Shown: positions 1-64,000 of the stretch, one piece after another | Layout of the letters: each line of letters starts with the position of its first letter | Numbering within the stretch: the stretch's first letter is position 1 | Assembly: GCF_025340265.1 (NCBI RefSeq) | Contig: NZ_CP022708.1 | Location: forward strand, 767,501 to 831,500 | From: Novosphingobium sp. 9 | GTDB taxonomy: Bacteria; Pseudomonadota; Alphaproteobacteria; Sphingomonadales; Sphingomonadaceae | Direction: 5' to 3' | Length of the DNA stretch: 64,000 nt | Translations under genes and position numbers: made by a program | The notes under the pieces: model-generated | Told to the model about the DNA's origin: nothing | The model's input: only the letters and a program-made list of their open reading frames with translations | Database searches by the model: none

Positions 1-888
1 GTGATCCTGACGCTTGGCAGTCGGCTCAGCTATGTGCGTCAGACCAGCGCCTATGCCGCGATCCGTAGCGAGCGGCGCGGCGGGCCGGAGCGCCAGCAGG
101 TGCGATTGCTGCCCACCGCCGCCCTGTCATGGACGCCGCAGGAAGGCCTGCTGTTCTATGGACGGTTTCAGGATGGCTATCGGCCCGGCGGTCTGGAAGT
201 CACCGGTTCGGGGCTCGATGGCGATACCGCGATGCAGACGGCACAGCGCTTCGCCTCGGACCGGTTGCACAGCTTCGAACTGGGCATGCGCTTCGGCATG
301 ACGCCGGGCGCGCGCCTTTCGGGCAGTCTTGCGGCCTCCGCCACGCGCTGGCGCGACATTCAGGCGGATCTCATCGACACCGACGGCCTGCCTTATGTCG
401 CCAACATCGGGGCCGGGCGCGTGCTCAACCTTGCCGCGACGCTGCGCTGGCAGCCGACAAGAGCGCTGTCGCTGGAGGCCGCAGGCTACCTTAACTCCAG
501 CGACCTTACCGATCCGGCACCCGGTTTCGGCGCGCTGTCGGACCGCGACCTGCCCAACATCGCGGACGAGGGCTGGCGGCTTGCGGGCAAATGGAAGACG
601 ACGCTGCGCGGCGCCCCCCTGACGCTCGATGGGACGGTACGCCATGTCGGCCGCTCCAAGCTGGCGGTCAGCGAGCCTTTCGCGCTGGAGCAGGGCGACT
701 ACTTCGACGTTTCTGCAGGTGCGCGCATCGGTCTGGGGCGCTGGGGCCTCTCGCTCGATGTGATGAACCTGCTGGATTCGCGCGGCAACACTTTCGCCTA
801 CGGCAACCCGTTCTCGGCGGCCGAGGGCGAGCAGGAAACCCCGATCCGCCCCCGCTCGATCCGTATCGGCGTGGACGCCGCATTCTGA
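1..888 (+). CDS. TonB-dependent receptor, C-terminal part (cut by window edge)
   Basis: The reading frame is open from the first base and ends in TGA at 886-888, so the 295 visible residues are only the C-terminal part of a larger outer-membrane protein. Alternating aromatic and hydrophobic beta-strand patterns, short loops and a terminal phenylalanine after a strand (ending in DAAF) are typical of the 22-strand barrel of TonB-dependent receptors. A 'FYGRFQDGYRPGG' segment near residue 52 resembles the conserved barrel motif of siderophore and carbohydrate receptors. The plug domain and TonB box are outside the window, so the ligand cannot be judged. It converges with the OprB porin gene, with only 19 bases between the stops. 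The GTG at base 1 is an artefact of the edge and is not claimed as the start. Confidence 0.85.
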   Translation: MILTLGSRLSYVRQTSAYAAIRSERRGGPERQQVRLLPTAALSWTPQEGLLFYGRFQDGYRPGGLEVTGSGLDGDTAMQTAQRFASDRLHSFELGMRFGMTPGARLSGSLAASATRWRDIQADLIDTDGLPYVANIGAGRVLNLAATLRWQPTRALSLEAAGYLNSSDLTDPAPGFGALSDRDLPNIADEGWRLAGKWKTTLRGAPLTLDGTVRHVGRSKLAVSEPFALEQGDYFDVSAGARIGLGRWGLSLDVMNLLDSRGNTFAYGNPFSAAEGEQETPIRPRSIRIGVDAAF

Positions 889-907
889 TGGGAAGGGCGG
901 CGATCGA

Positions 908-2296
908 TTACCGGCCCAGTTTCAGCGCATCCACGGTGAACTTGAAGCCCAGGATCAGCGCGTCCTTCGTCGGGGTCGAGCGGTCGGTCGCGCCGGTACG
1001 GTCGGGGTGGTGGATGTACTGGATGTTTGGCGATAGGCGCATGGCGGGGCCAACCTGCGCGCTGTAGGACAGCTCCATCATCACCTCATGGCGCCATGCC
1101 TGTCCACTGCCTCCGGCGGCGCGGTCAAGCGCGCGCATGCGGGTCATAGCCAGATCGCTGAAGCGCTGGTCGGACACCATGAAGCCCACGCTGTCCTCAT
1201 CGCGCCCGGCAAAAGTGCCGGTCTGGACAAGGCCCAGATCCCAGAAGCGGCTTTCCTCGACCCGGCCGGACAGGTTGGTCATCGCCGCGCCATAGACGCT
1301 GAGCCCGCGCTTGCTGGCAGGGTCGGGGCGCGTCAACTGCTGCTCGAAGCGGACATAGAGCCCGCTGCGACCATTGTGCGTCTGCGCCGCCTGTCCGCTC
1401 AGCGCAGCGATCCCACCGTTCGCATCGCGCAAGGGGTCCGCGTAGTCGCCCTTGTCGACCCATCCGCCCAGAATATAGCGGGCGGGCAGGCGCACGGCAT
1501 CGCCAGTCTCGTAGCTCAGTTCCCACGGCACGATGACGCCGGTGGCATTGCCCACGCCTAGGCCGATGCCGTGATCGTTCGCGCGCTTGCGATCGGGGTT
1601 CACCTCGTAGGCGCCTGCGTGCAGGTAGATATGGGGCAGCAGCTTTGCCTTGGCCCGGATCATCCAGCTGGACGCCGGGAAGTATGTGAAGTTGCTGTTC
1701 TTGAAAACGAAAGTCGGATTTCCGCAGCCCGAATTGCCCTGAAACTGGCAGTAGAGCGGCGAATTGAGGAAATGGATGTTCGCCTGACTGCGCCCGGCTT
1801 CGATCATCAGCCGGTCGCCGCCCAGATGCTGCTCCCAGGTGAAGATCGCCAGATGCGTGTTCTGCGTGCCCCAGATTTCCTGCACCGAAGTGTTGTTGCC
1901 CAGCGCAAGGCTGGAGAGGCTGTCGCCATGCCGGTCGGTCACGGCGACGTGGAGCGCGCCGCCCTTGATCCCGGCGATATGGTCCATGTCGAAATCGGCG
2001 CCGACATAGACCTGCCCGGCGAATGCGGCATCGCGCTTGAGCCCGCCGGAGACATTGCCCGCGGCTTCGCCGGTATAGCTCAGCGTCAACTGGATGCCCT
2101 GATCGGCCAGAGGCTGGAAGGAATCCGATTTCTTGGGCGCCGGGTCCGTTCTGTTTTCCTCTGTCGGCGCGGGATCGTCATCCGACCGCGCCATCGAGGG
2201 GCTCGGTGCGAAGGCCATGGACAGGGCGAGGCAGGCGGACAAGGCAGGGGCGGCGACGCCTGCGGTGCAGGCGCCTTTCAAAGTCGCAGTCGGCAT
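908..2296 (-). CDS. OprB-family carbohydrate porin
   Basis: This 462-residue exported outer-membrane porin starts at the ATG at 2296, preceded by an AGAGAGGA ribosome site. A signal peptide ends near an SMA-R junction (about residue 36), followed by an acidic/proline-rich linker and then a barrel. Segments such as 'FDMDHIAGIKGGALHVAVTDRHG' near residues 98-120 and the C-terminal 'SPNIQYIHHP' are typical of OprB/carbohydrate-selective porins. It lies 56 bases downstream of fruA on the same strand, so it is probably the outer-membrane entry point for the sugar taken up by the fructose phosphotransferase system. The open frame extends upstream to 2890, but that part is antisense to fruA and has no porin character. 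The sugar is inferred from the operon only. Confidence 0.88.
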   Translation of the reverse strand: MPTATLKGACTAGVAAPALSACLALSMAFAPSPSMARSDDDPAPTEENRTDPAPKKSDSFQPLADQGIQLTLSYTGEAAGNVSGGLKRDAAFAGQVYVGADFDMDHIAGIKGGALHVAVTDRHGDSLSSLALGNNTSVQEIWGTQNTHLAIFTWEQHLGGDRLMIEAGRSQANIHFLNSPLYCQFQGNSGCGNPTFVFKNSNFTYFPASSWMIRAKAKLLPHIYLHAGAYEVNPDRKRANDHGIGLGVGNATGVIVPWELSYETGDAVRLPARYILGGWVDKGDYADPLRDANGGIAALSGQAAQTHNGRSGLYVRFEQQLTRPDPASKRGLSVYGAAMTNLSGRVEESRFWDLGLVQTGTFAGRDEDSVGFMVSDQRFSDLAMTRMRALDRAAGGSGQAWRHEVMMELSYSAQVGPAMRLSPNIQYIHHPDRTGATDRSTPTKDALILGFKFTVDALKLGR

Positions 2297-2352
2297 GGGC
2301 AATCCTCTCTTGTGTTCTTCTCTGTGCCGTCTTGATATGGTTTGTGTGTGTT

Positions 2353-4047
2353 TCAGCTCGCGTTGGCGGGGCGGCGCTTCAGCAGCCCGACCAGCACTGC
2401 GCTGAGCAGGGTTCCTGCAACGATCGCAATGGCATAGGCGCCAAGATGCGTGACCGCGCCGGGGATCGGCAGCACGAAGATGCCTCCGTGCGGCACTTTC
2501 AGCTCGACGCCCGACACCATCGAGACCGCACCCGCCAATGCGGAACCCGCCATCAGCGAGGGGATCACCCGGAACGGGTCGCGCGCGGCGAACGGGATCG
2601 CGCCTTCGGTGATGAAGGCGAGCCCCAGAACTGCAGCCGCACCGCCAGCCTCGCGCTCCTCCAGCGTGAAGCGATCGCGGAACAGGCGTGTAGCGAGGGC
2701 GACCGCGAGCGGCGGCGTCATGCCTGCGGCCATCGTCGCGGCCATCGGTGTGCACACGTTGCTGGCGATCAGGCCGACCGAGAACGCATAGCCTGCCTTG
2801 TTCACCGGGCCGCCCATGTCGAAGGCCGACATCGCACCCAGAATCAGGCCGAGGACCAGCGCACTGGAACCCTGCATGGCACACAGCCATTCGGTGAGGA
2901 AGGCCAGCGCCGCCGCAACCGGCGTGCCCACGGCATAGACCATCAGCAACCCGGTCAGCAGCGTGCCGAGCAACGGCAGGATGAGGACGGGTTTGAGGCC
3001 TTGCAGGTTTTTCGGCAGCTTTATCAGCTTGTTCAGCGCCTCGACGCCGTAACCTGCGATAAAGCCTGCGGCGATGCCGCCCAGAAATCCCGCGCCCAGT
3101 TGCGCGGCGATCATGCCGCCCACCATGCCCGGCGCAATGCCGGGGCGATCAGCAATGGAATAGGCGATGTAGCCTGCAAGCGCGGGCACGATCAGCGCGA
3201 AGGCGCCCTGTGCGCCGATCTGGAACAGGGCATGGGCAAGGGTGCCCCTGGCCGCATCGGCATTGGCGCCAATGCCGCCCAGCGCGAAAGCCAGCGCGAT
3301 CAGCAGGCCGCCCGCCACAACGAAAGGCAGCATGAAGGAAACGCCGGTCATCAGGTGCTTGTACGGCCCGACGCGCTCGGCTTTGGCAGGCGTCGCTTCG
3401 GAACCGCCAGCGCTGTCCGCAGCCTGCCGCTTGGCCTCGGTCAGCGCGCGCTCGATCAGCGCGGCACCGCCGGAAATCGCGGGCTTGGTGCTCGACGAGA
3501 ACACGCGTTTACCGGCAAAGCGCGCGCGGTCCACCTCCCGATCGGCGGCAATGATGATGACATCGGCCTCGGCGATCTCGCGCTCGGTCAGCGGCGTGCC
3601 TGCGCCGACCGACCCCTGCGTCTCGACACGGATCGGATAGCCAAGCTGACGCGCGCCTTCGGCCAGGCCTTCGGCGGCCATGAAGGTATGCGCGATACCG
3701 GTTGGGCACGAGGTGATCGCGACGATGTGAGGGGTGCCGCTCTCTACGACTGCTGGACGCTCGAACGCCAGCGCCCTGTCCGGGGCGGCGAGCACTTCGG
3801 CCAGCGTCACCCGGCGGTCGGCACGGGCGGCAAGGGCACCGTCCCTTGCCGTGTCCGTCACCAGAAGGAGCAGTTCGCCCTTCGCCGTCGCACGATCCGT
3901 CAGCGGATTGAGCACGCCCTGTTCGGTGCGCACCTCGATGTCGATGGACTGGCCTGCGGCCTTGGCCGCGCGACGCAGGGCCTCGCCTGCCAGCACGCCC
4001 TGCACCGCACCGTCACCTGCCTCGATGATGGCAAATATCGTATTCAT
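2353..4047 (-). CDS. fruA: PTS fructose transporter, EIIB'-EIIB-EIIC
   Basis: The 564-residue inner-membrane permease of the fructose phosphotransferase system imports fructose and delivers it as fructose 1-phosphate. The N-terminal ~100 residues look like a degenerate EIIB' domain without an active cysteine. A true EIIB follows, with the phospho-acceptor Cys114 in 'AITSCPTGIAHTF'. The EIIC membrane domain runs from about residue 229 with roughly ten hydrophobic segments and the conserved 'FITEGAIPFAARDP' signature. The start codon shares one base with the fruK stop (TGATG), implying translational coupling. Order in the operon is fruB-fruK-fruA-porin. Family assignment is firm; fructose specificity follows from the fruK and fruB neighbours. 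Confidence 0.95.
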   Translation of the reverse strand: MNTIFAIIEAGDGAVQGVLAGEALRRAAKAAGQSIDIEVRTEQGVLNPLTDRATAKGELLLLVTDTARDGALAARADRRVTLAEVLAAPDRALAFERPAVVESGTPHIVAITSCPTGIAHTFMAAEGLAEGARQLGYPIRVETQGSVGAGTPLTEREIAEADVIIIAADREVDRARFAGKRVFSSSTKPAISGGAALIERALTEAKRQAADSAGGSEATPAKAERVGPYKHLMTGVSFMLPFVVAGGLLIALAFALGGIGANADAARGTLAHALFQIGAQGAFALIVPALAGYIAYSIADRPGIAPGMVGGMIAAQLGAGFLGGIAAGFIAGYGVEALNKLIKLPKNLQGLKPVLILPLLGTLLTGLLMVYAVGTPVAAALAFLTEWLCAMQGSSALVLGLILGAMSAFDMGGPVNKAGYAFSVGLIASNVCTPMAATMAAGMTPPLAVALATRLFRDRFTLEEREAGGAAAVLGLAFITEGAIPFAARDPFRVIPSLMAGSALAGAVSMVSGVELKVPHGGIFVLPIPGAVTHLGAYAIAIVAGTLLSAVLVGLLKRRPANAS

Positions 4048-5015
4048 CAGACCTCTCCCGCCGCCGTTGCAGCGGTCGTATCAATTCGGTTTATCGCAAC
4101 ATCGGCGGCGAGCGCCTTCACGCTGGCCAGCGCCGGAAGGTTCGGCCCGGCCATCCCCAGCTTGCCCACGGCAAAGGCCGTGGCGAGGCGTGCGATCTGT
4201 TCAAGTTCGGCCCCGTCGTCCGCCAGCGAAGCCGCAATTCCTGCGACCATCGCATCACCGGCGCCGACAGTGCTGGCGAGGTCGCCCACCGCAAGCTTCG
4301 CCGTCACCGCACCCTGATCCGAGACGAACAGCGCGCCTTGCTCTCCCATCGAGATCGCCACCAGCGCGACTCCGCGTGCACGCAAGGTGGTGGCCGCACG
4401 CAGTACATCGTCCATCTCGGGCAGGGGGGAGCCCAGTGCCTGCGCCAGTTCCTCGCGGTTGGGCTTCACCACATCGGGCAGCACATCCGCCGCCAGCGCG
4501 CATTTCAACGGCAGTCCGCTGGCATCTAGGATCACCCGGCAGCCGATCGAGCGCAGCCGCGCGATCAGCAGGGCATAGGTATCAGGCGGGCAGCCCGGAG
4601 GAAGACTGCCCGCCAGCACGACAAGGTCACCCTCGCGTGCTGCATCGCAGATCGTCGCGGTGACCATTTCGGCGCGCCCGGCGTCGATCGCGATGCCATC
4701 CAGATTGATGTCGGTGGTGCCGCGCGGGTCCACCAGCTTGAGGTTGACGCGGGTGGCGCCGGGAATGCGGATGAAGCGATCCTCGATACCCTTGGCCGCG
4801 AACAGCGCATCGAACGGCGCCGCATTGTCGCTGCCCAGCAGGCCGTAAGCGCTGACGGCAACGCCCCAGTCGGCCAGGCAGCTGGCGACGTTGACACCCT
4901 TGCCACCGGCGTTCTGGCGCACCGCATGGGCGCGATGGACCTCGCCGGGCTCAAGCCGGTCGAGCGTGACGGTCTGGTCGATGGCCGGATTGAAAGTGAC
5001 GGTAAGCACGCGCAT
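4047..5015 (-). CDS. fruK: 1-phosphofructokinase
   Basis: This 322-residue cytoplasmic PfkB-family kinase phosphorylates fructose 1-phosphate made by FruA to fructose 1,6-bisphosphate. The N-terminal 'TVTFNPAIDQTV' and 'NAGGKGVNVA' motifs are characteristic of the 1-phosphofructokinase/tagatose-6-phosphate kinase branch. The C-terminal 'VGAGDAMVAG' carries the catalytic aspartate and anion hole of PfkB sugar kinases. A good AGGAG site sits 8 bases before the ATG. Its ATG shares one base with the fruB stop and its TGA shares one base with the fruA ATG, so the three genes form a tightly coupled unit. Tagatose-6-phosphate kinase is an alternative within the family, but the fructose PTS context favours FruK. 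Confidence 0.95.
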   Translation of the reverse strand: MRVLTVTFNPAIDQTVTLDRLEPGEVHRAHAVRQNAGGKGVNVASCLADWGVAVSAYGLLGSDNAAPFDALFAAKGIEDRFIRIPGATRVNLKLVDPRGTTDINLDGIAIDAGRAEMVTATICDAAREGDLVVLAGSLPPGCPPDTYALLIARLRSIGCRVILDASGLPLKCALAADVLPDVVKPNREELAQALGSPLPEMDDVLRAATTLRARGVALVAISMGEQGALFVSDQGAVTAKLAVGDLASTVGAGDAMVAGIAASLADDGAELEQIARLATAFAVGKLGMAGPNLPALASVKALAADVAINRIDTTAATAAGEV

Positions 5016-7536
5016 CAGTTCGCTCCTGCATCCAGCGCACGGACATCTGCCGGCCCCGCCATTGCCAAAGCCCGCCGGGCGAGTTCCACCAGATCGCTGT
5101 GCTTCGCGGCCCGAAGGCGGGCTTTCACGGCGGGAATGTCCCGCGGGGTCATCGAGAGTTCGTCAACACCCAGGCCCACCAGCAGGCCTGCACCGAAGGG
5201 ATCACCGGCCAACCCGCCGCATACGCCGACCCAGCGACCATGTGCGCGCGCACCTTCCACCGTCATCGCGATCATGCCGAGCACGGCAGGGTGCAGGCTG
5301 TCCGCCTCGCTGGCGAGTTCGGGATTCTGGCGGTCGATCGCCAGCGTGTACTGGGTCAGATCGTTGGTGCCGATCGAGAAGAAATCCGCATGCGCCGCCA
5401 GAGCGCGCGCCTGCACGGCGGCGGCAGGCACCTCGATCATGATGCCGATCGGCACCTCGGGCGCGTCCAGTTCCTGGCGGATCGCCTCGCACTTGGCGCG
5501 CAGCGCGACCAACTCGTGCGTGGAGGTGATCATCGGGAACATGATCGACAGCTCGCCGCCCTGCTTCGCCGCCCGATAGAGCGCGCGAAGCTGCGGTTCG
5601 AGCAGGTCCGGCCGACGCAGCAGCAGACGGGCGCCGCGTACGCCGAGGAACGGGTTCTCTTCTTTCGGCAAATCGAGGTGCGGAACCTGCTTGTCCCCGC
5701 CGATATCGAGCGCACGCACGATCAGCGCCCGGTCGGTGCCGTCATGCGCCAGTGCCTCGATCATCGCGTGGTAGGTGGCGGTCTGTTCGTCCTCGCTCGG
5801 GCTGTCGCCGCGTTCGAGAAACAGGAACTCGGTACGCATCAGGCCCACGCCTTCGCCGCCCTGCGCCAGTGCCATCGGCACCTGATCGGGACGGTTGACG
5901 TTGGCGGCGATTTCGACCTTGTGTCCGTCCTGCGTGATAGCGGGCTTGCTGCGCTCTTCCTCCTCTGCAGCACGCTTGGCGGCAAGATCGGCGATCCACC
6001 GATGCGCAGAGGCGAGATCCTCCTCGCCGGGATCGAGCCACACGCGGCCACTGTCCCCATCGACGATCGCCAGAGTGCCCGCCGCGCTCGCCAGCAATTC
6101 GCTGCCCCGGCAACGACTGAAGGCAGGCCGAGCGTCCGGGCAAGGATGGCGCTGTGCGAGGTCGGGCCGCCAAGGGCCGTCGCAATGCCCGCCACCCGCG
6201 CGATGTCGAGCGTGGCGGTATCCGAGGGCGAGAGGTCTTCCGCCACGAGAATGCACGGCACTTCGGGAAGATCGGCGAGGGTTCCGGCCGTCAGCGAAGG
6301 ATCGATTTCGGCCAGCACCCGGCGCGCGACGTCTTCCAGATCGGCAGCGCGGGCGGCCAGCACCGGATTGCCGAGTGCCGACAGGCGCGCTGCAATACGT
6401 CCCACCGCCTGATGCCAGGACCAGGCGACGCCATGCCCTTCGACCATGTTCTGGCAGGTGAGGGTGATCAGATCGGTATCGTCGAGCAGGTCCGCCTGCG
6501 CCTTGAAGATCGCCGCTTCAGAAGCGCCGAGGCGGCGGGTGGTGTCATCGATCAGCGCGGTCATCTGCGCGCGGGTGCGCACCAGTGCATCGTTGAGCAG
6601 GGCGCCGCCGGATGCGAGATCGACAGGGTGGTCCGGTATGTTGAGTTCGGCGGACGTCAGGACGTGGATCGGGCCAATGGCAAGGCCGGGGCTGGCCGCG
6701 ACACCGGCGATCAGGCGCGGCTTGCCGACAGGTACCCATGCGCGCACGGGTGCTTCACGCTTCTGCGCGGCGCGGGCCGCGTCTTCCTTTTCGCGGGATG
6801 TCAGGCGGCGGACGGCAGCCAGAAACGCGGCCAGCGTGACTTCCGCACCTGCGCCTTCGGAAGAGATCGAAACCTCGTCTCCCTGACGCAGGCCCAGTTG
6901 CAGCAGTGCGACGAGATTGCGGGGATCGGCGGCTTCGTCTCCGTGGCGCACGCGCAGCGGCGTGGCACCAGCGCGAGCCGCCTCGACCCAGGCGGAGGCG
7001 GGGCGGGCGTGAAGCCCCGCAGGGTAGTCGACCGTCCAGGTCACGACATGGGCATAATCGCCCAGCGGTGCAGCGGTCGTGTCCGGGGAGGAATCCTTAC
7101 CGAGTGCGCGGGCAAAGTCTGCCGCATCCTCGGTCTGGACAAGCGCCTGAAGGCGTGGCTCGTCCTGAATCAGGCGGGTCAGACGGCGTAGGATCGACAG
7201 GTGGCTGTCCGAATTGGCGGCGATGCCCACCACGATATGCGCGCGCTGGCCGGGGTTCCATTCCACCCCGTCACGCAGCTGGAGAATGGCCACGCCGTCG
7301 CGGCGCACCATGTGCTTGTCTTCACCAAGGCCGTGCGGGATCGCGAGGCCCGCGCCGAGGAACGTGTTCGCCACGGCTTCGCGACGGACCATGCTTTCTT
7401 CGTATCCGGGCTGCGCGCATCCGGCAGCGACCAGCAGTTGCCCGACCTGCCGAATGGCATCGGCCTTGTCGGTTGCAGTCGCATCGATCCGAACGAGATC
7501 AGTGGCGCGGGACGCGGGGGCGGCGTCTGCGAGCAT
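5015..7536 (-). pseudogene. fruB: Fructose PTS multiphosphoryl protein EIIA-HPr-EI, frameshifted
   Basis: The intact protein would be about 840 residues. It would carry phosphate from PEP through EI and HPr to EIIA(Fru), then to FruA. From the ATG at 7536 (GAGAGGA upstream) the first frame encodes EIIA with His68 in 'LAIPHGLG', HPr with His176 in 'YPAGLHARPAS', and the EI N-terminal part with phospho-His461 in 'GGPTSHSAIL'. Homology leaves this frame at about residue 478. It resumes in another frame with the EI PEP-binding barrel, including 'GLMRTEFLFL', 'FSIGTNDLTQY' and 'CGGLAGDP', and stops at 5015. Adding one base to the C4 run at 6105-6108 (G4 on the coding strand) restores a continuous frame. 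Everything on both sides looks functional, so this is either a very recent mutation or a homopolymer sequencing error. As written, the gene would give a ~565-residue truncated protein. Confidence 0.9.
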
Positions 7537-7565
7537 CGTAGTTCCTCTCCATTTGCTCTTGATGC

Positions 7566-7581
7566 GAGAAAACGTTTTCTC
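7566..7581. promoter_or_regulatory. Perfect palindromic LacI-type operator upstream of fruB
   Basis: GAGAAAACGTTTTCTC is a perfect 16-bp inverted repeat with the central CG step typical of LacI/GalR-family operators. It lies 30 bases before the fruB start and about 100 bases before the divergent LacI-family gene, whose product is the obvious candidate ligand. Repression relieved by fructose 1-phosphate or a related sugar phosphate would fit known FruR-like regulators, but that is inference. Confidence 0.75.
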
Positions 7582-7595
7582 ACGGAAAAAGTCAA
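7567..7595 (-). promoter_or_regulatory. Probable fruB promoter
   Basis: On the minus strand TTGACT (7595-7590) is a good -35 element. Seventeen bases further the hexamer TTTTCT (7572-7567) is a weak -10. The operator palindrome covers the -10 and the end of the spacer, which would explain repression. The -10 match is poor, so the call is tentative. Confidence 0.4.
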
Positions 7596-7680
7596 GTGGG
7601 GTTGTTAATCCGTACCAAAAGTGGTCATAAGTGGCGGCAAGAGAGGGCTATTGCCGATTGGACAAGAGAACGATTTCCAG

Positions 7681-8736
7681 ATGGCGACAGGAATCAAGGA
7701 TGTGGCAGCCGTTGCCGGGGTTTCACCGGCAACCGTTTCGCGTGTGCTGGCGGGCAAGCCCGTCGACCCCGCCATGGCAGACCGGGTTCTGGCTGCGGTG
7801 AAAGCAACCGGCTATCGGCCAAATCTCGCCGCGCGGCGTTTGCGCTCGCGCCATACCAACACCATCGGTCTGGTGGTCGCCGATATCCGCAACCCGTTCT
7901 TCACCGCTGTCTCGCGCGCGGTCGAGTCGCTGGCCGCAGCCCGTGGCCTGCGGGTGATCCTGTGCAATACTGACGAAGACCCCGCCCGCGAAGCGACGTA
8001 TCTTGAGCACCTGCATGAGGAACGCGTGACCGGCGTGATCCTTGCGCCATCGCGCCAGCGTGTCGCCACGGCGGAACGTTTGAATCTGGATTATCCCGTG
8101 GTCCTGATCGACCGCACCGTGCCCGAAGGCACTTTCGACTGCGTGGTCCTCGACAATGCGCGCATGGCCGAAATGCTGGTCGAGCACCTCCACGCGCAGG
8201 GCAACCTGCGGATCGCAGGCCTGTTCGGTGCGGACAGCAGTACCGGTGTCGAGCGTCGCGAAGGGTTTCTGCGCGCTGCACAGCGACTGGGCCTGCCTGC
8301 CGAGGCGCTGGCCATACCGCATAACGCAGATGGTGCCGAAGCGGTGATCACCGCGCTTCTCGCCCGGCCTGACCGTCCCGATGCGATTGTCGCCAGTAAC
8401 GGCGTGATGCTGCTGAATGTGCTTCGTTGCCTGCGCGAGGCGGGGCTCGATGTTCCGGCAGACATGGCGCTGGCGGGCTTCGACAACAACGCGTGGATGG
8501 AGTTCGTCGGGGGCGGCCTGACGGTGATCGAGCAGCCTGTCGACGAGATCGGACGCACCGCCATGACGATGCTGCTCGACCGGCTCGACCATCCGGAGGT
8601 GCCGCCGCGCAAGGTCGTCCTGCCGGGGCGGCTGATCGCACGCGGGTCGAGCGTGTCGCCTGCTTCTGCCATCGCGCCCGCAAGCGCCTCCTCCGGCACC
8701 CCCGCCTTTCCTCTATCCCCCGCACCCGGAGACTGA
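7681..8736 (+). CDS. LacI-family transcriptional regulator (FruR-like)
   Basis: This 351-residue regulator has a LacI helix-turn-helix in the first 50 residues ('IKDVAAVAGVSPATVSRVL', then 'TGYRPNLAARRLRS' hinge) and a periplasmic-binding-protein-like ligand domain ('TIGLVVADIRNPFFTAV', 'VLIDR', 'GFDNNAWMEF'). I chose the ATG at 7681 because the helix-turn-helix follows at the normal distance. An upstream in-frame start at 7621 would add 20 residues of no family likeness. It is divergent from the fructose operon with a palindromic operator between them, so it most likely controls fruBKA-oprB and perhaps itself. The shikimate-dehydrogenase-like gene starts six bases after its stop and is probably co-transcribed. 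The C-terminal ~25 residues are a Ser/Pro/Ala-rich tail. Confidence 0.92.
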   Translation: MATGIKDVAAVAGVSPATVSRVLAGKPVDPAMADRVLAAVKATGYRPNLAARRLRSRHTNTIGLVVADIRNPFFTAVSRAVESLAAARGLRVILCNTDEDPAREATYLEHLHEERVTGVILAPSRQRVATAERLNLDYPVVLIDRTVPEGTFDCVVLDNARMAEMLVEHLHAQGNLRIAGLFGADSSTGVERREGFLRAAQRLGLPAEALAIPHNADGAEAVITALLARPDRPDAIVASNGVMLLNVLRCLREAGLDVPADMALAGFDNNAWMEFVGGGLTVIEQPVDEIGRTAMTMLLDRLDHPEVPPRKVVLPGRLIARGSSVSPASAIAPASASSGTPAFPLSPAPGD

Positions 8737-8742
8737 AGACAT

Positions 8743-9591
8743 ATGGAACGTACCACCATCGGCCGCGACACGCGGGTGTGCATGTCGCTGTCGGCACGGC
8801 CGGGCAATGCAGGTTCGCGCCTGCACAACTGGCTCTACGATCATTACGGGCTGGACTATCTCTACAAGTCGTTCAGCACCACCGATCTTGGCGCGGCGGT
8901 CGGCGGTATCCGCGCCCTGGGCATTCGCGGCTGCGCGATCTCGATGCCGTTCAAGGAAGCGGTGATCCCGATGCTCGACGGGCTCGATCCCTCTGCCACC
9001 GCGATCGACAGCGTTAACACGATCGTCAACGACGATGGCGCGCTGACCGGGTTCAACACCGATTACAGCGCGGTACGCGATCTTCTGGAAAACAACCGTG
9101 TCGATCCGGCCCTGCCGTTCCTGCTGCGCGGCAGCGGCGGCATGGCCAAGGCCGTGGTCGCCGCGCTGCGCGATACCGGCTTCACCAGAGGCACCATCGT
9201 CGCCCGCAATCCCGAAAGCGGTCCGGCACTGGCTGCGCAATACGGCTACGACTGGCTGGCCGACATGCCGGAAGAGGGCGCCGCCGTCCTGATCAACGTG
9301 ACGCCGCTGGGCATGGAAGGCGGGCAGGCCGATGCTCTGGCCTTCTCGCCCGATCAGATCGCCGCATGCGAACTCGCCTTCGATGTGGTGGCGCAGCCCG
9401 CAGCGACGCCGTTCATCCTTGCCGCGCAGGAGGCGGGCAAACGGATCATCTCGGGCGCCGAAGTGATCGTGCTTCAGGCCATCGAGCAATTCGTACTCTA
9501 TACCGGCATTCGCCCCGAACCCGATGTGGTGGTTCAGGCAGCGGCCTTCGCGCACGGCGAGGCGGTTGCGGCGAGACTGCGCAAGGCGTGA
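8743..9591 (+). CDS. Shikimate/quinate dehydrogenase-like oxidoreductase (AroE family)
   Basis: This 282-residue protein has AroE-family features. The catalytic lysine is in 'SMPFKEAV' near residue 68, followed by 'DSVNTIV' and the catalytic aspartate in 'GFNTDY' near residue 107. A Rossmann segment 'LRGSGGMAKAVV' with a changed glycine pattern and 'NVTPLGM' follow. True AroE reduces 3-dehydroshikimate with NADPH. The gene's position directly behind a LacI-type regulator, the less standard N-terminus ('CMSLSARPGN' instead of the usual SxSxxxHN) and the atypical nucleotide loop suggest a paralogue acting on another cyclic polyol acid, or a specialised role. Its ATG is six bases after the lacI stop. 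Substrate and cofactor are not determined. Confidence 0.8.
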   Translation: MERTTIGRDTRVCMSLSARPGNAGSRLHNWLYDHYGLDYLYKSFSTTDLGAAVGGIRALGIRGCAISMPFKEAVIPMLDGLDPSATAIDSVNTIVNDDGALTGFNTDYSAVRDLLENNRVDPALPFLLRGSGGMAKAVVAALRDTGFTRGTIVARNPESGPALAAQYGYDWLADMPEEGAAVLINVTPLGMEGGQADALAFSPDQIAACELAFDVVAQPAATPFILAAQEAGKRIISGAEVIVLQAIEQFVLYTGIRPEPDVVVQAAAFAHGEAVAARLRKA

Positions 9592-9618
9592 TGCAAGCCA
9601 AGCGGCGTGCCGATGCAA

Positions 9619-14161
<4,543 letters not shown>

Positions 14162-14162
<1 letters not shown>

Positions 14163-16384
14163 CAGCGCTGTCCCTCCCCGCCATCAGGCTGCGTCTGCCC
14201 CCATCCATTCGGGCGGGACGCCAGCTGCAATTCCAGCGTGCCACCTGCCATGATGTCACCCTGCCGCACGAAAGCCGTATCGAGCGGTTTGCCGTTGAGC
14301 TTGGCGGAGGTGATGTAAATGCGGTCGGGTTTCCAGTTGGGCGCAAGGATCGAGAATGTCCTGCCGTTCTCCAGTCGCAACATAGACTTCGGCTGATGCG
14401 GCGCATGGAGATAGAAGGTGTCTGTCGTGAGGCGGGGAAACAGGCCCAGGCGGTTAAAGACATAGTGCGAACTCATCGCACCGTTATCCTCGTCACCCGG
14501 ATAGGCATTGGCGGTAAAGCGCGCGAAGATGCGGTTTGCCCAATAGCTGGAAAGGTCTGGGCGGCCCACTTCGCTGAACAGCCATGGCGTTGCGAAACTG
14601 GGTTCGTTGGTGATGTCGATCAGGCCACTGTCGAGCGCGTGGCGCAGTCGTTCGATGAACTTTACCCGCCCACCCATGGCCGCAACCATGCCGGGCACAT
14701 CGTGAAGCATGTCGTAGGAATAGATCCAGCCGGTGCCTTCATAGAAGCCGACATTCTCATAGGTCTTGCCGTCCCAGCCCAGCTTGGGATCGACAGGCTG
14801 GAAGCGACCGTCCGAATAGCGCGGCGTGACAAAGCCGGTGTAGCCGTCACTGGTCGCATCCTTGTCCCACACCTTGCGCCAGTTGCCCGAGCGCGTGAGC
14901 AGGGTGACGCCGGCATCCTTCTGCCCGGTCGCCTCGGCCAGCTTCGCCGCGTAGAAATCGTTGAGAGCATAGGCGATCGTCGACGATCCCGAACGCGCGC
15001 GCGGGTTGTCAGTCTCCGGACTGCGATCCCCGACTGCGAACCAGCCATCTATCAGGTAGCGCGGTCGCCGCTCTTCGAAAGCATCGTGTAGCGCGACTTC
15101 GGCCACCGCATTCCAGTCAACGCCCGACACATGGCGGATCAGCCCTTCGCCCAGCACATTGTCAACTTCATCGCCGCCCTGACCGACGTGATAATTACGC
15201 CCGGAAATGAAGGCGGTGTGTGCCACGCCGTATCGCCGGTACGTGGCGACGATCGAGGCGATGTTGCCCGCGTACACACTGGGGCGCAGCAGAGACATCA
15301 ACGGAAAAGCGGTCCGGTAGGTATCCCAAAGGGTGTAGTAGTCGTCCCAATGCGGTGTGGTGCGGTCGGCAATCGGCTGATCCAGCGTCCGATCGCGAGG
15401 CTGGATCACCGAGTGGTAGAGCGCGGTATAGAACCGGCGCTTGTCCGCAGCGCCGACACCTTCGATGGTCGCGAGAGAGAGTTCCGTCTCCCACACGGCC
15501 CGTGCGCCTGTTTCCACATCGGCGAAGTGCTTGCCGCTCAGTTCGGCATCGAGCAGTTCACCGGCTCGCTCGGCGCTGGTGAAGGAGACTGCCACTTTGA
15601 GTTCGACCGGACGATCGGTGTCGAACTGCCACCACGCGGCCAGTTTGGTATCGGCGGCCACCTGCGCTCGCGTCGCATCGGGCATGACCTTGCTGCCGCT
15701 GCGCACCCCCCAAGAGGTCGGCTTGCGATCGAGTTGCGCGACGAACCAGATATCGACATTGGCCGGAGACCAGTAGGTCTTGCTGCGCACCCGCCCAACC
15801 AGGCGGCCGCTTTGCGGATCCAGCGTCACATCGGCGCCGTCGCTCGCCAGTGCCCCACCGATCTTTCGCGTGATATCGAACACGAGTGTACCGGGCTTGC
15901 CCGCGGGATAGGTGAAACGATAGAGCGCGGCATAGTGCCCCGGCGTCACCTCCGCCCGCACCCCATAACGGTCCAGCGTGACCGCATAGTGGTCTGCGGC
16001 GAACTCTTCGTGCGATTTCGCAGAGAGATGGTCCGGTTCATCGAAAGTCGGACAGCCGGTCTGCGGCGAGATCAGGAACGTGCCGTAAGTCGTTCGCCCG
16101 CCCGAGCCTTGCGTGTGCAGTTGCGCAAAACCACTGATTGGCGCGGTGATATCATACCCCGCGTTGCTGCCGGTCAGCGTTTCCGGGCTGGGATGGATCG
16201 AGCCTGCGGGCAGGGAAGGGCCGGGGACCGTATCGCCTTCGTTGTCGTTACCCAAGCCCACGCGAGGGTCCACATAAGAGACCAGCGATGCCGACGGTGC
16301 GGCGCCACCCGCGGCCATCACCTCTCCGGACGGAAGAACCATCGCAATCGCTGCGCCCAGCATCAGGCGTTTGCGGTTCCCCAT
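14162..16384 (-). CDS. Exported GH92 alpha-mannosidase-like glycosidase
   Basis: This 740-residue protein matches glycoside hydrolase family 92 (calcium-dependent exo-alpha-mannosidases) along its length. 'YVDPRVGLGNDN' lies after the signal peptide, and 'GSNAGYD', 'QLHTQGSGG', 'TNEPSFATPWLF' and 'YPGDEDNGAMSSHYVF' in the C-terminal barrel are family hallmarks. Length is normal for the family. I prefer the ATG at 16384 because a GGGGGAG site sits just before it; an in-frame ATG at 16399 would add five residues and has no such site. It is the first hydrolase of the coupled GH92-GH43-GH2 unit, 95 bases downstream of the TBDR on the same strand. Linkage specificity is unknown. Confidence 0.92.
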
Positions 16385-16415
16385 CGTCTCCCCCTTCATG
16401 ACTGTTTTTCACTAT

Positions 16416-16431
16416 ACTTGCAGTACGGTAT
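16416..16431. promoter_or_regulatory. Half-site resembling the GTATAC-type operators
   Basis: TACGGTAT at 16424-16431 is identical to one half of the perfect operator at 40233-40248 and lies 40 bases before the GH92 start. The left half (ACTTGCAG) does not match, so it may be a degenerate site or chance. Confidence 0.25.
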
Positions 16432-16479
16432 GCGATGCGGGCGCCGCAGGCTCAAGCCCCGCGACGCCCGTGCAACACC

Positions 16480-19446
16480 TTAGAACGTGCCGCGCAGCGT
16501 CAGCGTAAAGGTACGACCGTCATAGTCGTAGCGGCGCGGCAGATCGGGCTGGTTCTCGTATTCGTAACGGATCGCGTTGGTCAGGTTGTAGGCATCGACC
16601 GAAACCGACAGGAAGTCGGTGATGTTGTACGAGGCCGAGGCGTCCAGCTGCCCGCGCGCACGGACCTGACGTGCGGCGCCCGTGAACGTTCCGGCCGAAG
16701 CCAGATCGTACTTGCTGCGCAGGTTGTAGACCAGACGCACGCCGTACTTGGGCGTTTCGTAATAGGCGATGACGTTCAGGTTATGCTTCGAAACGCCCGG
16801 CAACGTTGCCTTCGCGCCGGTCGCGGTCTTGCCGCTGATGGTGGTGTAGGCGTAGTTGAAACCGCCTCCCAGGTTCTTGAGCACACCCGGCAGGAAGTCG
16901 AGCGTCTGCTGGAAGTTGAACTCCAGACCGCGCACAGTGATCGGGTTGGACTGGTTCATGTAGCCCGAAGCCGAGACCAGATAGGGCTGGGTGACGCCGC
17001 CCTGCGTGTAGGTGAGGCTGCTTTCGCAACGGTCGCCGTTGATCGTCAGCGTACCCAGCCCCAGCGCGCTGGCGTCCGAGGGGCACAGTTGTTCGGGGTC
17101 GGTGATCTGCGCGATCAGGCCGGTGATCCGCTTCTGGAATGCGGCCAGCGAGATGATCCCGTTGGGGCGGTTGTACCATTCCAGCGAGAGATCGAGCGAG
17201 GTCGAGTTATAGGGCTTGAGATCGGGATTGCCGAGCGTCACCGAATAGACCCCGTTCGAGGGCGCGCTGACGACCGTGACCGGCGTAAAGGCGCGCGGCT
17301 GCGGGCGCACATACGTCCGATACGCTGCTGCACGCATCATCAGCTTGTCGGAAATGTCGGCGATCGCGATGAACGAGGGCAACAGCTTGTTGTAGCTCTG
17401 CTTGTACGTCGTGTTCGCGAAGTCACTGGGTGAGCCGATGGAGTTCGTCAACGTCACGCGGTTGAGCGCATTGATGATGTTATCGGTATGCTCGAAACGC
17501 AGGCCGCCATTGCCGCGAATGGTGATGCCACCGATCTCGAATTCGTACTTCAGCTGCCCATAGACGGCAGCGATGTTGTTCTCGTTGCTGAAGTTATAGA
17601 GAGAGTAGCTGTTGTCGTTATACCGGATGTTATAACCCAGCGGCGACAGTTCGCCGCCCGGATAGGCCGTGACGGGGGTAACCTCGGACAGGAACTTGCT
17701 GATATCCGTCACGTACCAGTTGCTGGTCGGGCTGCCGCCGTTACCACCGAAGAAATCGCTGGATGTCGGGCTCTGGCCCAGCACGTCGCCGGTCAGGTTC
17801 TGGATTTGCAAGCCATAGGCGCTGGTGCGGAAGCCCTGTGAAATGAACAGGTTGTGCTCATAACGCCCGCCGACCTGGATTCCGGTGAGGGCGCCGCCGT
17901 GGAATGTGCGCTCAAGATCGACCTGCGCGGCGGCCAGCTTGTTGGTGGCATAGCTCTGCGTGCCGGTGAACTGCATGCGGTTGGTCTGCGCCGATGTCGT
18001 CGCCGAGTTGTAGTAATACGTCGGATCGGCGACGCCGCCCCACACGCCGGTAGAGATTCCGGCTACGGTGTTCGCCGGGTCCGGATTGATCGTGTAGGAG
18101 AAGTCATCGAGATTGCCGCCGCCGGTATGCATGGTGCCGCTCAGGCCGTTCCCGCCCGCCTGCTGCATCGTCTCGAAATCGACCTCGGTTTCGGTCGAGC
18201 TGTTTGACGCCTGCGAAAGCGTGCCGACCGCGCTCACCCGCCAGTCGTCGTTCTTCCATTCGCCCGTGGCATCGATGCCCCAGGTCTTCTGATGCTGGCC
18301 ATAAAGGCGGGTGGAGGAGACAGCGGTGGGGTTCGAATAGTCGAAGTCGTTGACCACATAGCGCCCGTCGGACAGGGCGACCGGTGCGCTCAGCGCGGTC
18401 AGCGAACTCGCATCGTTCAGCGAGTTGACCATGATGTACTGGATGGTCTTGGGCTGTTTGCGATCGGTCAGGAAGCCGGTCACGCCGATCTTGGCGTTAT
18501 CGTCGATCTGGTATTCCGCGCCGCCCGCCGCCGAGAACAGGTTCCCCTTGTTCAGGCGCGAATATTGGCGGATCTGCGAGTTGTAGAGCACTCCGGCGGT
18601 CGACGTCGTCCCGGTGCAGGACGGGCATGCTGCCGACGGCGCATAATAGGCGCCCACCAGATCCGAATTGGCTTGTGCCTGCGCAGCGGACATCGGGGTG
18701 TAGCTGTTGAACAGGATGGAATCGCGGCGGAAACTCTCGCGTTTGTAGGCAAACACGCCGAAGACCGCGAAATTGTCACTGAAGTGATGGTTGTAGCCAA
18801 CCGTCGCTTCGGGGCCGCCGGTGCTGCCCAGTTCATTGTACTCATAGGCCAGCTTGGCGAAACCACCGTCCTTGCGCCCCAGTGCCGGAGCGATCTGCAA
18901 GTCGACATTACCCGAAAGACCGCCGCTCTGCGCGTTGGCCAGCGGCGATTTGTCGACGACGATCGCGCTGAAAATGTCGGCATTGAAGGCGCCGAGCGGC
19001 GCGGCTTCCGACAGGATCGGCTCTGCAAACGCCACGCCGTTCATCGTCAGGCGCGCATATTCACCGGGCAGGCCGCGCAGGTTGATCGTCGCGTTGCGGC
19101 CTTCCGCCTCGCGGTTGATCTGAACACCGGGAACGCGTTGCAAAGCCTCGCCAACGTTGAGATCGGGGAAGCGGCCAAGACCATCCGACGAAATACCGTC
19201 GGTGATGCTCACTTCCTTGCGCTTGGAAGCGATGGCATTTGCGTAGGCTTGCCGAAAACTGGTGACGACGATCTCGTCCTTGCCTGTTGCCGTCGCTTCC
19301 GAAGATGTATCGGAAACGGGTGCCGACGCCTCTGCGTCGCTCGCAGCACCGGAAGTGGATTGCGCCAAGGCCGCTGTTGAACTCAGCATAGTGCCGGCCA
19401 GCATCGTGAAAACCAGACCGCGATACGTCACGCCACGTGAAAGCAT
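16480..19446 (-). CDS. TonB-dependent receptor of the GH92 locus
   Basis: This 988-residue outer-membrane receptor has a signal peptide ending near 'ALAQ', a TonB-box-like 'DEIVVTSFRQ', and a plug with 'NVGEALQRVPGVQINR' and 'RGLPGEYARLTMNG'. A 22-strand barrel ends in 'TLRGTF'. It probably imports oligosaccharides released by the GH92, GH43 and GH2 enzymes encoded just downstream on the same strand. Two in-frame ATGs are six bases apart. GGGGGAGG abuts the first (19452) and is at the right distance for the second (19446), so I chose 19446. The long upstream region holds two candidate operators. The substrate is not known; mannose- and galactose-containing glycans are suggested by the neighbours. 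Confidence 0.93.
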   Translation of the reverse strand: MLSRGVTYRGLVFTMLAGTMLSSTAALAQSTSGAASDAEASAPVSDTSSEATATGKDEIVVTSFRQAYANAIASKRKEVSITDGISSDGLGRFPDLNVGEALQRVPGVQINREAEGRNATINLRGLPGEYARLTMNGVAFAEPILSEAAPLGAFNADIFSAIVVDKSPLANAQSGGLSGNVDLQIAPALGRKDGGFAKLAYEYNELGSTGGPEATVGYNHHFSDNFAVFGVFAYKRESFRRDSILFNSYTPMSAAQAQANSDLVGAYYAPSAACPSCTGTTSTAGVLYNSQIRQYSRLNKGNLFSAAGGAEYQIDDNAKIGVTGFLTDRKQPKTIQYIMVNSLNDASSLTALSAPVALSDGRYVVNDFDYSNPTAVSSTRLYGQHQKTWGIDATGEWKNDDWRVSAVGTLSQASNSSTETEVDFETMQQAGGNGLSGTMHTGGGNLDDFSYTINPDPANTVAGISTGVWGGVADPTYYYNSATTSAQTNRMQFTGTQSYATNKLAAAQVDLERTFHGGALTGIQVGGRYEHNLFISQGFRTSAYGLQIQNLTGDVLGQSPTSSDFFGGNGGSPTSNWYVTDISKFLSEVTPVTAYPGGELSPLGYNIRYNDNSYSLYNFSNENNIAAVYGQLKYEFEIGGITIRGNGGLRFEHTDNIINALNRVTLTNSIGSPSDFANTTYKQSYNKLLPSFIAIADISDKLMMRAAAYRTYVRPQPRAFTPVTVVSAPSNGVYSVTLGNPDLKPYNSTSLDLSLEWYNRPNGIISLAAFQKRITGLIAQITDPEQLCPSDASALGLGTLTINGDRCESSLTYTQGGVTQPYLVSASGYMNQSNPITVRGLEFNFQQTLDFLPGVLKNLGGGFNYAYTTISGKTATGAKATLPGVSKHNLNVIAYYETPKYGVRLVYNLRSKYDLASAGTFTGAARQVRARGQLDASASYNITDFLSVSVDAYNLTNAIRYEYENQPDLPRRYDYDGRTFTLTLRGTF

Positions 19447-19525
19447 ATACATCCTCCCCCTTTTCGTCGGAGGCGGGTTTTCCCGCCTTTCCGAGGTGCC
19501 GTGCGGGTGTGTCTCGCCGGCAAAG

Positions 19526-19536
19526 TGGTCATACCA
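19526..19536. promoter_or_regulatory. TGGTCATACCA inverted repeat upstream of TBDR
   Basis: TGGT-CAT-ACCA is an inverted repeat of the TGGT(N3)ACCA form bound by many FadR-subfamily GntR regulators. It lies 80 bases before the start of the minus-strand TBDR gene. Its left part belongs to a 12-mer, AAAGTGGTCATA, that also occurs at 7618-7629 upstream of the LacI-family gene. No GntR gene is in the window. Confidence 0.4.
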
Positions 19537-19590
19537 TTGAGTGAAGGACTGTCAATCTTGTCAGACTAGATCGGCGCCAAAAATTGCAAT

Positions 19591-19602
19591 GATAGCGTTA
19601 TC
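19591..19602. promoter_or_regulatory. Near-palindrome GATAGCGTTATC upstream of TBDR
   Basis: This 12-bp inverted repeat with one mismatch and a central CG step resembles LacI-family operators. It lies 145 bases before the TBDR start. The surrounding ~340-base gap (19447-19789) is AT-rich compared with the genes and otherwise shows no gene. Confidence 0.3.
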
Positions 19603-19789
19603 CAAAAGCAATCATCCGCAACAATGTCTTTTTCGATCAATCTGATACGGTCGCTCATAATAACAAAAATATTTTTCGCGATCATCTTGAGGCGATTTTG
19701 GTCAAACAAATTCGCTTGGCTGCGGAACCGGGCCAATCCCGCCAAGATGCCGCTTGCAGAGTGTCCGATGCGCGCCCTATCAGCCGACG

Positions 19790-19993
19790 ATGGACGAAGA
19801 CATTTCCCTCGAGCGCCCCCAGCGGCGCTTGCTGCGCCGCCTTTTCAATGGCCGTACAACTCCAATCCACGTCAATGGCGTCACACTTCTGACGTTCCGT
19901 CAGGCCAGTGCCCATATTCTCTCCCTGCCGGAAGCGGAGCGTGAGGGTGCATATCAGGCAATCAAACTGGCCGCGAAAACCGAAGCGATCTGA
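19790..19993 (+). CDS. Small hypothetical protein
   Basis: A 67-residue frame from the ATG at 19790 encodes a charged N-terminus (MDEDISLERPQRR) and a compact middle ('PIHVNGVTLLTFRQASAHIL'), then an acidic/alanine helix. Amino-acid composition and the balanced hydrophobic pattern look like a real small cytosolic protein. The same region on the other strand is less protein-like. An earlier in-frame ATG at 19754 is possible. I do not recognise a family. It stands alone between a TBDR promoter region and an MFS transporter, so no role can be inferred. The 270 bases after it (19994-20263) are AT-rich with no gene visible. Confidence 0.5.
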   Translation: MDEDISLERPQRRLLRRLFNGRTTPIHVNGVTLLTFRQASAHILSLPEAEREGAYQAIKLAAKTEAI

Positions 19994-20263
19994 CATCCAT
20001 GATGACGTTATTACTAATTTATTGAAATAACATAATATTTTCTAATTTTTCGACGGTCCCAATCTGTCGCCATTGTTCGGCTTATCGCGCCAACGCCACG
20101 TTTCGTCCATGGCAGTCCCAAAATGCATCCGTTTGCGGTAAGGCACCCGCATTCGCTTGATGCCGCATATCGGCGTCGCTTTCCTTCCAGGCTGCCACGC
20201 AGCCCTTATTCGCCATGTGCACCGCGCCATTCGTGCGGGCTTTCGGCGGAACCGGAGACATAG

Positions 20264-21760
20264 ATGTCCGCAGGACAGGCGCTCAGCGCCCAATTTGGCT
20301 GGTTCAAGGCCAGCGACGAGCTTACCCTCGATGACGTCACGCTCGTCAATCGCAATACGCTCAACCGGGCCGTGGCCGCCGCAGCGCTCGGTAATGCCAT
20401 GGAATGGTTCGATTTTGGCGTCTACGGCTATATTGCCATCACACTGGGCCACGTCTTCTTCCCGGCCGGAAGTCCCACCGTTCAGCTGATCGCGACGCTG
20501 GCGACGTTCACCGCAGCGTTCGTGGTCAGACCATTGGGCGGGCTCGTGTTCGGACCGCTCGGCGATCGCTACGGGCGCCACAAAATCCTTGCCCTGACCA
20601 TGATCATGATGGCGCTGGGCACATTCGCCATCGGCTTTATTCCGGGCTATGCGCAAATCGGGATCGCTGCGCCGGTCCTGCTGCTGATAGCGCGTCTGGT
20701 CCAGGGGTTCTCAACCGGCGGCGAATACGGCGGCGCGGCCACGTTTCTGGCCGAGTATTCGACCGACCGCCGACGCGGCATGGTGGGCAGCTGGCTGGAA
20801 TTCGGCACGCTGGGCGGCTACATCGCCGGGGCAGGGACCGTCACCGCCCTGCAGTTCGCCCTCAGCGACAGTGAGATGCTGGCCTGGGGCTGGCGCATTC
20901 CTTTCCTGATCGCAGGGCCGCTCGGCCTGCTGGGCCTCTATATGCGCCTGAAACTGGAGGAAACGCCCGCCTTTCAGGCCTATTCGGCCGAAGTCGACGC
21001 CCGCGAAAGCGACCGCCCCCGCCTTGGCGACCTGTTCCGGCTGCACGGGCCTCAGCTTGCAAAATGCATGGGGCTGGTGCTGGTCTTCAACGTCACCGAT
21101 TACATGTTGCTGACGTACATGCCCAATTATCTCACCGTCACGATGGGCTATGCGCAGAGCAAGGGGCTCCTGCTGATCATTCTGGTGATGGTGGTGATGA
21201 TGCCGCTGAACATCGTGGGCGGCATGTTCAGCGACCGGCTTGGCCGCAGACCGATGATCATGGGGGCCTGCGCCGCGCTGATCCTGCTGTCTGTGCCATG
21301 CCTGTTGTTGATCGGCACCGGCAGTGATGCCCTTATTTTTCTGGGACTTATGCTGCTTGGCATCGCCTTGGTGTGCTTTACCAGTTCGATGCCGGCAACG
21401 CTGCCTGCGCTGTTCTATACGCCGGTCCGCTATAGCGCCCTGTCGATCGCCTTCAACGTTTCGACATCGCTGTTCGGCGGAACGACGCCGCTCGTTACGG
21501 CCTGGCTGGTCGAGAAGACCGGCGATCCTTTGGTTCCCGCCTACTATCTGATGGGCGCGGCGGCGATCGGTCTGGTGACTATGCTGACAGTGCGGGAAAC
21601 GGCGGGCTTGCCGCTGCGCGGTTCGCCACCGGCCGTCGAAACCCGCGCCGAAGCCGTGGCTCTGGTCCGCAGCGACGAGCCGGTAACGGTCGATCCGGCA
21701 CTCCCTGATCTGGCGCCGCCGGAGCCTGAGTTGCCCGCGCGCGCCACGTCTCTCGCCTAG
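20264..21760 (+). CDS. MFS transporter, metabolite:H+ symporter (ProP-like) family
   Basis: This 498-residue inner-membrane protein has about twelve hydrophobic helices. The major-facilitator loop motif appears twice: 'GPLGDRYGRHKIL' between helices 2 and 3, and 'GMFSDRLGRRPM' in the second half. 'NAMEWFDFGVYGY' in helix 1 and 'GFSTGGEYGGAATFLAEY' are hallmarks of the MHS group that includes ProP (proline/betaine), ShiA and KgtP. The C-terminal ~50 residues are a Pro/Glu/Ala-rich tail. The substrate could be proline, betaine or a dicarboxylate; ProP-type residues are suggestive only. No clear operon partner; the next gene follows after 85 bases. Confidence 0.9.
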   Translation: MSAGQALSAQFGWFKASDELTLDDVTLVNRNTLNRAVAAAALGNAMEWFDFGVYGYIAITLGHVFFPAGSPTVQLIATLATFTAAFVVRPLGGLVFGPLGDRYGRHKILALTMIMMALGTFAIGFIPGYAQIGIAAPVLLLIARLVQGFSTGGEYGGAATFLAEYSTDRRRGMVGSWLEFGTLGGYIAGAGTVTALQFALSDSEMLAWGWRIPFLIAGPLGLLGLYMRLKLEETPAFQAYSAEVDARESDRPRLGDLFRLHGPQLAKCMGLVLVFNVTDYMLLTYMPNYLTVTMGYAQSKGLLLIILVMVVMMPLNIVGGMFSDRLGRRPMIMGACAALILLSVPCLLLIGTGSDALIFLGLMLLGIALVCFTSSMPATLPALFYTPVRYSALSIAFNVSTSLFGGTTPLVTAWLVEKTGDPLVPAYYLMGAAAIGLVTMLTVRETAGLPLRGSPPAVETRAEAVALVRSDEPVTVDPALPDLAPPEPELPARATSLA

Positions 21761-21845
21761 CCAGGAGGAGGGGGGCGACATGAAGGCTTGATATGGCGCG
21801 CAGAGGCGGCATTCTGCGCGGAGCCATTTTTGCGAAGGATCTTCG

Positions 21846-22598
21846 ATGTCTTCCCTGTTTCGGTCGCTCGTCCTCCCTGTTGCCGTGATTGCTGCCGCCG
21901 GTCTGGCCTCTCCCTCTCTCGCCTCTCCCGGCGAGGCGGCTGTAAAAGCCGCGCTGGCATCGCCTTCGCGCGCGGACCAGCAGGGCGACGATGCCCGCCG
22001 CAAGACAGAGCAGGTGCTTGATTTTGCGGGTGTAAAGCCCGGACAGAGCGTGATCGATTTCCTGCCGGGCTCCGGCTACTGGACGCGGATCTTCACCAAT
22101 GTCGTCGGGCCGAAGGGGCATGTCTTTGCGATCTGGCCTGCGTGGGGCGCCAAGTATGCGGCCAAGGCGCTTCCCGCGCTGGAGGCGCGCAAGATGGCGA
22201 ACGTGACGGCAGAGGTGCAGTCCACCGACCTGCCGAGCGTCGCACATCCCGTCGACCTGTTCTGGACCGTCCAGAACTATCACGACATCAACAACAACGG
22301 CGGAGAAGCGGCCCTGAACGCCTTCAACGCGGCGGTTTTCAAGGCCCTGAAGCCCGGCGGCATCTACATGATCATCGACCATGCCGACACACCGGGTTCA
22401 GGGCTTTCGGGTACGTCCACCAAGCATCGTATCGACAAGGCGGCGGTGATCCGCGAAGTCACGGCGGCAGGGTTCAAGCTCGCCGGGGAATCGACTGTCC
22501 TGACCAATCCGAACGATGATCATACCAAAACGGTGTTCGATCCTTCGATCCGCGGCGAGACCGACCAGTTCGTGCTGAAGTTCAGAAAATCTCGCTAA
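21846..22598 (+). CDS. Exported methyltransferase-like protein (COG4798 type)
   Basis: This 250-residue protein has a clear signal peptide (cut near 'SLASPGEA'). A class I methyltransferase fold follows, with 'VIDFLPGSGYWTRIFTNVVGP' as the SAM-binding motif I region and 'LKPGGIYMIIDHA' as motif post-III. It resembles the COG4798 'predicted methyltransferase' family found in many alphaproteobacteria, whose members often carry signal peptides. SAM is not known to be available in the periplasm, so the exported location makes the enzymatic role uncertain. It follows the MFS gene on the same strand and is followed by a strong terminator. Confidence 0.82.
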   Translation: MSSLFRSLVLPVAVIAAAGLASPSLASPGEAAVKAALASPSRADQQGDDARRKTEQVLDFAGVKPGQSVIDFLPGSGYWTRIFTNVVGPKGHVFAIWPAWGAKYAAKALPALEARKMANVTAEVQSTDLPSVAHPVDLFWTVQNYHDINNNGGEAALNAFNAAVFKALKPGGIYMIIDHADTPGSGLSGTSTKHRIDKAAVIREVTAAGFKLAGESTVLTNPNDDHTKTVFDPSIRGETDQFVLKFRKSR

Positions 22599-22728
22599 AC
22601 CATTGGCAGATAAATACTTTGCGGCGGTGTTTGTCGAAATGGGCAAAGCCGGGCTAAAGGCAGGGTAAAGGTAGGGTAGAAGGGGGCTAAAGGCGCCTTG
22701 AACGCCCCGAACCGCAATCTGACAAGAC

Positions 22729-22765
22729 AAAGGCCCCGGTTCGGGAAAATCGAACCGGGGCCTTT
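22729..22765. terminator. Bidirectional rho-independent terminator
   Basis: A perfect 15-bp stem (AAAGGCCCCGGTTCG and its complement) with a 7-base loop has T-runs on both strands. It lies between the convergent methyltransferase-like gene and maeB. Confidence 0.9.
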
Positions 22766-22792
22766 GCTGTTTCGTATCTATTGCGGCTGAGG

Positions 22793-25075
22793 TCAGCCCG
22801 GCAGGGCAGGGGTCGGGCGGTCAAGCTCCGCTGCCGCGATGGCCGTGAGGTTGAGGATGCCGCGCGCGGTGACGCCGGGCTGCAGGACATGGATCGGCTG
22901 CGCCAGCCCCATCAGGATCGGGCCGACCGTGGGCGAGCTGGACGAAGCCGAGAGCGCGGTCAGCGTGATGTTCGCCGCATCGAGCGTGGGCATCACCAGC
23001 AGGTTCGCCGGGCCTTCGAAGCGCCCGTCGGGGACCATGCGATCGCGCAGGGCCTGGCTGAGCGCCACGTCGGCGTGCATTTCGCCATCGACCTTCAGTT
23101 CCGGCGCGGCCTTGCGGATAATCTCCAGTGCCGCACGCATCTTGCGCGCGCTCGGGCTGTGCGAGGAGCCGAAGTTCGAGTGCGAGACCAGCGCCACGCG
23201 CGGCGTCAGGCCGAAGTGCTTGAGCTGCGTCGCGCTCAGCAGCGTCATTTCCGCGACCTGCTCGGGCGTGGGATCGGGCACCATGTGCGTGTCGGTGATG
23301 AACAGCGCACCGGCATCGAGGATCAGGCCCGACAGCGCGTAGGCGCGGCTGACGTCCGGACGACGACCGATGACGCGCAGGACATGCTCGATCTGCTTCC
23401 AGTATTCGGACCGTCCGCCGACGATGGCCGCCTCGACCCGGCCCGTGCGCAGCAGCAGCGCGGCGGTGACGGTGGGGCGGCGGTAGACGTGGCGCAGGAT
23501 CTCGTCACCGGGCACGCCCTTGCGGGTGGCGACGGCGCGATAGGCCTCGACGAGATCGGCCATGACCTCCTTGTCGGTCTCTGGGTCGATCACCTCGACA
23601 TCCTTGTCGAGTTCGAACGAGAGGCCGAGGCCGGGGAGCTTCTTTTCCAGAACACGGCGCCGCGCGACGATGGTGGGGCGCACGATGCCTTCGTCGAGCG
23701 CGTCCTGAATGGCGCGCAGCACGCGCTCGTCCTCGCCTTCACCGTAGGCGATCTTGCGACCGGTGCGGCGGGCGGCCTCGAACACCGGCAGCATCAGCTG
23801 GCCCGAACGGGTGTTCTGACGCGCCAGCGTGCGCTTGTATTCGTCGAGATCGATGGTCTTGGTGGCGACGCCGCTCTCGATGGCGGCCTTGGCGACGGCA
23901 GTGGCGATCTCGCCGATCAGGCGCGGATCGAACGGGGTCGGGATGATGTATTCGGGGCCGAACACCAGCTTGCGGCCGCCATAGGCCTGCGCGACGCTGG
24001 CGTGGGCGGGCAGGCGCGCGAGACCGGCGATGGCCTCGGCGGCGGCGGCCTTCATCGCCTCGTTGATCGCGGTCGCGCCGACATCGAGCGCGCCGCGGAA
24101 GATGTAGGGGAAGCACAGGACGTTGTTGACCTGGTTCGGATAGTCCGAACGCCCGGTGGCGATGATCGCGTCGGGGCGCACCTCGCGCGCGACTTCGGGG
24201 CGGATTTCCGGCTCCGGGTTGGCGAGCGCGAAGATCAGCGGACGGTCCGCCATCGAGGGCAGCCATTCGGGCTTGAGCACGCCGGGGGCCGAGAGGCCGA
24301 GGAACACGTTCGCGCCGGGCAGCACTTCGGGCAGGGTGCGCGCATCGGTCTGACGGGCATAGCGCGCCATGTTCGGCAGCATGCCCTCGCGGCCCGAATG
24401 GATCACGCCGTCCTTGTCGGTCAGCGTCACGTTCTCGACCGGCAGGCCCATGGAGACCAGCAGGTCGACACAGGCCAGCGCCGCAGCGCCCGCGCCCGAG
24501 GTCACGAGCTTCGCCTCGGTCAGCGACTTGCCCTGAAGGACCAGCGCGTTCTTGACGGCAGCGGCGACCACGATGGCGGTGCCGTGCTGGTCGTCATGGA
24601 AGACCGGAATGTTCATCCGCTCTTTCAGCGCGGCCTCGATATGGAAGCACTCGGGCGCCTTGATGTCTTCGAGGTTGATGCCGCCGAACGTGGGTTCGAG
24701 CAGGGCGACCGCCTCGATGAACTTTTCGGGGTCGGTGGTGTCCACCTCGATATCGAACACGTCGATATCGGCGAACTTCTTGAAGAGGACCGCCTTGCCT
24801 TCCATCACCGGCTTCGAGGCGAGGGCGCCGATCGCGCCGAGGCCGAGCACGGCGGTGCCGTTAGAGATCACCGCGACGAGATTGCCGCGCGCGGTGTAGT
24901 CCAGCGCCTTGGCCGGATCTTCGGCGATTTCCATGCAGGGGGCAGCGACGCCCGGCGAATAGGCCAGCGCCAGATCGCGCTGGTTGACCATGCGTTTGGT
25001 CGGCTCGATGGTCAACTTACCGGGGCGCGGATAGAGGTGATAATCGAGAGCCGCGCGCCGCAGTGTATCGTCCAT
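22793..25075 (-). CDS. maeB: NADP-dependent malic enzyme with phosphotransacetylase-like domain
   Basis: This 760-residue cytoplasmic enzyme converts malate to pyruvate and CO2 with NAD(P). The N-terminal malic domain carries '[21 protein letters not shown]' (about 57-77), '[14 protein letters not shown]' and '[10 protein letters not shown]' (near 161-170). A Rossmann segment '[16 protein letters not shown]' follows, and the last ~330 residues form the phosphotransacetylase-like domain ('[13 protein letters not shown]', '[11 protein letters not shown]') typical of MaeB, which acts as an acetyl-CoA sensor rather than an active transferase. Length matches the family. It is monocistronic, with a strong terminator downstream. 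The 219 bases upstream (25076-25294) hold an AACTTGC/GCAAGTT inverted repeat at 25195-25215 but no gene. Confidence 0.95.
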
Positions 25076-25294
25076 GGTGTTCTCAGCCCTCGTTACGCAT
25101 CTGTCTGTTCGGTCCGGCTATAACCGGTGTTGGTGGCAGCTATAGGTCTGCCGGGGGCCGGGTCAAGCAAGGCAGGGAGTGTTTTGCCCTTCGCAACTTG
25201 CGCAAACTGCAAGTTCATGGAGGGCCAGTGCAAGTGCGCCTGCGCCCTCTCGCACCGCAGCATTTGCGCAGCGATGGGCGGCAGGCGCGGTCTG

Positions 25295-27817
25295 TCAGGG
25301 CTTGGCCGTATCGACCTTGACGCTCACCTGGGCCTTGGGGGCATCCCGCAGACGCAAGTGCAGCACGCCATCGGCAGGAATGCCGCTTTGCAGCGCGGTG
25401 CCCGTGTACCCGACAGGAACTGCCGAGGCCGAGGCGAAGGCGGCATCGGTGCTGACCGCATCGACGAGATAGAGCGACTGCCCGGTGATCGTGCAGGCAG
25501 GCTTCGCCGCCTTGGCATCGCATGTAGCCGAAACGATGCGCGGCAGCCGGGCGAGCGTTGCCAGCGGCTGCCAGTCCCCGGCGATGCCCGCCTGCACCAC
25601 CCGGAAGCGTAACGGCCCGAAAGTGGAGGGGGGAAGATCGTCGGGCGCCAGCGTGCCCACCAGCACTTGCGCACTGGCCATGGTGAGGCCCTTGCCCATC
25701 GACAGGCGGGCCAGCACATCATCCGAAGTGCCCGCGATCTCCAGCGTATCGGCGGAGGTGAAGGCCATCCCCTCGGGCGCCTGCAGCGAGAACACCAGCG
25801 AGGCGGCATCGGGCAGGATATCATCGCCGGTGATCTCCAGCGGCAGCGTTCCGGCAGGCTGCGGGGCGGGACGGATCGTGCGGCCGATGATGGTTGCCTG
25901 CGGACGCGGGGCGGCGACCTTGACCGATATCGTCTGGCTGCGACCGCCGGTCAGGTGAACTTGCGCATCGATGCTGGTGCCTGCCGCCGGAACGTGGGCT
26001 CCGCCCTGCGCGGTCAGCGAAAGCCGATCGAGATTGTCATTGCGAGTAAGGCCGTCCGGCGTGAAGGTCAGGCTGCCCAGCGCCACGTCCTTCACCTGTT
26101 CGAGCCGCTGGCCGGTCATCAGGATATGCCCGTCGTTGCCATAGGCGGTGATCGTATCGATCCGGCTGCTTTCGGCGCGCGCCGTCAGCGGCAGATCGCT
26201 TGGGTTGTCATCACCACGATAGCGCACCGAGAGATGCACCGGCCCCGGTGCAGCACCCGTCAGCGGCACGGTGACGGAGAGGCCGTCGGCGGCCGAAGCG
26301 GTCCACTTCACCGGCTGCGGTGCGCCGTTGCCGCGCTGCATCGTCACGTCTGACACGCAGCCTGCCGCGCCGCCGCTGATCTCGACCGTGTTGTCGCGCC
26401 CGACCACCAGATCGCTGGTATCGGCCACGACCTTCCATGCACCGGTGCCGGGACGCTGAAGCTGGAAGTCCGGGCCATCGAAGCTCTCGAAGCCCCAACG
26501 CCCGTGCAGGTGCCCGCGCAAGGTGCCGGTTTCACCTGTGGGAAGGGCACCGGCGGGAAGCACATAGCCGCCGCGATTGGCGCGCGCCTCGACCGGGATC
26601 TCGATGATCTTGCTATCGGGACCGGTGACGCGCAGCGACACATTGTGCGCAAAGCGGGTGGAGAACACCAGCGGCGCGCCCTCCACGGGCAGCACGGCGT
26701 CACCGGTCGCCACGCAGATCGGCCCCTTCGCGGTCGAACGCAGTTGCGGCGGCACATCGGCCTCGACGGCGGGCATCCCGGCCACCATCACCGACTTGGG
26801 CTTGTTGAACGAGGGCGCGGCATTGAGCAGCAGCGACAGCGTGCTGCCGTCGCGCTGGGTCAGGGCGGGCAGATACCCGAACGAGGGGTTCGAGAACGCG
26901 CCGAGCATGCGCACCAGATCGCGCGCCACGCCGATATAGGCGCTGTAATACCCGGCGCCGCCTTCGGGCGTGGCGCTCAGTTGCAGGGCCAGATCGGTGG
27001 GCGTGTCGGTCAGCGTATCGGCGAGCGAACTGGAATGCACGTCGCTCAGCACCAGCGTATCGGGGCTTTGCAGCAGGCACGAGGCCTGCTCCTGCGCGAC
27101 CTTGGAAAGGCAATCGGCATTGAGCTTGATCGACAGGCTGGAGGCCAGCACCGGGGCGATTTTCTGCAAGGCTTCGGGCTGGTAATCGCCCTGCGCGCGG
27201 ATCGCCGCCATGAACGCTTCGAGCCGCGAATGGTCGAGCGAGGCCTGGTTCAGCTCCTGCCCGACGCGCACGAACTCGCCCGGCTTGCCGCGCACGGAAT
27301 CGCGCAGCACGCCTTCGGCGCCGCCGGTATCGGGCACCATCAGCAGCACCATCTGCCGCGCGCCCTTGGGCACAGTGACATCGAGCGTGTGCTTCTTGTC
27401 CTTCTTCTGCCAGGTCTCGGTGAACTGCACCCAATCCTTGGGCGGCGGGTTGGTCGCGCCGCGCAGGAAGGCCGAGACGAGAATGAAGTGCGCGCCCTGA
27501 TCCGGCCCTACGGCGGAGCGGATCACCAGCTTGTCCCCTTCGGACAGGCTGGGCACTTGCGCGATCGGCAGCGTCTGCTTGCCGCGCGTCACCTCGATGT
27601 CGATGCGCGGGCCGTCCAGCTCGAACGGCGCAGGGTCGGCAGCGGCGGCGCTGGAACTCACCGCCAGCGCGGCGGTGAGCGCAAGGCCCGCGACGGCGCT
27701 TGCCCTCGTCAGGCGCTTGCGGGTAAGGGCGGGGCGTTGGCGGATCGTCTCGTACGGCAAGCGGTGCGGTTCCCTGTCCTTCGCTGTCGGCTCATTTTCC
27801 CATGAGCGTTGCAGCAT
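25295..27817 (-). CDS. Large exported protein of unknown function
   Basis: I do not recognise this ~840-residue protein. An unusually long charged N-terminal region (~40 residues) precedes a hydrophobic signal segment ('AVAGLALTAALAVSSSAAAA'), so export is likely. The rest is rich in beta-sandwich-like repeats: 'VHLSVRYRGDDN', 'GDDILPDAASLVFSLQAPEG' and 'ITGQSLYLVDAV' resemble Ig/IPT-like modules. Cysteines are few. No catalytic motif is visible. I placed the start at the ATG at 27817; the frame is open to 28183, but that part overlaps the divergent TetR gene. The TetR gene begins 199 bases away on the opposite strand and may control it. A surface or cell-envelope role is a guess. Confidence 0.7.
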   Translation of the reverse strand: MLQRSWENEPTAKDREPHRLPYETIRQRPALTRKRLTRASAVAGLALTAALAVSSSAAAADPAPFELDGPRIDIEVTRGKQTLPIAQVPSLSEGDKLVIRSAVGPDQGAHFILVSAFLRGATNPPPKDWVQFTETWQKKDKKHTLDVTVPKGARQMVLLMVPDTGGAEGVLRDSVRGKPGEFVRVGQELNQASLDHSRLEAFMAAIRAQGDYQPEALQKIAPVLASSLSIKLNADCLSKVAQEQASCLLQSPDTLVLSDVHSSSLADTLTDTPTDLALQLSATPEGGAGYYSAYIGVARDLVRMLGAFSNPSFGYLPALTQRDGSTLSLLLNAAPSFNKPKSVMVAGMPAVEADVPPQLRSTAKGPICVATGDAVLPVEGAPLVFSTRFAHNVSLRVTGPDSKIIEIPVEARANRGGYVLPAGALPTGETGTLRGHLHGRWGFESFDGPDFQLQRPGTGAWKVVADTSDLVVGRDNTVEISGGAAGCVSDVTMQRGNGAPQPVKWTASAADGLSVTVPLTGAAPGPVHLSVRYRGDDNPSDLPLTARAESSRIDTITAYGNDGHILMTGQRLEQVKDVALGSLTFTPDGLTRNDNLDRLSLTAQGGAHVPAAGTSIDAQVHLTGGRSQTISVKVAAPRPQATIIGRTIRPAPQPAGTLPLEITGDDILPDAASLVFSLQAPEGMAFTSADTLEIAGTSDDVLARLSMGKGLTMASAQVLVGTLAPDDLPPSTFGPLRFRVVQAGIAGDWQPLATLARLPRIVSATCDAKAAKPACTITGQSLYLVDAVSTDAAFASASAVPVGYTGTALQSGIPADGVLHLRLRDAPKAQVSVKVDTAKP

Positions 27818-28016
27818 GGTCGCCCCCAGTGGCAGGGCCAGCCTTGCGCTGCGATGAAGCGAGGACGCAGGAAGGCGGGACAATGTTCCCGAAATCGCCG
27901 AGATTACATCTTCGTCGATCTGCACTTTGCTCTGAACGCACCGTTTCGTATATTTTTGTTTCCGGCGCCGCTTACCGCTTGTTTCTGCACGCGACGGGGT
28001 GCAAACGCGAAGGCAT

Positions 28017-28676
28017 ATGGGACAGGACGAAATGATCCGAGAAACCGCCACGCCGCAGCGTCGCGGCCACGATGCCGAGCGTACCCGTGAGGAGATCCTC
28101 TCCGTCGCGCGGGAAATCTTCGCCGAAAAAGGCCTGAACGGCGCCCGCGTCGACGAGATCGCCGAGGCGACGCATACCTCCAAGCGGATGATCTACTACT
28201 ACTTCGGCAGCAAGGAGGGGCTCTATCAGGCGGTTCTCGCATCATCCTACGCCGGTATCCGCCGGGTGGAAAGCGAGGCGGGTCTTGAGGACATGGAGCC
28301 TATGGAAGCGCTGCTGCATGTTGTGCGCGGGACTATCGACTATCAGGCGCAGAACCCCGGTTTCGCGCGGCTCGTGGCGGTGGAAAATATTCAGCGCGCC
28401 CGGTTCCTGACCCAGATCGAGGGCATTCGCGAACACAACCGCCCGATCATCGACGTGCTCTCCGCCCTGATCGCGCGCGGCGTCGGGCAAGGCGTGTTTC
28501 GCACCGGGCTCGACCCGGTGGACCTGCACTGGCTGATCAGCAGCTTTGCAGTCTTCAACGTCGCCAACGACGCGAGCTTCTCGTTCCTGTTCGAGCAGGG
28601 CACCAAGCGCGAGGCGCGCCATGCCCGCCATCGCCAGACCGCCGAGGATGCGGTGCGGCGGTACTGCGCCGCGTAA
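28017..28676 (+). CDS. TetR/AcrR-family transcriptional regulator
   Basis: This 219-residue regulator has an N-terminal TetR helix-turn-helix, 'REEILSVAREIFAEKGLNGARV' then 'IAEATHTSKRMIYYYFGSKEGL' (about residues 24-67). An all-helical ligand domain with 'AQNPGFARLVAVEN' suggests the RutR/AcrR-like TetR_C branch. AAGG precedes the ATG at 28017; ATG 28032 is also possible. It is divergent from the large exported protein gene and converges on the OprB gene. Its ligand and target are unknown; an adjacent target is usual for the family. Confidence 0.9.
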   Translation: MGQDEMIRETATPQRRGHDAERTREEILSVAREIFAEKGLNGARVDEIAEATHTSKRMIYYYFGSKEGLYQAVLASSYAGIRRVESEAGLEDMEPMEALLHVVRGTIDYQAQNPGFARLVAVENIQRARFLTQIEGIREHNRPIIDVLSALIARGVGQGVFRTGLDPVDLHWLISSFAVFNVANDASFSFLFEQGTKREARHARHRQTAEDAVRRYCAA

Positions 28677-28687
28677 TGTCGATGTGA

Positions 28688-28720
28688 AGTTCCGGGCGAT
28701 CGCACGATGGCGACGCCCGG
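28688..28720. terminator. Strong hairpin between convergent genes
   Basis: TTCCGGGCG pairs with CGCCCGGAA, and an inner TCGC/GCGA extends the stem. No T-run follows on either strand, so it is a possible terminator or RNA-stabilising hairpin between the TetR and OprB genes. Confidence 0.4.
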
Positions 28721-28748
28721 AAAAATCCTCCGGCCTGAAAAGCTCCCG

Positions 28749-30209
28749 TCAGAACTGGATCTTGACCTGCGCGCCTGCCGCAATCGCATCCTTGCGGTTG
28801 GCATAGCTGAACGCGCCGGGATCGGCGATATACTGCACGTCGGGGCGCAGGATCATCCAGTGGTTGACCTGGATGCCATAGCTGACCTCGAAGGCCGTTT
28901 CGCCCTGCGGCAGCGAGTCCATTCCGCCCGCAAGATCGTTCGTATCGGCATAGGCCTCACGCAGGCGCGGGTTCACTACCGCCTTGACGACGCCGACGTT
29001 GAACGTGTCCTGATCGCGGCCCTTGAAGGTGCCGGTCTGGATCAGGCCCAGCGTGTACCAGCGCGTGATCTGCGCGGAAGCACGCGGGTTCAGCGTATAG
29101 GCCGCGATCACGCCAAGGCTGCGCTTGTTGCCGCGCTCGCGCAGCACCTGCTGGTTGACCAACAGGTAATAGCCCTGACGGCTACCGACCTTGCCCGAAC
29201 GCCCCGTCTTCGCGACGTTTGAGGTGTCGTAGATGAAGCCCAGCTTGTAGCTGCCCGGCAGCCAGTGGTCGCCTGGATTGTGGCCGGGGGTGTACTCAAG
29301 CTCGACCGGCAGCAGCACGCCCGTCGTACCGCCCGCAAAGATGCGGAAGGCATTGTGCTCGACGCTGAGCTGCGGATTGACCTGATCGACACCCACGCGC
29401 AGCGTCAGATCGTTGCGCAGCTTGGCACGGAAGGCGATGCCCCAGCGCGCGTTCGGGTAGTTGTACCACCCGGTATTGCCCGACATCGACAGCGGATGGG
29501 CGCAGAACGCCGCGTTCACGAAGTTGCAGCCCGCCGCGATGCCGCCCATGTCGTTGCCCATCGCGAAGTAGCCCGCGCGCACGTTCAGCTTGCCCCCGTC
29601 GAAGTCCTGCTCGACGGTCAGTTCGGTCAGCTTGGTATAGAGGCCGCCATAGACTTCCTGAATCGGCAGGCGGTTGCCCACGTAATCGCTGGACGTGCCC
29701 ACGCCCTTGCGGTCGTTGACCGTAAAGTGCAGCTTGCCGCCCTTCCAGCCCACGATCTTGTCCATGTCGAGATCGACGCCGCCGCGCAGCTGCTGGGCAT
29801 AGGCCGTGCCCTTGCGCAGGCCGCCCTGAACTACACCCAGCGTTTCCGAAACATAGTCTGCACGGAAGGTGATGCCGTCATCCACCAGTCTGGAGCGAAG
29901 GCCCCACCAGTCTCCGGTCAGCGTCTGGCGTTCGTGATCGGTGGTGGCGGGAAGCGGCTGCGATGCCGCACCCGGCGAAGGCCCAGCCAGTGCCGCGCCA
30001 CGCTGATCCTGTGACGGAGAGCCGATCTTGCGTTCACCGGGCTCGTCCTCACGCCGTGCTTCGGTTCGGGTGGGGGCAGGTTCGCTGGCCTGATCGTCGC
30101 TCACGGCGGCATCGTCGGCATAGGCCGGAGCCGCCAGCCCCAGCGCCGACAGACCGGCGAGCAGGGCGAAAGGTGTCATTCCCAAAGTCTTCATTGTTTT
30201 TATATCCAT
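28749..30209 (-). CDS. OprB-family carbohydrate porin
   Basis: This 486-residue outer-membrane porin has a signal peptide ending at 'PAYA'. A long acidic/proline-rich linker (about residues 32-95) follows, then an OprB barrel with 'LTGDWWGLRSRLVDDGITF', 'GGVDLDMDKIVGWKGGKLHF' and the terminal 'DAIAAGAQVKIQF'. It starts 88 bases after the glucose dehydrogenase gene on the same strand, so it probably supplies that enzyme with glucose. Shorter starts within the first six codons (ATG at 30194) are possible. Compared with the porin at 908-2296 it has the same layout but clearly different sequence. Confidence 0.9.
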   Translation of the reverse strand: MDIKTMKTLGMTPFALLAGLSALGLAAPAYADDAAVSDDQASEPAPTRTEARREDEPGERKIGSPSQDQRGAALAGPSPGAASQPLPATTDHERQTLTGDWWGLRSRLVDDGITFRADYVSETLGVVQGGLRKGTAYAQQLRGGVDLDMDKIVGWKGGKLHFTVNDRKGVGTSSDYVGNRLPIQEVYGGLYTKLTELTVEQDFDGGKLNVRAGYFAMGNDMGGIAAGCNFVNAAFCAHPLSMSGNTGWYNYPNARWGIAFRAKLRNDLTLRVGVDQVNPQLSVEHNAFRIFAGGTTGVLLPVELEYTPGHNPGDHWLPGSYKLGFIYDTSNVAKTGRSGKVGSRQGYYLLVNQQVLRERGNKRSLGVIAAYTLNPRASAQITRWYTLGLIQTGTFKGRDQDTFNVGVVKAVVNPRLREAYADTNDLAGGMDSLPQGETAFEVSYGIQVNHWMILRPDVQYIADPGAFSYANRKDAIAAGAQVKIQF

Positions 30210-30297
30210 TTACCGCCCGGAAGCAGAGTCTGCATCCGGGCGGCGGTTGGGAAATCCGGGCCAGACCCTCACGTCTGGCTGCCGGATATCTCAGGCA

Positions 30298-32720
30298 TCA
30301 AGGCAGGGTATATGCGATCACGTAGTCGCCGCGCGTGGGCGACTGGCGGGCACCGCCGGCGGTGACGACGATGAACTGCTTGCCGGTCTTGGGCGAGCGG
30401 AACGTCATCGGACCACCCTGACTGCCGACGGGCAGGCGGCCCTTCCACAGCACCTTGCCGGTCGCGGAATCGAAGGCGCGCAGGTAGAAGTCCTGGGTGC
30501 CCGCGATGAACACGAGGCCGCCCTGCGTGGTCAGCGTACCGCCCAGCGTCGGCATGCCGATCGGGATGGGAGGCCAACCTTCAGGCCCATCGGGCCGGTG
30601 TCTTCCACGGTGCCGACCGGAACCTGCCACTTGATCTGGCGGGTCTTGAGGTCGACGGCGGTCAGCGTTCCATACGGCGGTGCCTGGCAGGGAATGCCCA
30701 GAGCCGAGAGGAAGCGGTTCTTGTTCACTGCGTAAGGCGTGCCCTTCATCGGGACGGCGCCCATGCCGGTGTTGATCGCCTCGCCGCCGCTGCTGGCCTT
30801 GGCGTTGGGATCGACCTTCTGGCGGATCATCTGCGACCACAGGCCCAGACGCATGTCGTTGACGTAAAGCGTCTGGGTATTGGGATCGACCGAAACGCCG
30901 CCCCAGTTCATGCCGCCCAGCGAGCCGGGGAAGCTCAGCGAGAGGTCAGTGCCCGGCGCGGTGTAGAGGCCGTCATAGCGCATGCCCTTGAAGGCGATGC
31001 GGCACAGCAGCTGGTCGAACGGGGTGGCACCCCACATGTCGGCTTCGGTCAGCTTCTGCGCACCGATCTGCGGCATGCCGACAGACTTGGGCTGGGTGAG
31101 CGAATAGGGCTCGCCCGGAATGTTGGCAGCGTGGACCGGGGTCTCGACGACCTTGGTCAGCGGCTTGCCGGTGGCGCGGTCGAGCACGTAGATCTGGCCC
31201 GCCTTGGTCGCGAAGACCAGCGCCGGAACCTTCTTGCCGTTCACCGGGAAGTCGATGAGCGACGGGGCCATCGGGATGTCGAAGTCCCACAGGTCGTTGT
31301 GAACGGTCTGGAAGTGCCACTTCTCGTTGCCGGTGGTGGCATCGAGCGCCAGCATCGAGGCGCCGTACTTGTGCTCAAGCGCGGTGCGCGGCACGCCGTA
31401 GATGTCGACCGAGGGGCTGCCCATCGGGATGAACACGGTGTTGGAAGCCGGGTCCCAGGTCGAACCGGCCCAGTTGTTGGGGGTCGAACGGGCATAGGTC
31501 TTGCCGGCAGCCGGTGCGTTGCGGTCGGTCGGGTTGCCCGGATCGAAGGCCCAGCGCAGCTTGCCGGTGATCACGTCGAAGCCGCGCAGAACGCCGCCCG
31601 GCATGTCGGTCTGGACGTTGTCGGCCACGCGGCCGCCGACGACCACGGTGGTCCCGGCCATCGTCGGAGCCGAGGTCAGCTGGTACTGCGGATCGGGCGC
31701 GGCGCCGAGGCCTGCCTTCAAATCGACCTGGCCGTTGGTGCCGAAGCCGGGGCAGAACTTGCCGGTATCGGCATCGATGGCGATCAGGCGCGCGTCGATG
31801 GTGTTGATGAGGATGCGGCGCTCACACGGCGCGCCTGCGGGCAGGGCAGCCGGGATCACCGGAGTCGAGCCCGGCAGGTTCGGCTGCTGGAGCGGGGCGT
31901 GGACGTCGAAATAGGCGACGCCGCGGCAACGCTGCCAGACCTTGGCCTGCGCGTTGATCATCGCCTTCCACTTCTGCTTGCCGGTGTCGGCATCCAGAGC
32001 GATCACGTCGTTGTGCGGCGTGCAGATGTAGACGGTATCGCCGATCTGCAGCGGGGTGTCCTGATCTTCCGCACCGTTGCCGTCGCTGATTGCGACATCG
32101 CCGGTGTGGTAGGTCCAGGCGACCTTCAGGTTCTGGACGTTCGAGCGGTTGATTTCATCGAGCGCGGCAAAGCGGTCGTTCTTGTAGCCGTTGCCGTAGT
32201 TCGACCAGTTCTGCTGTGCGCCTGCGACCGCCGGGATCAGCGCATCGGGCGTGCCCGAGAACGAGACGGGATCATGCGGCTTGAACATGCCCGCAAACCC
32301 GGCAACGCTGCCGATACCGAGCACGAGCGCGATACCCAGCGCCGGGCGCCATGATGGCGCAACGCCGCGCGCACGCTGCAGCAGCGGCCAGGACAACGCG
32401 ACGATCGTCGCGCCCACGCCCATCGCCAGCAGGCGCGAGATCAGCGGCCAGAAGGTGAAGCCGACTTCCCAGATCGCCCACAGGACGGTCGCCAGGAACG
32501 TGGCGAGGAACACGAGAGCTCCAGCAGGGCGGCGTGCGATGATCAGGGCGCCCGAGGCGACCAGCGCGATACCGGCGAGCAGGAAGTACCAGCTGCCGCC
32601 TTCCAGGACGAGCTTGGCACCGCCCACCACGAAGAACAGGCCCGCCAATGTTATCACCAGGCCGAGAAGGACGAGCCATCCTCTCGCCAATAAGCCTGTC
32701 CCGCTTGATGTGCCTGTCAC
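30298..32720 (-). pseudogene. gcd: Membrane-bound PQQ glucose dehydrogenase, frameshifted
   Basis: The restored 807-residue protein would oxidise aldoses such as glucose in the periplasm and pass electrons to ubiquinone. From a GTG start at 32720 there are five membrane helices (about 15-33, 43-62, 66-86, 93-112, 128-145). A PQQ beta-propeller follows, with 'NWSNYGNGYKNDRFAALDEIN', 'EDQDTPLQIGDTVYICTPHNDVIALD' and 'WHFQTVHNDLWDFDIPM'. At about residue 719 the frame is lost in the middle of a conserved stretch. A second frame continues with 'PIPIGMPTLGGTLTTQGGLVF' to the normal C-terminus at 30298. One extra base in the G3 run at 30568-30570 (C3 on the coding strand) joins them. The break is either very recent or a homopolymer error. 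No pqq biosynthesis genes are in the window. Confidence 0.9.
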
Positions 32721-33014
32721 TTCTCTGGTCCTTTTTCTCTTCTGTTCCTGCCCTGCGCGCGGCCCCGGAAGGGGACGGCGATGGTGCCTGAAGGGCTTCA
32801 GGCAGGCGCGCGACGCGCACGGTCCATCGCTGATACGCGACTCGGATCAAAAACTAACTAGAACGTTCACTGAATGGGCGTCTATAAGTTTTCGCTAAGC
32901 GACATGGTAATGCCTGCGCGCGCAACTTGAACGCAATCCGGCTTTCGATTCCCGCAAGGCGGGCATGAGATACGCATGCTTGCCTTGCGCGGCATTGCAC
33001 AATAGGCCGTGCTC

Positions 33015-33518
33015 ATGGCTGAAATTCAGATACGACCCTATAATCAGGGAGATGAGCAGGGCATCGTGGATGTGATCCTGCCGATCCAGCAGGAAGAATT
33101 CGGCATTGCGATCACGCGAGAGGATCAACCCGACCTTGCCGACATCGCCGGTTTCTACCTTGCCGGAAAGGGTGCGTTTTTCGTCGCCGAGGTCACGCTG
33201 GACACAGAGCGCCGGATCATCGGCACCATCTCGATCAAGGATATCGGCCATGACGAAGGCGCGCTGCGCAAAATGTTCGTGGCCGCGCCATATCGTGGCC
33301 GCAGCCACGGCGTTGCCGACGGACTGCTTGCAGCCTTGATCGATCATGCGCAAAAGCAGCGCCTTCACCGCATCTATCTGGGAACGACCGACCGTTTCCT
33401 TGCCGCACACCGCTTTTACGAACGGCACGGCTTTCTACAGATCGACAGCGCCGATCTTCCCACAGCGTTTCCGCGAATGGCGGTGGATACCCGGTTCTAC
33501 GCGCGGTCTCTTGATTGA
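33015..33518 (+). CDS. GNAT-family N-acetyltransferase
   Basis: This 167-residue protein has the GNAT fold: 'IQIRPYNQGDEQGIVDVI' at the N-terminus, an acetyl-CoA-binding motif A region 'MFVAAPYRGRSHGVADGLL' (R-x-x-G-x-A-like) and motif B 'LGTTDRFLAAHRFYERHGF'. It would move an acetyl group to an amine or small metabolite; the substrate is unknown. I chose ATG 33015; a GTG two codons upstream is possible. The 294-base gap before it (32721-33014) is shared with the divergent gcd gene and holds an 8-bp GAACGTTC palindrome at 32861-32868, but no gene. Confidence 0.88.
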   Translation: MAEIQIRPYNQGDEQGIVDVILPIQQEEFGIAITREDQPDLADIAGFYLAGKGAFFVAEVTLDTERRIIGTISIKDIGHDEGALRKMFVAAPYRGRSHGVADGLLAALIDHAQKQRLHRIYLGTTDRFLAAHRFYERHGFLQIDSADLPTAFPRMAVDTRFYARSLD

Positions 33519-33596
33519 CCCCTGCGCTGCCGGAACTCATTTAACATAAGAAATATTATCGAACTGTTGGATTTGGGAGGCGAACTCCCCTTATGC

Positions 33597-33642
33597 GTTA
33601 TGCCGTCGAGATCGGGCATGCACCCAACCCCGACGGCATAAC
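33597..33642. repeat. 12-bp perfect inverted repeat (hairpin)
   Basis: GTTATGCCGTCG and its exact complement CGACGGCATAAC are separated by a 22-base loop, directly after the stop of the S10 carboxypeptidase gene. No T-run follows on the minus strand. A second, smaller hairpin (GGGAG-N5-CTCCC) is at 33575-33589. Together they may end or stabilise the convergent GNAT and peptidase transcripts. Confidence 0.55.
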
Positions 33643-33649
33643 CCGGTAA

Positions 33650-35356
33650 TCAGCCCTTCGTTCTGGTGCCGGACGAACCCGCAGCCGGCACGCTCATCGC
33701 ATCGGTCTTCGCGATGAAGGCCGCAACGTTGTCGTGCAGCTGCTTCAACGAGGCTTCGTGCGCGTAGACCATGTGGCCGGACTCGTAATACTTGTACTCG
33801 ATGTTGTTCTGCAGGCTCGCCGGGATCGGCAGATGGTGCATCTCGTACCAGCCTTCGTAGAACGGCGTCGCCAGATCGAAGTAACCGCCGTTCAGCATGA
33901 CCTTGAGCTGCGGGTTGTACTTCATCGCCGTAGCAAGGTCGGGCATCACGTTGGTGGTCGCCCCGCTCGGCGCCCCGCCTTGCCCCGGCTGCTGGTGCGA
34001 GAAGTCCCAGTCGTCGATGTTCATCTCCGGCTTGTAGACCTGCCCCTGCCCGTAATGCATGTCGCGGCGCACGTAATCGTTGAACGCGCTGACATAGGCC
34101 GAACTGATCGCCGCCGACTGCGGATCGTACTCCGCTTCCTTGGACAACGGATCGAGCGCAGGCCCGGTGAAGCGGGTATCGAAGCGGCCGGTCAGCAGTC
34201 CCTGATCGGCCAGCAGTTCCTTGGTGAACTGGCCGCCTTCGAGGCGCAGATCGGCCTTGACGATGTAACTCGCTGGAATGCCGATATATTGCGACATCTG
34301 CTCCGCCACGCGCTGCTTGTCGGCGGGCGAAAGTTCTGCCCCCTGCTGGAGCGCCAGGAGGTAATCGGTCGTCGCGAAATGTTCGACCTGCTTCAGATAT
34401 TCCTGAAGGTTCGCCGGACGCGTGCCGGGCAGACGGTTGTGATACCACGCCGTCGCCGCATAGGTCGGCAGGGCATCGACATAGGCCTCGTCGCTGCCGG
34501 GATTGGCGCTGGGGTTGTCCGCCGAAAGACCGAAGTTCAGGATCTGCGAGAGCAGGATCACGCCGTTGATGTCGGTGTCGTTGCCGGTTTCCAGATCGTT
34601 GGCGACCACCGCCGAGCGCGGGGTTCCGTAGCTTTCGCCGAACAGGAACTTGGGACTGTTCCAGCGATCGTACTTGGAAAAGAACTGACGGATGAAGCTG
34701 CTGAAGGCGTGCCCGTCGGCATCGACGCCGTAGAACGCCTTGTCCTTGTCCTTGCCGGCAATCCGCCCGAACCCGGTTCCCGGCGCATCGACGAAGACGA
34801 GATCGGTGGCATCGAGCAGGCTGTAGTCGTTGTTGACCAGCTGATAGGGCGCGGCAGGCGTGTGGCTGTCATCGCGCGTCAGCACGCGGCGCGGGCCGAA
34901 GGCGCCGATGTGCAGCCATACCGAGGACGAGCCGGGGCCGCCGTTGAACACGAACGTGATCGGGCGATCTGCCGAAGGCGCGCCCTTCTTGAAGTAGGCG
35001 GCGTAGAACATGGCCGCTTCGGGATCGGGCTGGTCATCGCTCTTGCTGTCATCGCCGCCCGAATGGGCCTTGGTCCGCCAGGCCGCATCGTCCCAATCCT
35101 GAGGATGAACGACAAGAGTTCCAGCTATAGCCTTGTAATCAATCCGGCTGCCCTCGACCGTTACAGTGCCGTCGCTCTCGCTGCTGGTGGGCTGGAACAG
35201 CGCATCGGGGTTGCTGTCAGGCGCGCTATCGTCCTGATCGCTCTTGCCCTGTTCGGCCTTCGGCTTGTCGTCATGGTGAGGCGCGGCCTTGGCCATGGCC
35301 TGCGCTCCGGCAAGACCGAGCAGACTGCATCCCACAAGCACCATCAGTTTCTTCAT
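33650..35356 (-). CDS. Exported S10-family serine carboxypeptidase-like protein
   Basis: This 568-residue protein has a signal peptide ('MKKLMVLVGCSLLGLAGAQA'). An acidic Asp/Ser-rich linker (about residues 27-60) follows, then an alpha/beta-hydrolase domain of peptidase family S10. 'FVFNGGPGSSSVWLHIGAFGP' forms the oxyanion region. The predicted triad is Ser242 in 'FGESYGTPRS', Asp494 in 'GGYFDLATP' and His528 in 'YESGHMVYAH'. S10 enzymes remove C-terminal residues, including prolines in some members. The open frame extends upstream to 35701, but the signal peptide fixes the start at 35356. It is divergent from ggt across a 257-base gap with a 17-bp palindrome. Together they suggest peptide scavenging in the periplasm. 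Confidence 0.9.
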   Translation of the reverse strand: MKKLMVLVGCSLLGLAGAQAMAKAAPHHDDKPKAEQGKSDQDDSAPDSNPDALFQPTSSESDGTVTVEGSRIDYKAIAGTLVVHPQDWDDAAWRTKAHSGGDDSKSDDQPDPEAAMFYAAYFKKGAPSADRPITFVFNGGPGSSSVWLHIGAFGPRRVLTRDDSHTPAAPYQLVNNDYSLLDATDLVFVDAPGTGFGRIAGKDKDKAFYGVDADGHAFSSFIRQFFSKYDRWNSPKFLFGESYGTPRSAVVANDLETGNDTDINGVILLSQILNFGLSADNPSANPGSDEAYVDALPTYAATAWYHNRLPGTRPANLQEYLKQVEHFATTDYLLALQQGAELSPADKQRVAEQMSQYIGIPASYIVKADLRLEGGQFTKELLADQGLLTGRFDTRFTGPALDPLSKEAEYDPQSAAISSAYVSAFNDYVRRDMHYGQGQVYKPEMNIDDWDFSHQQPGQGGAPSGATTNVMPDLATAMKYNPQLKVMLNGGYFDLATPFYEGWYEMHHLPIPASLQNNIEYKYYESGHMVYAHEASLKQLHDNVAAFIAKTDAMSVPAAGSSGTRTKG

Positions 35357-35465
35357 CGAGGCATGTTCCCGAACCATTGGAAATGACGCACCACGCCGCC
35401 CCCGATAGGATGCGCCGGATTGCCCGCGTGTGTACGAAAGCAGCCCCGACCGACGCATATCCATC

Positions 35466-35482
35466 ATGATACGGTGTATCAT
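35466..35482. promoter_or_regulatory. Palindrome between S10 carboxypeptidase and ggt
   Basis: ATGATAC-GGT-GTATCAT is a perfect 7+7 inverted repeat in the divergent gap, 110 bases before the S10 start and 132 bases before ggt. It could be a shared operator. It differs in spacing from the GTATAC-centred sites at 40-57 kb, although each arm includes GATAC. Confidence 0.5.
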
Positions 35483-35613
35483 CTGCGCCGCTGCGCGCAC
35501 GATTGCAAGCGTTTCGTCGCGCAACGCACTCTTTCCGTCGCCAATGCGGCCTTGCCAACAAATGATTGCAGGCGCATGAAAAGCGCCCCCCCATCCCGCA
35601 AAGAGGACCGCCC

Positions 35614-37410
35614 ATGAACCGACTAGCCGCCGGCCTGTCCCTGATTGCCCTGACGACGACTTCGCTGACCCCTGCCCTTGCCCAGAGCGCCCAGACAGCA
35701 CCTGCCGCTGCCGCCAAGCCCGGACAGGGCATTTCCGCCGCTGCGCTCGATGCGAGTTCAGGCGATGCAGGTGCAGCGTGGCATTCGGCGCAGCCGGTGA
35801 TCGCCAAGCATGCGATGGTCGTCTCTGCCGAACACTATGCTACCGAAGTCGGCCTCTCGATCCTCAAGCAGGGCGGCAATGCGGTCGATGCGGCGGTCGC
35901 GGTGGGTTATGCCGAGGCCGTGGTCCATCCGTGCTGCGGCAATATCGGTGGCGGCGGCTTCATGACCGTACATCTTGCCGATGGCCGCAACCTGTTCCTC
36001 GATTTCCGCGAGCGCGCGCCGCTCAAGGCCACCGCCACGATCTTTCAGGACGCAGACGGCAACGTCGTCAAGGGCCGCAGCACCGGCACCTGGCTGGGCA
36101 TCGGCACTCCCGGCACGGTCATGGGGCTGAACGAGGCACTGGCGAAGTACGGCACGATGAAGCTGGGCAAGGTGATGGCGCCTGCCATTGCACTGGCCGA
36201 AAAGGGCTACATCCTGCAGGCGGGAGACGTGAAGATCCTGAACGGCCGGATCGACGACTTCAACAAGGAAGCCAATGTCGCGCCGACCTTCACCAACCAC
36301 GGCCAGCCCTGGCAGGTGGGCGATCGCCTGATCCAGCCCCAGCTCGCCGCCAGCCTCAAGCTGATCGCCAAGGGCGGCACCAAGGCCTATTATCAGGGCT
36401 CGATCGCGCAGAAGATCGTCACCGCCAGTCAGGCCAACGGCGGCCTGCTGACGATGAAGGACTTCGCCGAATATACCGTGAAGTGGGACAAGACGGTCGA
36501 GTGCGACTATCGCGGCTATCACATCGTCGCCCCGCCCCCACCCAGCTCCGGCGGCACCACGCTGTGCGAAATTCTTGAGGTTCTGAAGCCCTATCCGTTG
36601 CAGGACTGGGGCTATGGCTCGCCCAAGGCGGTGCATTACATGCTCGAAGCCGAACGCAACGCCTTCGCCGATCGCAACACTGACCTTGGCGACCCCGCCT
36701 TCATCGACAATCCGGTGCAGAAGCTGATCTCGCCCGAACACGCCGCCGAGATCCGCACCCGTATCCAGCCCGACAAGGCCACCCCTTCGACCGATATCAA
36801 GGGCATCCCCGGCGCGCAGGAAGGCACCAACACCACCCACTTCTCGGTGCTCGACGCCAAGGGCAACGCGGTGAGCGTGACCTATACGCTGAACTACCTG
36901 TTCGGCGTCGGCAAGATCGCCGGGGACACCGGCTTCTTCCTCAATAACGAGATGGACGATTTCACCTCCAAGCCCGGCGTGCCGAACGCTTTCGGGCTGG
37001 TGCAGGGATCGGCCAACGCGGTCGCGCCGGGCAAGCGCCCCCTCTCCTCGATGACGCCGACGATCCTCCTGAAGGACGGCAAGGTGGCGATGGTCACGGG
37101 CAGCCCCGGCGGCTCGACGATCATCACCACGACGCTCCAGAGCATCCTCAACGTCGTCGATTTCGGAATGAACATGAAGCAGGCGGTCGATGCGCCGCGC
37201 ATCCATCACCAGTGGCTGCCCGACAAGGTGATGATGCAGCCGGGCTATCTCACCCCTGCCGCGCAGCAGGAACTGGAAGCGATGGGCTACAGCTTCCAGA
37301 TGGTTCCGGGCTGGGGCGCGGACGAGGCGATCTTCGTCGATCCGACCACCGGCGATATCCAAGGTGCCAACGACATGCGCCGTCCGGCGGGTCTCGCCGC
37401 CGGATACTGA
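35614..37410 (+). CDS. ggt: Gamma-glutamyltransferase (gamma-glutamyltranspeptidase)
   Basis: This 598-residue exported enzyme cleaves gamma-glutamyl bonds, for example of glutathione, and moves the glutamyl group to water or amino acids. A signal peptide ends at 'ALAQ'. 'GGNAVDAAVAVGYAEAVVHP' and 'DFRERAP' belong to the large subunit. The self-processing site is Thr407 of 'NTTHFSV', which becomes the catalytic N-terminus of the small subunit; the 'GSPGG' and 'RPLSSMTPT' motifs follow. GAGG precedes the ATG at 35614; the open frame extends 16 codons further upstream without a signal peptide. It is divergent from the S10 carboxypeptidase and followed by a strong terminator. Confidence 0.95.
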   Translation: MNRLAAGLSLIALTTTSLTPALAQSAQTAPAAAAKPGQGISAAALDASSGDAGAAWHSAQPVIAKHAMVVSAEHYATEVGLSILKQGGNAVDAAVAVGYAEAVVHPCCGNIGGGGFMTVHLADGRNLFLDFRERAPLKATATIFQDADGNVVKGRSTGTWLGIGTPGTVMGLNEALAKYGTMKLGKVMAPAIALAEKGYILQAGDVKILNGRIDDFNKEANVAPTFTNHGQPWQVGDRLIQPQLAASLKLIAKGGTKAYYQGSIAQKIVTASQANGGLLTMKDFAEYTVKWDKTVECDYRGYHIVAPPPPSSGGTTLCEILEVLKPYPLQDWGYGSPKAVHYMLEAERNAFADRNTDLGDPAFIDNPVQKLISPEHAAEIRTRIQPDKATPSTDIKGIPGAQEGTNTTHFSVLDAKGNAVSVTYTLNYLFGVGKIAGDTGFFLNNEMDDFTSKPGVPNAFGLVQGSANAVAPGKRPLSSMTPTILLKDGKVAMVTGSPGGSTIITTTLQSILNVVDFGMNMKQAVDAPRIHHQWLPDKVMMQPGYLTPAAQQELEAMGYSFQMVPGWGADEAIFVDPTTGDIQGANDMRRPAGLAAGY

Positions 37411-37430
37411 TACCTCGAAAGTACGTTAAG

Positions 37431-37464
37431 AAAGGCGGCTTTCCTTCTGGAGAGCCGCCTTTTT
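37431..37464. terminator. Rho-independent terminator after ggt and dctA
   Basis: AAAGGCGGCT pairs with AGCCGCCTTT, and the stem continues with TTCC/GGAG-like pairs to a TTCT loop. T-runs lie on both sides, so it serves the convergent ggt and dctA genes. Confidence 0.88.
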
Positions 37465-37468
37465 CGCA

Positions 37469-38791
37469 TTAGGCTCCAGTAGTAACAGCCCGTTTGCCGC
37501 GCAGCGTTTCGTTCAGGCGCGCAAGATCGAGCGAACCTTCCCAGCGCGACACCACAACCGTCGCCACCGCATTGCCGACGAAGTTGGTCAGGCTGCGGCA
37601 CTCCGACATGAAGCGGTCCACGCCCAGGATCAGCGCCATGCCCGCGACCGGCACCGAAGGCACGATCGAGAGCGTTGCCGCCAGCGTGATGAAACCCGCA
37701 CCGGTCACGCCCGCCGCGCCCTTGGACGACAGCATGGCGATGCCCAGCAGCAGCAGTTGCTGGCCGAAGCTCAGCTCGACATTGCACGCCTGCGCGATGA
37801 ACAGCGCCGCCAGCGTCATGTAGATGTTGGTGCCATCGAGGTTGAAGCTGTATCCCGTGGGCACCACCAGACCGACGACCGCCTTTGGGCACCCGGCGGC
37901 TTCCATCTTCTCGATCAGCGCAGGCAGCGCGCTTTCGGAAGACGATGTACCCAGCACCAGCAACAGTTCGCCCTTGAGGTACGCCAACAGGCGCAGGATC
38001 GAGAACCCGCAGATCCTCGCGACCGCGCCCAGGATGACCAGCACGAACAGGATCGAGGTGAGATAGACCGTTGCCACCAGTTCGGCGAGGTTGGCAAGGC
38101 TGCCGATGCCGTACTTGCCGATCGTGAACGCCATCGCCCCGAAAGCGCCCACCGGCGCGGCCTTCATCACGATCGAGACGAGCTTGAAGAACGCGGCGGA
38201 CACGTCTTCCAGCAGGCCCAGCACCTTGTCGCCGCGCTCACCGATCAGCGCCAGCGCAACGCCGAACAGGATCGAGATCATCAGCACCTGCAGGATGTTC
38301 CCGCTGGTCAGGCCGGAGACGAACGTGTCCGGAATCATGCCGTTGAGGAAGCCGATGAACGAAGTCTCGTGCGCCTTGGTGGCATAGTCCGCCACCTTCG
38401 AGGCATCAAGGCTGGCCGGATCGATGTTCAGGCCATGACCGGGCCGGGTAACATTGGCCACCAGCATGCCGACCAGCAAGGCCAGAAACGAGAAGAACAG
38501 GAAGTATATGAATGCTTTACCGGCGACTCTTCCCACCGTTGCGAGGTCGCGCATCCCGGCGATGCCGGTGACGATGGTCAGGAAGATCACCGGCGGGATG
38601 ACCATCTTCACCGCCTTGATGAACATGTCTCCCAGCGGCTTCAGGGCCTCTCCGGTCGCCGGGGCGAAGTGGCCGACCAGCACGCCCAGTGCGATGGCGA
38701 CGAGCACCCAGGTATAGAGATGCTTGTACCAGGGGCGCGGAACGGCGCTGGCAGGCGCGGCGGCAGTATCGATCTTCATGGCAAACTTCAT
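37469..38791 (-). CDS. dctA: C4-dicarboxylate transporter
   Basis: This ~440-residue inner-membrane symporter of the dicarboxylate/amino acid:cation (DAACS) family imports succinate, fumarate and malate. Family marks include '[17 protein letters not shown]' at the start, '[12 protein letters not shown]', the serine-rich reentrant loop '[13 protein letters not shown]', '[25 protein letters not shown]' and '[15 protein letters not shown]'. The frame is open to 38872, but the first transmembrane helix and the normal family length favour the ATG at 38791 (38779 also possible). It lies 143 bases downstream of the M24 peptidase gene on the same strand and shares a terminator with ggt. Confidence 0.93.
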
Positions 38792-38933
38792 CCCGTCCGG
38801 CGTCACGTCCTGCGCGCGTGGCGCAGGCGGCGTTATGGCCTGACCCATGCCACCCGTGCGCCCTTCGGGCAAAGCAAAACCACACGGTATTTACGCGCGG
38901 CCAGCCCCATGTCTGCCGGTCAGGAGATCGGGA

Positions 38934-40115
38934 TCACCCGATCCGGTCGATCGCCGCCTGCGGCTGGGTGAACCAGCGCGGCCCGTCCCCGGTCATGTAG
39001 AAGTGATCTTCCAGACGCACCCCGAAGCGGTCGGGGACGACGATCATCGGCTCGTTCGAGAAGCACATGCCGGTGTCGAGCGGCGTCCGGTCTCCGCGCA
39101 CCAGATAGGCGGGCTCGTGGATCGACAGCCCGATCCCATGACCGGTACGGTGCGGCAGGCCCGGCAGGCGGTAGTCCGGCCCCAGCCCTGCCCGCTCCAG
39201 CACCCGGCGCGCGGCGGCATCGACTGCCTCGCACGGCTCCCCCGGACGCGCGGCCTCGAAAGCGGCGGCCTGCGCCTCCTTTTCGAGGTTCCAGATCGAG
39301 CGCACCTCGTCCGAGACGTTGCCGAAAGCATATGTGCGGGTGATATCGGAATGATAGCCCTCGACCGTGCAACCGGTGTCGACCAGCACGAGATCGTCCT
39401 CGGCCAGATACTGCTCGCCGGGGAGGCCATGCGGAAACGCCGTGCCGCGCCCGAACTGGACGATGCAGAAGCTGTAACCCGACGCCCCCATCGCCTTGTG
39501 CGCATCGTTGATGAAGGCGCGCACTTCGGCGGTCGAAATGCCGGGGCGCAGGATTGCGGCAGTGCGGCGGTGGACTTCCAGCGTCATGTTCTTGGCCTGC
39601 TGCATCAGCGCCAGTTCCTGCGCGGACTTGCGCATGCGGCACCCGTCGATCACCGGGGCGCCATCGACCAGCGTCGCGTGGGGGGCGGCCCTGCGCAAGC
39701 GCTCCGAGCCCTGAAAGTGCAGCGCGGGATCGAGCGCGATGACGGAACCTGCAAACGCATCGGCCACCAGTACGTAAGGGTCCTCATCCTCCTGCCAGAG
39801 CCGCATATCCATGGGGAAGGCGAGTTCCGCTTCCAGCGAGCCGCGCTCGAAATGCGGGCACACCAGAATCGGATCGCCCGATACCGGCAGCAGCATCGCC
39901 ACAAGACGCTCGCTTGCGCCCCATGGAATGCCGGTGAAGTAGCGCAGCGAAGCGCCTGCATTCACCAGCAGGGCATCGGCGCCCAATGTTTCAAGGCGCG
40001 CCTGCGCCTGTGCGATTCGATCTTTCCGCTCCGTCACGGAGATCGCCGACGCGCGATCTGCCGGGGGCGAGAGGGTGACGAGTTCGCGGTCAGCGCTCGA
40101 TCCGCCGATGCTCAT
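38934..40115 (-). CDS. M24-family metallopeptidase (Xaa-Pro aminopeptidase/dipeptidase type)
   Basis: This 393-residue protein without a signal peptide has a creatinase-like N-terminal domain and a pita-bread catalytic domain. All five metal ligands are present: Asp246 and Asp257 in 'LVDTGCTVEGYHSDITRTY', His326 in 'HRTGHGIGLSIHEP', Glu355 in 'SNEPMI' and Glu369 in 'RLEDHF'. Enzymes of this group remove residues next to proline, as X-Pro dipeptidases or aminopeptidases. It is divergent from a TBDR; a palindrome of the GTATAC type (40165-40180) lies 50 bases before its start. That, and the S9 peptidases of the same region, suggest work on proline-rich peptides in the cytoplasm after import. 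Confidence 0.92.
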   Translation of the reverse strand: MSIGGSSADRELVTLSPPADRASAISVTERKDRIAQAQARLETLGADALLVNAGASLRYFTGIPWGASERLVAMLLPVSGDPILVCPHFERGSLEAELAFPMDMRLWQEDEDPYVLVADAFAGSVIALDPALHFQGSERLRRAAPHATLVDGAPVIDGCRMRKSAQELALMQQAKNMTLEVHRRTAAILRPGISTAEVRAFINDAHKAMGASGYSFCIVQFGRGTAFPHGLPGEQYLAEDDLVLVDTGCTVEGYHSDITRTYAFGNVSDEVRSIWNLEKEAQAAAFEAARPGEPCEAVDAAARRVLERAGLGPDYRLPGLPHRTGHGIGLSIHEPAYLVRGDRTPLDTGMCFSNEPMIVVPDRFGVRLEDHFYMTGDGPRWFTQPQAAIDRIG

Positions 40116-40164
40116 TAGAAATCTCCAGAAAAACAGGTCTTAGCGGCAAACCGCAATCACCGCA

Positions 40165-40180
40165 GTTTCGTATACGATTC
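40165..40180. promoter_or_regulatory. GTATAC-centred operator, M24 peptidase side
   Basis: GTTTCGTATACGATTC contains the perfect 10-bp palindrome TCGTATACGA, 50 bases upstream of the minus-strand peptidase start. It matches the core of the sites at 40233, 45804, 51171 and 56685. Confidence 0.6.
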
Positions 40181-40232
40181 ACACCGTTGCGGGAAGTGCG
40201 TCGTTCACAGCGGCGAAACTGCAACACTCAAG

Positions 40233-40248
40233 ATACCGTATACGGTAT
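40233..40248. promoter_or_regulatory. Perfect GTATAC-centred operator, TBDR side
   Basis: ATACCGTATACGGTAT is a perfect 16-bp palindrome 62 bases before the receptor start at 40310. It is the best-formed member of the repeated site family and is consistent with binding by a dimeric GntR-type regulator that is not encoded in this window. Confidence 0.75.
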
Positions 40249-40309
40249 TTGACATACCATGTCATTTATGTTGCATAGGCCAGATCACAGGGACGGGAAT
40301 GGAAATGCA

Positions 40310-43231
40310 ATGCGACACCTTCATGCAATAATGCGACTTTCGGCGGCCGCAGGCGCCATGGCTGTTGGCCTTGCATGTGGCGCTGCCCATGCGCAGACGA
40401 CAGACAGTGCCGGGACGGACACCGCCAGCGATCCCGCGTCCAGCGCGATCGTCGTGACCGGTACGCGCATCCAGCGTCCCGAACAGACCAGCAACAGCCC
40501 GCTCTCGACCGTCAGCAGCAACGAGATCAGCCTGCAGGGTGCGACGAGCGTGGAAAGCGTGCTGAACCGCATGCCGCAGTTCACCGCCGATGCGAACGAG
40601 AACGTCTCGAACGGGTCGGACGGCACCTCGAACGTCAACTTGCGCCACCTGGGCTCAAGCCGCGTGCTCCTGCTGATCGACGGGCGCCGCATGCTGCCGC
40701 AACAGGCCGTGGACACCAACTTCGTGCCGTCCTCGCTGATCGACCGGATCGATGTCGTCACCGGCGGCGCCTCGGCGGTCTATGGTTCGGACGCGGTATC
40801 GGGCGTGGTCAACTTCGTGCTGAAGAAAGACCTCGACGGCTTCCGCATGGATTTCCAGAACAGCCTGTTCCAGCACAATAACAACAACAGCTATCTGCGC
40901 GGTATCGTGGCGGGACAGGGCTATGCGACGGCGCCCTCCTCGGTGGTCGATGGCGGCAAGCTCGACGTCAACGCCTCGTTCGGCAAGAACTTTGCGGACG
41001 GTCGCGGCAACATCACCGTCTATGGCGGCTATCGCCAGACCAACCCGATCACGCAGGACAGCCGCGACATTTCGGCCTGTGCGCTCGATCCCACCGACGA
41101 TGCGGGCACGGGCCTGCTGTGCGGCGGCTCCAGCAACAACCAGTGGGGCCTGTTCACCCCACTGAGCGGCCCGAACCAGGGCAAGACCTACAACAACACC
41201 AAGGACGGCGCGCATACCTGGGCGCCCTACGATTCCAGCTACCTCTACAACTATTCGCCTTCGAACTACTTCCAGCGTTCGGACAAGCGGTACACCGCAG
41301 GCGCCATGGGCCACTTCGAGATCAGCCCGGCAGCGGAAGTCTATGGCGACTTCATGTACATGCGCGACCACACCTTCTCGCAGGTGGCGCCTTCGGCCTT
41401 CTTCCAGGGCACGACCTTCTCGATCAACTGCGACAACCCCTATCTCGGGGCCGGACAGGCGCAGACGCTGTGCGGATCGGCTGCGGGCACATCGCAGACC
41501 GAGGACGCCTTCATCGGCTACCGCCTGACCACGCCGCGCCGCGATGACCTGCGCCACGAGGACTATCGCTATTCCGCTGGCGTTCGCGGCGAGATCGCGA
41601 CCGGCATCAGGTACGACGTCAACTTCCTGCGCTCGGAAGTCTATTACAACGAGACCTACCTCAACAACGTCGACAATGTGAAGGCGCAGCGCGCCATCGA
41701 CGTCGTGAATGTGAACGGCGTGCCGACCTGCCGGTCGGTGGTCGACGGCACCGACCCGAGCTGCCTGCCGCTCGACATCTTCTCGTCCTCGTCGATCGAC
41801 CCGACCAACCTGCAATACATCTTCTCGCCCAGTTCGACGAAGAGCCGCAACACGCAGACCGTATGGTCGGGCAACCTCAGCGCGGACCTGACCAGCTACG
41901 GTATCCAGTCGCCGTTCGCGAACCGCGGCATCGGCCTGTCGCTCGGCCTCGAACATCGCCGCGAGACGCTGGTGTTCACCGCCGACGAGATCGCGCAGCA
42001 GGCCGGTACGACCAATTCCGACGGCGTGATCGCGGTCAACGAGGCTTACGGCGAAATCGAAGTGCCGCTGGTTTCGGACCGGCCGTTCATCCACGACCTG
42101 ACGCTGAACGGCGGCCTGCGCTATTCGTCGTATGACAACTCGCAGCAGTCCACCGGTTTCAAATCGCACTTCGAGGCCTGGACCTTCAAGGGCGAGCTGT
42201 CCTACGCGCCGACGCCGGACCTGCGCCTGCGTGCCAGCTTCAACCGCGCGATCCGCGCGCCCAACATCTCGGAACTGTTCGGCGCCGTCAGCCTTGGCAA
42301 CGTGACGGGCGTGGACCCTTGCGCGGGCACCAACCCGACGCTTCCGCTGGAGGCATGCGAGCGTACCGGCGTCACCGCGTCGCAATATGGTTCGATCATC
42401 CAGTGCCCGGCGGGCCTGTGTGTCGAGCAGTACGGCGGCAACCGCGACGTGAAGCCCGAGAAAGCCAACACCTACACCATCGGTCTGGTGCTGACCCCGC
42501 GCGCCCTGCGCCGCTTCAGCCTCTCGGTCGATTACTACCATATCAAGGTCAACGACTACATCTCGACCATCGACCCCTCGCTCACCATCAACCAGTGCGC
42601 GACCACCGGCGATCCGTACTATTGCGGGCTGTTCCACCGCGATCCGCGCAGCGGCGTGATCTTCGGCGATCAGGGCTATGTCGTGGCCACCACGCTCAAC
42701 ACCGGCTACCTGATGACCTCGGGCATCGACGTGACCAGCAACTACAACCTGCCGCTGGGCAAGCTGGGCTCGCTCGACTTCGATCTGGTTGGCTCGTACC
42801 TGACTTCGCTGACCACCGAGCCGCTTCCGGGCCTGGGCACGTATAGCTGCAAGGGGCTTTACGGCTATACCTGCGGCGAACCTTCGCCCAAGTGGCGCCA
42901 CCAGTTGCGCACCACGCTCAACTTCGCAGGGCCGAACAAGGCCTCGCTCTCGCTGGCATGGCGCTACTTCGGCTCCGTCAAGCTCTCGGACACCGGGGCT
43001 GCGAATGCCTACGACAACAAGATCAAGGCCTACAACTACTTCGATCTGGCCGGTACGATCACCTTCGACAACAAGCTGACCCTGCGTGCGGGCGTCAACA
43101 ACCTGTTCGACAAGGACCCGCCCGCGGTCGTCGAAGGCGTGCTGAGCAGCTTCGGCAACGGCAACACCTACCCCGGTGTCTACGACGCGCTTGGTCGTTC
43201 GATCTTCATCGGCGCCTCGGTCCAGTTCTGA
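40310..43231 (+). CDS. TonB-dependent receptor (RpfN/oligosaccharide-receptor-like)
   Basis: This 973-residue outer-membrane receptor has a signal peptide ending at 'AAHAQ', a TonB box region 'SSAIVVTGTRIQRPEQ', and a plug with 'SVESVLNRMPQF', 'NLRHLGSSRVLLLIDGRRM' and 'VDVVTGGASAVYGSDAVSGVVNFVLKK'-type sequence. A barrel follows, ending 'RSIFIGASVQF'. The start at 40310 has GGAA upstream and a proper signal peptide; an in-frame ATG at 40259 lies only ten bases after the operator and lacks a ribosome site. It is followed by a terminator and a GH2 gene. It probably imports glycan or glycopeptide fragments. Unlike the other two full-length receptors here it belongs to the 'VTGTRI' branch with a long extracellular loop set containing paired cysteines. 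Confidence 0.93.
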   Translation: MRHLHAIMRLSAAAGAMAVGLACGAAHAQTTDSAGTDTASDPASSAIVVTGTRIQRPEQTSNSPLSTVSSNEISLQGATSVESVLNRMPQFTADANENVSNGSDGTSNVNLRHLGSSRVLLLIDGRRMLPQQAVDTNFVPSSLIDRIDVVTGGASAVYGSDAVSGVVNFVLKKDLDGFRMDFQNSLFQHNNNNSYLRGIVAGQGYATAPSSVVDGGKLDVNASFGKNFADGRGNITVYGGYRQTNPITQDSRDISACALDPTDDAGTGLLCGGSSNNQWGLFTPLSGPNQGKTYNNTKDGAHTWAPYDSSYLYNYSPSNYFQRSDKRYTAGAMGHFEISPAAEVYGDFMYMRDHTFSQVAPSAFFQGTTFSINCDNPYLGAGQAQTLCGSAAGTSQTEDAFIGYRLTTPRRDDLRHEDYRYSAGVRGEIATGIRYDVNFLRSEVYYNETYLNNVDNVKAQRAIDVVNVNGVPTCRSVVDGTDPSCLPLDIFSSSSIDPTNLQYIFSPSSTKSRNTQTVWSGNLSADLTSYGIQSPFANRGIGLSLGLEHRRETLVFTADEIAQQAGTTNSDGVIAVNEAYGEIEVPLVSDRPFIHDLTLNGGLRYSSYDNSQQSTGFKSHFEAWTFKGELSYAPTPDLRLRASFNRAIRAPNISELFGAVSLGNVTGVDPCAGTNPTLPLEACERTGVTASQYGSIIQCPAGLCVEQYGGNRDVKPEKANTYTIGLVLTPRALRRFSLSVDYYHIKVNDYISTIDPSLTINQCATTGDPYYCGLFHRDPRSGVIFGDQGYVVATTLNTGYLMTSGIDVTSNYNLPLGKLGSLDFDLVGSYLTSLTTEPLPGLGTYSCKGLYGYTCGEPSPKWRHQLRTTLNFAGPNKASLSLAWRYFGSVKLSDTGAANAYDNKIKAYNYFDLAGTITFDNKLTLRAGVNNLFDKDPPAVVEGVLSSFGNGNTYPGVYDALGRSIFIGASVQF

Positions 43232-43242
43232 ACCCTGCCCTG

Positions 43243-43286
43243 ACGGTGTGTCTCCTGCTATCGTGCAGGGGACACACCGTTTTTTT
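43243..43286 (+). terminator. Rho-independent terminator after TBDR
   Basis: ACGGTGTGTC, a one-base bulge and CCTGC pair with GCAGG and GACACACCGT, followed by a run of seven T. It lies between the TBDR and the co-directional GH2 gene, so GH2 depends on read-through or on its own unseen promoter. Confidence 0.9.
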
Positions 43287-43318
43287 GATTCAACAAATCG
43301 CCTGGAGAGGCCCTGCCG

Positions 43319-45775
43319 ATGACCGTCGTTTCCCGTCGTACTGTGCTGGGCTCCACCGGGGCTGCCGGATTGGCCGCCCTCGCCCCCGGCGCCATGGCCC
43401 GCGCTGCTGCAGTGGGCAAACCTGACACCGGACCACGCGAAGTCACAGCGCTCGGCGACTGGCGCTTTCACCTCGGCCACGCTTCCGACCCGGCGAAGGA
43501 CTTCAGCTTCGGTGCCAGCCATGACACCTACGGCAAGTCCGGCGATGTCGGCACGCCCGTCGCCAATGCGGATTTCGATGCGAGCGGCTGGCAAGCCGTG
43601 CGCCTGCCGCACGACTGGGCTGTCGACCTGCCTTTCGAGCAGTTCGGTCCTGCGGGCTCTGACGCAGACAAGACCGGCGCCTATCAGGGCTTCAAGCCGC
43701 TGGGCCGTCTGTGGCCCGCAACCAGCGTGGGCTGGTATCGCTGCGAGATCCCGATTGCCGCCGGCGATGCCGGTCGCCGCATCGCGCTGGAATTCGATGG
43801 CGTCTCGCGGAACTGCATCGTCATTCTCAACGGCTTTATCGTCGGCACCAACGAAAGCGCCTATGCGCCGTTCCGCCTCGACGTGACCGACTTCGCCCGC
43901 CCCGGCGAGACCAACGTGCTGGTCATCCGCTGCGACGTGAGCCTTGGCGAGGCATGGTCCTACGAAGGCGCGGGGCTCTACCGCGCAGTGCGGCTGGTGA
44001 AGACCGCGCCTGCCCATGTCCGCCAGTGGGGCGCCCGCGTGCGCAGCGACATTCAGGGCACCGCAGCGCGGCTCACCCTCGATACCGAGATCGACAACCA
44101 GGGCGAGGCGCGCACTATCCGCCTGCGCTCACGCGCGCTGGCGCCTGATGGAACAGTCGCCGCAAAGGTTCTGTCCGAACCTGTCGAGCTCGCCGCATGG
44201 AGCAGCCGGACCGTCAGCCAGACCGCCGCGATCGCCGAGGCGAAGCTGTGGGATCTCGACACCCCGCATCTCTACACGCTGGTGTCGGACATTCTCGATG
44301 GCGATGCGCTGCTCGACCGCGACACCTGCCGCTTCGGCCTGCGCACGATCCACTTCGATGCCGACAAGGGCTTCTTCCTCAACGGACGCTCCGTCAAGAT
44401 CAAGGGCACCTGCAACCATCAGGACCATGCGGGCGTCGGCTTTGCCGTGCCGGACAGCCTGCACCGCTGGCGGCTGGAAAAGCTGCGTGAGATGGGCGCC
44501 AACGCCTATCGCTCCACGCACCACTCGCCATCGCCCGTGATCCTCGACGCCTGCGATGAGATGGGCATTCTGGTGATGGACGAAACGCGCCAGATGTCGA
44601 GCAATGCCGAGGGCATGAGCCAGCTGGAACGCGTCATCCGGCAGGGACGCAATCACCCTTGCGTGTTCATCTGGAGCATCGGCAACGAGGAGATCCATCG
44701 CGGCACCGCCACCGGCCTGCGCATTGCCACCACGATGAAGCGCCGCGTCTACGAACTCGACGGCACCCGCCCCGTTACCGAGGCGTTCAACGGCAAGTTC
44801 GGCGAAGGCGCCTCCCCCGTGCTCGACGTGATGGGCTGCAACTACTTCCTCGACGCCATCGATCCTTATCACGCCACCCATCCCGACAAGCCGATGATCG
44901 GCACCGAAACCGGCAGCACGGTGATGGCACGCGGCGTCTATGCGCGCGACGACAAGGCCGGCCTCGTTCCAGCCTACGACAGCGAATACCCGCGCTGGGC
45001 CACCACCGCCGAGCACTGGTGGACGTTCTACAATGCACGCCCGTTTCTGGCGGGCGGGTTCGTGTGGACGGGCTTCGACTATCGCGGCGAGCCCACGCCT
45101 TATGAGCGCTGGCCCGAGAACAGCAGCAACTTCGGCCAGATGGACTTATGCGGCTTCCCCAAGGACAACTACTGGTATTACCGCGCCTGGTGGAGCGGCA
45201 AGCCGGTGCTGCACCTGTTCCCGCACTGGAACTGGAGCGGGCGCGAAGGGCAGAATGTCGCCGTCTGGGTTCACGCCAATTGCGAGGAAGTCGAACTGCT
45301 GTGCAACGGGCGCAGCCTCGGTCGCAAGCGCGTGGAGCATGGCCGCCACCTCGAATGGCAGGTCGCCTATGTGCCCGGCCATATCGAGGCGCGCGGCTTC
45401 AGCGGCGGCAGGCAGGTCATGGTCCAGCGTCGCGAGACCACCGGCGCCCCGGCCCGCGTCGCCCTCACCTGCGACCGCAAGGCGCTGGCGGCGGGCGACG
45501 TCGGCCTCGTGCGCGCGGCGATCCTCGATGCCAAGGGACGCGAAGTGCCCGATGCCAGCAACCGCGTGCATTTCACGCTGGAGGGCGACCTCGCGCTGCT
45601 GGGCGTCGGCAACGGCGACCCGCGCTGTCTGGAGCCCGACCATGCCGATATGCGCAGTGCCTTCAACGGCCTGTGCGCGGCCGTGGTGCAGGCAGGGCCG
45701 GGAAGCGGTCCGCTGCGTATTCGAGCCACGGCTGAGGGACTGACAGGCGGCGCACTGGCTTTTGTACGGGACTGA
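43319..45775 (+). CDS. GH2-family glycosidase, probable beta-galactosidase, Tat signal
   Basis: This 818-residue enzyme has a twin-arginine-like leader ('VSRRTVLGSTGAAG', cut near residue 30). It has the GH2 sugar-binding, Ig-like and TIM-barrel domains, with predicted acid/base Glu457 in 'IWSIGNEEIH' and nucleophile Glu530 in 'IGTETGSTV'. A C-terminal DUF4982-like/Ig region follows ('AWVSGKPVLHLFPHWNW'-type sequence near 620-640). It lacks the Bgal_small domain and so differs from the LacZ-type GH2 at 9619-12768. Members of this layout include beta-galactosidases acting on plant galactans and arabinogalactan. The ATG at 43319 is 33 bases after a terminator, with GGAGAGG upstream. It sits between a TBDR and an S9 peptidase in the proposed glycoprotein regulon. 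Confidence 0.92.
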   Translation: MTVVSRRTVLGSTGAAGLAALAPGAMARAAAVGKPDTGPREVTALGDWRFHLGHASDPAKDFSFGASHDTYGKSGDVGTPVANADFDASGWQAVRLPHDWAVDLPFEQFGPAGSDADKTGAYQGFKPLGRLWPATSVGWYRCEIPIAAGDAGRRIALEFDGVSRNCIVILNGFIVGTNESAYAPFRLDVTDFARPGETNVLVIRCDVSLGEAWSYEGAGLYRAVRLVKTAPAHVRQWGARVRSDIQGTAARLTLDTEIDNQGEARTIRLRSRALAPDGTVAAKVLSEPVELAAWSSRTVSQTAAIAEAKLWDLDTPHLYTLVSDILDGDALLDRDTCRFGLRTIHFDADKGFFLNGRSVKIKGTCNHQDHAGVGFAVPDSLHRWRLEKLREMGANAYRSTHHSPSPVILDACDEMGILVMDETRQMSSNAEGMSQLERVIRQGRNHPCVFIWSIGNEEIHRGTATGLRIATTMKRRVYELDGTRPVTEAFNGKFGEGASPVLDVMGCNYFLDAIDPYHATHPDKPMIGTETGSTVMARGVYARDDKAGLVPAYDSEYPRWATTAEHWWTFYNARPFLAGGFVWTGFDYRGEPTPYERWPENSSNFGQMDLCGFPKDNYWYYRAWWSGKPVLHLFPHWNWSGREGQNVAVWVHANCEEVELLCNGRSLGRKRVEHGRHLEWQVAYVPGHIEARGFSGGRQVMVQRRETTGAPARVALTCDRKALAAGDVGLVRAAILDAKGREVPDASNRVHFTLEGDLALLGVGNGDPRCLEPDHADMRSAFNGLCAAVVQAGPGSGPLRIRATAEGLTGGALAFVRD

Positions 45776-45780
45776 GTACT

Positions 45781-45795
45781 GCGCAAGGGTTGCGC
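45781..45795. repeat. Small hairpin after GH2
   Basis: GCGCAA-GGG-TTGCGC, a 6-bp stem just after the GH2 stop, has no T-run. It could be a weak pause site before the next operator. Confidence 0.35.
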
Positions 45796-45803
45796 GCCCG
45801 GTC

Positions 45804-45819
45804 ATTTGGTATACGGTAT
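45804..45819. promoter_or_regulatory. GTATAC-centred operator upstream of S9 peptidase
   Basis: ATTTGGTATACGGTAT shares its right half (GTATACGGTAT) exactly with the perfect operator at 40233-40248. It lies 34 bases before the S9 start. It gives this gene its own control point behind GH2. Confidence 0.65.
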
Positions 45820-45853
45820 TTTTCATCTTTCCCGTAGCCATCCGATCGGACCC

Positions 45854-48181
45854 ATGACCCTTCGCATCCCGCTTCTCGCCACCGGCGCCGTGCTCGCCAT
45901 GGCCGCCGCCTCGCTGACCCAACCCGTGCTGGCACAAAGCACCAACGATGCCACCGGGCGCGCCGCCATCGAGCGCTCGGTCCACTTGCGCGAAAGCTGG
46001 GAATACCTGACGCGCGAGGTGGCGTGGCCCGCGCACTGGAGCCCGGACGGTACGCACTTCTCCTATCGCAAGACCGTCGCGGGCGGCTTCGCGTTCGAAA
46101 CGGTGGACGTGGCGACCCTCGCCAAGACGCCCGCCTTCGATCACGCCCGCCTTGCCGCAGCCCTCGGCAAGGCGCTGGGCGAAACGATCGCCCCACTGCG
46201 CCTGCCGTTCGAGGCGTTCGACTATGATGGCGCGAATGCGATCACGTTCGAGGTCAACGAAACCGCCTACCGCTGCGACCTTGCCGACTACACCTGCGCC
46301 AAGCTGACATGGCCCGGTCGCCCGCGCGGGTTCGACGTGGTGCGCGATCTTTCGGTCCCGGCGGACAACCACCCTCGCCTCTCGCCCGACGGCAAGTGGG
46401 AAGCCTTCGTGCAGGGCGACAATCTCGTCGTGCGCGCGACAGGCTCATCCGAATTGACGACGCTCAGCACCGACGGTTCGCCCGGCAATTTCTACGATCC
46501 CGAAACCATCGCCTGGTCGCCCGACAGCCGCCACCTGATGATCTATCGCGTGCGTCCCGGCTATGCACGCCATGTCCTGCGTGTGCTCTCCTCGCCCGAC
46601 GACCAGCGCCAGCCCGAACTGCGCAGCCAGCTCTATCCCAAGCCCGGCGATGCCGTCGATCAGGAACAGCCGGTGCTATTCGATGTAACCGCGAAGAAGC
46701 AGACCGACATCGACCCGGGGCTGTTCCCCAATCCCTATCAGCTCTCCGCCCCGCGCTGGCGCAGCGACGGCAAGAGCGCCGAGTTCGACTATGTGAAGCG
46801 CGGCTTCCAGCAGGCGAAAGTCATCGCCGTCGATGGCGAAACCGGCGCGGCCCACGCTGCCGTGACCGAGGATGCGAAAACCTTCGTCTATGCCGACCGC
46901 CGCTTCGTCCACGATGTGAACGGGCTCGGCAAGGAACTGATCTGGGCCTCCGAGCGCGATGGCTGGAACCACCTCTACCTGATCGACGGCGCCACCGGGA
47001 AAGTGAAGACCCGCATCACCACCGGCAACTGGGTGGTGCGCGACGTCGTGCATATCGATGATGCCAAGCGCCAGATCTGGTTCGCGGCAAGCGGCATGAA
47101 CGCGGGCGAAGACCCGTATTTCAAGCACTATTATCGCATCGACTTCGACGGCTCGCACCTTGTGGAACTGACCTCTGCCAAGGCGGATCATACGGTCAGC
47201 TTCTCACCCGACATGCGGTATTTCGTCGACAACTATTCGCGCGTCGATCTGCCCAACGTGTCCGAGCTTCACGATGCCGCCACCGGCAAGCTGATCGCCA
47301 CGATCACCAAGGGCGATGCCAGCGCGCTCTACGCTGCCGGGTTCAAGGCGCCGCAGGTCTTCGTTGCCAAGGGCCGCGACGGCAAGACCGACATATGGGG
47401 CCTCGCCATCTATCCGCGCGACTATGACCCGGCGAAGAAGTATCCGGTGATCGAGAACATCTACGCCGGGCCGCACGACAGCTTCGTGCCCAAGGACTTC
47501 TGGCCGTTCGGCTATCATTCGGGCGGCGACAAGGTGATCGGCATGCAGGAGCAGGCCGACCTTGGCTTCATCGTCGTGCAGATCGACGGCATGGGCACGG
47601 CCAACCGCTCCAAGGCGTTTCAGGACGTGGCATGGAAGAACCTCGCGGACTCCGGCTTCCCCGATCGCATCCTCTGGCACAAGGCCATGGCCAAGGCGAA
47701 CCCGGCCTACGACATCAGCCGCGTGGGCATCTACGGCGCCTCCGCAGGCGGGCAGAGCACGCTCAACGCGCTCCTGTTCCATGGCGATTTCTACAAGGTC
47801 GGCGTCGCCTATGCCGGGTGCTATGACAACCGCATGGACAAGATCAGCTGGAACGAGCAGTGGCTCGGCTGGCCGGTCGATGCCAGCTATTCGGCGGCCT
47901 CGGGCGTCGACAACGCCTGGCGCCTGACCGGCAAGCTGCTGATGATCTTCGGTGAGCAGGACAGCAACGTCGATCCGTCCTCGTCACTGCAAGTGGTGAA
48001 TGCGCTGATCAAGGCGAACAAGGACTTCGAACTGCTCGATGTGCCCGGCGCCGAGCACTCGGTGGGCCGCTCGACCGGCCCGATCGACTATGTCGCGCGG
48101 CGCCAGTTCACCTTCTTCCTGCGCAATCTGGCAGGCGAGGCGACGCCCAACTTCAATACCGAGGTCGCGCCGGGGCACTGA
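45854..48181 (+). CDS. Exported S9-family dipeptidyl peptidase (DPP-IV-like)
   Basis: This 775-residue serine peptidase has a signal peptide ending at 'VLAQ', an eight-bladed propeller (DPPIV_N) and a C-terminal alpha/beta-hydrolase domain. The predicted triad is Ser630 in 'GIYGASAGGQST', Asp703 in 'FGEQDSNVDP' and His735 in 'PGAEHSVGR'. Family S9B enzymes release dipeptides from N-termini, usually after proline or alanine. The start at 45854 is chosen because the frame upstream runs through the operator and has no usable start. With the second S9 gene at 54097-56463 it gives the region two exported proline-type peptidases. A strong terminator follows. Confidence 0.93.
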   Translation: MTLRIPLLATGAVLAMAAASLTQPVLAQSTNDATGRAAIERSVHLRESWEYLTREVAWPAHWSPDGTHFSYRKTVAGGFAFETVDVATLAKTPAFDHARLAAALGKALGETIAPLRLPFEAFDYDGANAITFEVNETAYRCDLADYTCAKLTWPGRPRGFDVVRDLSVPADNHPRLSPDGKWEAFVQGDNLVVRATGSSELTTLSTDGSPGNFYDPETIAWSPDSRHLMIYRVRPGYARHVLRVLSSPDDQRQPELRSQLYPKPGDAVDQEQPVLFDVTAKKQTDIDPGLFPNPYQLSAPRWRSDGKSAEFDYVKRGFQQAKVIAVDGETGAAHAAVTEDAKTFVYADRRFVHDVNGLGKELIWASERDGWNHLYLIDGATGKVKTRITTGNWVVRDVVHIDDAKRQIWFAASGMNAGEDPYFKHYYRIDFDGSHLVELTSAKADHTVSFSPDMRYFVDNYSRVDLPNVSELHDAATGKLIATITKGDASALYAAGFKAPQVFVAKGRDGKTDIWGLAIYPRDYDPAKKYPVIENIYAGPHDSFVPKDFWPFGYHSGGDKVIGMQEQADLGFIVVQIDGMGTANRSKAFQDVAWKNLADSGFPDRILWHKAMAKANPAYDISRVGIYGASAGGQSTLNALLFHGDFYKVGVAYAGCYDNRMDKISWNEQWLGWPVDASYSAASGVDNAWRLTGKLLMIFGEQDSNVDPSSSLQVVNALIKANKDFELLDVPGAEHSVGRSTGPIDYVARRQFTFFLRNLAGEATPNFNTEVAPGH

Positions 48182-48215
48182 TCCCGGCAATACCCTTCCA
48201 CACGGCAGGCAAAAA

Positions 48216-48252
48216 AGAAGGCCGCGAACACGGGGGTGTTCGCGGCCTTTTC
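48216..48252. terminator. Bidirectional rho-independent terminator
   Basis: A 14-bp perfect stem (AAGGCCGCGAACAC with its complement) and a GGGG loop have T-runs on both strands. It lies between the convergent S9 and TBDR genes. Confidence 0.9.
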
Positions 48253-48313
48253 AGTCGGGTTGGCCGACACGCAGCGGGAGGGAGGATGCTGCGCGCCGGC
48301 CGGTCGGAAAGGG

Positions 48314-51109
48314 TCAGAAGCGGAAGCGCGCACCCAACTGGATGGTGCGGGCCTGATAGCGGATGCCGTAAGGCACCAGGCGATCCTTGCCCCACCACAT
48401 GCGCGCATTGTTTTTGAGCAGGTTCGTCGCCTCCAGCGAGAAGGTGATGAACTTGAACGGCGTATAGTTGAGCGCCGCGTCCAGGCGCGATGTCGCATCC
48501 ATGTAAGGCGAGTATTCGGGATAGTCGGCCTGAACCGCCGTGCGATAGCGCGAGCGGTAGTTGTAGGCGACGCGGCCCGAGAACACCGGCGTATCGTAGA
48601 GCAGCGCCAGGTTGTAGGTGTACTTCGACATGCCGATGGCGTTATTGTCCGAGCCATCCGGGTAATCGATGTTACCCTTGATCAGGTAGGTAGCGTTCGC
48701 CGAGACACCGAAGTGCGAGAGCATGCCCGGCAGGAAGTCGAAGAACGTCTGGCCGCTGGCCTCGATCCCTTCGAACGTGCCGCCGCCTGCGTTGCGGTTG
48801 GTCCAGACTTCGCCACTCGTCCCCAGTTCAGGGATATATTCGGTGGCGACACTATAATAAATGTAGCCCTTGGGCTTTTTCAGGTAACCGGCCAGCGTGA
48901 GCGCGCCCCCCTTGCCGAAATAGTATTCCAGCGACGCATCGTAGCTCTTTTCGGTATAGGCCTTCAGATCAGGATTGCCCGCATAGACGGTGTCATTGGC
49001 TGACTGCACGATCCGGAACGGGCTGAGCGCATAGAAATCCACGCGCTGCACGTTCTGCGTATAAGCCAGGCGCAATTGCAGCTTGGGCGTAAAGTGGGCG
49101 ATAGCCGTGACGCTGGGCAGAACGTCAACGAAGTTGCCGCTACCGCTGGCCGTTGAGATCGTTTGGTTCCAGCTGTCGTCATAGCTGTAGGAGGCGCTGC
49201 TGGAATAACCCCAGGTATTGATGACACGGGCACCAAAATTGCCGTCCACCGGAATCGAACCCAGCTTGAAGCCATAGTCCATCATCGCATAGACGGCGAA
49301 GGTCTGCTCACGGGACTTGTAGCCAGAACCGAGGTCAAGGCTTGGCGTCGAGGTCGTCCAGTCGCCGGTTGTTGCATTGGTCTGCAACCACTGATGGATC
49401 GAATCAAGGTTCTTCCAGAGATCCGAGGCGCTGTAGTGATACCAGGTTGGTGCCCCCGAGTAATCTGGAGTCGTGGTCGTAACGCCGATGCCCAGCCAGT
49501 CCTGATCGAGCGTGGTATCGCTGTCAGGGTAGCTGTCACGATAACCATAGCGGTACTGGAGCAGGCGGTTGGTATAGCGGGCACCCATCTTGAACGTCTT
49601 GAAGAAGCCGTCGCTGACATCCTGGGTCAGGTCCACCTGGCTGGTGAACTGCTGGCTCGTCGAAACGCTGCGTTCTTCGTGGAAGTTGTAAAGATAGTAC
49701 TGGCTCGGGTCGCTCATATCGACGCCATTGAAGGTCATGTAGGGCCCCCCGCCGGGCACCAAATCGGAATTGAAATCGATCGTTGCACTGTCGATCGAAT
49801 TGAATCGGTACTCGGTGAGCAAGCCATAATAAAGAGAGCGGGAGTGTTGGTAACCCGCCGAAAAATCGATGTGTGTATGGTCGTTATGCCAGTGCGTCTC
49901 GAAATTGCCGCTCCAGGTGTCGGTGTTGGTCTTGCCGGCATAGGACTGCGGGCCGCCAGCGATCGAACTTGTCGATGTCGCCGGTGTCACCGTTACCGTA
50001 TCCACCGTCTGGGTGTCGGCGCCATTATCGATGTAACTGACGTCGGAGAGGTCGTAGTTTCCGTTACGGATCGTAAGATGCAGGCGGTCACGCCCGGACA
50101 TCTCATGGCTGCTGATGTAATTGCCTTCCAGCACGAAATTCAGCTGATCGCTCGGTGCCCACTGCCACACGGCGTTTAGGGACTTGCGCGTGTTGCGCCC
50201 GGTTTCAGTGCCATAGTTCGCTGCATAGGGCGCGATTGTCGTAGCAGCCGTTGCCGAAGGCAGACTGGCCAGATCGGTGCCGTTGAAGACGCCCGGCGTC
50301 TCGCTCTCGATGAAGGTTTCATCGTAATTGTTCTTGGTGAACGAGCCGTTGAGCAGGAGGCCCATTTCGCCGATGCCGGTGTCGAAACGGTCAGCGACCA
50401 GCAGGCTGGCATAGGGGCTCTTTGTGTTGCCGATGCTGGAGAACACGTTGCGGAAGCTGCCCGCAACCGTCAGGCCCTTGTCCATGTCCAGCGGACGGCG
50501 GAACTCGACGTTGACGGTGCCGGCGATACCGCCCTCGATCTGGTCGGGCGAGCGGGTCTTGTAAACCTCTACCGCCTTGAGCAGTTCGGAAGGAATGTCC
50601 GCCAGATTGAACGAGCGATCAGTGCCGGTGTTGGCTTCCTGGCCGTTGATCGTCGTCGAGATGTCTGTCATGCCGCGGATGGTGACGCTGGCGCCCTCAC
50701 CGTGCTGGCGATCGATCTGGACCCCGGTAACGCGTGCCAGTGCTTCAGGAACGTTGTTGTCGGGCAGCTTGCCCACGTCTTCCGCGACAATAGCGTCAAG
50801 AATCTGTGCGGCATTGCGCTTCTTGGCAGCCGCGCTGGTAAGACTGCCGCGGACGCCAGTCACGAGAATTTCGTTGGCGTTCTCGGTCGTCAGGTTCTTG
50901 GCGACTTCCGCCTTGCACTGCGCGGTAATGGCCGAGCGATCGACGGTTTTGCCTGCCTTGACCACGGCGGCCTGCATGGCCGCCTTGCATTCGTCCAGCG
51001 TGAAGACCGGCGCTGCTGCAGGCGAATCAGCGGCAAAGGCCGGTGCTGCGCCAAGGCCGATAACCATGGCCGCGAGACTCGATGAAATCGTTAGATAATG
51101 TCTTGTCAT
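48314..51109 (-). CDS. TonB-dependent receptor with unusual N-terminal extension
   Basis: This 931-residue outer-membrane receptor has a signal peptide ending at 'PAFAAD'. A ~45-residue segment with two cysteines follows ('FTLDECKAAMQAAV' and 'AITAQCKAEVAKN'), unlike the usual STN domain. Next come a TonB box region 'NEILVTGVRGSL' and a plug with 'LPDNNVPEALARVTGVQIDR' and 'ATINGQEANTGTDRSFNL'-type sequence typical of the TIGR01782 (Caulobacter/Xanthomonas sugar-receptor) group. The barrel ends 'TIQLGARFRF'. ATGs at 51115 and 51109 are both possible. A GTATAC-type operator lies 62 bases upstream. It likely imports glycan or glycopeptide fragments released by enzymes of this cluster. Confidence 0.93.
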   Translation of the reverse strand: MTRHYLTISSSLAAMVIGLGAAPAFAADSPAAAPVFTLDECKAAMQAAVVKAGKTVDRSAITAQCKAEVAKNLTTENANEILVTGVRGSLTSAAAKKRNAAQILDAIVAEDVGKLPDNNVPEALARVTGVQIDRQHGEGASVTIRGMTDISTTINGQEANTGTDRSFNLADIPSELLKAVEVYKTRSPDQIEGGIAGTVNVEFRRPLDMDKGLTVAGSFRNVFSSIGNTKSPYASLLVADRFDTGIGEMGLLLNGSFTKNNYDETFIESETPGVFNGTDLASLPSATAATTIAPYAANYGTETGRNTRKSLNAVWQWAPSDQLNFVLEGNYISSHEMSGRDRLHLTIRNGNYDLSDVSYIDNGADTQTVDTVTVTPATSTSSIAGGPQSYAGKTNTDTWSGNFETHWHNDHTHIDFSAGYQHSRSLYYGLLTEYRFNSIDSATIDFNSDLVPGGGPYMTFNGVDMSDPSQYYLYNFHEERSVSTSQQFTSQVDLTQDVSDGFFKTFKMGARYTNRLLQYRYGYRDSYPDSDTTLDQDWLGIGVTTTTPDYSGAPTWYHYSASDLWKNLDSIHQWLQTNATTGDWTTSTPSLDLGSGYKSREQTFAVYAMMDYGFKLGSIPVDGNFGARVINTWGYSSSASYSYDDSWNQTISTASGSGNFVDVLPSVTAIAHFTPKLQLRLAYTQNVQRVDFYALSPFRIVQSANDTVYAGNPDLKAYTEKSYDASLEYYFGKGGALTLAGYLKKPKGYIYYSVATEYIPELGTSGEVWTNRNAGGGTFEGIEASGQTFFDFLPGMLSHFGVSANATYLIKGNIDYPDGSDNNAIGMSKYTYNLALLYDTPVFSGRVAYNYRSRYRTAVQADYPEYSPYMDATSRLDAALNYTPFKFITFSLEATNLLKNNARMWWGKDRLVPYGIRYQARTIQLGARFRF

Positions 51110-51170
51110 GCCCATCCCCGTTTCCCCGAAGGGTCCTTGCCGCACAAAGGACACATACCGGAAAAGAAAA

Positions 51171-51186
51171 GGATCGTATACTGGAT
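51171..51186. promoter_or_regulatory. GTATAC-centred operator upstream of TBDR
   Basis: GGATCGTATACTGGAT shares its first eleven bases (GGATCGTATAC) with the site at 56685-56700. It lies 62 bases before the minus-strand receptor start, the same distance as the site of the 40310 receptor. Confidence 0.6.
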
Positions 51187-51233
51187 TTTGTATGAGTTAT
51201 TCCACGAGCCGGCGGATGTGGCATTATTGATAC

Positions 51234-51274
51234 AAAAATGGCTCCGACGACGAAACTTCTGTCACCGGAGCCAT
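51234..51274 (-). terminator. Rho-independent terminator of the S9-DUF5695 operon
   Basis: Read on the minus strand, ATGGCTCCG and CGGAGCCAT form a 9-bp stem with a 19-base loop and are followed by TTTTT. It lies 28 bases after the stop of the large DUF5695-like gene. Confidence 0.75.
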
Positions 51275-51301
51275 GAAAATTCGGCAACTATGCCTATCTC
51301 G

Positions 51302-54100
51302 TCAATTTGGAGACAGCACTACCCTGGTAACGGAAGCGCCAAGGGGGAGTGCCCATCCCCCGCGCTGCGCCGTCCCACTTGACGGACTATAGGCCTTGCC
51401 GCCCGTAACAGTCTGCTCAACTCGGAACAGCGCGCTGGGGGTATCGGCATCTGCGGCGTCAAGCGTCAGCGTTACGGCGCCTGTCGTGCTGTCGTAATCC
51501 GCGCTTCTGATCTTGCCGGCATCGAGCGTGATCCACAGGCCAGCCGGGGCCACGAACAGGCGGCTGCGTGCGCCGTCGTGTGGTTCGATGTGGATCACCT
51601 TGCCCTGCTGCGAGACGATGCCGCCAAAGCCGAGCCAGCCAAAGCGCGGATCGTCCACCAGATAGGTCGCCGCCGCGTAGGCGTGGCCATAGTAGCCCAT
51701 GCCGTAGTCGCCGGTATAGGCATCCCACTTCATCATGTCCGGCCAGGAATGGAAGGCGGCCGAACCGAAGCCCTGCTGATCGATGTTGGTGATGCCGCCC
51801 ATGAACCCGCCATAGGCCGCGCGCAGCAGGTGCAGGTCTGTCGGCTTGGCACGATAGGCCTCGAACAGCGGTACGGCGTTCAGCGCCGAGCCGTAGTGGT
51901 GGATCTGCCGCTCGATCCGCGCGACCTTGCCGCCGTACAGGAAGTCCCAATAACGGCGGGCATTGCCGTTGTAGCCCCAGCTCGGGATCGTCGGATCGTA
52001 GGCGAGGATCACGTCGCGGGTCTCGTCGGCCTGCGGGATATGATCGAAGTAGCGCATCCACGCATAGACTTCGGGCTGGCCGGTGGAATCCCAGGCCATT
52101 TCCGAGCCGAAGGGATACTTTTCCTTGGCCCACTGGTCGGCGCGCTCCTTCATGAGGCGCTCCATGTTGGCGGCCTCCTCGGTCATGCCCTCGCGCTTGA
52201 GATCGTCGAGGATCGAGACGAAGACATTGCCTTCCATCAGGCCGAACTGCGCATAGTACGGCGCATCGCGCATCATCGCCGTGGTGGTGATATAGGCGTG
52301 CTCCAGATACCAGTGCCAGTCGTGCGCGGTGACGAGCCCGGTATGATCGCGCGCCAGACGGTAGAGCACCCAGTGCCCGATCGCGACATGCGGATAGTTG
52401 TAGGCGCGGCCTAGGTCGCCCGCGTCCTTCTTCGACCACGAGGTCCACGAGCGCCAGTCGGTGTCCTTGTCGTAATAGTCGGGCAGTTCCTTGGGATCGT
52501 AGTAGAAGATGCTCTTCTTCACCGCACCGGCATGCGGACCGTCGGGCACCTGCAAAACGCCTTCGACGGTCTTGTCGACGAGCGTTTCCAGCTTCTTCAC
52601 TTCCACCGGATCGGGATTGTCGAGCTGCTTCATCATTGCCGCGACCCAGCTGCCCGCCCCGCCCTCGTCGCTCATGCCGGAGATCCAGACGCGCGGCTCC
52701 TGCGTGACGATGGCTTTCTTCTCGCGGTCATAGGTGAGGATGGCAGGCGTGCGGTGGAACGGATCGCCCGCGCCTTCGAACCACTGCTGCGTCGTGGTGA
52801 AGTGGCCGAGATCGGCATTCACCTGCTCCAGCGGCTTGGTGACGAAATAGCTGACCGTCTGCACCTCGCCATCATCATACGTGACGTTGAGGCGCGCCTG
52901 CCCCCACGTCTTGCCGGTGATCTCATAACGGTTCCAGCCCTTGACGCCTTTACCCTCGGTGGCTTGCAAGGCGCCTTCGGGGAAACTGTCGATGGACTTC
53001 ACCTTGCGCGCGGCATCGAGGAACAGCGTGGCCGGAAGATCCTTGGGCACGACATATCCGGGCACGCCGATGGCAACCGGGCGATGGTTGGCCCGAAGCG
53101 TATCCTCGATCGCCTCGATGCCGGGGGATTCGACGAAGCGCACCCCGACCGTGCGGCTCTCGCCCGGCTTCAGGGTCATGCTGGTCGGCGTGTTCCACTG
53201 CTGCCCGGCGTTCTTCCATTCCTTCTCGGCAAAGCCCTTCGAGGCGACGGTCCAGTCATAGAAGCCTTCGAAGGTCTGGCCGCGCTGCGTCCTGTCCGTG
53301 AAGATGTTGTCGTCCTGACGCGGCATCTGGATCGGGCGATAGGCCTCCAGCGGCGTGCCCTTCTCGGGGATCACCAGCAGCGCCGGTCCCTTGCCGTTGA
53401 GGCGCGTCACCTGAAGGTAGCCTGCATCGCGCCCGATATAGGGATCGACGAAGCTCGCCTCGGCGTGAGCCTGATCGAGTGTACGGTCGTTGATGATATT
53501 GTCGAACACCATCGGCATGCCGAGCCCGCCGATCTCGACCGCCTGTGCCGAGGTATTGGTCAGCACGAAGCGCAAGGCCAGACCGTTCGCCGTGCGCAGC
53601 CATTCGCGATGGACGCTGAGCGGGATCGTCGCACCGGCCGTGCCGGAAGTCATCGAGGGTGTCACATCATAGGCTGCGATCACCTCGCCCTTCGCGGGCA
53701 GCGACGCGATCTGGCGGCGCTTGTGCGACGAGGAGAAGTCCTGCCATTCGCCACCGGGCACGCGCAGGCGCAGGTTGATATCGCCCAACTGGACATAGCC
53801 GTCGTACTGGCGCTCGGCATTACGCCCCGACGGCGTGAAGTCGAACCCCGGATCGCTTTGCGGCGAGAGTTTGGCGAGCGTGCCGGTATCGGCGCGTAGT
53901 GCGATCGCGAAAGGCCCGGCGCTGTACGGCGCAGTGCGGATCGGCGGATAGACCGGCTTGGGACGCTCGGCAGGCTCCTGCGCAGGGGCGGGATCGACCG
54001 GCAGTGTCAGCGTCGTCATCGCCACCGAGGCGAGCAGCAGCGCGGCCAGAGCAGACTTGCGCGAAGGGCGGAAGGAATGTCGCATGGGATAAGGGCTCAC
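51302..54100 (-). CDS. Large exported DUF5695-like protein, possible glycoside hydrolase
   Basis: This ~932-residue exported protein has a signal peptide of about 40 residues. It is not a family I can name with certainty; the layout resembles DUF5695 proteins. The N-terminal half is beta-rich with 'ALRADTGTLAKLSPQ', 'REWLRTANGLALRFVLTN' and 'QQWNTPTSMTLKPGES', like the N-terminal sandwich of polysaccharide-active enzymes. The C-terminal half is helical with repeated aromatic/acidic motifs ('HDWHWYLEHAYITTT', 'EMAWDSTGQPEVYAW', 'HHYGSALNAVPLFEAY'), suggesting an (alpha/alpha)6 barrel as in six-hairpin glycosidases. Its GTG start overlaps the S9 stop by four bases (GTGA); ATG 54085 is the alternative. 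Co-translation with an S9 peptidase links it to glycopeptide breakdown. Confidence 0.75.
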   Translation of the reverse strand: MSPYPMRHSFRPSRKSALAALLLASVAMTTLTLPVDPAPAQEPAERPKPVYPPIRTAPYSAGPFAIALRADTGTLAKLSPQSDPGFDFTPSGRNAERQYDGYVQLGDINLRLRVPGGEWQDFSSSHKRRQIASLPAKGEVIAAYDVTPSMTSGTAGATIPLSVHREWLRTANGLALRFVLTNTSAQAVEIGGLGMPMVFDNIINDRTLDQAHAEASFVDPYIGRDAGYLQVTRLNGKGPALLVIPEKGTPLEAYRPIQMPRQDDNIFTDRTQRGQTFEGFYDWTVASKGFAEKEWKNAGQQWNTPTSMTLKPGESRTVGVRFVESPGIEAIEDTLRANHRPVAIGVPGYVVPKDLPATLFLDAARKVKSIDSFPEGALQATEGKGVKGWNRYEITGKTWGQARLNVTYDDGEVQTVSYFVTKPLEQVNADLGHFTTTQQWFEGAGDPFHRTPAILTYDREKKAIVTQEPRVWISGMSDEGGAGSWVAAMMKQLDNPDPVEVKKLETLVDKTVEGVLQVPDGPHAGAVKKSIFYYDPKELPDYYDKDTDWRSWTSWSKKDAGDLGRAYNYPHVAIGHWVLYRLARDHTGLVTAHDWHWYLEHAYITTTAMMRDAPYYAQFGLMEGNVFVSILDDLKREGMTEEAANMERLMKERADQWAKEKYPFGSEMAWDSTGQPEVYAWMRYFDHIPQADETRDVILAYDPTIPSWGYNGNARRYWDFLYGGKVARIERQIHHYGSALNAVPLFEAYRAKPTDLHLLRAAYGGFMGGITNIDQQGFGSAAFHSWPDMMKWDAYTGDYGMGYYGHAYAAATYLVDDPRFGWLGFGGIVSQQGKVIHIEPHDGARSRLFVAPAGLWITLDAGKIRSADYDSTTGAVTLTLDAADADTPSALFRVEQTVTGGKAYSPSSGTAQRGGWALPLGASVTRVVLSPN

Positions 54101-56463
54101 TTGTCGTCGGAGGCCGCAGCGCTATCGAGTTCGAGAGGCTGGGCAGGCGGCATGTCGCCGATGAGGTACTGGGTGAAGTAATCGCGGAACTTGCGCCAGA
54201 AGAACGGCTGATAGACCGCGTGGGTGGTATTGGGCAGGATCACCATATCGACATTGCGCCCCGCCTTCAGCAGCGCGTTGGCCAGATGGAAGCTTTCGGT
54301 GACAGGCACGTTGTCATCGATGTCGCCGTGGATCAGCAGCAGGTGGCCCTTGAGATTCCTGGCCACCGACATGTTGGAGTTGGCCTCCCACTGCGCGTCG
54401 GTGGCAAGGCCCATCGAGACTTCCGGCCACCACGCCTTGTCGAGCCGCAGATCGTGATTGCCGGAGGAGGCAACCGAGACCTTGAAGAAATCGGGCCGCC
54501 GCAGGATGAAGCGCGCCGCGTCATAACCGCCTGCGGAACCGCCGTAGACGCCCACCCGGTCCAGATCCATGCAGCCGCACGCCTGCGCCATCTGGCGGAT
54601 CATCCCGATGTGATCGTCAAGCCCCACTTCGCCAAGGTTCTGGTAGGCGGGAAGACGGAAGGCCTGCCCGCGCCGCGATGTCCCCATGCCATCGATCTGG
54701 ACGACGATCGCGCCCAGTTGCGCGACGCTCTCCACGCTCATCATGTTCGCCATGGCCCACGTCGTGGGCACGTCCGTCGTCGTCGGGCCGGTGTAGACGT
54801 TGTCGATCACCGGATAGCGCTTGTGCGGATCGAAGTTCGCCGGGCGATAGATCATCCCGTAGAGCGGCGTCTTGCCATCGGCGGCGACACCCTTGAACGG
54901 CTCAGGCGGCGTGAAGCCGGTCGCCATCAGCGCCGACACATCGGCCTTGCCCAGTTCGGCGAGGATCTTGCCATCGCGGGTGGAGCGGACCACCGTGCGC
55001 GGCGGCGCGGTGGGGCTGGACATCACATCGATGAACCATTCGCCGTTGTCCGATACCGTCACCTCGTGGTCGAGCGGCTCGGGCGTCAGCAGGACCGGCG
55101 CCTTGTTGCCCGTCGCGAGGCGATAGAACTGCATCCAGTAGGGATTGCGATCCTTTTCGCGCCCGACACCCGACAGCAGGATGGTCCTGCCATCGTCCGA
55201 CACGCGATCGACGCTCGTCACTTCCCATTGCCCGGTGGTCAGTGCGGTGCCGCCGGTCGGCTTGTCCGGGCGGACGAGATAGAGCTGCGCCCACCCGCTA
55301 CGCTCGGAGATATCCAGTTCGCCGTGAAGCTGCGGGGTGGGCATGATCATGCTGGAGGTCACGGTGACGATCGGCTTCACCGCCTCGACCGCGACTTCGC
55401 GCGCGGCGCCATTGGCGGGATCGACGTGGTAGACCACGAGCTTGCCATAGCCGCGCTGGGTCCACTGCACCCGACCGCTGCCGTCCGGGTTCCAGCCCAT
55501 GTCGAGGTCGGCGGGGTAGAGAATCTGCTCGGTCGGCACCTGTACCGGCACCACATGCGCCGCGCCGTCCTTCAGCGCGGCAGCGACGTCGATCACCAGG
55601 CGATCTGCCCTGGGCAGCACCTTGGCGCCCGCGAGCGGATAGATGTAGCTGAAGCTGCGCGGGTAGAGGCTGCCCTGCACGTTCTCCTGCGTCATCGTCA
55701 GGCGCTGGACGCCGCGCGTGTCGAGCCGCCAGGTCATGATCTTCGTGCCGTCCGGCGACCAGCGCACCGAGACCGGCATCGTCGGCTCCTCGGTGCCCTG
55801 CTTCAGAATATCCGGCAGCATCGCAATACCGCGACCGTAGGGCTGTTCACGCGTGCCGTCCGTCGTCAGCGGCACTTCACGCCCGCTGGCGACATCGATC
55901 GCCACCAGATTATAGTTCCGCGCGACCACCCGGAAGCGTCCGTTCGGCGACATCGAGCCTTCGGGCGCAGGCACATCAGCAGACATGGGCAGCGCGGTCA
56001 GCTTGCCGCCGCGTTCGAGCTGCCATTTGCGGTCCACTGCCGTGAAAGTCAGCGCGCCGGAAGTGCCGTCAAATGCGGCATCGGACAAGTCCAGCGCTTC
56101 GCCGGGTACGGGATGGCCGATGACGTGCGAAACCTGCTCTGCCAGTGCGGCTTCGGAGATCAGGACAGTGCTCTGACCGGACTTCAGGTCCAACCGCTCG
56201 ACTTGCCGCTGTCCGGCAGGTCCCTTGCGGTAGATCACCGAGGAACCGTCGGTCGTAAACCTCGCACGCATGTTGGCGTCGGAGACCAGCGCCTTCATCT
56301 TGGCGCTCATGTACCAGTCCGCCAGCGCATAGCGTCCTGCAACGGTGGAAGGGGCGCTGCCCGCCAGTGCAGGAGACGCGAAGACCAGCATGGCAACACC
56401 GCCCGCCGCTCCGGTCAGGATTCGCTTCCTCCGAGCCCCCTTGATGTGTGTGCACGCCAGCAT
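54097..56463 (-). CDS. Exported S9-family prolyl-type peptidase (DPP-IV-like)
   Basis: This 788-residue peptidase has an Arg/Lys-rich signal peptide ending at 'PALAG', a propeller domain and a C-terminal catalytic domain. The predicted triad is Ser643 in 'GVYGGSAGGYDA', Asp716 in 'HGDIDDNVP' and His748 in 'PNTTHAVYQ'. The 'DDNV' motif and the length match the dipeptidyl-peptidase IV branch, which prefers proline or alanine at the penultimate position. It differs clearly in sequence from the S9 protein at 45854-48181. It starts a two-gene operon with the DUF5695-like gene and is divergent from the GH127 operon. A TATAC/GTATA palindrome lies 57 bases upstream. Confidence 0.92.
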   Translation of the reverse strand: MLACTHIKGARRKRILTGAAGGVAMLVFASPALAGSAPSTVAGRYALADWYMSAKMKALVSDANMRARFTTDGSSVIYRKGPAGQRQVERLDLKSGQSTVLISEAALAEQVSHVIGHPVPGEALDLSDAAFDGTSGALTFTAVDRKWQLERGGKLTALPMSADVPAPEGSMSPNGRFRVVARNYNLVAIDVASGREVPLTTDGTREQPYGRGIAMLPDILKQGTEEPTMPVSVRWSPDGTKIMTWRLDTRGVQRLTMTQENVQGSLYPRSFSYIYPLAGAKVLPRADRLVIDVAAALKDGAAHVVPVQVPTEQILYPADLDMGWNPDGSGRVQWTQRGYGKLVVYHVDPANGAAREVAVEAVKPIVTVTSSMIMPTPQLHGELDISERSGWAQLYLVRPDKPTGGTALTTGQWEVTSVDRVSDDGRTILLSGVGREKDRNPYWMQFYRLATGNKAPVLLTPEPLDHEVTVSDNGEWFIDVMSSPTAPPRTVVRSTRDGKILAELGKADVSALMATGFTPPEPFKGVAADGKTPLYGMIYRPANFDPHKRYPVIDNVYTGPTTTDVPTTWAMANMMSVESVAQLGAIVVQIDGMGTSRRGQAFRLPAYQNLGEVGLDDHIGMIRQMAQACGCMDLDRVGVYGGSAGGYDAARFILRRPDFFKVSVASSGNHDLRLDKAWWPEVSMGLATDAQWEANSNMSVARNLKGHLLLIHGDIDDNVPVTESFHLANALLKAGRNVDMVILPNTTHAVYQPFFWRKFRDYFTQYLIGDMPPAQPLELDSAAASDDK

Positions 56464-56519
56464 GTCCGATCCCCTTTCGGAGCAGCATTAGAGCAGCCGG
56501 AACCTCGCTGGTCAAATAT

Positions 56520-56534
56520 ATTATACAGTATAAT
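56520..56534. promoter_or_regulatory. ATTATACAGTATAAT palindrome upstream of S9 operon
   Basis: A 15-bp inverted repeat, perfect except for the unpaired central base, lies 57 bases before the minus-strand S9 start. It resembles the GTATAC sites but has one more base between the TATAC arms and AT-rich flanks, so it may be a variant site or an operator for another protein. Confidence 0.5.
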
Positions 56535-56684
56535 GTACGACAAGATATTGAGCGCCGTGCGCAAATGCGGCACCCGAGCCACGCATCCAGCATTCCTGCG
56601 GATGGGCCGCGATGCAACCGCAGGTTCTCGTTCGCCGCGAAAAAACACCGGCCCACAGCGTTGACGCCCGAGAGATTTACGCTA

Positions 56685-56700
56685 GGATCGTATACCGTAT
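56685..56700. promoter_or_regulatory. GTATAC-centred operator upstream of GH127 operon
   Basis: GGATCGTATACCGTAT combines the left half of the 51171 site with a TACCGTAT right half. It lies 18 bases before the ATG of the GH127-like gene, close to its ribosome site, where a bound regulator would block transcription or early elongation. Confidence 0.65.
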
Positions 56701-56718
56701 CTATTTCTGGAGACGGTC

Positions 56719-59118
56719 ATGCTTTCCACCAGTCGCAGGCAGCTGCTCGGCGGAGCCGCCACGATGGCGCTGCTTATTCATGCGGGCGATGCCTTCGCAC
56801 TTGAGGCTCTTTCGCGCCTGCCCGCCAAGGCCGAGCCGCTTCCGCTCGATGCCGTGCGCTTGCGCCCCTCGCCCTTCGCGACGGCGGTGGAAACCAACCT
56901 CAAATACTTGCTCTCGCTGGAGCCGGACCGCCTGCTGCACAACTACCGTACCAATGCCGGGCTGGAAGCCAAGGGCAAGGTCTATGGCGGTTGGGAAAGC
57001 GACACCATCGCCGGGCATTCGCTGGGTCACTATTTGTCTGCGCTGGCACTGACGCACGCGCAGACGGGCGACGCGGAGTGCCGCACCCGCGTCGCCTACA
57101 TCATCTCCGAACTGGCCGAGTGCCAGAAGGCCGAAGGCGATGGCTACGTCGCGGGCTTCACGCGCAAGCGCAAGGACGGCACCGTCGTCGACGGCAAGGA
57201 GATCTTCCCGGAGATCATGGCCGGAGACATCCGTTCGGGCGGGTTCGATCTCAACGGTTGCTGGGTGCCCTATTACAACTGGCACAAGCTGTTCAACGGC
57301 CTGTTCGACGCGCAGACCTACTGCGGGTTCGACACCGTGATGCCGATCGCCATCGGTCTGGCGGGCTATATCGACAAGGTCTTCGCCGCGCTGAACGACG
57401 AGCAGGTCGAAAAGATGCTCTCGTGCGAATACGGCGGCCTGAACGAGAGCATTGCGGAGCTTTACGCGCGCACCAACGATGCCCGCTGGCTGAAGCTGGC
57501 GAACCGCATCTACGATCACCGCGTGCTCGATCCGTTGAAAGCGCAGGAAGACAAGCTGGCGAACTTCCACGCCAACACGCAGATCCCCAAGATCATCGGC
57601 CTTGCGCGCCTCAACGAGGTTTCCGGCACGCCCGCCGATGCCGTCGCCGCGCGGTTCTTCTGGGAGACGGTGACAGGGCATCACAGCTATGTCATCGGCG
57701 GCAATGCCGATCGCGAATACTTCAGCGAACCCGACACGATCAGCCACCACATCACCGAACAGACCTGCGAGCACTGCAACAGCTACAACATGCTGAAGCT
57801 GACGCGGCACCTGTTCCAGTGGCGCCCGGAAGCCTCGCTGTTCGACTATTACGAGCGCACGCACCTCAACCATATCCTGGCGCAGCAGCACCCGGACTGG
57901 GGCGGCTTCACCTACATGACCCCGCTGATGACAGGCGCCCCGCGCGGCTATTCGCAACCCGGAGAGGAAGCGTTCTGGTGCTGCGTCGGCTCAGGCATGG
58001 AAAGCCACGCCAAGCACGGCGATTCCATCTTCTGGCAGGGCACCGCGCCCACAGGTCCGATGCTGATGGTCAATCTCTACATCCCCGCGCAGGCGCACTG
58101 GGCACAGCGCGGCGCCGATGTCGTGCTCGACACCCGCTATCCGTTCGAGGGGCGCAGCACGATCAGGCTGGTCAACCTCGCCAAACCAGGACGTTTCGCA
58201 ATTGCCCTGCGCGTGCCCGCCTATGCCAACGGCAAGGCTGCGGTCAGCGTCAACGGCACGATCTATCCGGTCACGGTGACGACAGGCTATGCGATCCTCG
58301 ACCGCGTGTGGAAGCAGGGCGACGAGATCGCCATCGACCTGCCGCTCGACCTGCGCCTCGAAGCGACGCCGGGCGATGACCGCACGGTCGCCGTCCTGCG
58401 CGGCCCGCTGGTGCTGGCAGGCGATCTGGGCGACGTCGGGCCGGACGCGGCACCCTACAGCGGCGTCGAGCCCGCGCTGGTCGGGACCGATCCGGTCGCC
58501 GGGTTCAATGCCACCTCGCCGCAGTGGGCAGTCTACGACACGCAAGGCGTGATCCGTCCCGGCAACTTGCGCTTCGTGCCGTTCTACAGCCAGTACGACC
58601 GGCGCAGCGCGGTCTACTTCAAGCGCTTCACCGAAGCCGAATGGAAGACCGAGGAAGCAGGATTCCTCGCCGAACAGGCGCGTCTTCGCGATGTTGCCGC
58701 CCGTTCGGTCGACGTCATGCATCTGGGCGAAATGCAGGCCGAGCGCGATCACAATCTGACCTCGGATATCTCTTATCCCGTCACCTATCGCGGTCGTAAC
58801 GGGCGCGATGCGCGCAGCGGCGGCTTCTTCGAATTCACGATGAAGACCCGCGAGGCCCCGCTGGTGCTCGAAGCCACCTATTGGGGCGAGGAGCGCAACC
58901 GCACGTTCGACATTCTGCTCGATGGCGTGAAGCTCGCCACCGAAACGCTGAAGGGCGACAAGGGCGGCACCTTCTTCACCGTCGACTATCCGATCCCGGC
59001 GGCGATGGTGAAGGGCAAGTCCTCGGTGAAGGTGAAGTTCGTGCCGCATGACGGCCAGAGCGCCGGGCCGGTGTTCGGCGTGGTGCTGTTCACGGCCAAG
59101 CCCGGACAGGCGGTATGA
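56719..59118 (+). CDS. GH127/GH146-type beta-L-arabinofuranosidase, Tat signal
   Basis: This 799-residue protein has a twin-arginine-like leader ('TSRRQLLGGAATM'). The (alpha/alpha)6 barrel of the former DUF1680 family is marked by 'VYGGWESDTIAGHSLGHYLSA' and 'GYVAGF'. The zinc-thiolate catalytic site of GH127 is complete: Glu351 and Cys353 in 'EQTCEHCNSYNML', and Cys421 and Cys422 in 'AFWCCVGSGMESH', with Cys421 the likely nucleophile. A beta-sandwich C-terminal part follows. Characterised members remove beta-L-arabinofuranose, including the arabino-oligosaccharides on hydroxyproline of extensins; pectin side chains are another target. TGGAGACGG precedes the ATG. It heads an operon with Ldh_2, DUF885 and GH43 genes, joined by four-base overlaps. 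Confidence 0.92.
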   Translation: MLSTSRRQLLGGAATMALLIHAGDAFALEALSRLPAKAEPLPLDAVRLRPSPFATAVETNLKYLLSLEPDRLLHNYRTNAGLEAKGKVYGGWESDTIAGHSLGHYLSALALTHAQTGDAECRTRVAYIISELAECQKAEGDGYVAGFTRKRKDGTVVDGKEIFPEIMAGDIRSGGFDLNGCWVPYYNWHKLFNGLFDAQTYCGFDTVMPIAIGLAGYIDKVFAALNDEQVEKMLSCEYGGLNESIAELYARTNDARWLKLANRIYDHRVLDPLKAQEDKLANFHANTQIPKIIGLARLNEVSGTPADAVAARFFWETVTGHHSYVIGGNADREYFSEPDTISHHITEQTCEHCNSYNMLKLTRHLFQWRPEASLFDYYERTHLNHILAQQHPDWGGFTYMTPLMTGAPRGYSQPGEEAFWCCVGSGMESHAKHGDSIFWQGTAPTGPMLMVNLYIPAQAHWAQRGADVVLDTRYPFEGRSTIRLVNLAKPGRFAIALRVPAYANGKAAVSVNGTIYPVTVTTGYAILDRVWKQGDEIAIDLPLDLRLEATPGDDRTVAVLRGPLVLAGDLGDVGPDAAPYSGVEPALVGTDPVAGFNATSPQWAVYDTQGVIRPGNLRFVPFYSQYDRRSAVYFKRFTEAEWKTEEAGFLAEQARLRDVAARSVDVMHLGEMQAERDHNLTSDISYPVTYRGRNGRDARSGGFFEFTMKTREAPLVLEATYWGEERNRTFDILLDGVKLATETLKGDKGGTFFTVDYPIPAAMVKGKSSVKVKFVPHDGQSAGPVFGVVLFTAKPGQAV

Positions 59119-60152
59119 CAGAGGTCATGACGACGCCTGCCACCGTGCGGATGTCGCTCGACGAGGTGCGGGCGCTGGCGCTGCGGGTGCTCTTAGCCGT
59201 CGGTCTGGCGCCCGACCACGCCGCCGCTGTCGCCCAGACGATGGTCGCGGGCGAGCGAGACGGCTGCACCTCGCACGGGCTCTACCGCCTGCTGGTGGCG
59301 GCGCGCAGCGTCGCGATGGGCATCGCCGTGCCGGATGCCGTGCCGCTGGTCGAGGAACCGGCGACTGCACTGGTGCGCGTGGACGGACGGGGCGGCTTTG
59401 CCCAACTGCCGTTCGAGACGGGCCGCACCCTGCTGGTCCACAAGGCGAAGCGCTGCGGCATCGCCGCGATGGCGCTGACCAACGTGGTCCACTTCGCCGC
59501 GCTGTGGCCCGAAGTCGAAGCGCTGGCCGAGGAAGGCCTCGCCGTGCTGGCGATGACCCCCAGCCATGCCTGGGTCGCGCCCGAAGGCGGCACCAAGCCG
59601 GTGTTCGGCACCAATCCCATCGCCTTTGGCTGGCCGCGCCCCGGCAAGGCGCCGTTCGTCTTCGACCTTGCCACCAGCGCCATCGCGCGCGGCGATATCG
59701 AACTGCACCGCCGCGCGGGCAAGCCGGTGCCCGATCACTGGGGCTATGACGCGGACGGCAACGTCACCACCGATGCCGCCGCCGTTCTGGAAGGCGCCAT
59801 GCGCACGTTCGGCGGGCACAAGGGCTCGGCACTTTCGGCCATGGTCGAACTGCTGGGCGGCCCGCTGATCGGCGACATGACCAGCCTGGAATCGCTCGCG
59901 CTCGACAACGGGCGCAAGGGCTCTCCCATCGGCGGCGAACTGATCATCGCCATCGATCCGCAAGGCTTCATGGGCGAACTGATGGCAGACCGTTTCGCGG
60001 CGGCAGAAGCCATGTTCGCCGCCATCGAGGGACAGGGCGCCCGCCTCCCCTCCTCGCGCCGCCACGCAGCGCGGGCGCGCAGCCTGGCCGAAGGGGTGGA
60101 TATCCCGCAGGCCCTTCTCGACGACATTCAAGCCCTTCTGGAGCAGGCATGA
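59115..60152 (+). CDS. Ldh_2-family NAD(P)-dependent reductase (Pyr2C/Pip2C reductase-like)
   Basis: This 345-residue cytoplasmic oxidoreductase belongs to the malate/L-lactate/ureidoglycolate dehydrogenase fold. The catalytic His54 is in 'ERDGCTSHGLYRLL', and 'THAWVAPEGG'-type and 'FGTNPIAFGWPR' segments form the nucleotide site; 'GGHKGSALSAMVELL' and 'GELIIAIDP' follow. The 'DGCTSHGLYR' form rather than the 'GxDSHG' of malate dehydrogenases recalls delta-1-pyrroline/piperideine-2-carboxylate reductases (DpkA type), which make L-proline from intermediates of trans-3-hydroxyproline or D-proline breakdown. That would fit the peptidase-rich context. A sugar-acid reductase for arabinose-derived acids is the alternative. 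The ATG overlaps the GH127 stop (ATGA), and its stop overlaps the DUF885 start. Confidence 0.85.
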   Translation: MTEVMTTPATVRMSLDEVRALALRVLLAVGLAPDHAAAVAQTMVAGERDGCTSHGLYRLLVAARSVAMGIAVPDAVPLVEEPATALVRVDGRGGFAQLPFETGRTLLVHKAKRCGIAAMALTNVVHFAALWPEVEALAEEGLAVLAMTPSHAWVAPEGGTKPVFGTNPIAFGWPRPGKAPFVFDLATSAIARGDIELHRRAGKPVPDHWGYDADGNVTTDAAAVLEGAMRTFGGHKGSALSAMVELLGGPLIGDMTSLESLALDNGRKGSPIGGELIIAIDPQGFMGELMADRFAAAEAMFAAIEGQGARLPSSRRHAARARSLAEGVDIPQALLDDIQALLEQA

Positions 60153-61942
60153 CCTTTACACCCGCCTCGACTTTCGCTCTCGCCATGGCTCTTGCCGCGA
60201 CACTCTCGATCGGAGCCCCCGCCATCGCCGCCCCTGCCCACAAGACGACCGCCGCGAAGGCCCAGACCGCCGATCAGCGCTTCGAAGCGCTCTACACATC
60301 GGAATATGCCTGGCGCCAGACGATGAGCGCGCCCGATGAGGACACGCCCGGCGCCAAGCTCCAGCTGCCCGACGTGGGGCCAAAGGCACAGGCCGAGAAG
60401 CTCGCCCGCTGGACCGATACCGAGCGCCAGCTCGCCGCGATCGATCCCAAGACGCTCAGCCGCGCGAACCAGCTGAACTACCTCGTGTACAAGCAGCAGA
60501 TCGGCGTATTGCTGGAAGCGCAGAAGTATCGCGAGTTCGAAAAGCCGCTGACCTCGGACACCAGCTTCTGGAGCGACCTCAGCTACACCGTCAACGGCAG
60601 CTTCAAGACCGAGCAGCAGTATACCGACTATCTGGAGATGATGCGCGAGATCCCGCGCTATTTCGACCAGAACATCGCCAACATGCGTGCAGGCCTGAAG
60701 CGCGGGTTCACCATGCCGCAGATCACCCTGCAGGGCCGCGATGTGGGCGTGCAGCAGGTGATCGACGCCAGCGATCCGCAGAAGAACATGTTCTTCGCGC
60801 CCTTCGCCAAGATGCCCGCGACGATTCCGGCGGAAAAGCAGGCCGCGCTGCGCGCAGAAGCCGCGAAGATCATCGCCGAGCAGGTGATCCCCGCCCACGT
60901 CAGGCTGCGTGACTTCCTGCGCAACGAGTATATCCCCGGTGCCCGCAAGACGCTGGCCGCCTACGACATGCCCGACGGCAAGGCCTACTACCGCTCGAAG
61001 ATCCGCGAGTTCGTGACGCTCGACATGAGCCCGGAGCAGATCCACCAGATCGGCCTCGACGAAGTTGCCAAGATCCACGCGCAGATGCTCGATGTGATGA
61101 AGGAGACCGGGTTCAAGGGCGATCTTCCCGCCTTCCTGCACTTCCTGCGCACCGATCCGCAGTTCTATCCCAAGACGCCGCAGGACCTGCTGAACCGCGC
61201 CGCGTGGATCGCCAAGAGCTTCGACGGCGTGGCCAGCCAGTACTTCGGGCGCCTGCCGCGCAGCCGCTTCGCGATCAAGCCGGTGCCGGACGATCTTGCG
61301 CCGTTCTACACCGGCGGGCGCGGTGGTCCCGGCATCTATCTGGTCAACACCTACAACCTGCCCTCGCGCCCCTATTACCAGATGGTTGCACTGACCCTGC
61401 ACGAGAGCGCGCCGGGCCATGCCTTCCAGATGCCGCTGGCGGCGGAGAACACCGACCTGCCGCAGTTCCGGCGCGACCTGTACATCTCGGCCTATGGCGA
61501 AGGCTGGGCGCTCTATTGCGAGCACCTCGGCATCGAGATGGGCATGTACAAGGACCCCTACGACCGGTTCGGCATGCTCTCGTACCAGATGTGGCGCGCG
61601 GCGCGTCTCGTCGTCGATACCGGCATCCATACGCAGGGCTGGACGCGCGAGCAGGCGCAGCAGTACCTCACCGAGAACACCGCGCTTTCGAGCCACGAGA
61701 TCGAGACCGAGGTGGACCGCTACATCGCCTGGCCGGGGCAGGCGCTCAGCTACTACATGGGCCAGCTGGCCTTCGAGCATGAGCGCGCACGCGCCGAAAA
61801 AGCGCTGGGCGAGAAGTTCAATATCCGCGCCTGGCACGATGCGATGCTCCAGCTCGGCTCGGTCCCGCTCGAAGTCCTGACCGCCCGCACCGACGAGTTC
61901 ATCGCCGATGGGGGCAAGGGCCCCTACCCGGACGAGGAATGA
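60149..61942 (+). CDS. Exported DUF885 (gluzincin-like) metallopeptidase
   Basis: This 597-residue protein has a signal peptide ending at 'AIAAP' and a long helical domain of the DUF885 family. The zinc-binding motif is 'TLHESAPGHAFQ' (His418, Glu419, His424), and 'SAYGEGWALYCEHLGIEMG' about 60 residues later provides the third, glutamate ligand. These proteins are related in fold to M3/M32 carboxypeptidases and are predicted to be metallopeptidases; a precise substrate is not known to me. It overlaps both neighbours by four bases (ATGA at each end), so it is made together with a beta-L-arabinofuranosidase and a GH43, which suggests trimming of peptides from glycoproteins. Confidence 0.9.
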   Translation: MTFTPASTFALAMALAATLSIGAPAIAAPAHKTTAAKAQTADQRFEALYTSEYAWRQTMSAPDEDTPGAKLQLPDVGPKAQAEKLARWTDTERQLAAIDPKTLSRANQLNYLVYKQQIGVLLEAQKYREFEKPLTSDTSFWSDLSYTVNGSFKTEQQYTDYLEMMREIPRYFDQNIANMRAGLKRGFTMPQITLQGRDVGVQQVIDASDPQKNMFFAPFAKMPATIPAEKQAALRAEAAKIIAEQVIPAHVRLRDFLRNEYIPGARKTLAAYDMPDGKAYYRSKIREFVTLDMSPEQIHQIGLDEVAKIHAQMLDVMKETGFKGDLPAFLHFLRTDPQFYPKTPQDLLNRAAWIAKSFDGVASQYFGRLPRSRFAIKPVPDDLAPFYTGGRGGPGIYLVNTYNLPSRPYYQMVALTLHESAPGHAFQMPLAAENTDLPQFRRDLYISAYGEGWALYCEHLGIEMGMYKDPYDRFGMLSYQMWRAARLVVDTGIHTQGWTREQAQQYLTENTALSSHEIETEVDRYIAWPGQALSYYMGQLAFEHERARAEKALGEKFNIRAWHDAMLQLGSVPLEVLTARTDEFIADGGKGPYPDEE

Positions 61943-63561
61943 GCGTGATCGCCCGCCGGAACACCACCAGTAGGCCTCTCCTCGCGCTCGCCACACTGTT
62001 GGCAGGCGCGGGGCTGACAGGCACGGGGTTGGCGCCCCTCCACGCGGATACGCCATCAGGCATTCCGATCCACGCCCCCGGCAACCCGATCATGGCCGAT
62101 GGTGACTATTACTCGGCCGATCCGGCACCGGTAGTGGTCGATGACAAGCTGTGGATTCTCGCCGGGCGCGATCAGGCCCCGGCGGGCGTCAACGACTTCA
62201 TCATGAACGAGTGGCAACTGCTCGCCACCAGCGATCCGGCGAGCGGCGACTGGGTGCACTATCCGCGCATCGCCACCCCGCACGACGTGTTCAAGTGGGC
62301 CGCGCCAGACCGTGCCTATGCCGGACAGATCATCAAGGGCACGAACGGAAAGCTCTATCTCTACGCCCCGGTGATCGAGGCGAATTCCGACGCGAAGGAC
62401 CAGTTCGCGATCGGCGTCGCGGTGGCGGACAGCCCGACCGGCCCGTGGAAGGATGCCCATCCTTCCGGTCCGATCATCTCGCAGCGCGTGCCGGTGGCGA
62501 ATGCAATCCAGAACATCGATCCGACCCCGTTCGTCGATGACGATGGCCGGGTCTATATCTACTGGGGCACCTTCGGGCAGCTTCGCGGGATGGAGCTGGA
62601 CAAGGACATGGTGACGCCCAAGGGACCGGAAGTCGAAGTTCCGACCGGTCATTCCGGGCTCACCGGTTTCTTCGAGGCGCCGTGGCTGATGAAGCGGCAT
62701 GGCACGTATTACATGCTCTATGCCGCGAACAATGCAGGTCCAACCTCGCCCTGCACGCCTGCGGTCTACCATGCCTGCATCGCCTACGGCACCGCGCCTT
62801 CACCGATGGGACCGTGGACCTATCGCGGCATCGCTCTGGGGCCGGTTTCCTCGACCACCTCCCATCCCGGCGCGGTCGAGTTCAAGGGTAAGTGGTATCT
62901 CGTCTACCACACCGCCGATGCGAAGGGCGGCGATCACTTCCGCCGCTCGGTCGCGATCGACGAGATGCACTTCGACGACAGCGTGACGCCTGCCCGGATC
63001 GAGACCGTGATCCCGACACGCCGCCCCGGCCCGCCGCCGAGCCCTACGCGCAATATCGCGGGCGCAGCGGTCGCCACCGCCTCGAACAGTCCGGTCCCGT
63101 TGCAGTACTGGATCAAGGCGCTGAACGACGGGATCGTGCGTGACAACCCTCTGCCGCCGGATATGTGGGGCAGCTGGTCCCCGCACAACCCAAAGACGCA
63201 GTGGCTCGAATATCGCTGGGCCAAGCCGGTGACGGTCAACGGCGCCCGGATGCGTTTCTTCGCCGATCATCCCGCAGGCTCGGGCGAAGGCGTGGCCCCG
63301 CCTGCCGCATGGCAGTTGTTCTATTGGCAGAAGGGCGCATGGAAACCGATCCTGACGCCTAGGCAATATCCGACCGGCGTGGATGGGTTCGATGGCGTGG
63401 CCTTCCCGGCTGTCACCACGCGCTGCCTGCGCGCAGTGCTCACGGCATCGGGCGATGGCAAGAGCAACGCTGCGTTCGGTGTGCAGGAATGGGAAGTGCT
63501 GAGCCCGAAAGCCGCTCTCCCGACACCTGCCCCCAAGGATATGCCCGCCGCCTGCGATTGA
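61939..63561 (+). CDS. Exported GH43 glycosidase with C-terminal sandwich domain
   Basis: This 540-residue enzyme has a signal peptide (first ~36 residues). The GH43 propeller has the predicted base Asp61 in 'YYSADPAPVV', pKa-modulating Asp194 in 'QNIDPTPFVDDDG' and acid Glu246 in 'GFFEAPWLM'. The last ~170 residues look like a non-catalytic beta-sandwich ('WLEYRWAKPVTVNGARMRFF', 'VQEWEVLS'). Arabinofuranosidase, xylosidase or exo-beta-1,3-galactanase activity all occur in GH43 and cannot be separated by eye. It is only distantly similar to the GH43 at 12765-14162. As the last gene of the GH127 operon it starts in an ATGA overlap with DUF885 and is followed by 21 bases to the convergent flavoenzyme gene. 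Confidence 0.9.
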   Translation: MSVIARRNTTSRPLLALATLLAGAGLTGTGLAPLHADTPSGIPIHAPGNPIMADGDYYSADPAPVVVDDKLWILAGRDQAPAGVNDFIMNEWQLLATSDPASGDWVHYPRIATPHDVFKWAAPDRAYAGQIIKGTNGKLYLYAPVIEANSDAKDQFAIGVAVADSPTGPWKDAHPSGPIISQRVPVANAIQNIDPTPFVDDDGRVYIYWGTFGQLRGMELDKDMVTPKGPEVEVPTGHSGLTGFFEAPWLMKRHGTYYMLYAANNAGPTSPCTPAVYHACIAYGTAPSPMGPWTYRGIALGPVSSTTSHPGAVEFKGKWYLVYHTADAKGGDHFRRSVAIDEMHFDDSVTPARIETVIPTRRPGPPPSPTRNIAGAAVATASNSPVPLQYWIKALNDGIVRDNPLPPDMWGSWSPHNPKTQWLEYRWAKPVTVNGARMRFFADHPAGSGEGVAPPAAWQLFYWQKGAWKPILTPRQYPTGVDGFDGVAFPAVTTRCLRAVLTASGDGKSNAAFGVQEWEVLSPKAALPTPAPKDMPAACD

Positions 63562-63582
63562 GCGGCGGGCACAGCGAAACCA

Positions 63583-64000
63583 TCAGAAGCGCGAAAGATC
63601 GAAGGGCGCGAGGGGAACGGCACTCTCGCGCCCGGTCGCCAGATCGGCGACGATCCGCGCCGTGATCGGTGCCAGCGTCAGACCCAGATGCTGGTGGCCG
63701 AAGGCATAGACAAGGTTGTCCGCCTTCGCTGACCGCCCGATGGCAGGCAGATAGTCCGGCAGCGTCGGACGCGCGCCCATCCAGCGCCGGAAAGGCCCGT
63801 TGATCGGAAGCCCCAAAGCCGCGACGTGCCGTTCGAGCCGCTCCCACTTGCGCGGGTCGGCAGGGGCGTTCTCTCTCGCGAACTCGACAAAGCTCGCCGC
63901 CTGCACGCAGGAACGATAGCGCGTGACGATCATGTTGCAGTCCTCGTAGACGACCGGTGGCATATCGGCGGGCCAGTTCTGCGCACTCGCGCGAACATGA
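63583..64000 (-). CDS. DadA/D-hydroxyproline-dehydrogenase-like FAD oxidoreductase, C-terminal part
   Basis: The frame stays open to the last base, so only the C-terminal ~139 residues are visible. 'NWPADMPPVVYEDCN', 'WMGARPTLPDYLPAIGRS' and 'YAFGHQHLGLTLAPITARIVADL' form the substrate-cap end and the final FAD-binding helix of DAO-type flavoproteins. The 'GARPTLPDYLPAIG' and 'GHQHLGLT' forms are those of D-amino-acid and D-hydroxyproline dehydrogenases of the DadA/LhpB group. Such enzymes oxidise cis-4-hydroxy-D-proline in bacterial hydroxyproline breakdown. It converges with the GH127 operon. D-amino-acid dehydrogenase acting on alanine is the main alternative. The ATG at 63963 is internal and not claimed as the start. 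Confidence 0.85.
   Translation of the reverse strand, partial: HVRASAQNWPADMPPVVYEDCNMIVTRYRSCVQAASFVEFARENAPADPRKWERLERHVAALGLPINGPFRRWMGARPTLPDYLPAIGRSAKADNLVYAFGHQHLGLTLAPITARIVADLATGRESAVPLAPFDLSRF

Follow-up and report, generated by a model that had tools for sequence, protein, structure and literature searches.

Among the proteins of plant walls and root exudates, hydroxyproline-rich glycoproteins make up a large pool. Does a single locus of Novosphingobium sp. 9 encode the use of both their glycan and their protein? The question is raised by the latter part of the window, the 64,000-nucleotide stretch analyzed here (window position + 767500 gives the position on contig C2 of this genome, G000), where glycan removal, proline-specific proteolysis, import, and hydroxyproline (Hyp) catabolism had been predicted to be encoded together. 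This is supported by gene content, a shared palindrome, and co-occurrence in relatives. Pfam searches confirmed each gene listed between 38934 and 64000 (Table 1), and their linkage far exceeds chance by neighborhood counts and Fisher tests in relatives. We consider it likely that the block is one regulon for using hydroxyproline-rich plant glycoproteins, probably controlled by its GntR/FCD regulator, with arabinogalactan proteins (AGPs) the favored substrate and extensin a possible one.

Table 1. Genes and operator sites of the block, in window coordinates (window end, 64000)
Feature	Position	Strand	Basis
SDF (sodium:dicarboxylate/amino-acid) symporter	37469..38872	-	PF00375, 361 bits
M24 with Creatinase_N, Xaa-Pro/Xaa-Hyp dipeptidase-like	38934..40115	-	Pfam
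Operator	40163..40182, centre 40173	.	20.2 bits, 58 bp before M24
Operator	40231..40250, centre 40241	.	28.6 bits, 18 bp before TBDR1; exact 14-mer inside
TonB-dependent receptor 1 (TBDR1)	40259..43231	+	Pfam
GH2, beta-galactosidase-like	43319..45775	+	Pfam; PDB match 7cwd, 436 bits
Operator	45802..45821, centre 45812	.	25.2 bits, 42 bp before ATG 45854 (S9a)
S9 dipeptidyl-peptidase-IV-like (S9a)	45854..48181	+	Pfam S9/DPPIV
TonB-dependent receptor 2 (TBDR2)	48314..51154	-	Pfam
Operator	51169..51188, centre 51179	.	18.0 bits, 25 bp before TBDR2
DUF5695 protein	51302..54100	-	Pfam, 1269 bits
S9 DPP-IV-like peptidase 2 (S9b)	54097..56463	-	Pfam; GGSAGG motif
Operator	56514..56533, centre 56524	.	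21.4 bits, 61 bp before S9b; core TTATAC, not GTATAC
Operator	56683..56702, centre 56693	.	19.7 bits, 26 bp before GH146
GH146-type beta-L-arabinofuranosidase candidate	56719..59118	+	Pfam GH127 superfamily, PDB match, site residues
Ldh_2 reductase	59115..60152	+	closest: delta1-piperideine-2-carboxylate reductase (DpkA)
DUF885 predicted metallopeptidase	60149..61942	+	Pfam, 534 bits; HESAPGH at 418
GH43, arabinofuranosidase/xylosidase-like	61939..63561	+	Pfam; 3qee, 167 bits
DAO-family D-hydroxyproline-oxidase candidate	63583..64797	-	PF01266
Operator	centre 64833, past window edge	.	32.0 bits, DAO/DHDPS promoter
DHDPS-family deaminase candidate	64867-65781	+	PF00701, 194 bits
4-Hydroxyproline epimerase (HypE)	65792-66796	+	NF010578, 540 bits (cut-off 376)
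GntR/FCD regulator	66793-67512	+	PF00392 and PF07729
APC permease, past window edge	67579-69003	+	
GH27, past window edge	69105-70628	+	

Hydroxyproline catabolism genes

Hydroxyproline genes had been sought beyond the window edge, and within 4 kb of it lie a DHDPS-family gene, an epimerase over its cut-off, and a GntR/FCD regulator. As expected of the epimerase of the 4HypE route, HypE carries both catalytic cysteines, C91 and C254. The deaminase candidate, which falls under all NCBIfam cut-offs, adjoins the epimerase in 61/61 loci having both. The DAO oxidase candidate is likewise linked to the epimerase; it reaches the cut-off of none of the 25 listed NCBIfam models and stays far below those for D-amino-acid dehydrogenase (120 versus 383 bits). 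No alpha-ketoglutarate-semialdehyde (alpha-KGSA) dehydrogenase was found in the block. The genome has 23 PF00171 matches, one of them, far below every NCBIfam cut-off, beside AraD1 in an arabinose-type cluster. The noted resemblance of the Ldh_2 protein to pyrroline-2-carboxylate reductases held up, its best match being a piperideine/pyrroline-2-carboxylate reductase (PDB 1wtj, 249 bits; next, 129), but the 4-hydroxyproline route does not include such a step.

Glycan-acting enzymes

The gene described originally as GH127/146 belongs to that superfamily and is of the GH146 type: it scores 470 bits with 5opj, 176 with 8k7x, and 38 with 3wkw, which the PDB lists as a non-reducing-end beta-L-arabinofuranosidase and which we take to be the GH127 enzyme HypBA1. 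A HypBA1 identity was rejected on this score. The zinc-thiolate site is complete, as originally noted, with E351, C353, C421, and C422 (Zn-Cys3-Glu) located in segments alignable to 5opj, a GH146 structure. The nearest solved relatives, 5opj for GH146 and 3qee for GH43, are presumably the pectin/arabinan enzymes BT0349 and CjAbf43A; several xylosidases score just below 3qee in the PDB sequence search. The GH146-type and GH2 proteins have, in our reading, Tat-like signals, and GH2, which has no operator of its own, likely belongs to the TBDR1 unit. GH27 is alpha-galactosidase-like (6f4c, 341 bits, versus 104 for the beta-L-arabinopyranosidase 4nx0).

Neither an exo-beta-1,3-galactanase nor a beta-glucuronidase, both expected for full AGP breakdown, was recognized in the block. 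No genome match exceeded the cut-off of NF041578 for GH121 beta-L-arabinobiosidase (3200 bits for a long multidomain model); three partial matches scored 38, 29, and 21 bits. Two of the partial matches share one gene (C1:484.8-485.6 kb), an MGH1-like GH by Pfam. Residues 362-534 of GH43 also match NF041578 partially, its C-terminal part resembling that of HypBA2. The available text of PMC10850190 describes, among GH146 members, one that targets Araf attached to Hyp and another with activity on AGP; part of the family assignments of 5opj, 8k7x, and 3wkw used above comes from the same source.

The DUF5695-like protein noted originally is a Pfam DUF5695 member and appears to be exported. Its structure model has an N-terminal beta-sandwich, a helical toroid, and a C-terminal beta-sandwich, and the modeled beta-sandwich plus (alpha/alpha) barrel resembles the PL27 L-Rha-alpha-1,4-GlcA lyase BACCELL_00875 (PDB 5nok/5no8), for which release of Rha from gum arabic is reported in the available part of PMC8377490. 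Identity is 14%, phmmer matched no PDB chain at E 0.001, and the model has an extra C-terminal beta-sandwich relative to that lyase. Homologues of DUF5695 are numerous (3247 at E 0.001 among 7999 candidates scored), and the literature search found it named in a single paper, on an unrelated subject.

Peptidases and transporters

The M24 protein has no visible signal peptide and is predicted to be cytoplasmic; its motifs DTG, SDITR, GHG, NEP, and RLED are presumably the metal ligands of this family. Its gene adjoins DAO in 41/48 loci having both. S9a, whose true start is in our reading probably ATG 45854 (the mechanical ORF begins at TTG 45806), matches bacterial DPP4-type structures (2d5l, 175 bits; 5yp1, 160 bits) and has the serine motif GASAGG. 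S9b opens a unit with DUF5695, the two overlapping by 4 bp. We read both S9 peptidases and the DUF885 protein as exported. Pfam recognized no collagenase in the block. The SDF symporter is possibly a member of the M24 unit: homologues of 72-78% identity adjoin M24 (within about 1 kb) in three epimerase-positive genomes (G095, G001, and G157), and none at that identity was seen near M24 in the other mapped loci.

A shared operator and its occurrence in relatives

As in HypR-type regulons, a GntR/FCD regulator is encoded with the hyp genes. An operator matrix was trained on relatives only, with DHDPS and DAO as training genes; GH146 promoters and the DAO/DHDPS promoter of Novosphingobium sp. 9 itself were outside the training. 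The seven top matches of this matrix, 18-32 bits, all lie in block promoters, and the next best, with shifted overlaps of the seven excluded, scores 9.0. A whole-genome pattern search gave 11 places, 5 of them in the block and the other 6 scoring at most 12.6. In 889 kb from relatives, 68 sites reach at least 17 bits, a level attained by 30/32 training sites, versus 1 in reversed sequence. The palindrome precedes the hyp genes there (DHDPS, 23/25 promoters; DAO, 19/23) and GH146 (14/16); it is scarce before M24 (1/22), S9a (0/3), S9b (0/1, at 16.7 bits), and TBDR2 (1/2), and 10 further sites were found before TBDR2-like N termini. The exact 14-mer occurs in 8/199 genomes, all epimerase positive, and is missing from 16/24 epimerase-positive genomes. 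The claim of a regulon thus finds support in one palindrome before glycan, peptidase, transport, and hydroxyproline units, together with co-occurrence.

Among 199 genomes, 24 are epimerase positive, and these include all 15 with GH146 (at least 57% identity; Fisher p 1e-16), all 8 with DUF5695 (p 1e-8), and all 12 with Ldh_2 (at least 62% identity; p 5e-13), p values that overstate independence because the genomes are related and identity cut-offs (54, 57, and 62%) that were chosen post hoc with the data already seen. Close GH146 is missing from 9/24 epimerase-positive genomes, which marks the glycan part as an add-on. Both the operator and the Hyp genes are absent from the flank examined in 4/63 close-GH146 loci. 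Gene order differs among relatives while linkage is kept. Many relatives share a similar gene set under the same palindrome; several carriers are leaf or rhizosphere isolates, and some core carriers come from water.

Comparison with known systems

In the literature searched, as far as its available text goes, the systems found either just remove sugars or are Hyp regulons of the collagen/peptide type, and the claim that no described locus combines all of these functions is qualified by partial precedents in PMC5343134, PMC6608401, and PMC6085000. In HypR regulons of Proteobacteria (PMC5343134) and Streptomyces (PMC6608401), a GntR protein, in Streptomyces of the FCD type found here, controls epimerase, oxidase, and deaminase, to which the epimerase and the oxidase and deaminase candidates of the block correspond, and these regulons also reach upstream, to proline peptidases, a TBDR, and collagenases that are secreted. 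The text available gives collagen or peptides as their protein source and names no glycosidase, whereas the block adds GH146, GH43, GH2, DUF5695, and TBDRs. The Streptomyces site, CTNTGC(A/C)ATGTCAC (PMC6608401), also differs from the GTATAC-centred palindrome of the block.

The HypBA1/HypBA2/HypAA system of Bifidobacterium longum and Xanthomonas euvesicatoria (PMC6085000, PMC7263609) combines a beta-L-Arafase and GH43 for Hyp-arabinosides, as proposed here, and a frameshifted prolyl oligopeptidase gene adjoins xehypAA in X. euvesicatoria. That system uses GH127 and GH121, whereas the block has a GH146-type enzyme and no GH121 match over cut-off; the accessible parts of both papers name neither Hyp catabolism nor a Hyp regulon. 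A bifidobacterial AGP cluster also contains a GH146 enzyme, the cell-surface-anchored, beta-1,3-Araf-specific Bll3HypBA1, beside AGP-degrading enzymes, but the available text describes only sugar removal (PMC10850190). The 4HypE genome neighborhoods of PMC4113996 place DAAO, DHDPS, and MLD2 (Ldh_2) beside proline-racemase-family enzymes, as here; the text available mentions peptidase families next to a single Bacilli cluster and lacks the term "glycosid".

Alternative explanations

By its sugars alone the block is compatible with pectic arabinan, since the nearest solved relatives of GH146 and GH43 are presumably arabinan-active, and a pectic arabinan/RG-I cluster might merely adjoin an unrelated hydroxyproline cluster; in Xanthomonadaceae, GH146 does occur with GH43 and/or GH27 in a flank without Hyp genes. 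A single palindrome common to both halves, here and in relatives, a GH146 (at least 57%) confined, in the 199 genomes, to those with the epimerase, and a linkage that survives varying gene order make such coincidence very improbable. Scarcely more probable is general scavenging of proline/hydroxyproline peptides, for instance from collagen-like or algal material, with incidental glycosidases. Predicted HypR regulons of Alteromonadales with collagenases and proline dipeptidases (PMC5343134), a Streptomyces collagenase under HypR (PMC6608401), both as given in the available text, and the aquatic carriers would fit it, but the block has no Pfam-recognized collagenase, GH146 is the add-on with the most consistent promoter site among those sampled more than 5 times, reported GH146 activities target plant beta-L-Araf, and several carriers live on leaves or in the rhizosphere.

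A closer contender, though still rather unlikely, accepts hydroxyproline-rich glycoproteins and takes extensin-type short Hyp-arabinosides, not AGPs, as the main target. For the B. longum GH146 enzyme Bll4HypBA1, the available part of PMC10850190 reports activity on Hyp-linked Araf of these glycoproteins, GH43 and the alpha-galactosidase-like GH27 are compatible with Ara4-Hyp and Ser-alpha-Gal, and a galactanase was not recognized. The modeled PL27-like fold of DUF5695, the beta-galactosidase-like GH2, and the lack of an above-cut-off GH121 (best, 38 bits), which would complete the known extensin route, point instead to AGPs.

Proposed function

In the favored glycoprotein regulon, glycopeptides would enter through TBDR1 and TBDR2. 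In the periplasm, GH146 and GH43 would take off L-arabinofuranose in beta and alpha linkage, galactose would fall to GH2 and GH27, and DUF5695 may act on the glycan as a PL27-like lyase. DUF885 and the two DPP-IV-like peptidases would reduce the deglycosylated Pro/Hyp-rich chain to short peptides. Hyp or dipeptides would then enter through the APC permease and perhaps the SDF symporter, and M24 would split Xaa-Pro/Hyp in the cytoplasm. HypE, the DAO oxidase, and the DHDPS-family deaminase would convert trans-4-hydroxy-L-proline to alpha-ketoglutarate semialdehyde. Ldh_2 probably reduces pyrroline-2-carboxylate, which would arise if D-proline is oxidized, to L-proline. The semialdehyde is perhaps finished by the aldehyde dehydrogenase of the L-arabinose-type cluster elsewhere in the genome, in which case freed arabinose and Hyp would converge on one intermediate. 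The regulator presumably binds the palindrome, and free Hyp is the likely inducer, lifting repression.

Taken jointly, and with a chance we put a little short of even, free hydroxyproline would be the sphingomonads' cue for wall glycoprotein, DUF5695 a new AGP-glycan lyase family, and alpha-ketoglutarate semialdehyde the point where arabinose and hydroxyproline converge; one GntR switch would jointly activate import, deglycosylation, proline-specific proteolysis, and the catabolism of Hyp. If true, a Hyp-controlled regulon for both glycan and protein would account for the way in which sphingomonads of leaves and roots obtain carbon and nitrogen from these glycoproteins. It would offer a testable function for DUF5695 and a GH146 subclade, and the palindrome would be a ready reporter of bacteria consuming wall proteins on the plant.

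Gene content of the block and its right-hand extension

The Novosphingobium sp. 9 genome (4.39 Mb) consists of two contigs, and the window occupies positions 767501 to 831500 of contig 2 (1.385 Mb). The 40 kb following the window edge were also analyzed. Pfam bore out the presence of every gene named in the original prediction of a regulon for hydroxyproline-rich plant glycoproteins, and the epimerase and regulator sought past position 64000 are present at 64867-67512, together with a DHDPS-family gene as the deaminase candidate. The proline racemase family gene scores 540 bits with NF010578, the model for 4-hydroxyproline epimerase (cutoff of 376), falls below the cutoffs for proline racemase (298 versus 556 bits) and trans-3-hydroxyproline dehydratase (265 versus 540 bits), and contains both cysteines. 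It is referred to here as HypE.

Features at the right-hand end of the block and groups flanking it
Feature	Position (window scale)	Strand	Remark
GH2 LacZ-type beta-galactosidase, GH92, and TBDR	9619-19452	-	grouped, left part of window
S10-like and GGT genes	33650-37410	S10 -, GGT +	immediately left of block
DAO	to 64797	-	rest of gene lies past edge
DHDPS-family gene	64867-65781	+	Pfam
Proline racemase family gene (HypE)	65792-66796	+	NF010578 passed
GntR/FCD regulator	66793-67512	+	Pfam
APC permease	67579-69003	+	
GH27	69105-70628	+	
Receptor-like protein, LacI regulator, TBDR, and GH3	70649-81042 (L002:7149-17542)		right of block

Structure-reference match scores ruled out GH127 proper as the identity of the GH146-type gene, and a beta-L-arabinopyranosidase identity is less likely for GH27 (104 versus 341 bits). 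A PDB sequence search with DUF5695 returned no match, and the one paper found for this domain concerns fungal regulators, judging by its title. The DUF5695 model was built on the query and 31 of the 120 homologues listed. A second, distant DUF5695 homologue (24 to 25% identity) occurs in several relatives' hyp loci: L035 (at position 10.3 kb), L051 (at position 10.4 kb), L110, L111, L120, and L136.

A palindrome shared by the block promoters

Gene overlaps and gaps predict eight transcription units in the block: M24(-SDF); TBDR1-GH2; S9a; TBDR2; S9b-DUF5695; GH146-Ldh_2-DUF885-GH43, with 4-bp overlaps between successive genes; DAO; and DHDPS-HypE-GntR-APC(-GH27). S9a and S9b are the two DPP-IV-like peptidases. 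The DAO/DHDPS gap contains a palindrome centered on GTATAC. This hexamer occurs seven times in the 103.5 kb of the organism's own sequence; six copies are in block promoters, and the seventh lies inside DUF885. One of the six falls within the mechanical S9a open reading frame (ORF), upstream of its probable ATG at 45854.

The same 103.5 kb was scanned with a symmetric operator matrix whose training set comprised only 32 sites from relatives' DAO/DHDPS promoters. The top seven matches (32.0, 28.6, 25.2, 21.4, 20.2, 19.7, and 18.0 bits) precede, in that order, DAO/DHDPS, TBDR1, S9a, S9b, M24, GH146, and TBDR2, and therefore each of the eight predicted units has a site. The next match, leaving out shifted overlaps of the seven, scored 9.0 bits. 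A looser pattern occurs at 11 places in the whole genome, 5 of them in the block; the other 6 score 2.0 to 12.6 bits, and inspection by eye of ORF translations in ∼3 kb around each revealed no block-type gene. The GntR/FCD protein is the putative reader of the palindrome, whose GT..AC core is in keeping with this role. Excerpts of PMC6608401 cite this core form (TKGT/ACMA) for FadR-type GntR regulators.

Several gene groups flank the block. To its right, the receptor-like protein has a Gly/Pro-rich insert and no Pfam match; this gene and the neighboring LacI, TBDR, and GH3 genes were excluded from the block because no operator match above 8 bits was found around them. The GH2/GH92/TBDR group, on the left side of the window, contains no match above 9.0 bits. 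Immediately left of the block are genes for a serine carboxypeptidase-like S10 protein and a gamma-glutamyltranspeptidase (GGT), neither with a promoter match above 8 bits; S10-like (28 to 43%) and GGT-like (29 to 30%) genes are also found near some epimerase loci.

The operator in relatives

In 889 kb of relatives' loci, 68 sites reached at least 17 bits versus 1 in the same sequences reversed; the 68 include training sites, 30/32 of which reach 17 bits. A site was found in most promoters of the training genes DHDPS (23/25) and DAO (19/23), in 14/16 promoters of GH146, which is not a training gene, and in 5/5 promoters of TBDR1, at least one of which (in locus L006) is common to a DHDPS training promoter. 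Lower proportions were found for DUF885 (7/19), DUF5695 (4/8), Ldh_2 (3/13), and TBDR2 (1/2), and the few sites before GntR (3/21), HypE (2/28), and M24 (1/22) are largely in divergent promoters shared with training genes. No site was found before S9b (0/1, at 16.7 bits), APC (0/20), SDF (0/4), GH27 (0/4), GH43 (0/3), S9a (0/3), or GH2 (0/1). Across all of these genes, some of the copies lacking a site may lie inside units. Given these counts, the window's M24, S9a, and S9b sites are poorly backed by relatives.

All loci found by epimerase or by GH146 together contain 193 sites of at least 19 bits, and 171 of these precede mapped block genes, training genes included. Ten of the 20 distinct remaining sites precede proteins with a TBDR2-like N terminus. 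The exact 14-mer TAYCGTATACGRTA, shaped on the organism's own sites plus those of relatives, was found at 10 places in 8 of 199 whole genomes of the family, compared with 3 genomes for the reversed control. Every one of the 8 is epimerase positive, and 16/24 epimerase-positive genomes lack the exact 14-mer. Eight places are within 4 kb of the epimerase gene, one (genome G083) is 10 kb away, and one, before TBDR1 in the Novosphingobium sp. 9 genome itself, is 26 kb away.

Co-occurrence and gene order

HypE is present in 24/199 family genomes. GH146 was detected in 19 of the 199 at an E value of 1e-60 or better. Copies of at least 57% identity occur in 15 genomes covering 13 genera, all 15 epimerase positive; the close copy is ∼11 kb or less from the epimerase gene in 13, and the two genes are on different contigs in 2. 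The remaining four genomes contain only copies of 50% identity or less, and three of them are epimerase negative. One GH146 row (G057) has an internal stop. All eight genomes with DUF5695 (E value of 1e-60, 8/199) are epimerase positive, as are all 12 with Ldh_2 of at least 62% identity among the 14/199 that contain Ldh_2 at 1e-40; the two distant Ldh_2 copies are in G092 (51%, epimerase negative) and G057 (41%). Fisher P values against the epimerase, which ignore kinship, are 1e-16 for GH146, 1e-8 for DUF5695, and 5e-13 for Ldh_2. The alternative that the block genes are chance neighbors was rejected on the basis of the shared palindrome together with this co-occurrence.

The core arrangement in relatives is M24-DAO-DHDPS-HypE-GntR-APC. 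When the epimerase and GH146 locus sets were pooled, M24 adjoined DAO in 41/48 loci holding both, GH146-Ldh_2-DUF885 were collinear in 56/60, and DHDPS adjoined HypE in 61/61; the sets partly overlap (L110/G032, L111/G175, L148/G168, and L151/G123), so their counts are not additive. In the Novosphingobium sp. 9 genome, the glycan-peptidase block separates the M24/SDF part of the core from the DAO part by 23.5 kb. Sphingomonas sp. OK281 (L115) is an example of a compact locus. Similar arrangements appear on annotated plasmids, with core variants in Sphingomonas sp. R1, S. hankookensis, and Niveispirillum. By annotation, one S. parapaucimobilis plasmid groups DUF5695, a GH127-annotated gene, Ldh, DUF885, DHDPS, GntR, and a permease, and another carries an epimerase, a FAD oxidoreductase, and a Xaa-Pro peptidase. 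Judged by strain name or source, several carriers are from leaves (S. phyllosphaerae, S. endophytica, and six strains named Leaf) or from the rhizosphere (Rheum and tomato); tap water and a lake are the sources of others.

The survey of GH146-found loci, all from named genomes, kept 80 of 125 confirmed relatives and shows TBDR matches of 45% or more. With a cutoff of 54% identity, chosen after the data were seen, 63/80 loci have a close GH146. Of these, 55 have an operator of at least 17 bits, 45 have HypE, DHDPS, or DAO within the flank, and 50, 55, and 45 have Ldh_2, DUF885, and DUF5695, respectively. In 18 of the 63, the flank contains no Hyp genes; 14 of these carry an operator of at least 15 bits, and the other 4 have neither. 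The 17 distant-GH146 loci, mostly from Xanthomonadaceae, contain no operator and no Hyp genes, with GH43 in 9 and GH27 in 7. On a tree of 79 GH146 proteins, which leaves out L184 and L186 (stop in the joined match), the operator label (at least 15 bits) changed 5 times versus a mean of 17.9 when shuffled.

Loci L177 to L187, mostly from Xanthomonadaceae, have GH43 and/or GH27 beside a distant GH146 (47 to 49%) without operator or Hyp genes, and some also have an S9 peptidase, GGT, or Ldh_2 of 57 to 58%. Two loci from Parahaliea (L160 and L163; Halieaceae, gammaproteobacteria) have GH146 of 59 to 60% identity and neither operator nor Hyp genes in the flank; transfer is possible for these copies.

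A candidate route through alpha-ketoglutarate semialdehyde

Searches of the block detected no aldehyde dehydrogenase gene. Genome-wide, there were 23 PF00171 matches, some of them pieces of one gene; NCBIfam scans of 10 of the 23 gave no score at or above the cutoff for alpha-ketoglutarate semialdehyde (alpha-KGSA) or dioxovalerate dehydrogenase. One match, at ∼470.8 to 472.3 kb of contig 1 (locus L191), adjoins AraD1 (NF040903; 513 bits, cutoff of 340) and is itself below every NCBIfam cutoff. The same cluster contains an ORF that resembles a portion of a dihydroxy-acid/arabinonate dehydratase, as well as genes for a GFO/IDH/MocA oxidoreductase, an MFS carrier, an arabinofuranosidase (Alpha-L-AF_C), and GH43. 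AraD1-type enzymes belong to a path that converts L-arabinose to alpha-KGSA. The arabinose and the Hyp of a Hyp-arabinoside could therefore both yield this aldehyde, and the dehydrogenase beside AraD1 is a candidate for the step that follows.

Across 464 to 492 kb of contig 1 (L191 and L193), the arabinose-type cluster is followed by a TBDR and an MGH1-like glycoside hydrolase. GH121 searches of the genome gave only weak, partial matches; the lone candidate gene encodes this hydrolase next to the TBDR, and its resemblance to HypBA2 is weak and partial.

Substrate class and relation to known regulons

Two classes of substrate are candidates. DUF5695, GH2, and GH146 favor arabinogalactan protein, while the Hyp-Araf activity in GH146, together with GH43 and GH27, favors extensin.

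HypR regulons themselves are known. Excerpts of PMC5343134 describe those of Alteromonadales with collagenases, proline dipeptidases, and a TBDR as predicted members, and excerpts of PMC6608401 place a collagenase gene under HypR control in Streptomyces. For Xanthomonas, excerpts of PMC6085000 report GH127, GH121, and GH43 for Hyp-arabinosides with an adjoining prolyl oligopeptidase pseudogene. Among the open-licence PMC papers searched, none was found that links GH146 or DUF5695 with hydroxyproline catabolism. We therefore rate this locus as a probable plant-glycoprotein form of the HypR-like regulon.
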